Positions 1-64,000 of a DNA stretch of 64,000 nucleotides are shown in pieces. A model generated the notes under the pieces. That model searched no databases. It had not been told where the DNA came from and saw only the letters and a program-made list of their open reading frames with translations. The position numbers and the translations under genes are program-made. Where the stretch lies: positions 3,247,912-3,311,911 of the forward strand of contig CM026553.1 of NCBI GenBank assembly GCA_015143295.1, read 5' to 3'. The DNA is from Tetracentron sinense. Taxonomy: Eukaryota > Streptophyta > Magnoliopsida > Trochodendrales > Trochodendraceae. Numbering within the stretch: the stretch's first letter is position 1; the number at the start of each line of letters is the position of its first letter.

Positions 1-951
1 TTCTCATCAGTCAAGATATGGCTTTCTCAATGAAAGACTTGGGAGAGGCATCCTATATTCTCGAAATAAAGATTCTTAGAGATAGGAAATTCCGAATGTT
101 GGGATTGAGCCAAACTTCCTACATAGACAAGATTTTGTCTAGGTACAGTATGAGTGATTATAAGATAACACTCATTCCTTTTAAACATGGTGTCACTTTG
201 TCTAAAAAGATGGCCCTTACATTAGCTGATGAGATCGAGCAGATGAAGATGTGCCCATATGTTTCGGCAGTTGGAAGCTTCATGTATGCCATATTATGTA
301 CTAGATCGGATATCTGTCATGCAATGAGAGTTGTTAGTTAGTTCCAAAGCAATCTAGGTATCAATCACTAGACAGTTGTGAAGCACATCATGAAGAACCT
401 GAAAAGGACTAGGGATTATGTGCTTAATTTTCAATCAGAAGATTTAGTTGGATTGGGTTATACTGATTTTGATTTCCAATCTAATCCGGACAATAGAGCT
501 TCCACATCAGGGTATGTGTTCACACTGGGTGGTGCTGTTGTCAGTTGGCGCAACATAAAGCAGAAGAGTATTGCTGACTCCACCACAGAAGCAGAATATA
601 TTACAGCTTCAGAAGCAGCAAAAGAAACAGTCTGGTTCAGAAGGTTTTTTCAAGAGCTAGGAAATGTTCTTCCAGCACTTAAACGTATCACTCTCTTTTG
701 TGATAGTAATGGTGCAGTAGCCCACAACAAAGAACTTAGGAGCCACAAAAAGATGAAACATGTGGAGCGAAAGTATCATCTCATTCGTGAGATCATTGAT
801 AGGCAAGGTGGTGTTGTTACAAAGATTAGGTCTCAACTTAATGTTGCTGACCCGATGACTAAGGCTTTATCAGATTAAAGTATTTGTAACACACTTAGAT
901 AGTATGAGATTGAAATCTATGGCACGGTGACTTTTAGGGCAAGTGGGAGAT
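1..951 (+). mobile_element. Ty1/copia pol fragment (end of RT, RNase H)
   Basis: Translations at 18-341 and 378-878 match the end of the copia reverse transcriptase (a DLGEA.YILEIKI stretch) and the RNase H domain (STSGYVFTLGGAVVSW, the TTEAEY.A motif, a CDSNGAV stretch, and a terminal NVADPMTKAL motif). A purine-rich tract at about 938-951 (ending aagtgggaga) is the expected polypurine tract just before the 3' LTR. The 5' part of the element lies outside the window. The copy is a broken fossil. Family assignment rests on recognised copia motifs; lineage within copia is not assigned. Confidence 0.9.
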
Positions 952-3638
952 TGTTAGACATGATGCCCAGAAAATTCAATTAGATTGTTAGACTCTTATT
1001 AATTTGATTAATAAAGATTTCTTCTTAATCTATTGTGTATTCATTATGGGTAATTGACCATGATCACGAGATGATCTATATAATATGAGATATCGATAAA
1101 GGTCCATAGGATATATTATAGGAAAGTTATGTGATTGGATTATCACAGACAAATATAACTGCCAGTTCCTTATACCTTATATAGTCACAGCTATGGGTGA
1201 AGCTGGGCACTTCACTTATATGGCTGCCAGAATGCTAAGATGCTCTCAATAGTTGAGATGTAGTTCTATCTTGAACTATTGTAGTAGAGACTACACATCA
1301 GCATATGGGTGCTTAAATATATATTGACTGATTGCATTCAATGAGAGATCTCTTGCATAAACATACTATCAGATAGTTGGTCTCTCATTCACATTGAACA
1401 GTTTCGATGATCCTTATCGGAATGATTGAAATGGAATTGAATTCCCCGCAATAGGAGCTGAATATGCAACAACAATCTAAGGGCGAGAGAGAGGAAGGAA
1501 ACTGCGCATGAAAGGGTAGAGAGACCAGGTGGTCTTCGTAATAGAAGAGACATTTGGCGGTTCGATCCTCTTATTTCTCGAACCGAGAGATCCACACATA
1601 AATAGTAAAGAACGGCCCTGTGATACCTCCACCGCTATATGTATCTGGAGTCGTAGAAATAAAGATTAGTTTCTTATCATTCAATGAGCATCTTGTATTT
1701 CATAGAAATTACAATCCGGAACAGAATGAAGATAATGTATTGGCAAGAATGTTAGACCATAAAGAAGCTATCAAATCCCATTTAAGTTGGGTAGAAGCGT
1801 AAACTGCATTTCGAACTGGGTTCCGAACACCGCCCTTGGCTGATGTGAACGAACATTCTTCTCATCCTCCTGGATTTGATGAAATAGGATGAATTGAGAC
1901 GGTATTTTGTAAATACGTAATTATCTTGAATATATCAACCATGACTGAGCAGTGATCTAACTGTTTTGATTCCAACAAAGTATTTTCTACCTTAGGGAAT
2001 ACAATACAGTGATAGTTGGATAGTCAGAAAGCTGTTCGAGTCATGATGAATTTCAAACAAGAAATCTATGCTCATTAATTTGAGAGATTATCCAAGTTCC
2101 GGGTAAGACAATTGATTAAGTTCAAATCCTGCGCAGATGATTTTGAAATATAATTTTATTAAAAGATATTATACTTATCAAATGATTTTCTCAAAATGTT
2201 TTTTATGAGAAATTGTTTCTCATGGCTTAATCATAAGTCTTGGAAACTCGGATGATGTGCAATGGGTTGTGAGTTAGATAGTATGTAAATCTCAAAGGCC
2301 CATTAGGGATAATGTATTTGGAAGGATAAATCAAATTTAAAAGTTCATGTGGCGGGATCCGTAATAGTTAATGTTCATACACTGGGATTCAATTGCAACA
2401 TGGATATCTCACGTCACTTGCAATTCCGATGTAATTTTTGTTTAGGGCCAATGGGATAACATTGGGTGAGCCAGGGTAAGAATGTCTCAGAGCAATCTGT
2501 GGAGATGCTCACATAAGAAATACAAGCTCATAGATTGATTAAAGGTTAGTAAATTATTTAAGTGATTAAAAGTTAATCATTAATTAAATAGATTAAAAGT
2601 TAATCTATGGTTTAAATTACTTGTTAATTTAAATCTAGGGATTATTTTAATAATTATTTAATTAACCTAATTAAAGGGGAAATGAGTTTGACCCATATCC
2701 ATAAACCCATTTAATATGGGCCCAAGCCCATAGGTTTAAACCCTAGGGTGGGGCGCCCACTTTGTAGTCCTAATTGGATTAGGATTAGGTTATTTAAATA
2801 ATTATTAAAATATAACTCCTTTTATTATGGAATTTAAATCCAATGGTTAGATTGCAATTAGGATTATGATGAGATTAAGTTGGATTGCAACTAGGAGTCT
2901 AAAGCTCCTCAAAGTCCACGCCCTCCCCTTTGTGGTTTAGGTTTCCTAGTTTGACTAGGATACCTCTCTTATGTTGGTTGTAAACTAATCCCTTTATTTG
3001 AGGAATCCTCAATTGATAAGGACTCCTTAATTGGTAGGTTTACTATAACTAAAGTAGTTATAGATAAACTAGGATATTATTTAATTAATAATAAGAGTTA
3101 TTATTGATAAACAATTCCTAAGGGATAAGATCAAGTTGGAGTAGGATTAGGATTGGATCCTAGTCTATAAATACACCAACACCTAGACCATAAGAGAAGA
3201 ATAATTCTCTAGAATTTTTTCTCTCTTCCTCTCCTCTCTCTCAAAACCGTGAGCCCCTAGGGTCTCCCCTAGGGAATTTCGTGAGCTACTAAGTGTGGTC
3301 CAAGTTGGGTTTTGCTACTTTAGGGTTTTGAACCTTAAGGTTGTGGGTGATAGAAAGTCTACACCATTGCTCCATCTTCTTCCTCTTGCTTCAATAATTC
3401 CAAAAGAGAGATTTTAAAGTTTCGTGGGGATAGTGAAGAACAAGGATTGAGCTTCGAGTATTTCTTCGAGAAATCTCTACAAAGAGTTCTGACGGTTCGA
3501 TTGGATTAAGCTTCACCGGTGAACATTATTCATCGAGGTGATATGACTAAAACTTTTAGATAGAATTTGATGTTTTCTATGCTGTTAAGGTCAAGGGGAT
3601 CCAGTTTCCACATAAATTTTTATCCGGATCGCCCTTCA
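952..3638 (+). mobile_element. 3' LTR of the copia element
   Basis: The LTR begins with TGTTAGACATGATGCCC directly after the polypurine tract. A TATA box (tataaataca, about 3171) is followed by a pyrimidine-rich leader with CTCTCTC runs, as in LTR promoters. The right end (about 3638, ...GCCCTTCA) is inferred from the TG...CA rule and is uncertain because the 5' LTR is not in the window. The segment at about 1450-2100 is foreign (plastid-derived pieces). None of the TCGA-centred palindromes found in other LTRs of this window occur upstream of this TATA box. Confidence 0.7.
1451..1800. other. Plastid-derived mosaic insertion (psbA and psaB pieces)
   Basis: At 1451-1485 the minus strand reads a short psbA stretch (D1 peptide WIAVAYSAP with a few substitutions, seen here as VVAYSAP). 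At about 1698-1790 the plus strand reads the psaB peptide [20 protein letters not shown] followed by SHLSW. These two genes are not adjacent in land-plant plastomes, so the insert joins unlinked plastid segments. The 210 bp between them and the stretch to about 2100 may also be organellar, but I cannot identify them. The C-to-T type differences in the psbA piece fit decay of methylated nuclear plastid DNA. It lies inside a copia LTR. Confidence 0.75.
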
Positions 3639-5489
3639 CTATCCAGATCCCTATCTTCTTTTGGATGATCACCTGTAGGTTACTTCTCTATGTATTCTTC
3701 CTCAATCCAAGGTTTCGGTGCACATATGTCAAAGCCCGAACCTGTCGAAAATAACAGTTCGTCTGAGCATTGAAACACTCAACAAATATGAAATCCTAGA
3801 TGACAATATCATAAGCATTAATATCATACAATTATCATGGTTGAATAATATATTCATACCTACATTAATCAGAGCATACATAATCAGAGTGTGGAAACAT
3901 ACATTATTTTCAATTCTTACTTTGTGCTCACTTATGCTTACTTTTCTGACTTTCCTTGATTTTTCCCGCGAGTAACAATACTTCATACATTCACTTTTCC
4001 TACACTTGTGCAATAACTTAAAATAACTCACACCAGATATGGATAGAGATTATCTATACATTTTTTACCGAGTTACCGCTTACTTAGCACATACACTGGT
4101 ATGCTCAGGCTTACTTGATTCACTTACTTGGGCAAACATGTCTCTTGTTCTTAGACTGCTGGTACTTGGGCCGTGAAAAACTCAATCATGGAATCATACA
4201 TGTGCTATACTTACTTTTATCACACTTGTGTTCATACTTCTGATAATGAATTAATCATACTTGTGGTTACATAATTGTGGTGAGTCAAGTGAGTGAATAA
4301 GTGAAATAACCATCGGTTAAATGGTAACCTAGATTATTAGTCAAGAGCCAATGGAAGTCCATCATAACAGCCCATTCCATCATGATAAAAATCCTAGGCA
4401 ACTGAGATCATAATCTACAACCAACACTCTAATCCAAGGCATCTCTTAACCGAACATATATCACAACATGCACTTGGTACATCATACTTCAAGGTCACAA
4501 TATATCATTTTTATCAATGGTTGGTAATTTAAAACATGCATAATTATGGCTCTTCATACATCAATTCAATAGGTCATTCATCATACATTGGTCTTCAAGT
4601 GTTACATACATGAGAATAATAACCGTAATTCCTTAATTGGACAAAATCAGGAAATCATACTTCAAACATACGAACATTCAATAATCTCCGGCATACATCT
4701 CCTTCTCCACATTCAGACATCCATAATCCAGCAAATCAATCACTTTTCCCATGTTAATCACACACATAATCAATTCGAAATCATTTACATATGTAATCAT
4801 GAGAAAACTTGCATATGATTGATTCTTACAATGAACCACATTAATCATTGTTCTTACTTTAAAACAGTCTTACTTTTCTTTATTAATCATTAATGATCAA
4901 TGTTAAAATCAATATGGAAGACATATTTACCTTGCTTAATCGCTCCCCTACGATCTTTCGCTTTCGAATAAGCTAGATTTAGATCACCGGAGTCTTTTCT
5001 TTCTTCTCCCAGAACAGGTTGAGCAAAACCCTAGGTTTTTCTCTCCCTTATCTCTCTAAAACTCTTAGAATGTTTGGAACCTTAAAACCCACGAGTTAGG
5101 GCCTTTATATAGTGTTTAAGAGTCCCATTTAAATTAGAATTCTCGAAAATCTGGATTTAGAAGGAAAATTGGGCAAAACATAACCAGTTGGTCGACCGGT
5201 TGTGCAGGGCAATCAACCGGTCTTGCTAGGCGGTCAACCAGTTTATTGAAGCCCCTGTTTTTGCCTTTTTACATTTTTTTGAGACAGCGGTCGACCGGAT
5301 TGAGGGTGGGTCGACCGTTTTGCCTTGTTTTGGTTGGTTTTGTTGAATTTTCTTCCCTAAGCCCTTAAACGTTGGTCACATAGCATAAATACATACCATT
5401 AAACATAATTGCATAGTTTAAACACCAATTTCTAGATTTCCATTCAATTTGCACGAGTTTCAAGCCATGCCAAAATCTGGGTTTCTACA
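3639..5489 (-). mobile_element. LTR of a gypsy-like element, minus strand (LTR4)
   Basis: Read on the minus strand, the LTR starts at 5489 with TGTAGAAACCCAGATTTTGG, close to the starts of two other LTRs here (TGTAGAACCCCGG at 29687 and TGTAGCACCCC at 33403). A TATA box lies at 5103-5113 (minus), followed by a leader with CTAGGGTTTTGCTC and a polypurine/pyrimidine run. The lower boundary is not clear and 3639 is only an upper estimate of its extent. No internal coding region is attached, so it is a solo or truncated LTR. Confidence 0.6.
5103..5318 (-). promoter_or_regulatory. U3 palindromic modules plus TATA box of LTR4
   Basis: Five copies of a palindrome of type ACCGGTCGACCGGT lie at 5186-5318, in perfect or near-perfect form (GGTCGACCGG, ATCAACCGGTC, CGGTCAACCAG, CGGTCGACCGG, GGTCGACCG). 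Each is centred on TCGA or its decayed form TCAA. They sit about 75-205 bp upstream (minus strand) of the TATA box CTATATAAAGG. The same arrangement with other arms occurs in other LTRs of the window. Confidence 0.8.
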
Positions 5490-6531
5490 TTAACCATAAT
5501 AACGAAAATTACTCATTAGTAACTTTTCGATCTTTTCATGGACTTTCACCATAATAATGAATTTTTAACAAAATTACTCTTTTGCCATTTTTCTGTCAGT
5601 CTATGGACTTTCACTATAATAACGAAAATAACTGATTAGTAATAATGACAAATATTTTAAAAAATTACCATTTTACCATTTTTTAATTCTAAGAATTTAT
5701 GATAATCAACATATTATCACTAATTTATAATTCACAATCATTTCTATAACACATAGAATTTTACTTATGAAAAGCCTCATTTTTCAAAGGTTCATATCCT
5801 ATAAAAATTACAGCACTTCTAAATAAATTTGGATAAAATTCATTATTATTTTAAGTAAAAAATTAGAATAAAACTTATGTGAATTGCCTACATACGACTT
5901 TTCCATTTAGTATTAGAATTTTACCATAATTCCAAATAAAAACTTAAAATAAGGTTTATAGAAATCACTTACTAACTTAGCTATGACTTATCTGAAGTCT
6001 AGCTTTTCTCTTCTCCTTCCTTTTTCCTTCATTAGCTTTCTTCCCTTTCCTTCCTTTTCCTTCTTTCTTTTCTCTTTTTATCCTTCTCTTCTTCTCCTCT
6101 CTAGACTTTGCTCACAATGAGAATGATGCCAAGAGAAAGGGACGTTGGGTATTTATAGGCTAGGTGGTCTAGCCCTCCTTAACTATGATTATTAATTTCT
6201 AATACCAATAATGATAGGTTATGAAAACCCTTGGTTACCCTTGAGTTACTCACTAGGTTTAGTAAATGCTCATGCATTAACCTTGTAGAAGCTTTTCCTC
6301 TCCCTCATGAAATTCCATCCCTAGTTAGTTGGCATGTGGCATTCATGCCTATTCCACGATTTTGTTTTTCCTTTCAGTCACTCCATTAGATTGAGGAGAG
6401 TAGAATCAGATTCTCAAAATTTTGAAAATAGGACGGAACCATATTTTTCACCTCTATTAGATCTTAACATTTTTACAAATGTTTGAATCTGGTTTTCTAC
6501 TACAATTTTTCAAGATTAAATTTTTTCTACA
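5490..6531 (-). mobile_element. Probable minus-strand LTR fragment, AT-rich
   Basis: The minus strand starts at 6531 with TGTAGAAAAAATTTAATC, resembling LTR starts nearby. It has a TATA box (GCCTATAAATACCC, about 6147-6158) and a long CT/GA-rich leader (6000-6110). Toward 5490 there are direct repeats of a CATAATAACGAAAAT unit near 5495, 5555 and 5612. No coding sequence is visible, and no palindromic module cluster is seen upstream of this TATA box. Confidence 0.4.
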
Positions 6532-6545
6532 GCTTTATCTTTTAA

Positions 6546-6680
6546 GTTTACTTGGTAAAGTCCCTTGGCGTCTTACCAGGACTTGGGATCGAATCCCACC
6601 TATGTTTCTTGGGTAGGGGTCTGCCTAACCCCAGCTTACCTTCCAAAAAAAAAATATATATATATATATATATTGGAATC
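6546..6680 (+). mobile_element. tRNA-derived SINE
   Basis: A roughly 105-bp unit carries a Pol III B-box-like stretch (GGGATCGAATCCC, about 6586-6598) and an upstream A-box-like TTGGTAAAGTCCC. It ends in a run of A followed by (TA)n. This layout fits plant tRNA-derived SINEs such as the Au type. Target-site duplications are not clear, and the reading frame over it is not a gene. Confidence 0.55.
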
Positions 6681-7052
6681 GATTATAAAAGTCAAATACA
6701 TATAAATATATGTATATATTTTACCTCCTTGAAAAAATTGTTATAATATCACAGAGATCCCAATGAATAAGTTCTAAAATTCTGCACGTGTAATCGGCAT
6801 GATTAATTCCAATGGTCCTTTATAATTAATATAGTTTTGGACCATATTTTATTTCATTGTAAGATGATCCTAAAACCTTGTTCCTCATATGATTTCATAT
6901 CAAATAGAACAAATGCAACATTCAAGGTATTTGAATAAAATAACATTTCCTACTTTCATATCTTAAAGTTGGTTCCATCAAAGCATATTTTTTTTTCAAT
7001 TATTCATAATTTATAGTTCTTCGTTAATCACCTTAAGATTGTTTGAAAAATG
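6681..7052. other. AT-rich stretch, no feature seen
   Basis: Low-complexity AT-rich DNA without a supported gene, repeat boundary or RNA gene. Confidence 0.5.
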
Positions 7053-7687
7053 TGTAACGATTAAGAGCACTTTAGATTTGAAATCTAGTAAACCCAGCAA
7101 CCAACAAGCAATACCCGAAATTAGAGTATATAAATATGAATTAAACAATAAGTAAATATTTCAAATTTCATTAATTCAACTGTAGAATAAAGATTTTCTT
7201 GAAATAAAATTCGTTAGAAAACATATTCAATAAGGAGACTGAGGCACATGTTGAACACGTTGTCCTTAAGGTGATTAATGTCATCACTTTGGTGTTTACA
7301 AGTCTCTGTTGGACACCCCCAGGATTCAATGGTCTCCATACCTCGACAGCAACTCTCAAACCGGCGATCACAATGAATTCGACAGTAGTAAAAATAAACT
7401 TTCAAACACAAAGAAGAGATGAAGAATAGATACATTCTGTAGAACCTTTTTTTTTTTCTACATCCATAAGGAGGATGATGACCTCTTTTAAATAGAAAGA
7501 GAATACCAAAAGGTCATAGGAGTTAAATGCCCAAACGGTTATGACAATTATTCTCCATAATAATTATTGGGTTTAATGGAAATGTTTGAAATTGGAAGGA
7601 GGAAATAATTAAAACCAATAATTTTTGTTTTAAAATTTGCAACATATACCTCCTCCATGCTGTAAAGGAAAGGAGGGGGTATATCCC
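7053..7687 (-). mobile_element. Probable copia-type LTR, minus strand
   Basis: Read on the minus strand, the segment begins near 7687 (TGGGATATACCCC), has a TATA-like CTATTTAAAAGAGG near 7487, and ends near 7053 (AATCGTTACA). In between lie a leader with GAATTCATTGTGATCGCCGG and a stretch that gives the short minus-strand readings at 7171-7371. This layout is typical of short copia LTRs. Ends are inferred only from TG...CA and composition; no target-site duplication was found. Confidence 0.4.
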
Positions 7688-8409
7688 AGATATTTAAAAA
7701 AGAATATAAAATGCCTCTCTTCTATAGGCTCCTGTCTCTATGGCTAGTAGATAAATGGTTCCCTTCTCCACCCATAAATTTAACAAAGAATATAACTACT
7801 CCATACAAGTTATTTGTCAACACAAATGGCAAATCCTTACAGAATTTTACTGGTTTTGGTCCTACCTGAAACATCCTTGGCTACCTAGAATCAAAATACG
7901 AATAATGCAAAAGCAACTGATAAGGAGAAACCAAGAAGCAGGTTTTTCATCAGGTTTCATAGATTGCTTTATGCAAATGAGGGGCTTGTCAAGGTGATTC
8001 ATTTACTTGCAAATGAAACTGTTTTGAGTCTTTAATTAGACATAGAACATAGAAACGGATATCTTAATTCTTCTGATATTTACAGGTCGAATTCTTTGTG
8101 AAATGTTCACTGACAAATGAGCAGTAAGCGAAGCCTCAGAAATACAATACATGGTATGACTATGATAGCATGTGAAAAAGCTACAAAAATGTCATGCAAG
8201 GAACACAATATGATCCTTCTTGGCCCACACGACAGCTCCCAACCCTTACAGTAGTAACAAATTACCCATCTCCCAGATTGCCTCATCCCATCCCCTTAGA
8301 CTAATCTAAACGAGATAAATGAAGCACCCACTCTTACACAACTACTCTTATAGAGGTGTAAGCATCCACTTTTTTTTTTAAACATATTTTATGTTTTCTG
8401 CAGAAATAA
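7688..8409. other. 3' flank of the FRS gene
   Basis: Downstream (minus strand) of the FRS stop codon. It probably holds the 3' UTR and poly(A) site, but I see no clear AATAAA signal close to the stop. No other gene or repeat boundary is supported. Confidence 0.4.
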
Positions 8410-11400
8410 TCAATGAGCCCTGTGGATGGCGAAGTCTCTTGTGCCTGGTGTTGAAACCGGGTGCTCTCTTATGCGAGATAAAAGGATTGAAACTTGCTCG
8501 GTCGCAATATCCAACCTTTCCTTGGTCTTCGCTGATTCTGTGATGAGAGCTGATACCATAGACTGCAATGACTGAACTCGTTCTGCATGATCACTCGGAG
8601 TATTCTGGAGGAGCTTTGTGGGGGATGTGTTGATTCGACGCCAGCGGATGAGTAGATACTGTTCCGGGATCTGGAAACAGTTTCCTGTTGAGAGGACTCG
8701 GAGGGCATGCCGGCACAGGATGCCTGAGAACTCAAACTGATGGCAGCTACATGTTATGATGCCATCCTGAGGAACCCAAAACACTTTGCGTCCTCCCTCC
8801 AACTTTGTGTGATGTCTCACAAGATAACCATTTTCATGCTGAAACGATGCATAGTGTGCAGCCAAAACGAGTTCTTCTTGGAGCTTACAGAAGGCATAAG
8901 GCGTGAGGATTGTAGCAGCATGGGATTCCATGGGGGCCCCTGTTTTTAGGCAAATGTTCTGGAGATTCTGTTGCATGGTTTGTTGTTCTCCTGCTTGATC
9001 TCTGAAATCAACCGCAACGGCTACCTATTTATTATACAAGGATCAATCAGTAACATGACAAAGCTTCCAACACAAGATGTATGCATATAAAATAGGGATT
9101 GATCAGAAACATGGTCTGTAAGACACATAAATAAGGATAATGTGAAGCAGACAGCACGGTTTTACACTTTTACTGTACCAAGGCTTCTGACCATTGAACA
9201 GTCAAATACTAGTCGGATCACACTTCAATACAGTATTCGTAAAAGAAGTTGGAATCTATCCAGAAAATCATGATTTGAGAAATTTTATTAAATGTCTTAT
9301 GAAAACATGAGTTATGGGAAAGGAAAAGGTTTAGTTTCATATTTGCTTAATAGACACCTCGGTTTGAAGTTTCAGCAAGATGGAGAACTGAAGATTTGGT
9401 GATAGAAGACGAAGCTGGCTGGAAGATTGCCATAAGACCATTCATGGAACCCAATCCTCCTCAAACCAACAATCATTTTTGGGTAAAAAGGTGTAGTTTC
9501 TTCAATCTGAAAAGTTATGGTCAAAATCTTGACTTCGAATATGCATAAAAGCAGAAAATAACTGTGTATAGGAAATATACAAGAGGAATGGGAAAGGATA
9601 AGGTTCAGTTTCATATTTGTATAACAGAGCTATGTTTGATATTTGAACACGACAGATGCTCAAAATCTGGTAACTGGAAACAAATCTGGCAAGGAGATTG
9701 TCATAAGACAGTCATGGAAGTCAATTCTCCTCAAAACTAACCATTATTTATGGGCAAAAAAAGTGTAATGAGGAACAGTACTGCTTAAAGAGAACCTCTT
9801 GTTTGGCCTTATCCCCTTGATTCTCTTGATGAAATCAGACCCCAGGAAGAAGGGCAAGGCAATTCCCTTTTGATGAAATAAGACCTGAGGAAGAAGAACA
9901 AGGCAAACACCCCAAAGTATTTGCTCGAAGGAAGAAGCATGTGCCCACTTGTCCTCAGGCCTTGGATCAACCAAGTACCCTCCCGAAAGCAGGTCTTCAA
10001 GGATTTATTTTCCTGTTTTACCTAGAACTGACCTAGATTTGCTCACAGCATTGTGTAAGGGTTCCAAATCTTGCACCTCTCATCCTATCGGTTAGTTTAT
10101 ATCATAACCATGCTTTTACTCCTTTGTATCGTTCATTCAATACTACCATGTCTTCAAATTAAGATTCCATTCAGTGTTACTGATGCCTAGTCTCAGCCAC
10201 AGTGGAAAGATGGCATGAAGCTCTTAAATAAAACAACACTAGGGAGTTTGACTATGTTACCAGAAGAAAAGAAGCTCATTGGATGCAGGTGGGTATACAA
10301 AATGTACATACCTGATGGCTTAGTGGACAGAAATAAACTAGATTGGTGGGAAAGAGTGGTTACTCAGACCTATGAGTTGATTATTTTTATTGATTGGTAA
10401 ATCAGATATATTAAGGATGAAAACAACAGTTTACATAGATGTAAACTAGAAGAAAGAGCAAAAGACTAAGAAAAATTACAATAAAGCAACAACCTGACTA
10501 CCACACGACCTCAAAGTGAAAGAGCCTCCCACACTTCTTGCCCCACCGAGCTTGTGGAACTCCATTCCACAATCGAGAGTTGTACCCGAGAAAGGAGTCG
10601 CTGTTGTGAAGAAGAGGAGTTGATTATTAGAGTTGTAAAAATTGGTGCCAGCACGACCCATTTCAAGGCGGGCCATGCCGGCACGACACGTTTAATAGGT
10701 GGGCCGTGCCGAGGCCCTATTTTTTGGCCAGTGGGCCGGCATGGCCTAGGCTCGTGCCTAGCACAGCCCGTGGCTCAGGCACGGCCACCTTCTCCAAAAA
10801 AAGCTTTTAAAAAAAATACAATTTACCCCCCCCCCCCCCCAACAACCATTAAACGGCTAGTTTGAGGGGCAAAAGTGAAAATCGGTCATTTAAGCTTCCA
10901 AATGACCAAAATAGCCTTCCCAGCTAGTTTTAGTGGGTATTTTGGTCATTTAGCAATCTAAAATTCTCTATAAATACCCTAACTCCTTAATCATTGTTTC
11001 TCACACAAATCTTCGGTCTCTCTAAATCCTACAAACTCTCTCAAAGTCTCAATCTCTCTACAAAATTGCTCTCAAGTACAAAATTTCTAGTCAATTGGCT
11101 TAAGTTTTGTATATTGTTACTTGTTATTAATTAATCCCTCTATAATTATATTGTGCTTATAAATATAAATATATTTTGTTATCATTTTAATATTAGTTAC
11201 TACCTACTAATTACTAATTAATTTAGCTCTCTACATTCTTATTTGTTAATTGTTTGTAATTCTTATTTGTATTTTGTATCAATTTAACTTTACTACATAA
11301 AAAATGAACCCTAGGCATATTGACCTTGGCAATGTAGATTTTGATGAATTTGATGTGTCTGAACACGTAGAATCAACTCAATCCGGTGGCATTGCAGGTA

Positions 11401-14400
11401 GCAGTATTGCCAATACTAAAAGTATTAAAAAGCCCTGCATGTCTGACGTGTGGAAATATTTTTGACATAAAAGAGATTCAAGATTTAGGGGTAAGGGTTG
11501 TATGTAGGGCTGCACAAAGTCCGATCGGCCCGTTTGTGCGGCTCAACTCGGCCCAGTTCGGCCCGAGATCGGCCCAAATTTTAGGCTCGAATGGGCCAAA
11601 CCAAGCCTAAAAAAAAGCCCGAAAACTCAATCAAGCCGAGCTCGGGCCAACCCCTGTGCGGCTCGGCTCGAATATTATTAAAAAAGTAAAAATATTATTT
11701 ATATATATATATATCATTATTATATATATAAATAATATAAAATATTATTATTTTAAAAAAAAGGGATTCAAGCCGAGCCTGAGCCAAACCAAGCCCAGCT
11801 CGAGCTTGAATCAATTCGGGCCGAGCCGAGCTTCGAGCCATGATTTTGAATTCGGGGCGAGCTTCGGGCTGCACTTTCAAGCTCCATTTCAGGCCGAGCC
11901 GGGCTTTGGGCCTCGATCAAATCCATTCAAGTTGAGCCAAGCCGGGCTTGGCCAAGCCTCGTCAAGCCCGGCCCGAATCCAGCCCTAGTTGTATGTAATA
12001 TGTGTGGCAAAAGCCTTAATTGCAGAAGTGGAGGTGGCATGGACCACCTCGCCTATTACACAATTTAACTTTAATACATAAATGGACCCTAGGCATATTG
12101 ACCTTGGCAATGTAGATTTGTTGAATTCGATGTGTCCGAACACGTAGAATCAACTCAACCAGGTGTCATTGCAAGTAGTAGTACTGCCATTACTAAAAGG
12201 CCCCACAAGTCTGACGTGTGGAAATATTTTTGACATAAAATAGGTTCAAGATTTAGGGGAAAGGGCTGTATGTAATAAGTGTGGCAAAAGCCTTAGTTGC
12301 AGAAGTGGAGGTGGCACGGGCCACCTCACAAGGCATAAAGATGCATGTTTACTTAAACTAGAAGGTCAAAAACACTCAACAAACCCAACCTTAATTTTTT
12401 CTCAACTGGTATTAGTACTTTTCAATACTCACAGTCGCGGCCAAAAATGAGAGAAAAATTAGCTAAATATGTTGTTGTTGGCTGTTGCTGAACAACCTTT
12501 TACATTTGCTGAAGATGTTAGATCTGAAATTTTTGTTAAATTTAGTCTTAATCCTGATTACCATAAGGTTTCTAGAACTACAACTAGGAGGGATTGCATA
12601 AAGGTTTTTAAGGAAATAAAGAAAAATTTAATTGTGGAATTTTTTTGTTTTACAACTACAATTTCTTTTACTTCTAATTTGTGGACAGATGTCAATAAAT
12701 TATGTTACATTTGTATCATTGCGCATTACATTGATCGTAATTGAAGTTTGAATTAAAAAAATATTGTTTTTCGTATAATGAAATATCCTCATGGTAGTGG
12801 TCAAATATTTCAAACTATAATGGATGTATTTAGAGACCATGAAATTAGAGATAAAACTTTATGTATTACTTTTGATAATGCTACTTCTAACAATATTGCT
12901 ATTGATTTGTTTAAACGCGTCCTCCCCATGGTGGTCAAATATTTCAATGAGATGTACATGTCATTAAATTTATTTAATTGTGCAAGATGGCTTACAATTA
13001 ATTGAGAAGCATATATAATCAATTAGAAATGTCATTCTTTTTATTACTTCATCTCCTAGGCAACAAGAAATTTTCAATTATGCAAAAATTATGGTTTAAA
13101 TGCTAAAAAATTTAAATTGGATAATAAAACTCGTTGTAACTCAACTTATCTTATGTTCAAATCTACAATAAAATATAGTGAGGCAATTAGTACTTATATT
13201 CATAGTTCAAAAACTCAGCTAGTCATCCGAGTAACTCGACCGAATTACTCGACTGAATTTTGAGTCGAGTCGCCTCAAAACTCGAATGAGACACTATTTT
13301 GCCGAGTTACTAGGGTGACTAGGTCGAGTCGAGCCAAGTTTTTCGATTCGGCAAACTAGGTTGAGTCACAAAAGGGTATTTTTATTATTTTTTTTAACCT
13401 AAACTTGAACATCACACTATTTTTGCATCATATTTGTTTGAGTCTACAAAGATAACCTACTATGCATTTTGTTAAACCAAATTTTTAGGTTTGAGACTGT
13501 AAAACAAGTATTTTTTTATTTCTTTTAACCCAAGTTTTTCAGTTATTACATATATATTCCGAGTTGGACCGAGTCGAGTTTTCCAAGTTACTCAACCCGG
13601 CTAATTGTCGAGTCGAGTCAAGTTTTCAGGTTTTTGAACCATGCTTATATTAGTACTAATACTAAAGCTACTGGTATTTTCTTAAATGAATATGATTGGG
13701 AAATGGCTTTTCATTTCATGAAAATTTGAAAGTATTTAATAATGGTACAATTTTTTTTAGGTGTATATTACCTTACTTATTGTCTTGTATTAAATCAATT
13801 GTATTGTATTGCTAGTACTTTTGCCAAATATAGAGAAAATCACACTTTTGCAACCATTTGTTACGAAATGGAAACAAAAGTTAAAAAAATATTTTGCACC
13901 TATACCACCAATTTTTTGTTTAGCTGTAATAATGGATCCTAGGATTAAATTAGTTGGTGTAGAAGTACTAATGCATAATTTTATTTTATTTTTAAATATT
14001 GAACAAACTATTAGTGGGGAAAAAATTAACAACTTATTAAGTCCAATTTACCAATCATATGATTCTAAATATTCTAGTAATAATGCAAGACCTACTTCTT
14101 CATTCACTTCGTTTAATACTGATGACATAGCTTGGTCTGCTATTGCCAATGTCCAAACACGCACTATAAGCTCTACACGCACTGAGCTTTCAAATATTTA
14201 GACACTGATTGGACTGGACTTCTAACCCAAGAAGAGCTAGCCTAATTTGAAATTTGACATGGTGGAAACACACGAAATAAATTTTCCTGTGCTTTCCATC
14301 ATGGTACGTGATCTACTAACACCAAGGAAGATATAGCCAAAAATTTTGCAAACTTAGATATAAGCAATGAACCAAAGGATTAGTGATAATATTGTATTTT

Positions 14401-16077
14401 TTTTCCATTATTGTATGGCTTGAGCAATGCAAATGATTGATAATTGGGTAGGTGCCAACTGCCAACTTAGTTGGGATGTACTCAAACTATAGCGATGCAA
14501 TTCTCACCTTTATTTAGAATTTTGTATTGTACTACCAACTACTTGTATTACAAATTTCAAAGATAAATAAAATGATATTTTTTGAATTTTAGACCAATAT
14601 TGGTGTCTTTTGTATTTTAATTTTACAATTATAAATTTAATTTACAAAAAAAAAACTTGGCCCGCAAGCTGGCCCAGGCATGGCCCACCAAACAAATGGG
14701 CCGCATGGCACAAAGCGATCGGCACGTTTGACACCTCTGTTGATTATCAAGGGACATTTGGTCTAGTGGCCATGTTGAACTCAATCCGAGCGATTCTATA
14801 TCTTACGGCTCACAAGAAATGACATCTTCATCGGTTAAACATGAATGTTTTCCTTCATTGAGATCTCTAGGAAGAAAGGTCAACTTTGTAGGCTAAATGC
14901 CATATATTGGCTAAAACAATCTCCACGAGCTTGGTTCGAAAAGTTTAATGAAGTTGTTATCTGGGCACAAGAGGAGCCACTATGATAACACCCTGCTGTT
15001 AAATAGGGAACTTACCTCACTGTACTTATCGTATCCGTTGACAACATTGTTGTCACAGTGATAATACTGAAGATTATTATGTTAAAAAGGTACCTAAGTT
15101 AGGTGTTTGATATAAATAACTTGGGCACCTCAAATGTTAAAAAGATACCTAAGTTAGGTGTTTGATATAAATAACTTGGGCCCCTCAAGTACTTTCTTGG
15201 AGTAGAAGTGGCAACATCCAAGAAATGAATATTTATTTGTCAGAGGAAGTTTACTCTTGTTCTACACAAGAAGACAGACATGTTGGGGTCTAAACTTGTT
15301 GATTCCCTTACGATCAAAACCATTAGATGAACATAGAGGATGTGAGACTCTCAAAGATGTTAGCCTCTATCAGCAACTTCTTGAAAAACTTACGCCTATA
15401 TAATTCATATGCAGTGAATGTCAGTCATTATATGCATTCACCACGGAGCTTCACTTGGATGATGTATACAGAATCCTCAAATACCTGAAATCTAGCCAAT
15501 GAAAGGGTATTTTATATAGATCATCATGCACACTTTGATGTAGAGATCTACATGGATGAGGATTGGGTCAGATCTCTTAGTGATAGGAGGTCCACTACTG
15601 GGTATTGTACCTTTGTTAGGGGATGTCTCTTTACATGGAAGAGTAAGAAGCAAAATATGGGTGCACATTCCAGTGTCAAAACTGAATATAGAACCATGGT
15701 CCAAGGTGTCTGTGGTGCTATGGATTAGATTCATTGTTGCCGACCAATCTACCTATGAAGTATGCGGACAATCAGGCTGCTATCCATATCACCAGTAATC
15801 CAGTGTAAAATGTAAGGACCAAATACATCGAGGTTTATTGTCATTTCATAAGAGAAAAAGTGCTTTAAATGTATTAAGCAAGAGAAATTGGTCAATGTGC
15901 TCACAAAAACCATGGGATATACCAGATTATATGATTTTGTATCCAAGTTGGGCATAATTGACATATACGCACCAACTTGAGGGGAGTGTTAAAGGGTGGT
16001 ATAGTAATATTTTCTAGTTCTCCTTATGAGTGACCTTTATAGTCTCTTTGTTCTTGTAATCTAGATCACACACACAA

Positions 16078-16127
<50 letters not shown>

Positions 16128-19100
16128 GTGTCTGTATTCTAATGCAAAAAGGGACGAGAATCATTACCTCATAATCCTAATTCTCAAAAACTCTCCTATT
16201 CTCCCTCTTCCCTACCATTTTCTCTTTCTTTCTTCTCTCTAGCTAAACACTAATCCTACAATCAACTCCCTCCCCACAATCAAATAAAAAAAATTAAAAA
16301 AGGACAGAAAGCTGAAGATTTTGTGCTTGGCAACAAATCTGTCTAGGAATTTTTGTCATAAGACAGTCATGAAGCCAACCCTCCTCAAAACTAACCATCA
16401 TTTTGGGTAAAGATCTGTAGGTTGTATAAAGATCCGGGAAACTAAAATAAATTGGTCTTTTGAAGAGTTAGGATCGAAATCTTGACTCGAGAAGTTGCAT
16501 GGAAACAGAAAATAGCTGTCTTTTAAAAATATAATAGGGCATAAAACCGATGGCATTTATTTTCATATTTGTTTACAGGTTTAAAGTTTGGACATGACAG
16601 AGATCTGATGATTGCAACAACTGTGGCTATAAGACAGTCATGAAATCCAATTCACCTCAAAACAAACCGTCATTTCTTGGTAAAGAGGTGCAGTTTCTCC
16701 AATTTGAAGATTTAAGATCTTCTAAATAGTCAGGGAGTTCGAAATTTCCCCTATATTTTCTGCGTTAAGTTAATTCTCCACATTTTTCTCAATGGATATG
16801 AATTAAATTAAATGATCATCAGTTATAAAATGTAATATGAATTTCCATGTTTTCTTCAATTCTTTAATATTTTCCCAGCTTCAGTCCTATGTTACCAGGA
16901 CCATTTCAAAAACCAGTATATTCACGCTGACATGACATGGCACGGTTATGGGATCCATGTCAGATATGCCCAGCCATACCCTGATGGTTTATATTAAAAG
17001 AATATTTAAAAAGACAGCATTTTAAAATTTGAGAGAAATTATGAATAATACTATGATATTGAGTACATAGATGTCCTAGCCCACTATGATTCGAGGGGTC
17101 GAACATGTCTGACACTTGTACACGTACCTGAGTACCATAGCTTTTGTCTTAGTTATATTGATGGACATCCATTTAAATTATGTTTTATGACATCAAATAA
17201 GAGCTACCTGAACCAGATTGACCCCGAAGGTCCAACGGTTTGACACAACTGACCAATCAACATGACTCGGGTTTCAAGACATTGATGACATAACGATTAA
17301 AAAAACATTGGTGGCATTCATACAAGGACCTGAAAACCACCATTCCATGTCTCCAAACTAATATTTCCATGGTAAAAATTTGATCCAGTCAGAGAACCAT
17401 ATATATTTGTTGTTGTGGACTTCTTTTTGGGTCCGTAGGGGAATTAGGCAACATGGAGTTTCATGGGAACCTACCATAAACTATAACAAAAAATATACTA
17501 GACATAAAAATCTATACAACCCATCACATCCTTGTCGGTAATTGATCTAGACTTTTTGAATTATTTTTCATAATTATTTCCAAGCCATAAATATAATGTG
17601 ATTATTGGATGGTTAGTCCCATCCTATTTGGTCATTTTTTGCCCTAGATCTCCATGGTGACTGCCTAAAATGATGTCTCAACCCCGAAATGTGCATATGC
17701 AATTATGAGATTTAAATATGAATACATAAGCATACACGTAGTCATAATATATATCCAGTGAGAGAGATAGTTATATATATAAATATATACATATAAAGAG
17801 AGAGAGAGAGAGAGAGAGAACAGCATACATACTTGTTCAACAAAGTGTGCCAGCCGGGTTTGTGCACTCAAGAACCGTTGGATGAAAGCATTGATTGACT
17901 TTGATTGGCCGGTTGTAGTCATCCCCGCAAAGAAATGGCTTCTCAAGTACGGTAACGCCCAAAGTGTCCGCAATGCAAACAAGTTGGCTATGTGCCTATT
18001 TGTGTGTAGCCCAAAGGAATTGACCATGTCCCTCCACCCAAGTTCAAAATCTTCTATCATCTCCAGATTATAGAGCCGATAGAACTCAGCCTTCCACTCA
18101 TTGTACCGTTCCCCCAGAACAGCATTAAACCAGGATGGGAACTTTGCAACGATTAGCCAAATGCAAAGTGCATGTTTAGTATTCGGCATTTCAGTGGCTA
18201 TCGCTTCTTTAAGACACATATTTTGGTCGGTCAGGATTGTTTGTGGGGCCTTCCCGTTCATGAACCCTAAGAATGCCTGTCATAAAATTATAATAAACCA
18301 CAGAACACCAACATTGTTAGAGGAGAGAGTAGTTGAACTATGTGAAAAAATATATAATAGACCAGAGATCCATCATCCTCAATGAAGCCCAAATCGCCCC
18401 AAATATCATAAACATGACATACAAAGCCCCCCAATCTGAAACACCCAAATCACTTAGCTGCCCTAAATTGGTGCATGGCCCCAAAAAAAAGTGACTAGTC
18501 AATTCTAACCATCTAATGCAAGAACTTTGGACTGGCAATATTCTTCCTAGCCATCCAATTTCGAAGCTAAGATCCCCTCTGGTCGGTATGAATTTTTAGT
18601 AATGACCCAAACAAGGGTGGCCATCCAATTGAGTTGTTCAGATTGATAAGTAGGTGGGCACATGTTCAGTATAAGGAGTAGGATGATTAAGGATGATGAA
18701 CCTCAGTTTGAGATATGTATTCTTCATTCCTTTACCTTCAATGCCCATGAAAAGGACCGCAAATTTTCCTCGCGTAGGAGCACGCAGCCGAAGAAGCAAG
18801 GCATGCCATAGTTATTCATTCCTACCCAGATACCAAGTGGCATGTCGAAGGCAGTCAAGCGATGTGTTGTATCGAACACTACTGCATCACCAAAGATATC
18901 ATATGACTGGACTGACGAGGCATAGGACCAGGCAATGTTCTCTAGTCTGTTGTTCACATCGATTGTGAACTCGTATCTGAAGTTGGGGTCTTTGTCCTTT
19001 ATGCTTTTGCACATTTTTAGGAGGTCAATGCTATCATCTTCCTGATCCACTTTTCTAAATGACTGGAGTAGGTTCCGCACGTCTTTCTCTGTGAACGGCA

Positions 19101-19713
19101 AGTATCCAGGCTCCACGCACTTCTCGAGCTCCATAAGCCTCATCATTTGCTGCACGGAGATGCCAGTTTTGGCAAACATGAAGATGCGATTCTTGTCAGC
19201 CTCCGATATGGTGCGGTAAGCAGGAAGGAAGCGGACTTGGTTCGGTTCTAAGAGCTCATGGTTGTGGTGATTTGCAAATCCCGTCACACGCCATTCCGGG
19301 ACTCCTAAGTCCATCGTCTTGCTGATCCGCAAGTACGCTTGGCATCCACACCGTGATGACTTGCGGTTTCTTTGAGGTTTACTCTCATTCGATGCCTTGA
19401 TAGGAGTGTTTCCAGCACGATGGCAGACAAAATACCGTCTTGTGAGCCCTTTGCCAACCCCATCTTTTCCTTCTGTCCGATGACGCCGGATCGAGAAGCC
19501 GCATCTCTTTGCGAACTCGCTATAGAACTCATATGCAGCATCATGAGTGATAAATCTTTGCCCAATGTATGGAATCGCATCATTTGATGTTTCTAGTGAG
19601 AGCCTGGTGTCATCTGGTGATTCTTCAGTGCTGCTGGTATCGTCCAAAGACAGAGATCTTTGGTCTGATGGATCATCATAAGCCTCTATCATGTGCCTAG
19701 CTTCTTCAGACAT
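8410..19713 (-). CDS. FRS11: FAR1-RELATED SEQUENCE 11-like protein (domesticated MULE transposase), complete, 3 exons
   Basis: Three exons: 19713-18736 (326 codons), 18276-17833 (148) and 9024-8410 (204 plus stop), all phase 0 with GT-AG introns, giving 678 aa. That is about the family's usual 680. The start is the ATG of MSEEARHMIE, the conserved start of this subgroup; the in-frame upstream codon at 19734 is GTG. Domains: FAR1 DNA-binding domain (about 50-153, C122/C124 and H150/H152 as likely zinc ligands); MULE transposase-like domain (about 275-475, VVFDTTHR with D281, ILTDQN with D343); SWIM zinc finger (about 552-590, C566-x-C568 and C578-x-H580); C-terminal coiled coil (about 615-660). 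At the expected catalytic Glu the sequence is GQSKSINAF (K452), consistent with loss of transposition. The family acts in the nucleus as transcription regulators related to FHY3/FAR1. FRS10 is the alternative name; subgroup assignment rests on remembered similarity. Confidence 0.93.
9312..9780. repeat. Unnamed intronic repeat, copies 1 and 2
   Basis: Two diverged head-to-tail copies of a roughly 270-bp unit (about 9312-9587 and 9588-9780). Shared landmarks are TTTCATATTTG, GTCATAAGACAGTCATGGAA and CTCCTCAAAACTAACCAT. Two more copies lie at 16303-16740 on the other side of the copia insertion. No protein similarity recognised. Confidence 0.7.
9781..10029. repeat. Intron sequence with a 39-bp tandem duplication
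   Basis: Two adjacent copies of a 39-bp unit (TGATGAAATCAGACCCCAGG... and TGATGAAATAAGACCTGAGG...) lie at about 9828-9905. Nothing else is recognised in this stretch. Confidence 0.5.
10374..10627 (-). mobile_element. LINE 3'-end fragment with 11-bp target-site duplication
   Basis: The inserted segment 10385-10616 is bounded by a perfect 11-bp direct repeat GAGTTGATTAT (10374-10384 and 10617-10627). On the minus strand it ends ...TATATCTGATTTACCAATCAATAAAA, a typical plant L1-type LINE 3' end, closely like the tail at 20054. It is heavily 5'-truncated (232 bp). The right copy of the duplication was later used as target by the hAT element. Confidence 0.8.
11283..12345 (+). repeat. Tandem duplication of the hAT BED zinc-finger segment
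   Basis: Copy A (11283-12055, interrupted by the MITE at 11505) and copy B (about 12064-12345) share the same run of landmarks: CCCTAGGCATATTGACCTTG, GAACACGTAGAATCAACTCA and GTCTGACGTGTGGAAATATT. A cysteine-rich stretch C-x2-C-GKSL-x-CRSGGG follows. Copy B retains the following H-x-x-x-H-x4-C needed for a BED finger. The duplication encodes the transposase N-terminus twice. Confidence 0.85.
11505..11987. mobile_element. Non-autonomous hAT element (483 bp) nested in the hAT
   Basis: Perfect 8-bp target-site duplication GTTGTATG (11497-11504 and 11988-11995) and terminal inverted repeats TAGGGCTG/CAGCCCTA. The ends are GC-rich with repeated GAGCCGAGC and CAAGCC motifs around an AT-rich core. 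No coding capacity; readings over it are artefacts. Confidence 0.92.
12469..14345 (+). pseudogene. Decayed hAT transposase
   Basis: Recognisable hAT segments in order: SNLWTDVN (about 12676-12700), ITFDNATSNN (about 12865-12895), a LDPR-like IMDPRIKL stretch (about 13927-13950) and a C-terminal dimerisation-region remnant (FPVLSIMVRDLLTP-like, about 14280-14325). The gene is cut by several stops and frameshifts and by the 443-bp MITE at 13201, so no functional product is expected. Confidence 0.85.
13201..13643. mobile_element. Non-autonomous hAT-type MITE (443 bp)
   Basis: Perfect 8-bp target-site duplication CTTATATT (13193-13200 and 13644-13651). Terminal inverted repeats CATAGTTCAAAAACTC at the left and CATGGTTCAAAAACCTG (inverted) at the right. 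Subterminal regions are full of GAGTCGAGTC motifs, a different subterminal code from the MITE at 11505. No coding capacity. Confidence 0.9.
15987..16260 (+). mobile_element. 3' LTR of the intronic copia, with CA/TA microsatellite
   Basis: Starts TGTTAAAGGGTGGTATAG right after a purine tract and ends near CTAATCCTACA (16260). A (CA)n(TA)n microsatellite occupies about 16070-16128. A pyrimidine-rich stretch follows. The size (about 270 bp) fits short copia LTRs; the right end is inferred. Confidence 0.6.
16303..16740. repeat. Unnamed intronic repeat, copies 3 and 4
   Basis: Two further diverged copies (about 16303-16530 and 16531-16740) of the unit at 9312-9780. They share GTCATAAGACAGTCATGAA, CCTCAAAACTAACC, a TTTTGGGTAAAG block and a TCTTGACTCGA block. 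All four copies have the same orientation. Confidence 0.7.
18277..18735 (-). other. Intron 1 of the FRS gene (459 bp)
   Basis: Donor GAAG|GTAAAG and acceptor ATGACAG|GCATTC (minus strand) preserve the codons for ALK and AFLGF. No transposon or other feature seen inside. Confidence 0.9.
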
Positions 19714-20053
19714 TGCTCTTCTTCTTAGTAACACACACGACCTTAAATGTAAGACCCTGTGTCCAATGTTTTAATAATTAGATCTTGTTAAATAACTCAA
19801 GCCTGACACAGAATCAAATACCAAGAATAAAGAAGATAAGGAAGAAGATTAAGTTCCTTCCAGTTCATAAATAACTAATAGGATATAAGGGCAGACGCTA
19901 GAATGAAAACCGATATATTTACTGGTCAAAGAATGGGCAGAACACTGTTGATTAGTCCATCATTTAAGTTACAATTTGTTTGCTTATTTATGAATTGATG
20001 CTTTTGTAGAACACAAAAATTTTAGACCACTGTAACAATTACTTTGACAACAA

Positions 20054-20560
20054 TTTTTTTTTTATCAGTAAGTAGCAAATATATTAATATATCAAAGGAA
20101 GTACAACAGTTTACAGATAGGTAAACTGGAGAGAGCTATCATGAAGAAGACACAGAAAAGTAAACATACAAACAAACGATGATAGGAATGGAAATCCTTA
20201 CAACAAAATATCCACTACTTCCCCTCCCACCTGACTAATGGAACACCATTCCACAATCAAGTGCCGAATACAAGCTAAAATATGAGGATTGGAAGACAAT
20301 CAATTATCAAAATGCATCTGTTCCTCTCTTCCCAAACCCCCCAAGAGATAGTTTCAGGTAACATAGTCCAAATTGCTTCCTTGGCAAAAGAAACAGAACC
20401 TGAGAAACTTTTTAGATTTTTGTGCACCATATGTAAAAATGGAAGTTCCGTTTTCCAACCAAATAAGGTATAGTACTAGGAGAGCATTGAAAAGGCAGTT
20501 TGAACTTTGAATACACTCTGTAAATTTCAGATTTTCAATTTTCATTGGCTCAGCCTGTTT
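20054..20560 (-). mobile_element. LINE 3'-end fragment
   Basis: On the minus strand the segment ends in TTTGCTACTTACTGAT followed by a run of A (T-run at about 20057-20065), as plant L1-type elements do. It shares the blocks CAACAGTTTACA and TAGGTAAACT with the LINE tail at 10385-10616. Upstream the minus strand has a decayed C-terminal-like coding remnant (20354-20575). No target-site duplication was identified. Confidence 0.6.
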
Positions 20561-22849
20561 GAACAATAGGTACATGTTAGATATTCACTTTTATAGTGAC
20601 CAAATATGAAATATTATGTCTAATGAAGCCCGCCAGAAAATGCATTAATACGACAGAAACAGGATATTAAAAAAATGAGGCATTGTTTTGCTTCAAGGCC
20701 TGTTTAAATGCTGTAATGGACAAGGCATTAGGTTCAAAAATTGAAAACAAGGGAAATCCAACAATGGCGAGACAGAAGTTAGCTGCAAGGCTAGACAAAT
20801 TTATGTGGAACGCAACTGTCCTCAAGTGTTGGCAAGGTTAAAAAAAGATAATGTGAAGTTTTTGTTCATCTCCTTTTTTATTCTAAATAACCAGTTATAA
20901 ATGCATTTCAGAAAAATTTACCAATAAAAAGATGATCGAACTTCACCTGTGTATTAATCATGTTGATGCATAATAGCTGCTTCTAAGTAAATGAATTATG
21001 AAACCAGTTCTTACCGTTGTGAAAATCTGTCAAAATGAAGTTCTTACACGGCAGACCTTCTGAAAACCTGCAATGGAATTAAGGTAAGATATCACACAAG
21101 TGCAAGTGTGAGTAAGACCAAATCTCTTGGGAATGGTTGAAAACTAAAAAAGGAGTAATCCAAAATATGAGGAGTTCTGTATCCAGGAAACTTGATATCT
21201 AAGTCAATTTGCTAAAGAACTTATTTATATCCCTGATGTAAAGATTTCTAAGGTCTATTTCATTTTTCATCTGTTTCACAACCTTTATTCCGACTCATTT
21301 CCACAGGTTTTCATAAACTTGTTTGACAAAGCATGCCACTGCATAATGAGCAGTGCAGTGCTAAAACGTTTGCACAAAAACAATAAAAAATCAATAGAGA
21401 AATAAATTCAAATGAAAATGGTTTAACAAGAGTTTGAGGAACATTACATAAGTTGTCGTATTTAAGATAGTACTCGCCCTCCTCTTGGATCATCTAGGGT
21501 TGAAAAAGTAGTCTTAGTCTATCCGTCTGCAGAAAATAATTGGACTAGATCAATCCTATGCTGTTTGACAATTTGCAACATTTAGGTACAAATATTGCTC
21601 CTTTACATAGCAAAAATGAAAGAATCTCATAACTACTTCAAAGCCTTAAATTTAATAAATAGGTTTTGTATCCACAATTGCACAGAATCATCACATTTTG
21701 CAGAGACAATTCGCAAACACCTAATGTGTAGGCGCTACAGAAGATAATCACATTATCCACAAGGTATGTTGTGCATGTACTGCATCATGGAAATCGAAAA
21801 TCAGGTGCCGAATAACAAGGTGTGCACAGGATAAAGTGCCCTCATTGCATCCCTGCGCAAGTTAGGGTTCTTCATCAAAAAATTTAGTTCCCCTCTTCTT
21901 TTGCTCCTCAGTCCTCACCATGGATCTATGAAGGGAATCTCTCTTTCTCTCTCTACCTCTCTCACCTTCATCTATTGATTTGTAATATGAGTGTTTAGTC
22001 TCATACAGATTTACAGACTCCTCAAATCAAAAAATGGGTCCATCTACATGATTATGGTAAGTTATATTTGACATTTGTAGAACCGATTGCAATTTACTTT
22101 TTATTTCGATCATTGGAAACATTTGGTTCAGAGAAGAATGATATGTTTCATTTAGTTCAGTTCGTTTTCAAAATTATCATATAAATGTGAATTTGATTTT
22201 CAAATATAATCCTTATCGGTACAAATCGGTGACAAAATATATATATTTCAACCCAACTTCAGAATTTTAATTTCCAGACAAGTAAAACTCCGCAGCATCA
22301 GCCGAAGCAACAATGGCTCTAGTTTATCCCTCCTAGCCAACGGATTCAGTTTATTCTGAATCAACAGATCTCATTTCTCTCGAATCATCAATCACAACAG
22401 CACCTGTTTATCCCAAACCACCAAGAATCAACAAATAATTCCATTCTCCACCCCTTTCGAATGAAAAGTGTGTCCACCGAGCCTCTACTGAATTTCTTTC
22501 AGCCCGTCTCAAATGCTTTCTTCTCCTCGATCAGTGCGGAGTAAATATATATATATTTCAACCCAACTTCGAAAATTTGATTTGGGATTCAGATTTACAG
22601 TTAAACTGATGTTTAACATTTGAGTTGGTTGACGTTTATGTACTGCAACCATGAGGTCGTGGGGTAAAATGAAAACCATTTTATAAGACTAGAAATTTGT
22701 AATTCAGTAATTGGTTAGTTATGCTGCAGATGCTCGTCTTTTCTGAATAGAAAATGAAGAGTTTTATTGAGGAAAGTAGCTTACAAATACAGAAGAAAAA
22801 AAAGAAAAGAAAAAAATACAAGTAAAATCGCAAAATCCCAAAAATGGGA
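20561..22849. repeat. Mostly unannotated upstream DNA with a direct repeat
   Basis: No gene is supported. A direct repeat of ATATATATTTCAACCCAACT lies at about 22239 and 22545, some 300 bp apart. A stretch with CTCTCTC runs (about 21930-21965) is simple sequence. A reversed LINE-tail-like segment may lie at 22741-22830. Otherwise nothing is seen. Confidence 0.4.
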
Positions 22850-23250
22850 TGTATGTTCAAGTTCCTTTTATTTTAACTAAATATCAATCCATAATTTTCC
22901 AACTCAATGGCAAGAGTAGTAGTGTCCCTTCTGTGGAAGTCGTGTGGAGTTTGATCCTGGGAGCAATATGCTGGGAAATTTGGGAGGAGAGGAATAGGAG
23001 GGTGTTTGATGGCCTCTCCCTTCACAAGGACATTTGGGTAAAGGTGGGCTACCTTATCTCTTTAGGATTGGTGTGCCATTAGGGAGGATTTTGAGAATCC
23101 GAGAGTTGCTTCTTTTTCTCTGGTGTAGGAGGAATGGTCCTTGTTTGTATTGCTTTAGTTTTTTGATTTTTTCCCTTTGATTCAACGCATTGTGAATTCT
23201 GGAATATTTTATATATTCAATAAAAATTGCTCTTTAGAATAAAAAAGACT
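22850..23250 (+). mobile_element. LINE ORF2 C-terminal and 3' end fragment
   Basis: The plus-strand reading 22849-23082 contains the plant L1 ORF2 C-terminal signature ICWEIWEERNRRVFDG. A 3' UTR ending near an AATAAAA-rich tail follows at about 23215-23250. The fragment is strongly 5'-truncated. Confidence 0.7.
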
Positions 23251-25789
23251 AGTAATGTCCCTGAGGACTCAAAAGCTTCTTACTAGGGAGAGACACATTT
23301 ACTTATACTCTTATAGCACTAATCAACCCTTTATCTAAGTGATCTTTTTTTATGTATTCACACTCAACATAGTTCCACCAAGCCTAGCTTTACCCACTCC
23401 TTTAGTATCTGTCAGTTGCTCTTGAGACTTTACATGAGGTGTGAAAAACATCTTTGATGTCACTTTCTTTCTAATAAAATGACAATCAACTTCTATAGCT
23501 TGGTTCTCTCGTGATAGATAGGGTTGGCAGCAATATGTATAGCAGCTTTATTGTCTCCATACAATTTCACAAGCAGCCTAACTTTGACACCCAACTCAAT
23601 GAAAAGGGTCTTTATCCATCGATGTTCACAAGCATCATGTGTTATTGACCTATACTTAGCTTCTTTGCTTGACCTTGCAAGTCGCAACAACATTTTAAAA
23701 TTCTACTTCTCCAATTAGTAAGGTTTCTTCCCACGAATCTACAGTATCTTGTGAGAGACCATTGTCCACTGAAGAGCTTGTCCAATCAACGTTGGTATAC
23801 ACCTCCATCAGAGTGCCCATGATTAGCATACATGATACCTTTCCCAGGAGTCCAGGACTTGATTTTAAGTATCTTAGAATCTTGCAGACACAAGTCAACT
23901 GAGAGGTATGTGGGTGCATGCATAAGCTGACTTACTACACTTACAACATAGGATATATCTAAAAATTTAATGATAAGTTAAATGAGCTTTCTAAGCAGCT
24001 GCTGACAAGACCCTATATCTTCAAGTGTTTCTCCTTCCGTAGCACACAAATGATGACTTTGTTCCCAACATCAAACATCCCTATTTGCGTAAGAAAGTCC
24101 AAAATATATTTCCTTTTTGAGATAACAATGCCTTTCTTTAACCTTATAACCTTAGTGCCGAGAAAGTACCTAAGAGGACCCAAGTCTTTTATGTTGAATA
24201 CACAACTTATAAAGTCTTACAACGCCTGGATCTCCAACACCTAAAAGGTGAACCCAAGTCTTTTATGTCAAATGCACAACTCATATAGTCTTACAACGCC
24301 TAGATCTCCTTAGGATCATCCCTTGACACTAAATTATCAGTAAGTTATGTATGACAACTGATGCTATGTTATCTGTTGAGTTCCTCTTATAATCGTTTTT
24401 GATCATGGCTTCTCTAAACCTTTTGAATCAAGCTCGTGGAGACTGCTTCAAGACATAAGTAGCTTTCTTCAACTTGCGTACTTTCCCACTCTCCCTCATA
24501 GGTAGTAAACCCGGAAGTAGATCTATATAGACTTCATTCTATGGAGGTTCGTGTAAGAAAGCATTTTTTAAATCGAGATGACATAAAGGCCATGACTGTG
24601 GGTAGCAAGAAAAAAAAGAAAACGAACTGAATTTAACAAAACCATTGTTGCAAAGATTACCTGATAATCGGTACCATGTTTGGGTATACACCTTGTAACG
24701 ATTCTTGCTTTAAAGCTCTCAACAGTCTCATTATCTTTGTACTTCATAGAATATAACCACTTGCACTAACCGCTTTCTTCCTCTGGACTTGGATAATAAA
24801 GATTATTCCATATATTCTTTTCTAGAGCTTTTATTAAATCTAATATAGCATCCTTCGACCTTCGTTTTTTTTTTTTTAATCGCTAAATCTGAACATTTGT
24901 ATTATATAAGTAAAGAAAAATAGGTACATAGGCGGCTCAAAAGGAGGTGAACCAGGGATTGAAGAAGGGGGGTAAACTCCTGAGTACTGAACTAGAATAA
25001 TGCTTGAAAAGAGGTAAATAAACAAAAAGGAAATAAACGGATGTGCTCTATATGATCAAAGTATCAAACATCTGCTTGAATGACATAAATGCTCAGAGCA
25101 TACTACTCGCAGCCTTGAAGATCCAATCCAGATCGGTAGGCACTCCCTCGGCAGAGAGCCAAAAGAGAACTAGCTGGCGAAACCTTGCTCAGATATGAAC
25201 CTTGAACGAGACAATCGCACTGAAGACTAGAGGGTTTCGCTCCCTCCATAGGGACCAAGATAACACCCCCTCTATATAAGCCCTATAGGCATGGTTTAAA
25301 AAAATGTGGAAACCCATACGTATCGGTTTCGATAGGACCCAGTACCTGACCTATACATGGTTTGTTAAGAAATAGTAAGACTCGCTCAAAACCTTTAAGT
25401 ATTGCCTGAGTTTTACGATACGTAACGGTTTTGGCGTAGGACTCATCGACGTTTTGAGATAAAAGGGATTACCGTAAAGCCCTAAAAACTCCTCTTTCGT
25501 TCCCCTCTTGCTCTCTACTCATTCTAAGGAGCCCTAAAACCTAAAATATTTTTAATTTTTGGTGATTAAAAACTTGATTTGGGGTTTGAATCATCGATTT
25601 TTTTAACGGCTTATTCTCACACGGGTATGCCCAAGCCCAACAATATGAAAATCTCTACCATTAGCCTTAAATTCAGTCAAATAGAGATGATGATGACAAT
25701 AGAGTCAACCCGTAATTCTATGTGGCTTTAGCAATATGTTTATACTTTCGACTCATCTAGACTGTTGCCCAGTAAATGGACCCTAGAGG

Positions 25790-27289
25790 GGGAGGGGATG
25801 ATTAGGGTCAATGGCACAATAAAATTTGCCTTGGTCTATTTTGTGGAATTAAAGAAGTTAAGGCAATGCAATTAACAAAGATAGATAAGAATGACAGACA
25901 GAGTTAGAGAAATACAAACACCGAGAGTTTGTTCACGAGGTTCGACAACTTCTCTATGTCCCCGCCTTTCAGCTTCCCGCTTCAAGGATTCACACGATTT
26001 TACTCGTATAAGCTTCTTCACCAGGTGAAGCTCAAACCTCTTACAATCCCTTCACAGGCTGGGACACCACCTTTAATGCAAGAGAACACCCTCTCTTAAC
26101 TTCTCAAAGCTTTCTGGCTTCACGGACAAGAATACACAGATTCTTGATTTCTTTTAATGTACTGAAGATGATTGGATTTGAATCCAGTTACAAGACTCCT
26201 TAATGAGCTAGATAGGATTGGAATAAAGCCTCTACAAATCTCTCAAAAGATTGAGAGTTAAAAGCTCAAATAGGAGAATTTGAGATTTCTAAAATTTTCA
26301 ACATGTGATTGATGAGAATTGAATGATATGATCAATGAGTATTCAATAGGGGATCAGTAGTTGTTTATTGTTCATAAATGAACTCAATTTATAAAGCTTG
26401 GAAGATTTTAGTCGTTGGAGTAGCATTTAATGCGCTTTTACCCGTTAAAAAACTAGCCGTTACGAGTTTCCTGCAGTCAGACGTCGACGTTTAGGTCTGA
26501 GAGTTGTTCAGACGTCGACATCTGCAACACCGAAAATCTTCCTGAGCTACTGTAATCCCCAAACATTGACGTTTGAAGGTTCTTCCTTGTCAGTCATCGA
26601 CGTCTACAAAAACAGAAAATTTTCTGAGCTTCTGTTATCCCCAAACGTCGACGTTTGAAGGTTCTTCCTTCTCAAACGTCGACGTCTGCATTGATTTTTT
26701 TACAGACTACCTTATTTTAAAAGACCTTTAAGATGAGAATTAATTCATAAGCCTTTGGGCTTTCCATTATCATGTTTTGGTCATGTTTTAAGATGTCCTA
26801 AGGCCTTGGAATATTTTCCAAATAGGTCAAGGCTTCCTAAGGTCAATCTAGGTTCTTGAACTTTCCAAACAATTAAGGACTTTTTACATAAGTCCTAGAC
26901 TCTTTAAATGAAATAAATAAACCTTCTTGAGTCTTCAGTTGTCTTTTCTTGATCTTGAATGATTTCTTCTTTAGCTTCATGATCAGACTTGGACTTTGGG
27001 TGAGATCTTGAATCTTCATTTGAATCAACACCTTGGAATTGATTGATTTTTCTTTTTGAGTTCTTATTTGACTTGAGTGGCCATATGGCTCTTGTAGCCT
27101 TTTGTCATGATTTCTCTTTCACAAGGAGTCTTGTTTTTACTTGGTGACATATCTTGGTCACGTTGAATTTTTCTTGAAAAGTGGACTAATGTTCCTTAAA
27201 TCTGAAATTGACATATACTTTGTAGAACAATTAATACCAAAATGTTCATTGCATTATTGTGTCATAATCAAAATTATTAGGGGTACACA
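25790..27289 (-). mobile_element. Solo LTR, probably copia type (LTR-F)
   Basis: The minus strand begins TGTGTACCCCTAATAATTTTG at 27289 and ends near 25790; the exact lower end is uncertain. It contains GTCGAACCTCGTGAACAAAC, common in copia LTRs near the 3' end. It has a TATA box (GCTTTATAAATT, 26390-26401) with a palindrome cluster upstream. No internal region or second LTR is present. Confidence 0.65.
26390..26692 (-). promoter_or_regulatory. U3 palindromic modules plus TATA box of LTR-F
   Basis: Six copies of a palindrome of type AGACGTCGACGTCT or AAACGTCGACGTTT lie at 26479-26692 (for example ACGTCGACGT at 26481, AAACGTCGACGTTTG near 26644). Each is centred on TCGA or a decayed form. They lie about 80-290 bp upstream of the TATA box on the minus strand. 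Confidence 0.85.
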
Positions 27290-28110
27290 GGGTTGTAACT
27301 TTTAGGCTAACATAGACATCTACTACCCTATTATATTTCATTATTTATACATTTTCTAATTGATATTGGCTTTAGAAGAATGTTGTTACCTACCCATTGT
27401 CTTGTTTTTTTTTTTTTTTTTTTTTTTTTTTTTGAATTTTTTCAAAAATAAAAAACGCCTGAAACCAATACGTATCAATTTTGGTTGAAACCTTTAGGTC
27501 CTTGAAACCGAGTTTTTAATCCTTGCCCATAGGTTAATGCTTCTCCCTCCACCTTGTCGAGGACCAATAAGATAAGAAGCCTCGTTAGTTATGGGGGAAG
27601 GCCCAATATTCCCATCCTAGAAAGGAAATAACCTCGGATTTCAAAGGAGAGAGAGCAATGCAGCAGAATGTGATCCATTAATTCTTCCTTGCGAAGGCAC
27701 AAAAAGCAACGATTGGACATAACCTTTATTCATATCATTGAGAGAGATTTATTATAGTTGAAGGAATCTTAACAGAAGAAGCATAATCAATAAAAGTACA
27801 ATATGAATGTGAAAGAGAATGGTAACATACAACATTACTAATTGGATGAGCCAGCAACTTTGGGTTCCTTTACATAATGCTATAGAAACATCAAGGTACA
27901 AAACAGGACTAGCAAAATAGATAGAGAAGGATGAATTGAATCATCAAAAGGAACATCACATGATTGAATATGTGCTTCAGGAGAGACATTATGATGGTTG
28001 ATTGGGTTAGAATGGGACAATTTTCTCTTATTGCAGCTGTAAATTTTCAATATTGTTGCAGTCTCCTCATTTAACTTTTGACTTCTCTGAACTTGGATCA
28101 TCAAAAAGGT

Positions 28111-29214
28111 AGGGAAGAGTGGGAGTACTAGCAGTGTCTCCTCACAAAGATTCTCCTATTGAAGAGAACACTACTGCCGTATGGGGATAAAAGGGGGATG
28201 TTTAAAATAAATAAATAAAAAAAGACAACGTCAATTGAGACATTTACTTTCCTTGATTAGAAAAAAAATCCAATTAGAATAGGTAAAAATCTATCAATCT
28301 ATGATGTAACTACTGATATCACACAAACTTTCATCAAAATCAATAGTTCTGTTTATTAAGGGAACTCCCTAAACTGTCATGGTGCTTAAAAAGAATAACA
28401 TTGAATACTTTAATTAATTGAAAACAATCCAATTGAATTGTATGTACTATGTAGGTGTAGGTGTAGTATATTATCACTGGATTGTTTAGATCATTAGCAG
28501 ATATTGGGTCATGGCCAAAGAATGAGTTTACTGATTGGGGTGGATAGGACAAAGCACTAGGCTTCTATTGGGAGAATGGGGCTGCCTCTTGCCTCCACAA
28601 AACCCTTTTCTATCCTATTATTTCCCTTTTTCCAAATGTGTAAAACCCACTTTCCAAATGTTCAGGTTGGTCCAACATCACCATTCTCTGTCCATACAGA
28701 AGGAAAAACAAGCACATATCCACTACTCTTTTTTGGTCAAATGGTTTCAGGGGAGTAGGACTCACCATTAGATTTATCCCACCTATGACTTCTATACAAA
28801 ATAATGCAACAGATACAATTATTTACAATCAAAATAGGGTGATTTTTGGTAAAATAGTTCTTGAATGGAAGAACCCAGCATCCCATATTCATGCCCTGCG
28901 TGTGGGACTAGCAAACTGATATCTTCTTTTTGGCTCAACTTCTTAGGGTTTTGATTAGAATTTGAGGAGAGACATCGGCCTCTGTAGCTAGGATGGTGAA
29001 GGTGTTTGCCGATATTAGGGTTTCAGATCAAGAGGATTACGGAGGGAGAAAAGAAAATTCAAAACAATCGATAGAACCATGAAAGATCAACTGCAAATGG
29101 GAGATTTTGGATGAAATCTCATGAGCATTAGAACAAATCAGGAAGAAACCTCAGATTTCTTCCGAATGGGCATATAAAAGATTCGAAAAAAGAAGAAAGG
29201 AAGGAAGAACTTAC
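28111..29214. other. Unannotated stretch before the probable 5' UTR exon
   Basis: No supported gene or repeat boundary. AT-rich in its left half. It would be the start of the FRS 5' UTR intron if the exon at 29215-29350 is real. Confidence 0.4.
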
Positions 29215-29350
29215 CTTACCGGTGACCGTAGATTGATGCGGGACGGCGGAATCAACGGCGGGAGCACGTAGCAGGCGAGAGCAGCGATGTTCAAAGGAGG
29301 GAGAGGGGAGACCGCGAGCGCAGAGAGTGATTTGTGTTTGGGAAACCCTG
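29215..29350 (-). other. Probable 5' UTR exon / transcription start region of the FRS gene
   Basis: On the minus strand a CpG-rich, pyrimidine-rich segment (CAAATCACTCTCTGCGCTCG, CTCTCGCCTGCTACGTGC) ends in a near-consensus splice donor AAG|GTAAGTTC. Its composition is unlike the surrounding AT-rich repeats and resembles plant first exons. It has no long reading frame. It is in the right orientation and 9.5 kb upstream of the FRS start codon. It could instead belong to an unrelated transcript. Confidence 0.45.
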
Positions 29351-29686
29351 TTTGGTTGCAAAAAAAAAAAATGCCGAGAAGTTTTTTTTTTTTTTTTTAA
29401 ATTAAAAAGTATGGAAAAGAAAAAAGAAAAGAAAAATAAATTTGGTTACTAAGAAAATTGAGAAATCAGAAAAAATTAAAAGATTATTAATTTTTTTTTT
29501 TTTTTAAAGTTAGAGTAGTCAAAGAGTGTAGAGGTGGGGGTATGGCAACGCTTGGAGCAATGATGGTGGAACGATAATGGCAGACGGTATTGGTGGCGGT
29601 GGCGGTGGCGGTGGCGGTGGCGGCGGCCAGGGCGAAGCCACAAGGGGCTAGGGGCCTTGAACTTTTGATAAAAGAAAAAAAACATT
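29351..29686. repeat. Promoter-side low-complexity DNA and (GGTGGC)n minisatellite
   Basis: Contains runs of T/A (29360-29400, 29490-29505) and a GGCGGT-type hexamer repeat (about 29588-29630). A segment with AAGCCACAAGGGGCTAGGGG resembles the left half of an unnamed repeat whose other half may lie at 51886-51960. Confidence 0.4.
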
Positions 29687-30687
29687 TGTAGAACCCCGGA
29701 ACTGAGTTCACTGTACGATGAACAGTGTCAGTAAATAATGTCCTTATATGGTGTGTGTAAAGGCTTAAGGCCTTCCATTGTGTTCTTGGTATGAAGGTGA
29801 GTCAAGTGAAGGGTTTTAGATGAGTGTGTTAAGTCTCAAAAATAAAGTATAAGTATACTCTAAGTGGGTAAAAACAATAGTATAAAATACCCTAAGTGTT
29901 TAGTGGGTTGTAAGTGAATAGTGCTAATGCGCGAAACATAAAGAGGTCGAGGCCTCTCATGGATATTGGTGTGAATTCAATGATCACCTAAATGGGTTAC
30001 AAACCTATGAGGTGTGAGTTAAGTGTTGGATCCAAGGGGAAAAGAGTGTGAAAGTACTCGAAATATTTCGAGTGTTAAAAGGGTATGACTTCACATACCC
30101 TCAACTTTATGAAACTCTAGTTTAGTCACCGCTGCTCGGAATCGAATGATTCTTGAATTTTTTGAAATGTATTGAAACCCTCTTTGAGGTTCATGTTTAT
30201 CATTTTTCCATATTTTGAGTCAGGGTTGAGTAAAAAGTTGTGTAAGCACTCCAATTTTGCACCCCTTTAGTCTCTTTTCGTACCCTTAAAAACTCTTTTA
30301 AAAACTCTCTTTTAAAACCTTCTTCTCACATGCTTCGATTTTCAAAAACGGCCTAGAGGTGAAAAATAACCAAAATGCCCCTAGGGTGAAAAATGATTAA
30401 AAAAAATACCCTTGAAAAAGTGCTAAAAAGTTGTCATTTAGTCCAAAATGATTTTACAATTTTTTTGATGAATTTTGGCTATTTTTTGGATTAAATTGGT
30501 CTTAAAACGGTAGAAAATGATCAAAATGCCCCTGAAAAGTATTTAAAAAATTCATGTTTTATCTAAAATATTTTTCTAGATTTTATCAGTTTAATTTTGA
30601 CTATTTTTGCGCTCAAAACAGAAAATCGGTTTTTCGGCGAATCAAAAAGCACCACGTGGCACCCAAAAATGATTTTTGAAACCCCTA

Positions 30688-30938
30688 AATAGATGCGCTA
30701 CTTCAAACAGCGCCCCTATATTTACAAACATGCCCCTTTGGCTGTCAAGGCATGTCGGCAGGCTTAAAATAAAAATGAAAAAATATCTGAATAGGGGCGC
30801 TGCTTCAAATAGCACCCCTAGTGTCGACCAGTTTTGCCCGTCCTACTGTTCAGTACAGCCTTGCTTTTCAGGGTTTTTATCCAAATAAGGGCGCTACTTG
30901 AAGTAGCGCCCCCCCTGTTTTGAAAAACTATAAAAGCC
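30688..30938 (+). promoter_or_regulatory. Three palindromic modules plus TATA box, Tat-like 5' LTR
   Basis: Near-palindromes of type GGGCGCTACTTNAAGTAGCGCC occur at about 30691-30714, 30796-30820 and 30887-30912; the last is a near-perfect dyad. The TATA box ACTATAAAAGCCC follows at about 30929. Spacing is close to 100 bp. The 3' LTR has the same set in more decayed form. Confidence 0.8.
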
Positions 30939-31189
30939 CAACCCCCCTCACTTCATTTTTGACTCATTCTCACTCCTCTCTCTCCCTTTTTTTCTTCAAA
31001 GATTCTCATAGCGCTCCGAATTCCCCGAGAACGTCGATTGCAAAGGGTCGATTCTCAGGACCTCTTTTCAGAAACCCTTTTGAATTTCTCGGAAGGTAAA
31101 ATCTCGCCGAACTCTATCTTTTTTAATCTTTTATCAGTTTTTTAAAATTATTTTATCGCTTTTAAATACTTAGACTGTTTGCATGTCGA

Positions 31190-31770
31190 ACCCCTACCCA
31201 AATCTCAGTTCAAATATAACCTCGCCTAGTCAAACCTCTGCCCAAATTCTAGTTCAAATATAGCCTCGCCTAGTCGAACCCCTGCCCAAATCCCAGTTCA
31301 AATATAGTCTCGCCTAGTCGAACCCTTGCCCAAATCCCAATTCAAATATAGCATCACCTAGTCGAATCCCTGCCCAAATTCCAGTTCAAATATAACCTCA
31401 CCTAGTCGAACCCCTGCCCAAATCCTAGTTCAAATATAGTCCTGCCTAGTCGAACCTCTGCCCTAAACCCTAGTTAAACCCTAGGTAAACCCCAGCTCAA
31501 CCCTAGGTAAACCCGATCTTAACCCTAGTTAAACCCTTGGTAAACTCTAGCTTAACCCTAGTTAAACCCTAGTTTAACCCTAGTTAAACCCTAGGTAAAC
31601 CCCAGCTTAACCCTAGTTAAACCCTAGGTAAACCCCAACGTAATCTTAGGTAAACCCTAGTTAAACCACAACTTAACCCTAGCTTAACCCTGGTTAAACT
31701 TTACCTAAACCCGAGGTAAACCCTAGGTAAATCCTAACTTAACTCTAGTTAAACCTTACCTACCTAGTCA
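31190..31770 (+). repeat. Tandem arrays in the 5' LTR (43-bp unit; CCCTAG-rich unit)
   Basis: First, six copies of a roughly 43-bp unit (CAAATCCCAGTTCAAATATAG / CTCGCCTAGTCGAACC) at about 31190-31460. Then a degenerate array of AACCCTAGTTAAACCCTAGG type to about 31770. The second resembles telomere repeat but has no CCCTAAA tract. Confidence 0.85.
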
Positions 31771-32410
31771 AACCCCTGTCAGAGCATCAATTCAAACCCT
31801 GTTCAAATACCCACCTCCAGAGGCTCCCTGGCACGAGCTTAAACTGTCCTATCGCTCCTCAACACGAGTTTAAAAGGTCATTTCGCTCCTCAAATAGGAG
31901 CAAAAACCCTCAAATTTTTCAATCATCCACAATCCAGTCCAATCAAATCAAATCAAATCATTAACTCTCATCCGGAACTACGTGCAGCTTGATTCCACTG
32001 ATAGTGGATACGTAGGCAACCCTGATCGGGTTTAGCTCCCCTAGGATAGAATCCCTATTCCGTTTCTACCTTATCCATCTCAATTCATTTATTTCAGTCA
32101 ATATTACATTGCTCAACATGTAAATCAAATTGCAAGCATCTTTATGCTTTCCTTTATTTAATTAGACTTAGGGAGTAGGTAACCTTCTCCGGATGGGAGT
32201 TTAGGAGTGCCTAATACATTCCCCTAACTCAACTGAATCTCTCACCTTGACCACTGACTTCCAGACCATGCCTTATCCAACTATTTCAGAGACCTATTTC
32301 CCTCAGAATTAGATAGGTGGCAATTCTCTTTTCAATTGCAATTTATTGCTAATTCCTCATCGGGTTTGATCTTGATCGAGAATGGAGGGTAAAATTCAGG
32401 TACTCACAGC

Positions 32411-32428
32411 TGACAACTCTGCTGAGGA
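32411..32428 (+). other. Primer-binding-site-like stretch
   Basis: TGACAACTCTGCTGAGGA directly follows the 5' LTR. It resembles the TGGCGACTCTGCTGGGGA type primer site that I recall from Tat/Ogre elements. Confidence 0.6.
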
Positions 32429-32683
32429 CTTTTGTTTCGCAGACCAATATTCAAGCCAAAACCTAAGTTTAAATCAAATACCAAAAACCACATCAGAATT
32501 TTTCAGTTTCATCTATATACTATTTCATTCATTATTATTAAAACCTCAGACATTTGTTTGCAAAACTTAGCAACATGCCTAGGTTTCATTTTTATTCATT
32601 GCTTGATTTTGATTGATGCATTCATATTCATTGCATATTAGAATAAAATCTCGTTACCTATCTAGCTGGATCCGGTAAGCTTA

Positions 32684-32771
32684 CAATCGAGGGATGGTTA
32701 TCCTCGATGCTGGAGCCCAAAGATCTGTGGAAAGTACTGGTTGTAGACCGAGAGATGGTTATCTCCGGTAA
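32684..32771 (+). other. Two hairpins with a shared loop in the element leader
   Basis: ATCGAGG...CCTCGAT (32686-32708) and CCGAGAGAT...ATCTCCGG (32748-32768) each enclose a GATGGTTAT-type loop. They lie about 280-360 bp after the primer-binding site, where retroelement packaging or dimerisation signals are expected; function is inferred only. Confidence 0.45.
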
Positions 32772-33402
32772 ACGCGACTGGTCTTTCTCGCTTGCACCAA
32801 TCGTCAATTTTCAGGTATGTTCTATACCGGGGAGTCGTATATACGGTCAAGTACTCCTCAACCTTATAGTCAAAACCCTCCATACACTAGCATAAGCATG
32901 TAAACTATAAATCACTGTTTGGGCATAAACCAAGAGTTACCTATTAGGAGGGACAACCTTATCCCTATTCTGCTCTTGGTTTAAGCCGCTCCCTCATTTC
33001 TGCTTAAATATAGGGATATCTTTATCCCTATACCTAACCTATTTTGGAGCTTGTGTGAGCCCTATTTGATGTTAGATAGGTGTGAACCCTAACCCTTTTT
33101 AGCTAACTCAACACATGTGTGAGGCTAATACCCTAGATCAAACTGGTCAAGGGGCAACCAACCAACCCACATTAAAATGGATTGTATGGACTCTCCTTTT
33201 ATCAGTTTTATATTAACTCATTGGGGCTCTGGTTTCCTACAACCCAAATAAATTAAATGGATTCTTATCCACTCACCTCAATGGGTTACACATGTTGAAT
33301 TAGCTCACCCTTAAAATATGTTAATTCTTTCAATTCTATTCACTCAATTTCATTTCAAATCTCAATTCATGTCACTATCCATCTTCTGAGTTACATCTAA
33401 CT

Positions 33403-35604
33403 TGTAGCACCCCAGACTTTTCCGTACTTAATGAATAACACTTTCATAGCCAATTGACCTTTCACATAGTCTAATTAATAAATAAAGGAAAAATTGAAAA
33501 TTCTAAAATACCAGAAATGTTCATTTTCGAAAGACGAATCCAACGTAAGTTGAATCGTCAAAATCCGACGAACGAGTCAAAAGATATGGCCAAAACAGTG
33601 GGAACTTGCAAAGCACCGATCGCTCGGTCCAATGTAGCGATCGATCGGTCCACAACCAATCGATCGGTAGCTATCAACTAGTTAACTTTTTTGTATGGGA
33701 AAAAATTTCAGAGAGCATGTTTTTGACCGATCGCTTAGTCAAGAACACCGGTCACTCAGTAGACGACCGATCTCTCGGTATTAACCCCCGATCGATCGGT
33801 ATATCGCGTTTTGCAGAAATTTCATTAAGGGCTTTTTCATCTTTTGGGTGTTAAACCCTTGCCTATAAGGGCATGTTCGAGCATTTGGATACCCACACAT
33901 CATCCTTAGAGCATTTTGAGAGAAAGGGGAAGAGAAACTAGGGTTCTAAAGACCTCTTCCTATTTGAGAGAAAGATCAAGGGTTGAGCATCCAAGGATCA
34001 TCCCAAAAGCTTGAAACTCCTCAAGATCAAGCCTTAAGCTTGTATGGAGCTCTTTTCTAAGCTAGGGCAGTGTCTCCCACAACATTTTCAAGGGTTTTCC
34101 TCTTTTGTCTCCATGGTTAGTATACCCTACTAACTCCCTTAGCAATAACCTAGGATTCCTTAAGTGATTGCGCATTGAATCTTCCCCCATTTCTCTTTTG
34201 TAAGGAAATATGTTATATTCCCTAAATCTAAACAAGGAAAATGTGAATGGTGGAATATATGAATGGAGGATGGGTTGAGGTGATTGGATGCCGTGTTGTA
34301 CGATGTGTGATGTGTGTGATGGAAATGGTGGAAGGGCATTCTACAAATAATGAACTTACTTTGATGATTGGATGAAAAATATGCACTAAAAAGAGTAAAT
34401 GAAACTACTAAGGAATGTTGCACACTGGATGTTTGATAAAATGCCTAAACTAGAAATAAATGAATTTAAGAAAGAAAATTGAAGTAGGCCTTATGCAATT
34501 TTCTTATGAATGAGGAATTGACCAAATGCCATGTAGATTCTCTAAATTCTCACATGTTTATACTATGAATTGAAATGCTATACTCTATCCTTCATAACAT
34601 ATAGTCATCATGATTACTACAAGTGCTACACACACCCACACATGCACGCATGAACCGGGTTTTCCAAGAGTATTTGTACATGATAAATTAAACCAGAAAA
34701 CTAGCATATGTCAAGGAGGTTGGTAGCCCAAGTGAAGGGTACTAGCCTTTGGCTCACAAGAAAATGAAACAATAACATGTCAAGGAGGTTGGTAGCCCAA
34801 GTGAAGGGTACTAGCCTCTGGCTCACAAGTGAAGGAAATATCAAGGAGGTTGGTAGCCCAGGGATGTGCGGGTGCTAGCCTCTGGCTCACAAGTATACAA
34901 GTTAAGACATGAAATCTCAAACAAGACAGACACGCATGCATGATTTTCACAAGCAAGACCGAAACATGAAAAAGGTTTCTGAACATGAGTTTTACCAGGG
35001 TTTTCGCATTCATGCACGCATGTCAAGATATTTATATTGCTTCATGTTTAATACTATTTATCTTGTGTTGCTAGCATTGCTTTAAATCGATATTTTGTAT
35101 TGTGTTCACTGGGGTTGTGCTTTTGTTATTGCTATGGTTGGCTAATAGCTTGTACTCACTGAGTATTCCATGCTTAGCCGTACTTTAATGTCTGCAAGTA
35201 CCTTGGATGTCCTCGATCCTGAGCCTTGGGTCGAGGAAGAGTATGTAGAGGAGAGGGAGCCACCTATCCCGTTGCAGTCTCAGGATGATAGGGATTTGGA
35301 CGTGTGGCCATACCTCGACTACTGTTGAGAGGAGAGTGTTAGAGAGTTCCTTTTTGTATTTTGATAGGTGGGCATGTCCACCTTTATTTTGATTATGTTT
35401 TGTACATAAACTTGGAATACTAAAATGGTTTATGAGGAAAGAAAAAGTTAGTTCCCGTTTCCGCATTCATGATATAGTTCCACACTCCGATTATTATTGT
35501 ATTAAATCATGTTTAGCCTTGTTCATTACAGGATGGTTTGGCAGGTACGTACAGTCACACCTAAAGTATCCCTTAACTCATAGGGGGTATTTTGGGGCGC
35601 GATA
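33403..35604 (+). mobile_element. Solo LTR of a gypsy-like element (LTR1), 2.2 kb
   Basis: Flanked by a perfect 5-bp duplication TAACT (33398-33402 and 35605-35609). Starts TGTAGCACCCCAGAC and ends TTTTGGGGCGCGATA. Contains seven palindromes and a TATA box (33615-33870), an R/U5-like region with CTAGGGTTC, and three copies of a roughly 70-bp unit at 34709-34890 (CAAGGAGGTTGGTAGCCC). No internal region, so a solo LTR formed by recombination. Confidence 0.9.
33615..33870 (+). promoter_or_regulatory. U3 palindromic modules plus TATA box of LTR1
   Basis: Seven copies related to the perfect palindrome ACCGATCGATCGGT lie at 33615, 33637, 33658, 33725, 33747, 33765 and 33788. All are centred on TCGA or a one-base variant. 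A TATAAGG box at 33864 follows about 60 bp after the last copy. Confidence 0.88.
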
Positions 35605-36831
35605 TAACTCAGGTTTTTTTAATCAAATTTATTTTGATTAATATCCAATCCATACCACCACCATCCATCTTCTGAGTTACATCTAACTTGGGTTTTTTAG
35701 TCAAAATTTATTTTGATCAATCCATACCATCACCATCCATCTTCTGAATTACATCTAACTCAGGTTTTTTAATCAAATTTATTTTGATTAATATCCAATC
35801 CATACCATCACCATCCATCTTCTGAGTTACATCTAACTCAGGTTTTTTTTAATCAAATTTATTTTGATTAATATTCAATCCATACCATCACCATCCATCT
35901 TCTGAGTTACATCTAAATCAGGTTTTTTTAGTCAAAATTTATTTTGATTAATATCCAATCCATACCATCACCATCCATCTTCTAAGTTACATCTAACTTA
36001 GGTTTTTTTAGTCAAAATTTATTTTGATTAATATCCGATCCATACCATCACCCTTATTCATCATCTGAGTTTAACTCAGGGTTTTTTTTAATCAAAACTC
36101 ATTTTGGTTAATTCATATTTAATCCATTTCAATCCATTTCATCACCTTTCATTATCTAAGTTTACATCAAACTCAGGTATGGTTTTTTTAGTCAAACTTT
36201 GTTTTGATTAATTCATTCAATCAACTGCATTTTATCATCCTCATTCAAATTTATTCTTATTTTGTTTCTATCAGGATTCAAATTCATTTGTTGGCATCAT
36301 CATCATTTTATTTTGAGTTTAACTCAGTCATTTCTTTCAAAATTCAAATTCATTCTTGATCGCATCATCATGCATTAAGTCTAGTTAAGTCTGATCTATT
36401 TACATGCAATATCACATTGGCTACTGGTCCTTAAAATTGGGTAATCTCATCAAGCCGCAAGGATTCCCCTGGCTATGAACTAACAATGCCAATAACTATT
36501 TTCCCAAAAAAAAAGCCCTAAATCAGCAGATCATAGGTCCAAGGGGCATATCACAGTAGCTTGATTTTGTTACCCTTTTATTGAAAGATCAGTAATAGGA
36601 TCTGGCCCAAGCACAGCATTCAGCACCCATATCTTCATCATTGTATAAACAGAATGTTGTTCATTTGCATGAAGGGTCAATCAACACATCTTGTGCATGA
36701 TCATCATCATCCTGTATATCATCATCTCACATTTTATGCATCCCGTATATCATGTCATCACTTACACCATCATTTCATCTTTTGAGTCTCATGTCTAGCA
36801 TTAACTCACTCTATGTTCTCAGCTTTTATCC

Positions 36832-37380
36832 TTCCTCGAGTGGCAAATCGAGAGACAATCTCATCAAGGTCATCTGAAGAAATGGAGCAAGACGAAGCAT
36901 CAAAAGAAAATCATAGAAATCCTCCATAGGAATGTTCAGGACATCCAGCTCACCATGCGCGGTGTCATCCATTCTCTCAACAGGCTTGCAGTGGCACTTG
37001 AGCAAATCCAAAATCATCCTCGAACCGCTCAACCAGTCATCCAAAGCCAAGATTGCACTTCACGCCAGGTCAGGGCACCACCCAGAAAGTTCATTTCATT
37101 ACCCTGCAAGCGATGTCAGTTTTTACCATTCCTCATACAGAGTGGACTGGTCAAACCCCGAGATCCTACACCACCACAAGCCAATCCGTCACGTAATTTT
37201 TGCGTAGACCAATACTGCGCATTCCATCAAGGGCCTGGACATTATACTGACCAATGCTTTACCCTAAAGCATGCAATCCAGGATTTAATCAACCAGGGCG
37301 ATATCGAAATCGGACCTGGTAACATCTTTGCAACTGGATACCCCGTCTACCAAGACAGGCCCATCCATCCTAACCAATGA
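36832..37380 (+). pseudogene. gag remnant of the Tat-like element
   Basis: The reading at 36955-37380 ends with a zinc-knuckle-like stretch C-x2-H-x4-H-x4-C followed by FTLKHAIQDLINQGDI. This is the characteristic gag tail (C-x-F/Y-H...GH-x-T-x-x-C...LK..I..LI..G) of Tat/Athila-type gypsy elements. The rest of gag is decayed. Broken fossil. Confidence 0.75.
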
Positions 37381-39838
37381 GCCGCTCCCGTACTGTCTAA
37401 GCTTCCAAGAGAGAAGAGATGATTGCAGCATCACCAACAAGCTTGCTACTACGAGATTGATCAGACCATGTTTCAAACTTCGTCTGTTCAAATTTCTTTT
37501 TGTATTTTTGTTGGCCGTAGTGGTTAAGGAAGTCTATAAAAATTACCCTTTTTAAGTCAAGCCTTGTATAGTCATTTTCTATAAAATGGTACTTTTTTCT
37601 AAGCATGACTCAACCTTTTTTACAAAATGCCAAAAAGTTTATGATGGTATGACCTATATCTTCTCCGAAGAACTAGTGATCTAGAACCACCCAAAATATT
37701 TTTCGTGCTAACTAAGCTTGTTGGTCTAATGAAGGATTGCCCGAACATTCACCAAGTCATCCACTTCAATTTCATAGTACCCAGGGGTAGCATATGTCAA
37801 TGAGCAAGAAAAAGAAACCTCCAAAAGAGATCCTCGACCCCACTGAGCCAAGCCAAGTAAGGGAAAGCTCAATAATGACCCTAAGTATGCAAAGATCAGG
37901 ACCTTGCTAGGCCAAGTGCTAAGAGCACAATGATACTACCTGCAGCATGCTTGTATAATCTCCTGAAGCACTCAAATTGCTCCACCAATTTCAAGCTTCC
38001 AATCGTCAATACAAGCAAAGCATTCACTAAGCAGATTGGGGCATCATCGGGATAGACATCTTACAGTCCAAGACATGGGTAATGCCACCATTTGAAGCTT
38101 GATGGTTCACGCACTGAAGTAATACTGTACAATATGAGAAGTCAGGCTATCAAACCTCGGTAAAAGGTAGGTACTTGTATGAACAAAGTCAGAAGAAGTA
38201 GAGCAGATTCTAGTGCATCTCAAGCAGTTGAGCAGTTATATAAGTTAGGGCCACAAGCCAGAGTTTAAAGGAATATGATCACATTGTCACACAAGAATCA
38301 TTAGCTCATTCAGTACCAGGGGCAAAATATGTCCAGCTTTGAAGGCCCATACGGTTAGTCAAAGATTCTCTGAATACTCTTTGACTCAGCCGCAAGGATG
38401 ACGAAGACCTCCCAGAGCCTATTAGTATAGATCAGATCAGAAAAGCACCATGCTCAAGATCTTGCCAAGAAACTACCTGTACTCTTTGTCACTTTGGGAA
38501 ATAAAGAAGGTCATGTTTGGCACACCATTCCTCCTTATTTGTAACCCATCAAATTCACATAAATGAAGACTGCTAGTTAGCCCTTCGAGCCTAATAGCAT
38601 TTCCTTCACTACACTTTCATACCAGGACACCCCGTACAAAAGTTTTCTACTAGCATGAACTACGTTATGACCTGATCCTAAAAATGGTACGTAGGCAGCC
38701 TAAAAAATAGGTATGGTCAAATCAATCAGCTTTCTTGAGCAAACTAAAGTGTCTCAAAAGAAAATTCAATCAAAAGCAAAGGCAAAGGCAAAATTCAAAA
38801 AAAAAAAGGGAGCTAAATCAAAGGAAAAGACAAAGGTCAAAGCTCTACAAAACTGCTCAAGAAAGCTAAAAACAAAAAGGGTGTCCCAAAATTTCGACCC
38901 CCTAACCTACGTTTCGTCCTATCTCAAGTCCTCCTAGATCCCTCAGAGATTAAGAGTACTGACAGGTTGACAGACAAGTATCCAACAACACTATCAAATC
39001 CATCAAGCAATGACCGGAGAGGATAGTTCTACTTGAAAATCGCAAGCCCAGTGAAAACCGGAAATGGCATTAAGGCACAAAAATTATGCGACCCCAGACC
39101 TAATATCGTTATTAGGGGCAAAAAATGGAACAAGTAAATCAACATCGCAGACATGAGTGAAAACCGAAAATGGCCTTATTGCGCAAAAATTATACGATCC
39201 TCGGACTTGGTCATTCCAAGGGTAAAAAAGAGAAAAATTGAACTCTGGTAATAGGATCCTGACAACGGTTATCCCAGATCCCTGGCAACATATCTGCAAG
39301 ACACTTAAACTGAAGAACTCAATGTCGTTTGCAATCCAAAGCCCTTAGCTCCAAGCAAGACCAGATTCAACATGCAATAAAGTTAGAATTGAGTAACTAT
39401 CTTCCTTGGCTAAGCACGAAAGATCAACATTGCTCATTGCTATATCCTACCTTTTGAGGGTAGAGCATCCACAAATCTCCACTAAAAGCAAATTCCCTTA
39501 CAAACCAACAAGGAAAGAAAACACTTATTTTGAAAAACTCAAAAGTCATTTGTTTTCAAAATGGTTTTATTTTAGACTTTAATTAGTGTCTAATGTGGTT
39601 TATGACTTGGTCGAAATCAATCTCACTATAGCGAGCTCTCCAACAAAGGTAGGCAAAGCCTAGGATTTCAAGTCATCAAGAAGTGAGAGCAAGACTAGAT
39701 AATAGAGCGAGTCTTGTTTTTCATAATCATCGCATGTCATGCATACGCATATGTCAACTACATCGTACACTGCACATGCTTCACGAATCACATACCAACA
39801 CATGCACATTCTCACCCATTTTCATTATCTCTGTAAGT
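37381..39838 (+). other. Decayed internal region of the Tat-like element
   Basis: No reverse transcriptase, RNase H or integrase motif is recognisable. A lysine-rich reading (38713-38937) and two similar blocks near 39080 and 39175 (ACCGRAAATGGC...GCACAAAAATTAT) are visible. It appears to be degenerate gag-downstream sequence. Confidence 0.5.
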
Positions 39839-41880
39839 CACCTCATTTGGTGCACCCCAGATACATCATGTTTGATGCGTCGTTCTTTGTTAGCCACCCT
39901 CATTCGGTGCACCTCAGATACATCATGTTTGATGCGTCACTCTTTATTAGCCACCCTCATTCGGTGTACCCCAGATACATCATGTTTGATGCGTCACTCT
40001 TTGTTAGTCACCTCATTCAGTGCACCTCCAGTTGCATCGCATCTGATGCATTGCTCTATGTTAGCCACCTCATTTGGTGCACCCCTTGATATGTTTTATT
40101 TGACACATTCACTGTACACATACATTCACAATGTTATTTACACTACATGTTTTCACATAGTTTGTCACACTACGCACACACATTCGCCATGTTAGTTCAC
40201 TATGCATGCACATTAAGTAAGTCACACTCTGCACATACATCTACATAGATTAGTTGCATTATGCTTACTTCCACTTAACTGCACATTGTATAGCCACCAC
40301 ATGTGTTTGCATTACACACACACATTTGTCGCTCACTACGCACGTGCATTCACAATGTTAGTAACACTACGCACACACATTTACATAGCTAGCCGCACAA
40401 CATTCACAATGTTATTTTCTTTTTGCACGCACATTCCACATGGTTAACCACGCTGCACACACATAATCACGATGTTAGTTGTACTATTCACACACATCTG
40501 CACCACAGACACTCACAAAATAAGTCGCACTCTATGCAAACACATCCACGTAGTTGCACTATGCACTTATATCACACAGGGCAAACTACACACACGTCCA
40601 CTAGCCAATTGCACACCTATTGCACCCATACTCACTTAAGTTAGGCTACCATACACATATTGCACACACATTGGTAATGTAGTTGCTTAAATTGCATACT
40701 TATCACAAGCCTACACAAGCTGTAATCATGTTAACTAGGCAAGGCCGGGAGGTCTCTAGTAAAAGTTGCGCTCTGGCTGACATCGGAATGGTTGTCATCC
40801 ATCTTTGACTGACATCGGAATGGTTGTCACCCATCATCTACCTTTAGCAAACATCGTAATGTGTTGTCATCCACCCTTTCAATCCGGCTGACATCGTAAT
40901 GAGTTGTCATCCACCATTTCAATCCGACTAACATTGTAATGTGTTGTCATCCACCCTTTCAATCCGGTTGACATCGTAATATGTTGTCACCCTTTCAATC
41001 CGGCTGACATCGTAATGTGTTGTCATCCACCCTTTCAATCCGGTTGACATCGTAATGTGTTATCATCCACCCTTTCAATCCGGTTGACATCGTAATGTGT
41101 TGTCATCCACCCTTTCAATCCGGTTGATATCGTAATGTGTTGTCATCCACCATTTCAATTTAGTTGACATCGTAAAGTTTTGTCATCCACCCTTTCAATC
41201 CGATTGACATCGTAATGTGTTGTCATCCCATCACCCATCTGGCTGACATCGGAATGGTTGTCACCCATCCTTTCAATCTTCAACACTTCAAAATTGATCC
41301 CTCCCGTGAAGAGGTTAAACTTTTGATCCCTCTTGTGAAGAGGCTAAAAGTAACATTTCAAAATCGATCTCTCTTGTGAAAAGGTTAAACTTTCGATCCC
41401 TCATTTGAAGAAGCTAAAAGCAACATTTCAAAATTGATCCCTCCTGTGAAGAGGCTAAAAGCAACATTTCAAAATCGATCCCTCTTGTGAAGAAGTTAAA
41501 CTTTCGATCGATCCCTCCTATGAAGAGGTTAAACTTTCGATCCCTTCTGTGAAGAGGCTAAAAGCAACATTTAAAAATCGATCCCTCCTGTGAAGAGGCT
41601 AAAAACAACATTTCAAAATCAATCCCTCCTGTGAAGAGGCTAAAAGTAACATTTCAAAATCGATCCCTCCTGTGAAGAGGTTAAACTTTCAATCCTTCCT
41701 GTGAAGAGGCTAAAAGCAACATTTCAAAATTGATCCCTCCTGTGAAGACGTTAAACTTTCGAACCCTCCTGTAAAGAGGCTAAAAGCACATTTCAATTAA
41801 GCAATCCCTCCTTTGATGAGGCTAAACCCACATTTTAATTAATCAATCCCTCCTGTGATAAGGCTAAACTCACATGTTTT
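39839..41880 (+). repeat. Back-to-back tandem arrays in the 3' region of the Tat-like element
   Basis: Four arrays. 39839-40086: about 4-5 copies of a 63-bp unit (CAGATACATCATGTTTGATG). About 40090-40690: a CA-rich, degenerate array of CACTACGCACACACATTC type. 40770-41275: about 13 copies of a 40-bp unit (TGACATCGTAATGTGTTGTC / ATCCACCCTTTCAATCCGG). 41280-41880: about 15 copies of a 41-bp unit (GATCCCTCCTGTGAAGAGGC / TAAAAGCAACATTTCAAAAT). Reading frames over the arrays are by-products. Confidence 0.9.
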
Positions 41881-42152
41881 CAATTCTTTCCTCCGAAATG
41901 AGGTGAAGAATTATCTTTCCCTAATCTCGGATGTTTCATCATTAAGGATGAACCATCCATTTCTTCTCAATCCCCAACAACTGAACAGGTTCTCCCATCA
42001 ATCCCGTCCTCTAGGATCTCATTTGTGGCAAGCAGTCTAAGCGTAATTTAATTTAATTTTTTTTACTCTTTTGTCTTTAAGCTCACAAGTTTTTTCGCAC
42101 ATGTAAAATTGAGGCCTTATAACCTTTGTCGTTCACATGCCCGCACCCTTTG

Positions 42153-42167
42153 ACAAAGAGGGGTAAC
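42153..42167 (+). other. Polypurine tract of the Tat-like element
   Basis: ACAAAGAGGGGTAAC lies directly before the 3' LTR start TGTAAGCACCC at 42168. Confidence 0.7.
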
Positions 42168-44406
42168 TGTAAGCACCCTAATTTTGCACCTCTCTAGTTT
42201 CTTCTCATGCCCTTAAAAATCCTTTAAAAAACTCTCATTTAAAACCTTCTTCCCACATGCTTCGATTTTCAAAAACGGTCCAGAGGTGAAAAATAACCAA
42301 AATACCCCAAGGATGAAAAATGACCAAAATACCCCTGAAAAAGTGCTAAAGATTTATCATTTAATCCAAAATGATTTTACAAATTTTTTGATGAATTTTG
42401 GCTATTTTTGGGAGTAAATTGGACTTAAAACAATAGAAAATGACCAAAATGCCCATAGAGTGCAAAAAGACCAAAAAGCCCCTAAAAAATACTGAAAAAT
42501 TCATATTTTATCGAAAATATTTTTTTGGATTTTATCAATTCAATTTTGACTATTTTTGGGCTAAAAACGGGCTAAAAACAGAAAATCGACTTTTTGGCGA
42601 ATCAGAAAGTACCACGTGGCACCCAAAAATGATTTTTTTAACCCCTAAATAGGGGCGCTACTTCAAACAGTGCCCCTATATTTACAAAAATTCCCCTTTG
42701 GCTGTCAAGGCAAGTCATCAGGCTTAAAATAAAAATGAAAAAATATTTGAATAGGGGCGCTGCTTCAAACAACGCCCCCTAGTGTTGACCCGTTTTGTCG
42801 CCCTACTGTTCACTACCGCCTTGCTTTTCAGGGTTTTTATCCAAATAGGGGCGCTACTTCAGCTCCCACTTGTTTTGAAAAACTATAAAGACTCCACTCC
42901 CCTCACTTCATTTTTGACTCATTCTCACTCCTCTCTCTCCCTTTTCTAATTCAAAGCTCCTCGTAGCACTCCGGATTGCCGAGAACGTCAATTGCGAATG
43001 GTCGATTCTCGGGACCTCTTTTTAGAAACCCTTTTGAGTTTCTTGAAAGGTAAAATCTCGTCGAACTCTATCTTTTTTAATCTTTTATCAGTTTTTTAAA
43101 ATTGTTTTATCACTTTTAAATACTTAGACTGCTTGCCTGTTGAACCTTTGCCTAAATCCCAGTTCAAATATAGCCTCGCCTAGTCGAACCCTGTCCAAAT
43201 CCCAATTCAAATATAATCTCACCTAGTCAAACTCCTGCCCAAATCCCAGTTCAAATATAGCCTCGCCTAGTCAAACCTCTGCCCAAATTCCAGTTCAAAT
43301 ATAGTCTCGCCTAGTCGAGCCCCTGCCCAAATTCCAGTTCAAATATAGTCTCGCCTAGTCGAACCCCTACTCAAATCCCAGTTCAAATATAGCCTTACAT
43401 AGTTGAACCTTTGCCCTAAACCCTAGTTTAACCCTAGGTAAACCCCAGCTTAACCTTAGGTAAACCCCATCGTAACCCTAGTTAAACCCTTGGTAAACCC
43501 CAACTTAACCCTAGGTAAACCCTAGCTTAACCCTAGTTAAACCCTAGTTAAACCCTCAGTAAACCCCAGCTTAACCCTAGTTAAACCCTAGGTAAACCCT
43601 AATGTAACCTTAGGTAAACCCTAGTTAAACCCCAACTTAACCCTAGTTAACCCTAGCTTAACCTTAGTTGAACCCTACCTAAACCCTAGGTAAACTCTAC
43701 CTAAAACCCTAGCTTAACCCTAGGTAAATCCTAACTTAACTCTAGTTAAACCTTACCTACCTAGTTAAACCCCTGTCAGAGCCTCGATTCAAACCCTGTT
43801 CAAATACCCACCTCCAGAGGCTCCCTAGCATGAGCTTAAACTGTCCCATTGCTCCTTAACACGAGTTTAAAAGGCCATTTCGCTCTTCAAATAGGAGCAA
43901 AAACCCTCAAACTTTTCAATCATCCACAATTCAATCCAATCAAATCAAATCAAACCATCAACTCCTATCCAGAACTACATGCGTCTTGATTCCACTGACA
44001 GTGGATACGTAGGCAATCTTTATCGGGTTCAGCTCCCCTAGGATAGAATCCCTATTCCTTTTCTACCTTGTCCATTTCAATTCATTTATTTCAGTCAATA
44101 TTACATTGCTCAGCATATAGATCAAATTGCAAGCTTCTTTATGGTTTCCTTTATTTAATTCAGACTTAGGGAGTAGGTAACCATCTCTGGATGAGAGTTT
44201 AGGGGTGCCTAATACCTTCCCCTAACTCAACTGGATCCCTTACCTTGACCTCTGACTTCCAGATCATGCCTTATCCAACTATTTCAGGGACCTATTTGCC
44301 TCAGAATTAGATAGTTGGCGACTTTCTTTCCAATTGCAATTTATCGTTAATTCCTCATCGGGTTCGATCTTGATCAGGAATGGAGGGTAAAATTCAGGTA
44401 CTCACA
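42168..44406 (+). repeat. 3' LTR of the Tat-like element
   Basis: Matches the 5' LTR block for block. The palindromic modules are at about 42650-42676, 42756-42781 and 42847 (the last degenerate), with the TATA box ACTATAAAGAC near 42882. The 43-bp array is at 43140-43410 and the CCCTAG-rich array at 43410-43765, with changed copy numbers. Confidence 0.9.
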
Positions 44407-44650
44407 GGTTGAATTTCCAAAACCGGGTTGACAGAAAAACTGGGTAACGGGAATCCATTTCCAAACCAGTTGTCTTTAGAGGGTATTTAGGTAATTAAGA
44501 ACTCAAAATTAGGAATTATCCATTAGACACAAAATTATTGTCCTTTGAAAGATGAGTCCAACACAAGTTGAATCGTCAAAATCCAATAAACGAGTTAAAA
44601 GTTATGACCGAAATACCAAATCATGAAAATCTGGAAACCTTCTGTCAAAT

Positions 44651-44841
44651 CTACAAACGATCCTAGAAGACCCACGGACGATCGTAGGGATGCTACGAAC
44701 GATCGTAGATGAGCTATGATCGATCATAAAATGCCAGAAATAGGAAAACTCTCTGGACAAGTTACGATCGATCGTAGGAAAACTATGAACGATCGTAGGT
44801 CGTGAATCTGATTTTCTTAAGTGCGTCTTGGCCTATAAATA
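44651..44841 (+). promoter_or_regulatory. U3 palindromic modules plus TATA box of LTR2
   Basis: Six copies related to the perfect palindrome CTACGATCGATCGTAG lie at about 44651, 44672, 44693, 44713, 44762 and 44782. Arms such as CTACGAACGATCGTAG are visible. TATAAATA at 44834 follows about 35 bp after the last copy. Confidence 0.88.
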
Positions 44842-45109
44842 GGAAAGCTTTGAGGGGGGGGGGGGTTTGGTTTACCCTAAACCTAAAGAGAGACCATGGG
44901 AGAGAAAGGGAAATGATTTGAGGGCTTTCAAGAGGGGGTTTTGGATTGGAGAAGAAGAGCATAAATCAAGCTCGGATCTCGCTCCTATGCGCCATTGGAG
45001 CTTGGATCTTCATCCTCAAGCTTGGGTTTATCTTCTACAAGTTTCCTCAAGCTTTGGATCAAAGGGATTTTATCCCTTAAGGTAACTACACTTCACTTGC
45101 TAGTTTGTC

Positions 45110-45226
45110 ATAAACCATATTGTAAATGAAGATAAAAGTGAGATTTTGTTATAAACCATATTGTAAATGAAGATAAAAGTGAGATTTTGTAATAAACCAT
45201 ATTGTAAATCAAGATAAAAGTGGGAT
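45110..45226 (+). repeat. 40-bp tandem repeat in LTR2
   Basis: Three adjacent copies of ATAAACCATATTGTAAATGA followed by AGATAAAAGTGRGATTTTGT. Confidence 0.85.
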
Positions 45227-45937
45227 TTGTGATGTGAACTATATTGTGATGTTTTTATGCCTTAGACTAAAGAATGAAAAGTGTATATTATTATTCTAAG
45301 ATGAAAAGCATGTCAAAATACCTAAGCTTAGAGGAAAATTATATGTTTTGATGAAATGGAGTTATGTGGACTATGTGTACATGGACTATTGCCATGGATA
45401 ACAAGGATGAAATATGAGATATATGTAAAGTGTTTTTTTTGTCTACCATGCTACTCATAATTGATTTTACGCATGTGTATTGCATGATTGAGTTTTGTCA
45501 TAAGTGTATATGTAAAGCAAGTGAGAATTTAAGTGTGTCCGAGGGAGGATACTAGTGGACTCCACTCCTTGTAGGGTGGGCATTAGTCATTCGGTCCCAA
45601 AGAGAAACGATATGTGCAAATATACCAATAAAGAGGTTAATTTTTCATGTGCATGTGTATGTGGGATGTAGCTAACGGACTCTACTAGGTCGCATATCTA
45701 GTGCTCTATCATCCTGATGATAATGATCCATGGTGAGGGAGAGGTTACATTGTATATTGATGAGTGGGCTTGTCCACTCTTGTTTTGGTTATATTATTGT
45801 ACAAACTTGGAATATAGTCATATGTATAGAAATAAAAAAATTGAGTTCATGCTTTCGCATTGCTTTGCTTCCACAATTATTTCATTTCCACTATAGTGTA
45901 CCTTGTACATTTTGCAGGATGGTTGACAGGTTATCAC

Positions 45938-48900
45938 TAGGGGTGGTTATTGAACAAAATGTTCGTGAACTACTCGGGCTCGGCTCGTTAAAAGCTCGAG
46001 TATCGTTTGTTTATTTAGTAAACGAACCGAGCTTGAACATCGTTTTCGAGCTCGTTTAGTAAACGAGCCGAGCTTGAACACACCCCTGCTCGGCTTGATA
46101 AAAGCTCGGTTTGATTACATATGTTATATATATTTAAATATATATATATATATATATATTTAATATAAATAATTTATTTAAATACCAAATGGGATCCATG
46201 GGTACATTAACTATTTCCCCAAACTCAAGTTGTATTGGAGCTTTGTAAATAAGCCCAATTCAAAAGCTGAATAATTCAGCCCAAGGCCCAAGCCCGTCCA
46301 TTGAACAGAATAGGTTTGGCCGTTTGGGTTAGTCATCAGTGCCTAGGTGAGTGAGTAAGTGGTCTATTTCATCCCAGACTCAAGTTAGATGAATAGGAGC
46401 TTGTGATAGGCTTTTTAAGTAAAACAATCTTGACCATCCATTTCAATGTTAACTAATCTTGACCATTTAATAATACACTATAAAGGGGAGCATAAGTTAG
46501 GGTTTATCACTTTCTACTCTACCTAAACTAAGAGGAGCAGCCGCAGAGGAGGTGTGTGGGGTTCATTCTCAGGTTGGAGAGGAAGACACTCAAGATAGCC
46601 ACTCTTAAGTTGGAGAGGAAGACATCCACGGCCTCAACACTCAAGACAACCACTCTCAGGTTGGAGAGGAAGACATCCACGGCCTCAACCACGGCCACAG
46701 CCACACCACGGCCTCAGCCACAGCCACAGCCACGGCCTCAGTCCAGCTGGTCGTGTTGCATACACGGTACTCTTTACCCTCTTTTTTACATGTTTCTTCT
46801 TCATTCACTCTCTTTCTACCCTCTTTTCTATGTTTGTTCCTCATTCTTACATAAATCTTTAGAGCTTGTCAAAGGGCCTAAATGGTTCCATCTAGGGGTT
46901 GGGTCTTGGGAGAAATTTTTGATAATGAATTTTGTTTTCTTTTTGAATGGGGAGATGGGGAATGTTGAGGTCAAGGGCTAAACTGATAATGATTGGGGAA
47001 GAGTATTCAAGAAAGCCCGTCACCATCATTTCCTTCATAGTTCCAGTTTCTGGGGTTCCCTATTGGGACCATTTTACATTCAAATATGATTGAATAATAC
47101 TAGAACATTAGTCTTGTATTTAAGCATAAATTTAGTTATAATATTCAAATTTCAGTGATTAAAGTTTTGTGGGTCAAAGGTTGCATAAACAATCAAGCAA
47201 GGAGGCTGATTCTAAATCTTGCGAATCGGGTAAACTGTTTTGTTTATTTTTTGTTTTTTGTTGCAATTATATTCATAAAATTCGTTATGCATCATTATTC
47301 TATAGATAGTTTTTCCCACTAATTTATTATGTTTTCCAACAGATGTTCCCACCACACATCAGGCTCAAACACTACCTAGTCCACATTCCTTAGAACCATT
47401 AATGGTTAGTGAACATGAAACTATTGATCTTGAGGACACTGAACAGGGTGATCCTGAACTTGAACCAAAAAAAAAATGGAAAAAAACTTCTCCAGCCTGG
47501 GAAGAATTTAAGGTGTTAACACTACCTAATGGATCTAGGAAAGCACAATGCATTCATTGCAAACGAACACTTGCAATGAATAAGTCAGGTTCCACAACAC
47601 AGTTTCATAGACATTTAAACAAATGTGAGAACCGACAACTCTTTCTTCATAAGGCCAAGGGTCAAAAAGTTTTATCATTGAATCCAATATCTGTTGGTTC
47701 CAAAGGTGGCAGTCTAACTAAATATAGGTACGACAAAGATAGAGTAAGAGAAGTGATGGTGAAAATGATAATTGTTCATGAATATCCATTCATGATTGTG
47801 GACCATGAATTTTTCAATCAACTCTTAAAAGAGCTCAATCCACTTTATCAGAGCATTTCACGTTTAACTGCAAAAAAAGATATCATGAAAATTTTTGCAA
47901 CAAAAAAAAATAGACTAAAGAGTTGGTTTACAACTATTAATCGAATTAGTCTCACGACAGACATGTGGACGTCAAATCAGACTATCGGATATATGTCTCT
48001 TACGGGCCATTTCCTTGATTCTGACTGGAATTTACATCATCTGATTTTGAACTTCTGTGAAGTACCACCTCCATATACTAGAATTGCCCTTGCTGATGTC
48101 ATTTATCACTGTCTTCTTGATTGGGGTATCGAAGATAAAGTATCTACAATCACATTAGACAATGCAACAGTGAATGACGTAATCATAAGAACTCTCAAAG
48201 ACAATTTTAGATTAAAGGGCAAGTTGTTTTTTGATGGTAAGATATTTCATGTGCGATGTTGTGCACATATTTTAAATCTCATTGTCCAAGATGGTCTTAG
48301 TGAGATACGGAATATGATTGAAAACATTCGCATGAGTGTGAAGTTTATCAAATCTGTACCATCAAAATTGCACAAATTTAAAGAAATTGTGAAACAACTA
48401 CAGTTGCCTCAATCAAAGGGCTTAGTGTTAGATGTTTCTACTCGTTGGAACTCCACATTTTTAATGTTGGAGTCAGCATTGACATTTAAAGACGTCTTTC
48501 CTTGGTATCAAGATCGTGATCCCAGTTACATATGGTTGCCTTCTGAGGAGGTTTGGAAAAAGGCTGAGGAAGTTTGCCAATTTTTGGAGGTATTTTATGA
48601 AATTACCAATGTTTTTTCAAGTAAGAAATACCCAACTGCAAATTTATTCTTGCCTGAGATTTGGAAGATAAAAGAAATTTTGAATGAAAAAACATTGAGT
48701 GAAAATGTTTTTGAGTTTGCCATTGCTAAAAAAATGAAATATAAGTTTGATAAATATTGGGGTTCATGTAGCTTGGTTATGTCAATTGCTACAATCTTGG
48801 ATCCTCGATTCAAGATGGTGTTAATAAAATTTTGTTTTCTCAAAATCTATCCAATTGGTGACGTTCATAGACAAATTTGTTTTGTTAAAGAAGCCTTGTA

Positions 48901-51026
48901 TGCCCTTTTTAATCAGTATCAAATTGCATACAACATTGAAAATAGTGGAAATATTGGTGATGAAATGGATAGCAATTTGGGTAGTACTGCAGCAAGTGGT
49001 AAGGGAAAGACACGAAGTTGAGCAGCAGTTAATATTTTTGTGAAAGAAAATGATAATGTTCAACCCACTAAATCGGATTTGGACATATATTTGGAGGAAG
49101 GGGTATTTCTTTGTGATGGAGACTCATACTCAAATTTTGATGCTTTGAGCTGGTGGAAACAAAATACACTGAAGTATCGTGTTCTATCAAAGATAGCACA
49201 TGAGATCCTGGCGATACCCATTAGCACCGTCGCTTCAGAGTCGGCCTTTAGTTGTGGCGGTAGAGTTCTCTCTGACTACCGAAGCTCTTTGGCACAAAAA
49301 ACAGTAGAAGCCTTGATTTGTGGAGGAGATTGGTTGCGGAATGCATACAAAATAGATAAAAAAAAATTGATGTAAGTAAACTTTTCTTTTAAGATTTTTA
49401 TTATCAATTTGAATGTTGATATTCTATTGTTATATAACTGTAATAATTGATTTACTTATTGTAGATTGATGAAGAGAACTGTGAAGGATTGTAGCTCTCT
49501 TAATGTTGGTAGTTGTTGCACATGACAAGAATTTTTGGAGATAAGCACCTTTTTTTGGGCATAAAATTTTTTGGACCAGTGTAATTTTTTGTAAATAAGT
49601 ATCATACATCGAGGTATGTTTTTGTTTTTCTTCTCTTCTTTTTAAATACTTCTTAAAGTGTTTCTCATTTATTGGCTAGATCTTGGGTGTTCTAACCTTT
49701 ACAAGGCATAGGCCTTATATATGCTACTTAGGTCTAATTGTAGTGTGACAATAATAGATGGATATATATGTAAATATGATGTGAGACTATTTGTTATGAG
49801 GAAATTCTCAAGTGTAATATAAGATGCTCATATTAAATCAGTTTCAATGTTTCAGGTTGTTTGTTAAGAATTTTTTGGAGATAAGAACATTTTTTGGACC
49901 AATGTAATTTTTTGGAGATAAGCATCATATAGATCGAGGTATGTTTTTGTTTTTTCTTCTCTTCTTTTCAAATATTTATTACAGTATTCCTCATTTGTTG
50001 GCTAAATCTTGGGTGTTTTAGCCTTTACAAGGGGAGTTGGAGAAGCAACTATTTGGAAGAGGTGTGTGTAAGAGTTTTTTGTGGTTAAAAGTACAAGAGG
50101 TCCAGCTAACTAGAGGCAACCTTTACATAGGACCTATTGATGTATGTTGCTTAATTTATAAGTTGTTTCCAACATTAAAGTGTAGTGCTATAAATTTCAG
50201 GAATATTTACAACATTAAAGAAGTGGGCATTTTGGTATTAAGAAGTTGCAATCAGGGTCAAATTGACACGATCTTTTTTTTTTTTTTTTTTTTTTTTCAG
50301 TTTTTTGGATTACTGGGTATCTGTGTTTTTTGTTTTCTATAGGTCGTATTTCTGAATAACTTGTATTGGTTTTTTTCTGTAGGTGTTGTTGATCAGGTAA
50401 ATATGCTATAAAAGTTTGGATTTTTTCCCTTGGGGTTTAGTTGATTTAGGTAGGTAAGAGAGAAATCTTCATGTCAGTTCCTAGATTTTGCATGATCAGT
50501 TAATTTTCAACTATTGTTGGATGAGAAAATTTGCAAATTTTTGGTATTCTACAATTTTTGGGCTTCTTGATTTTGAGGATTTATAACTATTTTTCCTTTT
50601 GGATCTTGGTGTTTTTCTTCAGGTAGTTTGAAGTTTGGCCCTTTTGAAGCAAGTAGTTTAGAGTTTGGACCTGTGTCATCTTGATCAGCTAGTTTGCTTG
50701 CTATTTAAGGAAGTTCAATCTTCCAATCATGATCTTAAGAATCTGATCTCATCTAGTAGGTAGTTCTGAATTACTTTTCTTTTGTTGATATTGGTGAGTA
50801 GGTACCATTATTAAGAGATACAAAACTTCAGTGCCCTTTAAATTTGATTTGGGTGGCTTAAATCCATTGGAGTATGCTAGCTTGTGAAAGTAACCAACTT
50901 GTTAGTGTAACTTTCCTATTTCCTTAGGTCCAAAAATGGCTTTGTTTATGGTTTCCATGAAGAAAGGAATTGTATAATTCCAATATCCATTTCCAACTTG
51001 AGAGAATTTTGATAATGTTAGGTTTG

Positions 51027-51075
<49 letters not shown>

Positions 51076-51826
51076 CCACAATTAGCTGGAAATTATTGCC
51101 TAACTTCATTGCATTTATAAAAAAATATTTTCCCATCTTTTTAGGCCTATGCTGTTATGCAATCTTGTAGGTTTTTATTCAATGATGTCATTTATAATTA
51201 TGATTATTTTTTTATTAACCTCCTTCTGATTTATTTTTTACCCCATCAGGTTCAACCGGATGAGGATTGGAGCTAGATGACTTTGTCAAAGCTTCTTGCA
51301 TATAATGATATAATTGGTGATGAGAATGTTGGGGTCGTGGTATTATTGGATGTTGGTTGCATACTCTAAAAGTATTTTAGGATCAGCAGGGTTGACACTG
51401 GCTTAGTCTTGTTTATTTTTTTTTTAAGTTGTAGTGTAGTTTTGTCATTGTATATGCTATAAATGTTGAACCCTACCTGTTTAATTTGTGTAAAGATGTA
51501 ATGAAGTTTAACTAAATTTGTTGAGCTTTTACATTAGCCCCAAAAAAGCTTTCAAAGTAAATATATGAATCACAGCAATCAAGCTCGAGTATTGATCTCG
51601 GTCCTCGAGCACCGAGCCCGGTACTCAAACTCGTTTCATTTGGATTAATCAAACCGAGCCGAGCTGACTGCCAAGCCAAGCTCAAGCTTAAGGTATATTT
51701 CACGAGCCGAGCTTGAACACAGGGTGGTAAGCTCGAGTCGAGTTCGAGTCGAGCTTGAACATTAGAGTAAATTTTCGAGCCGAGCCTAAACATCCTAGTA
51801 CTCGGCTCGGCTCGATATCACCCCTA
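45938..51826 (+). mobile_element. hAT transposon, 5.9 kb, near-intact
   Basis: Terminal inverted repeats TAGGGGTG (45938) and CACCCCTA (51819-51826). Both subterminal regions (45960-46110 and 51580-51815) are packed with GAGCCGAGC and GAGCTCG motifs. The flanks TTATCAC and TTATGAC suggest an imperfect 8-bp duplication. It carries a long transposase reading frame (47402-49375), a leader with a CCACGGCC/CCACAGCC minisatellite (about 46670-46745), a duplicated block in the 3' part (about 49529-49710 and 49866-50030), and a (GA)n run at 51028-51072. It is inserted near the 3' end of LTR2. Confidence 0.9.
47402..49375 (+). pseudogene. hAT transposase, one in-frame stop
   Basis: ATG at 47402 opens a 539-codon frame to a TGA at 49019-49021. 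The same frame continues through 49375. Domains: BED zinc finger (residues about 30-80, W-x-x-F...C-x2-C...H-x4-H/C); DUF4413-like and RNase H-like catalytic core with SLTTDMWTS (about 180) and ITLDNATVND (about 250); a DPRFKM motif (about 465). After the stop comes the hAT dimerisation domain (DALSWWKQN, AIPISTVASESAFSCGGRVL). Around the stop the other frame reads a plausible EVEQQL, so a small indel pair rather than a point change may be the cause. An upstream intron acceptor (TTTTCCAACAG, about 47342) suggests a non-coding or short first exon. It catalyses cut-and-paste transposition when intact. Confidence 0.9.
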
Positions 51827-51885
51827 TTATGACAGTAATGTCTAAAGTCCCACCTAACTCCTAAGGGGGATTTTGGGGCGTTACA

Positions 51886-52276
51886 AAAATATTGGTTTAG
51901 ACTATATGCTAATACATGGGTGTAGCCTGGGAGGAGCAGTAGCCCCTCAACTGTTTTTTTTTTTTTACTTATTACTAGTGAGCAACACGTGTGAGAGAGA
52001 GAGGGGAAGGGAGAGATACTGGAAAGAGGCATCCTGATGAGGGTATTTTGGAAAAAAGGGAATATTTTAGGTATAAAAACTTAATGGACATTTTGGATAA
52101 AATTTTTTTTGAGGGACTATAGAAATATGACGTAGAGACATTTTGAGAACCAAAAACTTTTAAGGGCATTTTGGGTATAGCAAAGAAAGGGACGGGTGGG
52201 GCATTGGCGAGACGTTCTTTTTCAGAGTGTTTTGCCAAGAGAGCGAGGAGTCTGGTTACACCATTAAGGTCGCCAT
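51886..52276. other. Flanking DNA between LTR2 and the CACTA element
   Basis: Contains AGCCTGGGAGGAGCAGTAGC, which may be the second half of the repeat seen at 29630-29660, and a GA-rich stretch. No gene. Confidence 0.35.
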
Positions 52277-53344
52277 CACTACAAGAAAACTACTGACTAG
52301 CAACAAAATACTAGAGACAGAAATAGTTCCGTCTCTAATACCTCACTTATAGACACGGAAAACAATTATGCCACTACTATTCCGTCTCTAATATATATTC
52401 CAACATTTATTTACATTTTCAATATGAAACATATATTAGTGACGAAATATTTTTCATCTCTAATGGATGTAGACACAGAACTAGTTGGTAGTGACAAAAA
52501 ATTTCCGTCTCTAAGTTAATTGATCATTAGAAACAGACATATTTTCATATTTGAAACCGTATATAGTATTAGATATAGAAATATTTCAATTTCTAAACAT
52601 TGAATAGTACTAGACATAGAAATATTTTTGTCTCTAATAATCTTATATCAGATGACTTAATCCCTAACCCACAAAACTCGTATTTCCCCCCAAATATTCT
52701 CTTGTACAATGTGAGCTCTCTCTCCTTCTCTCGGCTCCGACCACCCCCGCCGGCGCTGACCAGCTCCGACCACCCTCGCCGTCGACACAGGCATGTGCTC
52801 TCTCTCTATCTCTCTCATGTCTCTCTGACTCTGCCGAGCTCTCTCTCTCTCTCTCTCTCTCTCTCTAACCATCTCCATTTTCTTCGAAGACGTAGGAAAA
52901 GAAGAGGGAAGAAGAAGACCCATCTCCATCACAGCACCCTCAACTGTCCTCTCTCCTCTCAAATCTCTCAGGCTCGATTTTTCTTCTCTTAATATTCTAT
53001 ATGGCTTTATGATTGATTTTGAGGAAATTAATTCCTCTTGAGTGGCTTTTCCAGAAAAAAAAATTGAGGAAACTAAAGTTGGGGAATTGTGGGATTGTTG
53101 GTTGACAGAATGTTTCGCCCAATCTGCTTGATGTATGAATTTTTTGGTGGTGTTCATAAATCCTCAAAATTTCATTTTTTTTACATGGGTGTATATAGCT
53201 GTGTCTGAATTTATTGAATTCGATCATGTCTACCAATGGAGTTTAAGTAGTGGGTTTTGGTTTGGTGGAGGTTTTATTGAGATGAAAAGGGCTTAATTGA
53301 ACATTTCGGAACCCTAATCATGGGACTGAGATAAATAAGGCTTA

Positions 53345-53463
53345 AGGTCCTCGTTTGGCATCACTCCCAATAAAAATTCTCTATTCCATGGGAATAGAAA
53401 CTCTTAAGTTTTTATTCCTAAAGAATAGAGAATTGTTCATTGGGAGTGATGCCAAATAGACCC
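53345..53463. mobile_element. Tourist-like MITE (119 bp) in the CACTA element
   Basis: Inverted repeats: TTTGGCATCACTCCCAAT at the left, and its complement at the right. Flanked by TTA (53342-53344 and 53464-53466), the PIF/Harbinger target. A longer direct repeat of the flank (TTAATTGAACATTTCGGAAC near 53293 and its copy at 53464) is also present, so a local duplication accompanied it. Confidence 0.8.
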
Positions 53464-54250
53464 TTAATTGAACATTCGGAACCCAAATCATGGGAACTCG
53501 CAGAGTAGTATTAATATATGGTAAATTATTCTCAGGAAGAATGCTTATGGATGTGTTCTTACTTTCAGTATTGGAAAATTTTTGTATACAGAAGTTATTA
53601 GTAGTAGTGTTGGTAACGTTTTTTAATTTTTGTATGAGAAATTTTTTGTATAGAAAAGGTCATTTTGAATGTGCATATATTGAAACTTAGAACTCCCGTT
53701 CAAGAATCATTGTCTAATAAGTGCATCTCTTATCATCATTATGGACAGATTCGTTGTAGATTATGATGTTTAGTTCCTACGTGGACTACATTGCATCTAA
53801 CAACTGATTCATCATTTATGTGAAGATGAGTATTTGTATGCAAATGATTCTTGAATTGTTCGTTTGGACAGTTTGGGAATACATAATCCCGAAGCATGTG
53901 TCAGTCGCCCGTGCACACCCAATTTTGGGAATATTTTTGTCAATTAGTCATCACTATTGTTCTCTGGGTAGATATTTGGATAAGGAATATATCTGCCCCT
54001 TGTTTAAATTGTGTACTTGGAGAGTCATGGGGAGATGTTGCCGAAATTTCCTTAAAATTGAACAAAGCACGTGAGTTACTGGTTATTGAGGATTATGAAT
54101 TCCTGAATGGGATAGGAACACCTCACCCAATATGTATTCAATAATCATGATGTGTGCATTACCCTAATCATGCCGGTGTCATTTCTGTATCACATTGAGT
54201 TTATGATCCACATATTGTTAGTAGACACATCTAGCTAGTACCATCTACTA

Positions 54251-56550
54251 ATGGCAAGTATATATTGTCTTCTGTTGTTAGTGATTACAAAAGCTGATAA
54301 AGTCACCATTAATAAAAGATGGGTTTTTGCAAATAGATGGAGTGATATATATAAAGCGGGTGTCAACAATTTCTTGGATTTTGCATTTAGTAAGTCAACA
54401 CAACCTGACAGTACTATCAAGTGTCCATGTAAAAAATGTAGTAATCGATATTATTGGATACGTCACAATGAGTACGAACATTTGATTTGCGATGGATTCG
54501 ATAAGAATTATGTCATGACTATGTGGATTTTCCACGGGGAAAGACCGCATCCTAGATCTTCAACTGTTCAGGTGGTGACAAAGGAGAATAACCCTGTAAT
54601 TGATGATATGCACGAGATGTTGCACGCGGCATTCGGGCCCAATCGTGCAAACGAAGTGATAGTGGATGAGGGGCTAAGTAAAACAAGAGAGAGTCCCAAC
54701 GTAGAAGCAGCAAAATTCTATAATCTACTGGAAGATGCCAAGCAAGATTTGTATCCCGAATGTAAAAAGTTCAGTAAACTTTCTTTTATTGTTCGGTTAT
54801 ATCACATTAAGTGTCTCAATGGATAAAGCAACAAATCATTCACGATATTACTTGAGTTATTGAAAGAGGCACTTCCTAAGGGTGAGACATTGTCTGCATC
54901 CTTCTACCGAACTAAAAAGATAATCGGTGAATTAGGTCTTTGTTATAATAAGATTGATGCATGTCCAAACGATTGCATGTTATATTGGAAGGAGCATGTC
55001 AATGATAGTGCATGTTCCGTCTGTGATATTTCATGGTGGAAGACTGCAAACTCCCATATATCGCCATCATCTAGGAAGGAAGGCAGAATCCCAGTAAAGG
55101 TTTTACGTCATTTTCCTTTAAAGCCTAGACTTTAAAGACTTTTCATGTCAGACAAGATACAGCTGGTTCCATGAGATTGCATGCAGAGGGTCGCACCCAA
55201 GATGGGGCTCTAAGGCATCCAACTAACTCTGAAGCCTGACAACATCTTGACAAAAAATACCATGAATTTGCTGCAGAACCTTGTAATGTCAGACTTGGGT
55301 TAACAAACGATGGTTTTAATCTATTCGGTACACTTAGCATTGCACACAACACTTGGCCTATTGTTTTGACTCCATATAATTTGCCGCCTTGGATATGTAT
55401 GAAGCAACCTTTTTTTATGATGTCATTACTTATTCTCGGTCCTCATGCTACGAGAATGACATTGATGTCTACTTACAACCACTGGTAGATGAGTTATTAG
55501 ATTTGTGGACTGATGGCCTTCACATGTACGATGCGTCAAGTGGTCAAAAATTTCAGATGAGAGCAACATTATTGTGGACAATCAATGACTTCCCTGCATA
55601 TGTGAACTTGTCCAGATGAAGCACTAAGGGCCGGTACGCTTGTCCTCATTGCAATCGAGACATATGTTTCCAGTTCTTAAAACATGGTCGTAAGTTTTGT
55701 TTTATGGGTCATCGACGATTCTTGGGAGCTAGCCATAGATTCCGCAAGAACAATGCGTCATTTAATGGAAAGTTTGAAACAAGACCTGCTCCTATTTTAG
55801 ACACCGGGACCGAATTATTGGGGCAAATGCGTGGTCTCAATGTCCAATTTGGGAAGCATAACTTAAACACCTCGAGAGGAAAAAGAGTGTGAGACGATAA
55901 TGTTGAGTATATTGGATAGAAGAAGGTAAGTATATTTTTCAATTTACCTTAGTGGGAGCATCTACTAATATGGCACAATTTGGATGTCATGCATATTGAA
56001 AAAAATATACGTGACAGTATCACAGGGACATTATTGAATATTGGTGGAAAAACAAAAGACACTTGGAAAACACGTCCTGACCTTAAGGAAATGGGTATTA
56101 GAACTGTGCTTCATCCACATGCAGTAGGACAAAAAAAATATTTGCCTATTGCATACTTTTCCATGTCGGCTAATGAGAGAAGTATTTTCTGTAACGTATT
56201 TGTAAAGGTGAAAACTTCAGATGGATATGCGGCCAACATTTCAAGATGTGTAAACCTTAAAAGCGCAAAATAACAGGGTTGAAATCCATGACTGTCATAT
56301 TTTAATGCAACAGCTACTGCCATTGGCAGTGTGGAATCCCTGCCAAGGAATGTAAGTGCACCATTGATTGAGATGAGCAGATATTTTAGAGGATTATGCT
56401 CTAAGATTGGCACCATCGAAGAAGGCTCGATGTGCAATTACACTTTGCAACCTCGAGAGGATTTTCCCACCTGCATTCTTTGACATCATGATACATCTAG
56501 CCAACCATTTGGCAGGTGAGGCTAGGGTTGCAGGTCCAGTACAATACCGA
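54251..56550 (+). pseudogene. Decayed CACTA transposase (TNP2 type)
   Basis: Pieces in order: an N-terminal Transpos_assoc-like domain (54300-54560: F-x-FA, KCPCKKCSNR, then H..C and a WIFHGE ending); TNP2 core (54800-55137: ALPKGETLSASFY, ELGLCYNKIDACPNDCMLYW, C-x2-C, VLRHFPLKPRL); 55389-55620 (DIDVYLQPLVDELLDLWTDG); 55704-55890 (MGHRRFLGASHRFR); 55975-56280 (LDVMHIEKNI, GTLLNIGGKTKDTW). The pieces fall in two frames with several internal stops. No product is expected. Confidence 0.88.
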
Positions 56551-56570
56551 TGAATGTCCTTTTTAACACT

Positions 56571-56745
56571 TCTAACTATGGTTAATATTCATCCACCCCT
56601 AAATTTCACCCATTTATCCTTGGTTTTTAGAAGAAAAAAAAATATAAAAAATATTTAACCTTAAGGAGTTATCAAATTTTAACAGGTTTAAGAAAATATT
56701 CTTTTCTAAAAACTAAGGATAAGTGGGTTGTTAGGGTATAGTTCC
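56571..56745. mobile_element. Hairpin MITE, same family as the array at 61.2-61.7 kb
   Basis: CTAACTATGGTTAATATTCA at the left, CTAAGGATAAGTGGG toward the right, and TTATCCTTGGTTTTTAGA inside. The two halves are complementary over about 60 bp, as in the copies at 61276 and 61519. Confidence 0.7.
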
Positions 56746-56989
56746 CTAGTTCAGTACATTCCTTACAATACATGTGTTTATATATTTTCATTGATATACA
56801 TGCTTCATGGGGTATTTTTTTTTTAGCATGTGCTGGTGCAGGTTTGCAGCAGACAGATCTTGCATGACAACTGCTTCAGTGTTTAGAATTTAGGTTGTAT
56901 TTCATTTTGTGTCATATAATTGTGTTAGAGTCATGTAATGACCTAATTCACCGTTTAATGTGTTTGGGTGAGTTTGTGTTTCGTCATGT

Positions 56990-57172
56990 ACTCCAGTTAG
57001 GTTTTCTCACGGAATTGCCAAAGGGGGATACTTTTGGTATTGGCATATTCCGGTGTCAAAAAAAAGTATCTAGTAGTGTCTTGAGTCAATTCCTACAAGC
57101 ATCAAAGTCCGTGACGGTGAAGACAAAAATTGAAGAATTCTACGACAAGCTTCACTCTCGGATTTTGGATGG
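56990..57172 (+). pseudogene. Exon-like fragment of an unrecognised gene inside the CACTA element
   Basis: An open stretch bounded by an acceptor-like GTACTCCAG (about 56995) and a strong donor GGATG|GTAAGTGAC (57172). It encodes about 58 residues including FLTELPKGDTFGIGIFRCQ and KTKIEEFYDKLHSRILDG. This is not a transposase part I know. Codon structure and splice signals suggest a captured host exon or a second CACTA gene. I do not recognise the protein. Confidence 0.4.
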
Positions 57173-57304
57173 TAAGTGACCCAGAGACCCTCATACCTAG
57201 GTTGGAATTGACTTAGATCACATTAAAATTAACCTAGGTGATTAGTTTTGTCCTTAGGAATAATACTCAAGTGCAAGGTAGAGCTGATAGGCAAAGTCAG
57301 TGCC

Positions 57305-57580
57305 TATTGGTCGACCAGTACTCATCTTTGGTCGACCAAAGGCTTATTGGTCGATCAACATTCACCTTTGGTCGACCAAGGTGCAATATTTTTTGTTAGG
57401 GATATTTTTACAGTAAGGGCTTTTATGTTTGGTCAACCAACTATACCTTTGGTCGACCAAAAGGCTATTGGTCGACCAATACTCTTCTTTTGTTGACCTA
57501 TACACATATTTAAAGACTCATACTCGTATTTAAAGACTCCTCATTTCATTCTAACACTTCTTGTGACCCTATATAAGTTG
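57305..57580 (+). promoter_or_regulatory. U3 palindromic modules plus TATA box of LTR-G
   Basis: Seven copies of TTTGGTCGACCAAA (for example TTTGGTCGACCAAAGG at 57327 and TTTGGTCGACCAAAAGG near 57449), five with the intact TCGA centre. They lie at 57305-57480, and a TATA box follows at about 57571. Confidence 0.88.
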
Positions 57581-58533
57581 GGTTTGATTCTCATTCGACC
57601 CAAGAGAATTGTGAGAGTTTCTAAAGGAAAATTAGGGTTTCCCAAATCCATTCTCCTCCCCTCTTCCACCCTAGAGTATGCAAGACATTGTTTAATAATT
57701 CTTGTTTATTTGTTCCATTGTTAGGATTCAAACTAGGGTTTGTTATAGAGCAACCATCAACCCGTTCTTGTTAAGAACAATATGGTCAGAGTAATTTGAA
57801 GCCTTTGCAAAGGATATTGATCCGAGGAGGATCGTGGATATTTGGTCGGTGGAATCCAAAGTCGTCATTGATAGAGATCGATCGGAAGATCATGGTTGAG
57901 GAGATCTAGGAGCGAAACAGGCTACTGTGGTAGATTGCTGGTCTTGAGAGATCGTGATTCTTTCTAAGGCGTGGAGGACTGAGTACTGAGAATCATAGTG
58001 TCGAGTCAGGTTGAGTACCGGTCAAGTCTTGTAAGTATAAGAACCCAATTTTTACACCTCTGCTTTAACCACAGTTAAACTTTAAACCATGGTTATCCCC
58101 ACCTAAACCCTAAACCTAATTCTAGGTAAAACCCTAAGCTCTAGCAACCCTAGGTGAACCCTAAATTAAGCCCTAGCAACCCTAGGTAAACCCTAAACCT
58201 AACCCACGTAAGACCCTAAGCCCTAGCAACCCTAGGTGAACCCTAAATGAAGCCCTAACAACCCTAGGTGAACCCTAAATCAAACTCTAGCAGCCCTAGG
58301 TGAACCCTAAATCAAACCTAGCAGCCCTAGGTGAACCCTAAGTCAAACCCTAGGCTTAACCCTAGGTAAACCATGGTTAAACCCTAGGTAAACCCTAGGG
58401 TCCACCTAAAACCATCTTTGGCCCAAAAACCCCCCCAAAACCAGCCTAGAATAGTTCTATGGGCCCAAACAGGGGCCCACATACCCTAAGGACCATTGGG
58501 GTGGGGCCCATAAGACATAAAATTCAAAAATCT

Positions 58534-58835
58534 TGAATGACAGTAATCAAATTGCCGCTATTATCAAAAAATAAAAATGCTACAGTGTCTTTCGGTTTAA
58601 GTGTGGGGGTTTAGCCATTTCTGGCAAAAACTCTAAATGGCGGTAATTGTATTATTGCAATTCCCATATTGCTCTAAGTTGGGAATGACGGTAATGCTAT
58701 TACCGCAATTTAAGATCTTCTGCAAATTCGCGTACATCACCCCTCCTGGCCTCTTCTAGCCTCCTCCAGTTGGTTCCCCATGCTTCTGGTAATGCCCAGA
58801 TTGCCCCCAGGGTCGTCCCCCACTCCTATTTAAAC
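58534..58835 (+). promoter_or_regulatory. Palindromic modules plus TATA-like box of LTR-C
   Basis: Three modules of type AATGACGGTAATNNNATTACCGCAATT lie at about 58534-58562, 58635-58663 and 58684-58710, the last a clear dyad GCGGTAAT/ATTACCGC. They precede CTATTTAAAC (about 58826). Extra halves of the module (TACCGTCATTCTTAA) occur downstream near 59371 and 59767. Confidence 0.7.
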
Positions 58836-59879
58836 CCTCTCTATCTTCACTTAAAAAACACTCAATTTCCCCCATAAAAAAACCCTGCTCCATTTCAGTC
58901 AGCCCTACTCTAACCCTCTGAGAGTCTTGCCCAAGTCTTAGGTAGACCCTTGAGGATCCCCTATACCTCTCCTGACTCCCCCAAGCTCCACCAGCCTTCA
59001 TGCCACCACTGCTCAGCTGCCACCATGCCTGTAGCCACTGTAGAGAGGTAACATACCTACCCTCTTGCACTTCCTTTACTCAATCATTGTAAGGGACCCC
59101 TAGTCTTGCTCCAGGGGTCCCATATTTTGTTTCTTTCATGCTTTTTAGCATTTAACAACCAAGGACAGGATCCCCCATCTTCCTCATAGGTGTGGGGGAA
59201 CCCCTTGAGATTTCATACACGGATACAAGACCCCAGAACAACACAAACCTCCCCGAAGCTTCTAGGGGTCCCTCAAGTCATGAAGGATTCATACACAGAA
59301 TGCTTAGGTGTAGCCCTCGTAAGGAGAAATCCGATTTATGGGAAAGGCTTATGAATGGAAATAGAATAACTACCGTCATTCTTAATTTTGTAGCCTCTTT
59401 AACCATGGTTAGCATGGCCCTAGTCCAATCCAGGGCCATAATTAGGACCCCCAGACCTTCCTTTCCCTCCCCTGGTTATTCCAGGCCTTAACCAGCAGCT
59501 TAACTATGGTTAGTTTAGCTTCAAACCAACACTAGAATATTGGTGGTAGAACATTTACCACCATTTTAGTTTACCAAATGCAGGGCCTTTAGGCCATTGT
59601 GGGGCTCACTCTTGACCTCCCCCTGGGCCCACCAAAGGCTCAGGGTCTTCCCTGGACTTCAAACTTCACTCCTGTGGGTTCAGAACCCCATGAGGAGATC
59701 CCTAATGAAAGTTACAAACCCACAAACCAGGGTCAAAAGTGTTACTGTAATAGTGGTAATCCCATTACCGTCATTCTTAACTTTCTGATTTTTTGGGCTT
59801 TGCACAGGACCCAGACCTGATAGAAGGCAATTTTAGGCCCTACTATACCTTCTGGGCCCAAATCCTGACCAGACCTCTG

Positions 59880-60480
59880 CCTTAACCATGGTTAACCCAG
59901 CCTTTAGTTAATTTTTAACCATGATTAAGCAACCCTTGACCACAAAAAATCTAAAAAATGATCAAAATTTCAGAAATATTCTGAGATGTCCAAAAATGTC
60001 TTGCTTTGATCATTTTACCATGTTTAGCAGCCCTAACCATGATTACTTATTTTTTTAACCATGGTTAAGCATCCCCTTAACGCTTGAAAATCTGAAAAAA
60101 TCCCAAAAAACATTCAAAAAAATAAAAAAAGACCAAAAAAATAGTTTCTGACCCTTTTTACAATGGTTAGCACCCCTAACCATGGTTAACACCCATTTAA
60201 CCCCGGTTGTAACCCTAACCTTGATTAAATTCATCTTTGGCCTACCAAGCCTATCTTGGAGCCTACTGGGCTCACCCTTGGCTTATCGGGCCCAATCCTA
60301 ACTTACTGAGTTTGAACATACTTCTTTAACTGTGGTTAACAACCCTAATCATGGTTAACTTGACCAAACCCTGGTTAGCAACCCTAACCTTGGTCAAACT
60401 TTACTTTGGCCTACCGGGCCTGAACCCTAGTCTACCAGGCTACCTCTTGGCTTACTGGGCCCCTACCATGTGCTTGACCA
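59880..60480 (+). repeat. Interspersed AACCATGGTTAA palindromes in LTR-C
   Basis: Many copies of TTAACCATGGTTAA-type words with CCATGG or decayed CCATGATT centres (for example 59886, 59928, 60056, 60178, 60350), irregularly spaced. Similar words form the ends of the MITEs at 61.2-61.7 kb. Confidence 0.7.
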
Positions 60481-61184
60481 ACCTTGGTCAATAATACCTT
60501 AACCTCCGGGTTAGATCCATTAGCCACCCTTGGTGCACACACAAACCCCCTAGCCATAGCACGGGCTCATGTGCCAGACTATGCTCAATCTGATCTCACC
60601 TTAATGTGAGTACGTAGGTAACCTAACCCAGGTTCGACCTTAGTTAGCTTTTCTTTTTTAGATTAGTCTTACTTAAATACTCAGGCATTTTAACAAACTT
60701 TGAAATTAATTGGCTTAAACCTAAGGAGTAGGGAACCATTGAAAAATGAAAGCCTTGGGGTGCCTAACACCTTGCCCCGACTTAACCGAACCTCCTACCC
60801 TAATCTCATTCACAGACCAAGACCTTATCCAAATCCCGGGAACTTATCTCTTCTGAATGAATAGGTGACGACTCTAAACCCGTGAGATTAACCAAGGTTC
60901 CGAAACTCGTGCTCACAGTAGGTATTTATTTATTTGTCTTAGTGATATCTCTTTACTGGACTAGGTCCCGTCGTTTTTCCCAGAAGAGTTTCCACGTAAA
61001 AATTCCTTGTGTTATGGTTTGCTTGTCTTATCTATTTCTGTACTTGCTTATCATCTTCCTTTAATTAATAATTTGATTGCTTAAATTTTAAAAATGGTAG
61101 ATAGACTTTTAGGGAGACCTAGCCACCCCTTTGGGTTTGTGAGTTCTCAACTCAAATATAGATTTGGGATTCACCGGATTTTTT

Positions 61185-61737
61185 TCATGGATGAACCCTA
61201 GGAGCGGGTGAATCTTAACCACAATTGGAGTCCTGTTACGACCCTTGAGATCGTCATGTGTCTCTTTTGACACCCCTTAACTATGGTTAAGATTCACCCA
61301 ATCCTAAAGTTCACCCACCTATCCTTGAGTTTTAGAAAAAATATGAAAACAAAATTTAACCCTAGGAGTTAGTGAATTTTAACCATAGTTGAATAAAGTA
61401 CTATTTTTTTTTTAAAAACCAAGAATAAGTGGGTGAATCCTAGGGGTGGGTGAATATTAACCACGGTTGGAGTCCCGTTACGGTCTTGAAGTTGTCATGT
61501 GTCTCTTTTGACACCCCTTAATTGTGGTTAAGATTCATCTACCCCTAGAGTTCACCCACCTATCCTTAGTTTTTAGAAAAAAATATTAATTTTTTTAAAC
61601 CCTAGTTACAAATCACTATCTCCTATGATTAGTTTTATTTACATATTTTTCCTAATCCAGGGATAAGTGGATGAACCCTAGGGGTGGGTAAATCTTAACC
61701 ATAGTTAAGAAGTGTACTGTGGTTAAGATTCACCCTC
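61185..61737. repeat. Tandem array of hairpin MITEs
   Basis: A partial unit (61185-61275), a full unit (61276-61518) and a further unit (61519-61717) alternate a hairpin and a spacer. The hairpin runs TAACTATGGTTAAGATTCAC ... GTGGGTGAATCCTAGG ... TTAACCACGGTT. The roughly 50-bp spacer is GGAGTCCCGTTACGG ... CATGTGTCTCTTTTGACACC. A last partial end (GTGGTTAAGATTCACCC) abuts the LTR at 61738. Confidence 0.8.
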
Positions 61738-64000
61738 TGTCGTGACCCAAAATACACCCTACAAGTTAGGGATACTTTGACTCGTGATGTGCTATATCCG
61801 ATACCAAACCATCCTGTAACAATACCCAAGGCATAACATAACGAAAACATAGAATAGTGCGGAAGCGTAAACTTAAAATTTTCATTTATACATATGATTG
61901 TATTTCAAGTTTGTATAATAACAAAACAAGAGTGGACATGCCCACTAGATCAAAATACAACTGTAATCTCTCTCTCACCACTCTCAATAATATCCAGCAT
62001 AAGGCCACCTATCAAGGTTCCTATCCTCTTCTGGATGAGCCTTTGTCGGTTCCTCCTCACTGTAGTCCTTCTCGACCCATGGACTGAGATTACAAATGTC
62101 GAACTGACCTGTCAACACAAAATGTATGGCTGAGCATGGAATACTCAGCGTGCACAAACCACTAGCTAGCAATGCTATAATAACAATAATATTACATACA
62201 AGTATTTAAAAGAATACCATTCATAAATTCATGCTTAAAACCCATCATGGAAAACCATTTGTCAAATCTTATCTTTCGTGGAAAACAAAACCCTTTGTAT
62301 AAGTCTTATGAGTTCTTGTGAGCCTTGTGAGTTCTTATGAGCTTATGAGTTCTTATGAGCCTTATGATCCTTGGAGTCTTGTGAACTGATCTTAGACATG
62401 ATCTGTAGAGCTTGTGAGCACTTATAAGCCTTGTAAGCCTTGTAATCGATCTTAGACATGCATTTCTTGTGCGTTCTTAGAAGCCTTGCAAGACTTATGA
62501 TCCTTGGAGCTTATGCAAGATCTTAGACATAATCCTTGTGAGCATGACATAACCGATCTTAGAAATATCAGCCCAAAGTTTGACCTTGTCAATGCTTATG
62601 AACATATGTTTGTTCTTGTGAATTGTCATTTGAAAAATCTTTTTTATGATTCTTGAAACATCGTGCTTATGAGAAAATGTCAATTATACAAGACATAGAG
62701 TGCATCGTATACTTATGAGCATCATAATGTATATGGAAAACTTTAAACATCCACTATATGTTTAGATTGAACTTATGAGCATCATAATAGACTTAGAAAA
62801 ATCACTATATATTTCAAGCATAGTTATGGGGTACTATTCATAGTAATGGTACAACAACAATCATGGATACTAAGCCTATTTCATCACGTCTTACTTAGAA
62901 TCATAGTTTATTGAAGGAAAATCACAACCATGTATAAGCATAAACATATTTACCCTTCTATTGAAAAACCCAACTTAAAACCCCTTATTTACAACATTGA
63001 ATCATAATAAGATTAGAAAATAGGTATATTTACGTATGAAATTACAACAAACTAATTAGTAGAAGATAATTACCTTTAGAATTGAAGGAAAAGGCTTGAG
63101 AAGGGTTGAGAATGTGAGATCCAAACTTGAAGAAGGAAACCCAAGCTCTACCTTGATCCCCCAAGAGAAACTCTAGCTTCTCCCCTTTATCCCTCTCTAA
63201 ACTCTCTCAATTTCTCTCAAATTTATGCCTTGAGGGTTTATGAAACCCTAACCCACAAAAGTGGGTATATATAGGCAAACGGGGTGGTCATAGACCAACA
63301 TACCCTTAATAAAATGGTTTAAAAGGCAAAACAGGGCAAAATTTCTGTGCCCGATCGACCGGCTTGGAGGGGCGGTCGACCGACCTTGGAAAAATCCTTT
63401 CTATTTAGCCATTTTGGGCTTTTTCTTGACAGTCGGTCGATCGGCCTTGAGGGGCGGTCGACCGGCCCTGCACATAACCTCACTATAAGACCCTTTTGGG
63501 CCTTTTCGAGACAGTCGGTCGACCGACCTTGAGGGGCGGTCAACCGGCCTTTCCAGAACTTGGCCACTTCTCTTGTTTTTTTTCTCATTTTTCACACTTA
63601 GAGTGATTCCTCAATCCGACTAGTGCCTCCAGGTGATGCCACTTCAATCAATCTGACCAGCACCTCTTGGTGATGCCACTCTAGCTAGCGCCTCTTGGTG
63701 ATGTCACTTCTTTCAATCTGGCTAGCACCTCTGGGTGATGTCATCTCAATCATTTTGGCTAGTGCTTTCGGGACATGCCACATCTCCTCTGGCTAGTGCC
63801 TCAGGGATATTCACATCTCCTTCATGCCACACACTCTTCAGCTAGTGCCCTTGTGGACATGTCATTCCCCAGCTAGTGCCTCCAGGATGGCCACCTCATC
63901 TCATCTTCGGCTAGAGCCTCCGGGACATGTTGCATCATGCCGTTCAGCCAGTACCTCCGCGAACAACTTTACCTCGATTTCTGTATGAACATAGAGACCA
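61738..64000 (-). mobile_element. Gypsy-like LTR (LTR3), minus strand, running off the window
   Basis: On the minus strand it ends at 61738 with ...TTTTGGGTCACGACA. Inner blocks correspond in order to LTR1 (a CTCCTCACTGTAGTCC region, GTGGACATGCCCAC near 61933, and a TGAGTATTCCATGCTCAGCC-like stretch near 62140). It has degenerate CTTGTGAGTTCTTATGAGC repeats at 62280-62530, a TATA box near 63263-63275, palindromes at 63350-63557, and roughly 50-bp repeats (CTAGTGCCTCCGGGACATG type) at 63600-63960. Its 5' end lies beyond the window. Confidence 0.75.
63263..63557 (-). promoter_or_regulatory. U3 palindromic modules plus TATA box of LTR3
   Basis: Six copies of a GGTCGACC-core palindrome (CGATCGACCGG 63351, GCGGTCGACCGACC 63372, GTCGGTCGATCGGCC 63433, GCGGTCGACCGGCC 63456, GTCGGTCGACCGACC 63513, GCGGTCAACCGGCC 63536). 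They come in pairs about 23 bp apart, repeated every 80 bp. They lie about 80-290 bp upstream of the TATA box (CCTATATATACCC on the minus strand). Confidence 0.88.

What the first reader, a model, noticed from the sequence alone, without database searches (positions are those of the whole stretch)
5103..63557. TCGA-centred palindrome clusters upstream of the TATA box in six different LTRs
Six LTRs (LTR4 at 5186-5318, LTR-F at 26479-26692, LTR1 at 33615-33800, LTR2 at 44651-44798, LTR-G at 57305-57480, LTR3 at 63351-63557) each carry 5-7 copies of a family-specific 12-16 bp palindrome. Idealised forms are ACCGGTCGACCGGT, AGACGTCGACGTCT, ACCGATCGATCGGT, CTACGATCGATCGTAG, TTTGGTCGACCAAA and GGTCGACC with variable arms. 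Every one is centred on TCGA. All lie in U3, roughly 35-290 bp before a TATA box, on the strand that is transcribed. The arms differ, and both copia-like and gypsy-like LTRs are included, so shared ancestry of the DNA is an unlikely explanation. Convergent recruitment of a dimeric host factor, a dyad enhancer, or CG-methylation-linked control is inferred. I know of no named system with this architecture.
Basis: partly seen in the sequence, partly recalled or inferred. Interest (0 to 1): 0.9.

Follow-up and report, generated by a model that had tools for sequence, protein, structure and literature searches.

The report
Helix-phased palindrome arrays in plant LTRs
Several families of jumping genes in this plant genome carry, just upstream of their promoters, rows of short mirror-symmetric DNA boxes spaced by whole turns of the double helix, which looks like a docking pattern for a paired host protein and extends a design known from one jumping-gene group to another.

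Summary
The clusters are real: 17 TCGA-centred palindromes (at least 6 of 7 pairs) lie in the six 300-bp stretches upstream of TATA, 0 downstream. Details are overstated: of 37 boxes, 24 have an exact TCGA centre and 30 a central CG; LTR4 is weak. The architecture is not unnamed: it matches the palindromic 'RM boxes' of Sirevirus LTRs (PMC2829016), two of which (Vitis, Tnd-1) are TCGA-centred.

Added here: (1) the same design sits in a Ty3/gypsy family (LTR1) as well as in Ty1/copia (LTR-G). (2) Genome-wide, GGTCGACC pairs 12-42 bp apart number 7,889 (reversed control 7), CGATCGATCG pairs 17,157 (control 1), but the same-letter palindrome GGACGTCC only 29. (3) Centre spacing is near whole helical turns: 50 of 50 and 46 of 50 listed places fall at 19-23 or 39-42 bp; GCTCGAGC pairs are mixed. 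(4) Boxes in an array are alike, linkers are not.

Best reading: dyad sites for a dimeric host factor, aligned on one helix face, forming the LTR enhancer. Binding and activity are untested. Within lineages descent is likely; across superfamilies convergence or module exchange is open.

The parts
5186..5319 (-). LTR4 box array: centres 5193, 5235, 5292, 5312; TATA near 5110 on the - strand. Weakest of the six
   Evidence: family hits
25763..27289 (-). LTR-F, probable limits (TG..CA); C-rich signal about 20 bp from its 3' end as described for Sireviruses; far limit by eye only
   Evidence: sequence; similarity edge at 25763; signal described
26478..26687 (-). LTR-F box array: centres 26485, 26516, 26567, 26598, 26649, 26680; spacing 31/51; TATAAA near 26395 on the - strand
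   Evidence: 43 matches listed
33403..35602 (+). LTR1 (at least to 35602): Ty3/gypsy, probably chromovirus
   Evidence: sharp start in copies; integrase tail before the LTR in L011 and L018, gag after it in L012 and L013
33614..33800 (+). LTR1 box array: centres 33621, 33642, 33661, 33732, 33753, 33772, 33793; spacing 21,19,71,21,19,21; TATAAG near 33862
29687..30240 (+). 5' part of LTR2, cut off from the rest by a nested element
   Evidence: matches of 29687-30000 to LTR2-family loci
44651..44797 (+). LTR2 box array: centres 44658, 44679, 44700, 44721, 44769, 44790; spacing 21,21,21,48,21; TATAAA near 44833
57305..57501 (+). LTR-G box array: centres 57312, 57333, 57352, 57373, 57434, 57454, 57473, 57494; spacing 21,19,21,61,20,19,21; TATATAA near 57569
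   Evidence: copia by copies L002 and L004
63349..63548 (-). LTR3 box array: centres 63356, 63377, 63438, 63459, 63520, 63541; spacing 21,61,21,61,21; TATATATA near 63274 on the - strand
   Evidence: family hits

Best explanation
The boxes are arrays of dyad-symmetric cis-regulatory sites in the U3 part of plant LTRs, the same kind of architecture as the Sirevirus RM boxes. Most likely a host DNA-binding protein binds each box as a symmetric dimer centred on the CG of TCGA, and boxes two, three, five, six or seven helical turns apart put the dimers on one face of the DNA, so that they act together on the TATA box 43-285 bp away. Shown: position, symmetry, near-fixed spacing, unlike linkers, presence in copia and gypsy LTRs, genome-wide excess. 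Inferred: binding by a dimer, cooperation, activation. Unknown: the protein, and whether different arms mean different paralogues.
For: 17 sites upstream and 0 downstream of TATA. Box-to-box identity within nine arrays 0.71-0.89, flanking 6-bp linkers 0.19-0.49. 26 distinct intervals from nine arrays fit a 10.15-10.2 bp period; 0 of 20,000 random sets as good at 10.2 and 0 of 3,000 with the period free between 8 and 13. First 50 listed genome-wide places of GGTCGACC pairs (34 loci more than 5 kb apart) all at 19-23 or 39-40 bp where 12-42 was allowed; CGATCGATCG 46 of 50. 7,889 and 17,157 pairs against controls of 7 and 1, and 29 for GGACGTCC with the same letters. Ty3/gypsy and Ty1/copia bear the same design. 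Arms differ symmetrically between families.
Against: No binding, expression or chromatin data. Listed places are 50 of thousands, all on contig C1, and multiply by transposition, so they are not independent. GCTCGAGC pairs (1,935, control 722) have 13 of 50 listed spacings at 36-37 bp, out of phase. The 11 long gaps alone fit 10.2 bp weakly (113 of 20,000; 95 of 3,000 with the period free) and not 10.5 bp. Many LTR1 and LTR2 boxes have an asymmetric centre (TCGC, ACGA). In LTR1 copies boxes are no better conserved than linkers (0.862 against 0.856; without CpG columns 0.833 against 0.862), unlike LTR2, LTR3, LTR-F, LTR4. Symmetric double changes within families are only moderately in excess (29 of 2,323 cells; about 11 expected; 12, 7 and 10 in slid controls).
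Confidence: 0.55

Rival explanations
1. Structure or small RNA: read-through transcripts of the arrays fold into hairpins and feed small RNAs, as proposed for palindromes of maize Sirevirus LTRs; symmetry is kept or tolerated for that reason.
For: Arrays as RNA fold more stably than Markov shuffles in six of six LTRs (z -2.0 to -4.7). Passages in PMC10760457 and PMC5311732 tie Sirevirus LTR palindromes to small RNAs.
Against: Any set of alike palindromes folds well. It predicts neither a TCGA centre nor whole-turn spacing, and GGACGTCC would serve as well yet has 29 pairs.
Confidence: 0.15
2. CG methylation or nucleosome placing: CGs at the dyad, repeated at about 10.2 bp, set rotational placing of nucleosomes or are a methylation-sensitive switch.
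For: CpG observed/expected is 0.63-1.68 in arrays against 0.50 in the window. Period nearer 10.2 than 10.5 bp. Centre losses in LTR3 and LTR-F are mostly TTGA/TCAA among those listed.
Against: Does not need long symmetric arms. GGACGTCC pairs with a central CG are rare. No methylation data.
Confidence: 0.15
3. Descent and tandem duplication: arrays are old minisatellite-like repeats inherited within a few LTR lineages or passed between elements, with spacing frozen by history.
For: LTR3 and LTR-F carry tandem duplications offset by 82 bp at 80-82% identity. LTR1 and LTR2 share 70 bp at 83%, and LTR3 probably shares a segment with LTR1-type LTRs.
Against: Linkers are much less alike than boxes. 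Arms differ on both sides between families. LTR-F uses 31/51 bp, still near whole turns. No alignable sequence between LTR-G and LTR1 regions at the level tested.
Confidence: 0.12
4. Chance plus selective reading of one window.
Against: Shuffles give no clusters in ten times 331 kb; genome-wide pair counts exceed controls about a thousandfold or more for two cores.
Confidence: 0.03

Closest known systems
Sirevirus RM boxes (Bousios et al. 2010, PMC2829016; sections 9 and 19 and passages seen)
   Same: Many copies of a family-specific palindrome in the LTR, a short distance before the TATA box, CpG-rich, arms varying between elements; Vitis CGGTCGACCG and Tnd-1 ACAATCGATTGT are TCGA-centred; LTR3 boxes contain CGGTCGACCG.
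   Different: The paper gives a CGG-CCG core as the common feature, often with intervening bases, and calls the boxes Sirevirus-specific within the Ty1/copia elements compared. Here the centre TCGA is the common feature, arms without CGG-CCG occur (LTR-F, LTR-G), a Ty3/gypsy family has them, and spacing is near whole helical turns, which a word search of that paper's main text did not show.
[quoted passage not shown] 2016, not held; known through passages of PMC10760457 and PMC5311732)
   Same: Clustered palindromes in the regulatory part of LTRs.
   Different: The maize motif CACCGGACNNNGTCCGGTG has a spacer and no TCGA centre; the emphasis there is on small RNAs.
Tnt1 box I and similar LTR activators (mentioned in section 19 of PMC2829016; otherwise recalled)
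   Same: Symmetric repeated activator motifs in plant copia LTRs.
   Different: Not compared here by sequence.

Membership tests
Sirevirus RM-box architecture | Family-specific palindrome in several copies in the LTR | tested here: met
   37 boxes in six arrays, 4-8 each; RM elements in the paper have at least 8 copies in total
Sirevirus RM-box architecture | Cluster shortly before a TATA box | tested here: met
   43-285 bp; none downstream
Sirevirus RM-box architecture | CGG-CCG core | tested here: not met
   Present in LTR3 and in part in LTR4; absent in LTR-F, LTR-G and LTR2 boxes; Tnd-1 is an exception in the paper too
Sirevirus RM-box architecture | CpG-rich cluster | tested here: met
   Observed/expected 0.63-1.68 against 0.50 for the window; no formal island call was made
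Sirevirus (element lineage) | Ty1/copia coding region | tested here: inconclusive
   LTR-G: copia gag after the LTR in L004; LTR1: Ty3/gypsy instead; LTR-F, LTR2, LTR3, LTR4 not tested by coding sequence of their own
Sirevirus (element lineage) | C-rich signal about 21 bp from the LTR 3' end, CA/ATTGG junction, repeated purine tracts | tested here: inconclusive
   By eye: C-rich signal in LTR-F, ATTGG junction in L004 and repeated purine tracts in L002 for LTR-G
Ty3/gypsy chromovirus (LTR1) | Integrase with chromodomain before the 3' LTR | tested here: met
   L011: Integrase_H2C2 2.6e-16, SH3_Tf2-1 1.5e-17, Chromo 0.004 (below its curated cut-off); L018: SH3_Tf2-1 2.3e-19
Dimer-bound enhancer array | A protein binds and transcription rises | not testable with these tools
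   No binding or expression data for this genome

The most novel reading that the evidence does not exclude
One host dimeric DNA-binding system (one protein or a set of paralogues) that reads TCGA dyads at whole-turn spacing has been recruited independently by Ty1/copia Sirevirus-like and Ty3/gypsy chromovirus-like elements; each family keeps the centre and the helical register and changes its arms symmetrically, so that the arms are a family-specific code in a contest between elements and host or among elements.
Probability: 0.3. Interest if true: 0.82.

Novelty: new variant of a known kind. Interest (0 to 1): 0.6.

Why it matters
If right, it gives a simple rule (TCGA dyad, whole-turn spacing) for the promoter-proximal part of thousands of LTRs in two superfamilies, makes the unknown binder of the RM boxes searchable, and lets one test how LTR promoters change specificity while keeping geometry.

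Tried and rejected
I first took the 86% repeat 30241-32409 / 42168-44407 for part of LTR1 and LTR2; it is rather the LTR pair of a nested element that splits LTR2. I considered LTR-F on the + strand because of a purine tract at about 25785-25800; TATAAA and the C-rich end fit the - strand better. A strict R-TCGA-Y rule (all eight arms here and two published) is weakened by GCTCGAGC pairs and by shared descent. Palindromes with 1-7 bp spacers were scanned (a filter there also removed period-4 boxes): most clusters were the same boxes or the linkers between LTR2 boxes; others not explained that way were window 31556 and 35750, L047 and L063. A first comparison of box and linker conservation used some misplaced box centres for LTR1 and LTR2; one search replaces it, and LTR1 then shows no difference. 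LTR-G copies L002-L004 do not align with the window array, so LTR-G has no covariation count. The LTR4 set included one site that is not an array box. A count of ACGTCGACGT pairs did not complete. Of 30 LTR1 loci, L020, L027 and L036 have copia reading frames upstream; I read these, by eye, as elements into which LTR1 copies inserted. Literature: ten searches were answered (with no paper; one search failed on a short term); no TCGA arrays in gypsy LTRs and no helical spacing were seen in listings or in the passages opened. Only open-licence PMC papers are covered; the 2016 maize paper was not held.
Full report
Observation. 21 of 184 TCGA words in the window centre a palindrome with at least 6 of 7 pairs; 17 of them lie in the reported arrays, 4 elsewhere. 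Sixty shuffles give 1.8 on average, 7 at most, and never more than two within 300 bp. Upstream of the six TATA boxes, 300 bp each, there are 17 such sites, downstream none. Counting boxes by likeness to each family's ideal gives 37: LTR4 4, LTR-F 6, LTR1 7, LTR2 6, LTR-G 8, LTR3 6; the centre is TCGA in 24 and CG in 30. The clusters are real, 'every one TCGA' is too strong, and LTR4 is weak.

The elements. The window's own genome is held (1.16 Gb). LTR1 starts sharply at 33403 in copies. In L011 and L018 an integrase tail (Integrase_H2C2 in L011; SH3_Tf2-1 in both; a weak Chromo match in L011) ends little more than 100 bp before the LTR, and in L012 and L013 a Ty3-type gag follows it: Ty3/gypsy, probably chromovirus. 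LTR2 shares 70 bp at 83% with LTR1. A segment 62048-62317 on the LTR3 side matches LTR1-type LTRs at about 70%, which suggests, but does not prove, that LTR3 is related. LTR-G copies show ATTGGTATTAGAGC and copia gag (Retrotran_gag_2, 9.8e-8) in L004 and repeated purine tracts before the LTR in L002: Ty1/copia, Sirevirus-like. LTR-F has a C-rich stretch about 20 bp from its end, as described for Sireviruses, but no coding evidence. LTR4 is unplaced. The LTRs of a nested element (30241-32409, 42168-44407) and of a copia element (about 954-3629) hold none of the 21 sites, so the feature is not general to LTRs.

How general. In 331,404 bases (window and loci L002-L068) a scan for three or more alike ungapped palindromes of any centre within 350 bp gave 27 clusters, 24 TCGA-centred and 3 CATG/TGCA simple-repeat-like; ten shuffles of the same sequence gave none. 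Of the 24, 4 are in the window and 13 in copies of the query LTRs. Seven are elsewhere; L002 was fetched by its own box, L007:7278 is an LTR1 copy, L066 is LTR-F-like, L011 and L057 carry LTR1-type boxes and an identical reading frame, and two have new arms (L004:600-692 ACTCGTCGACGAGT; L007:1992-2196 TGCGATCGATCGCA, with a TATA word 60 bp away). So this sample is partly circular. The genome-wide counts are less so: pairs with 4-34 bp between them number 7,889 for GGTCGACC (reversed control 7), 17,157 for CGATCGATCG (control 1), 1,935 for GCTCGAGC (control 722) and 29 for GGACGTCC (control 4). GGACGTCC has the same letters and a central CG, so neither composition nor CpG explains the excess.

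Spacing. In nine arrays (six in the window, L002, L004, L007) neighbouring centres lie mostly 19-22 bp apart within a run (31 in LTR-F) and 48-51, 57, 61-62 or 71 bp between runs, with one of 42 in LTR4. The 26 distinct intervals fit a period of 10.15-10.2 bp (0 of 20,000 random sets as good at 10.2; 1 at 10.5; 0 of 3,000 with the period free). The 11 long gaps alone are weaker (113 of 20,000 at 10.2; 9,821 at 10.5; 95 of 3,000 with the period free). The first 50 listed places of GGTCGACC pairs, 34 loci on C1, are all at 19-23 or 39-40 bp where 12-42 was allowed. CGATCGATCG: 46 of 50 at 19-23 or 39-42; the rest 26, 26, 35, 36. GCTCGAGC: 16 of 50 at 20-23, 14 at 31-32, 13 at 36-37, 7 others. 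Transposition multiplies arrays, so places are not independent events.

Signs of selection. Boxes in one array are 71-89% alike, neighbouring linkers 19-49%, so plain tandem duplication is not enough. Among genomic copies, boxes are better conserved than linkers in LTR2 (0.848/0.635), LTR3 (0.840/0.813), LTR-F (0.860/0.816) and LTR4 (0.767/0.676), but not in LTR1 (0.862/0.856; reversed without CpG columns). Symmetric double changes within families: 29 of 2,323 cells, about 11 expected, 12, 7 and 10 in slid controls, mostly from LTR-F and LTR3. Between families the arms differ symmetrically.

Mechanism. Dyad symmetry, register, free linkers and a place 43-285 bp before TATA are what an array of homodimer sites on one helix face would show; this is inference. 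Hairpin or small-RNA roles (z -2.0 to -4.7) and nucleosome or methylation roles are rivals and could act together with it.

Known. Bousios et al. 2010 described palindromic RM boxes before TATA in Sirevirus LTRs, with Vitis CGGTCGACCG and Tnd-1 ACAATCGATTGT in Table 3, called them Sirevirus-specific among the copia elements compared, and found no common binding site of a single factor. I saw no report of gypsy arrays or helical spacing. I file this as a new variant of a known kind.

Noticed in passing
window 30241-32409 and 42168-44407: LTR pair (86%) of a nested element with a tRNA-Arg-like primer site at 32411 (2 mismatches), possibly Ogre/Tat-like, holding 11/44-bp telomere-like repeats; it lies inside LTR2, and LTR1 lies inside it.
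   Followed up: partly
window 58037-60917: Stretch that interrupts LTR-G relative to copies L003 and L004, with AACCCTA-like 11-bp repeats and several TTAACCATGGTTAA palindromes (59400-60188).
   Followed up: no
L007:1932-2196: A further LTR-like array, TGCGATCGATCGCA, eight boxes at 20-22 and 49-50 bp, with a TATA word 60 bp from the first centre.
   Followed up: partly
L004:600-692: Another array with new arms, ACTCGTCGACGAGT, four boxes at 21, 50, 21 bp.
   Followed up: partly
LTR-G and other GGTCGACC boxes: Loss of the central CG gives GGTTGACC or GGTCAACC, which hold a W-box-like TTGACC (recalled motif): decay could create WRKY sites.
   Followed up: no
window 18727-19770, 47306-49018, 54239-54823: Transposase-like frames: FAR1/MULE, hAT-like with BED finger, Transpos_assoc.
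   Followed up: no
genome G000: GCTCGAGC pairs are frequent too (1,935) with spacings 21, 31-32 and 36-37 bp; their source is unknown.
   Followed up: no
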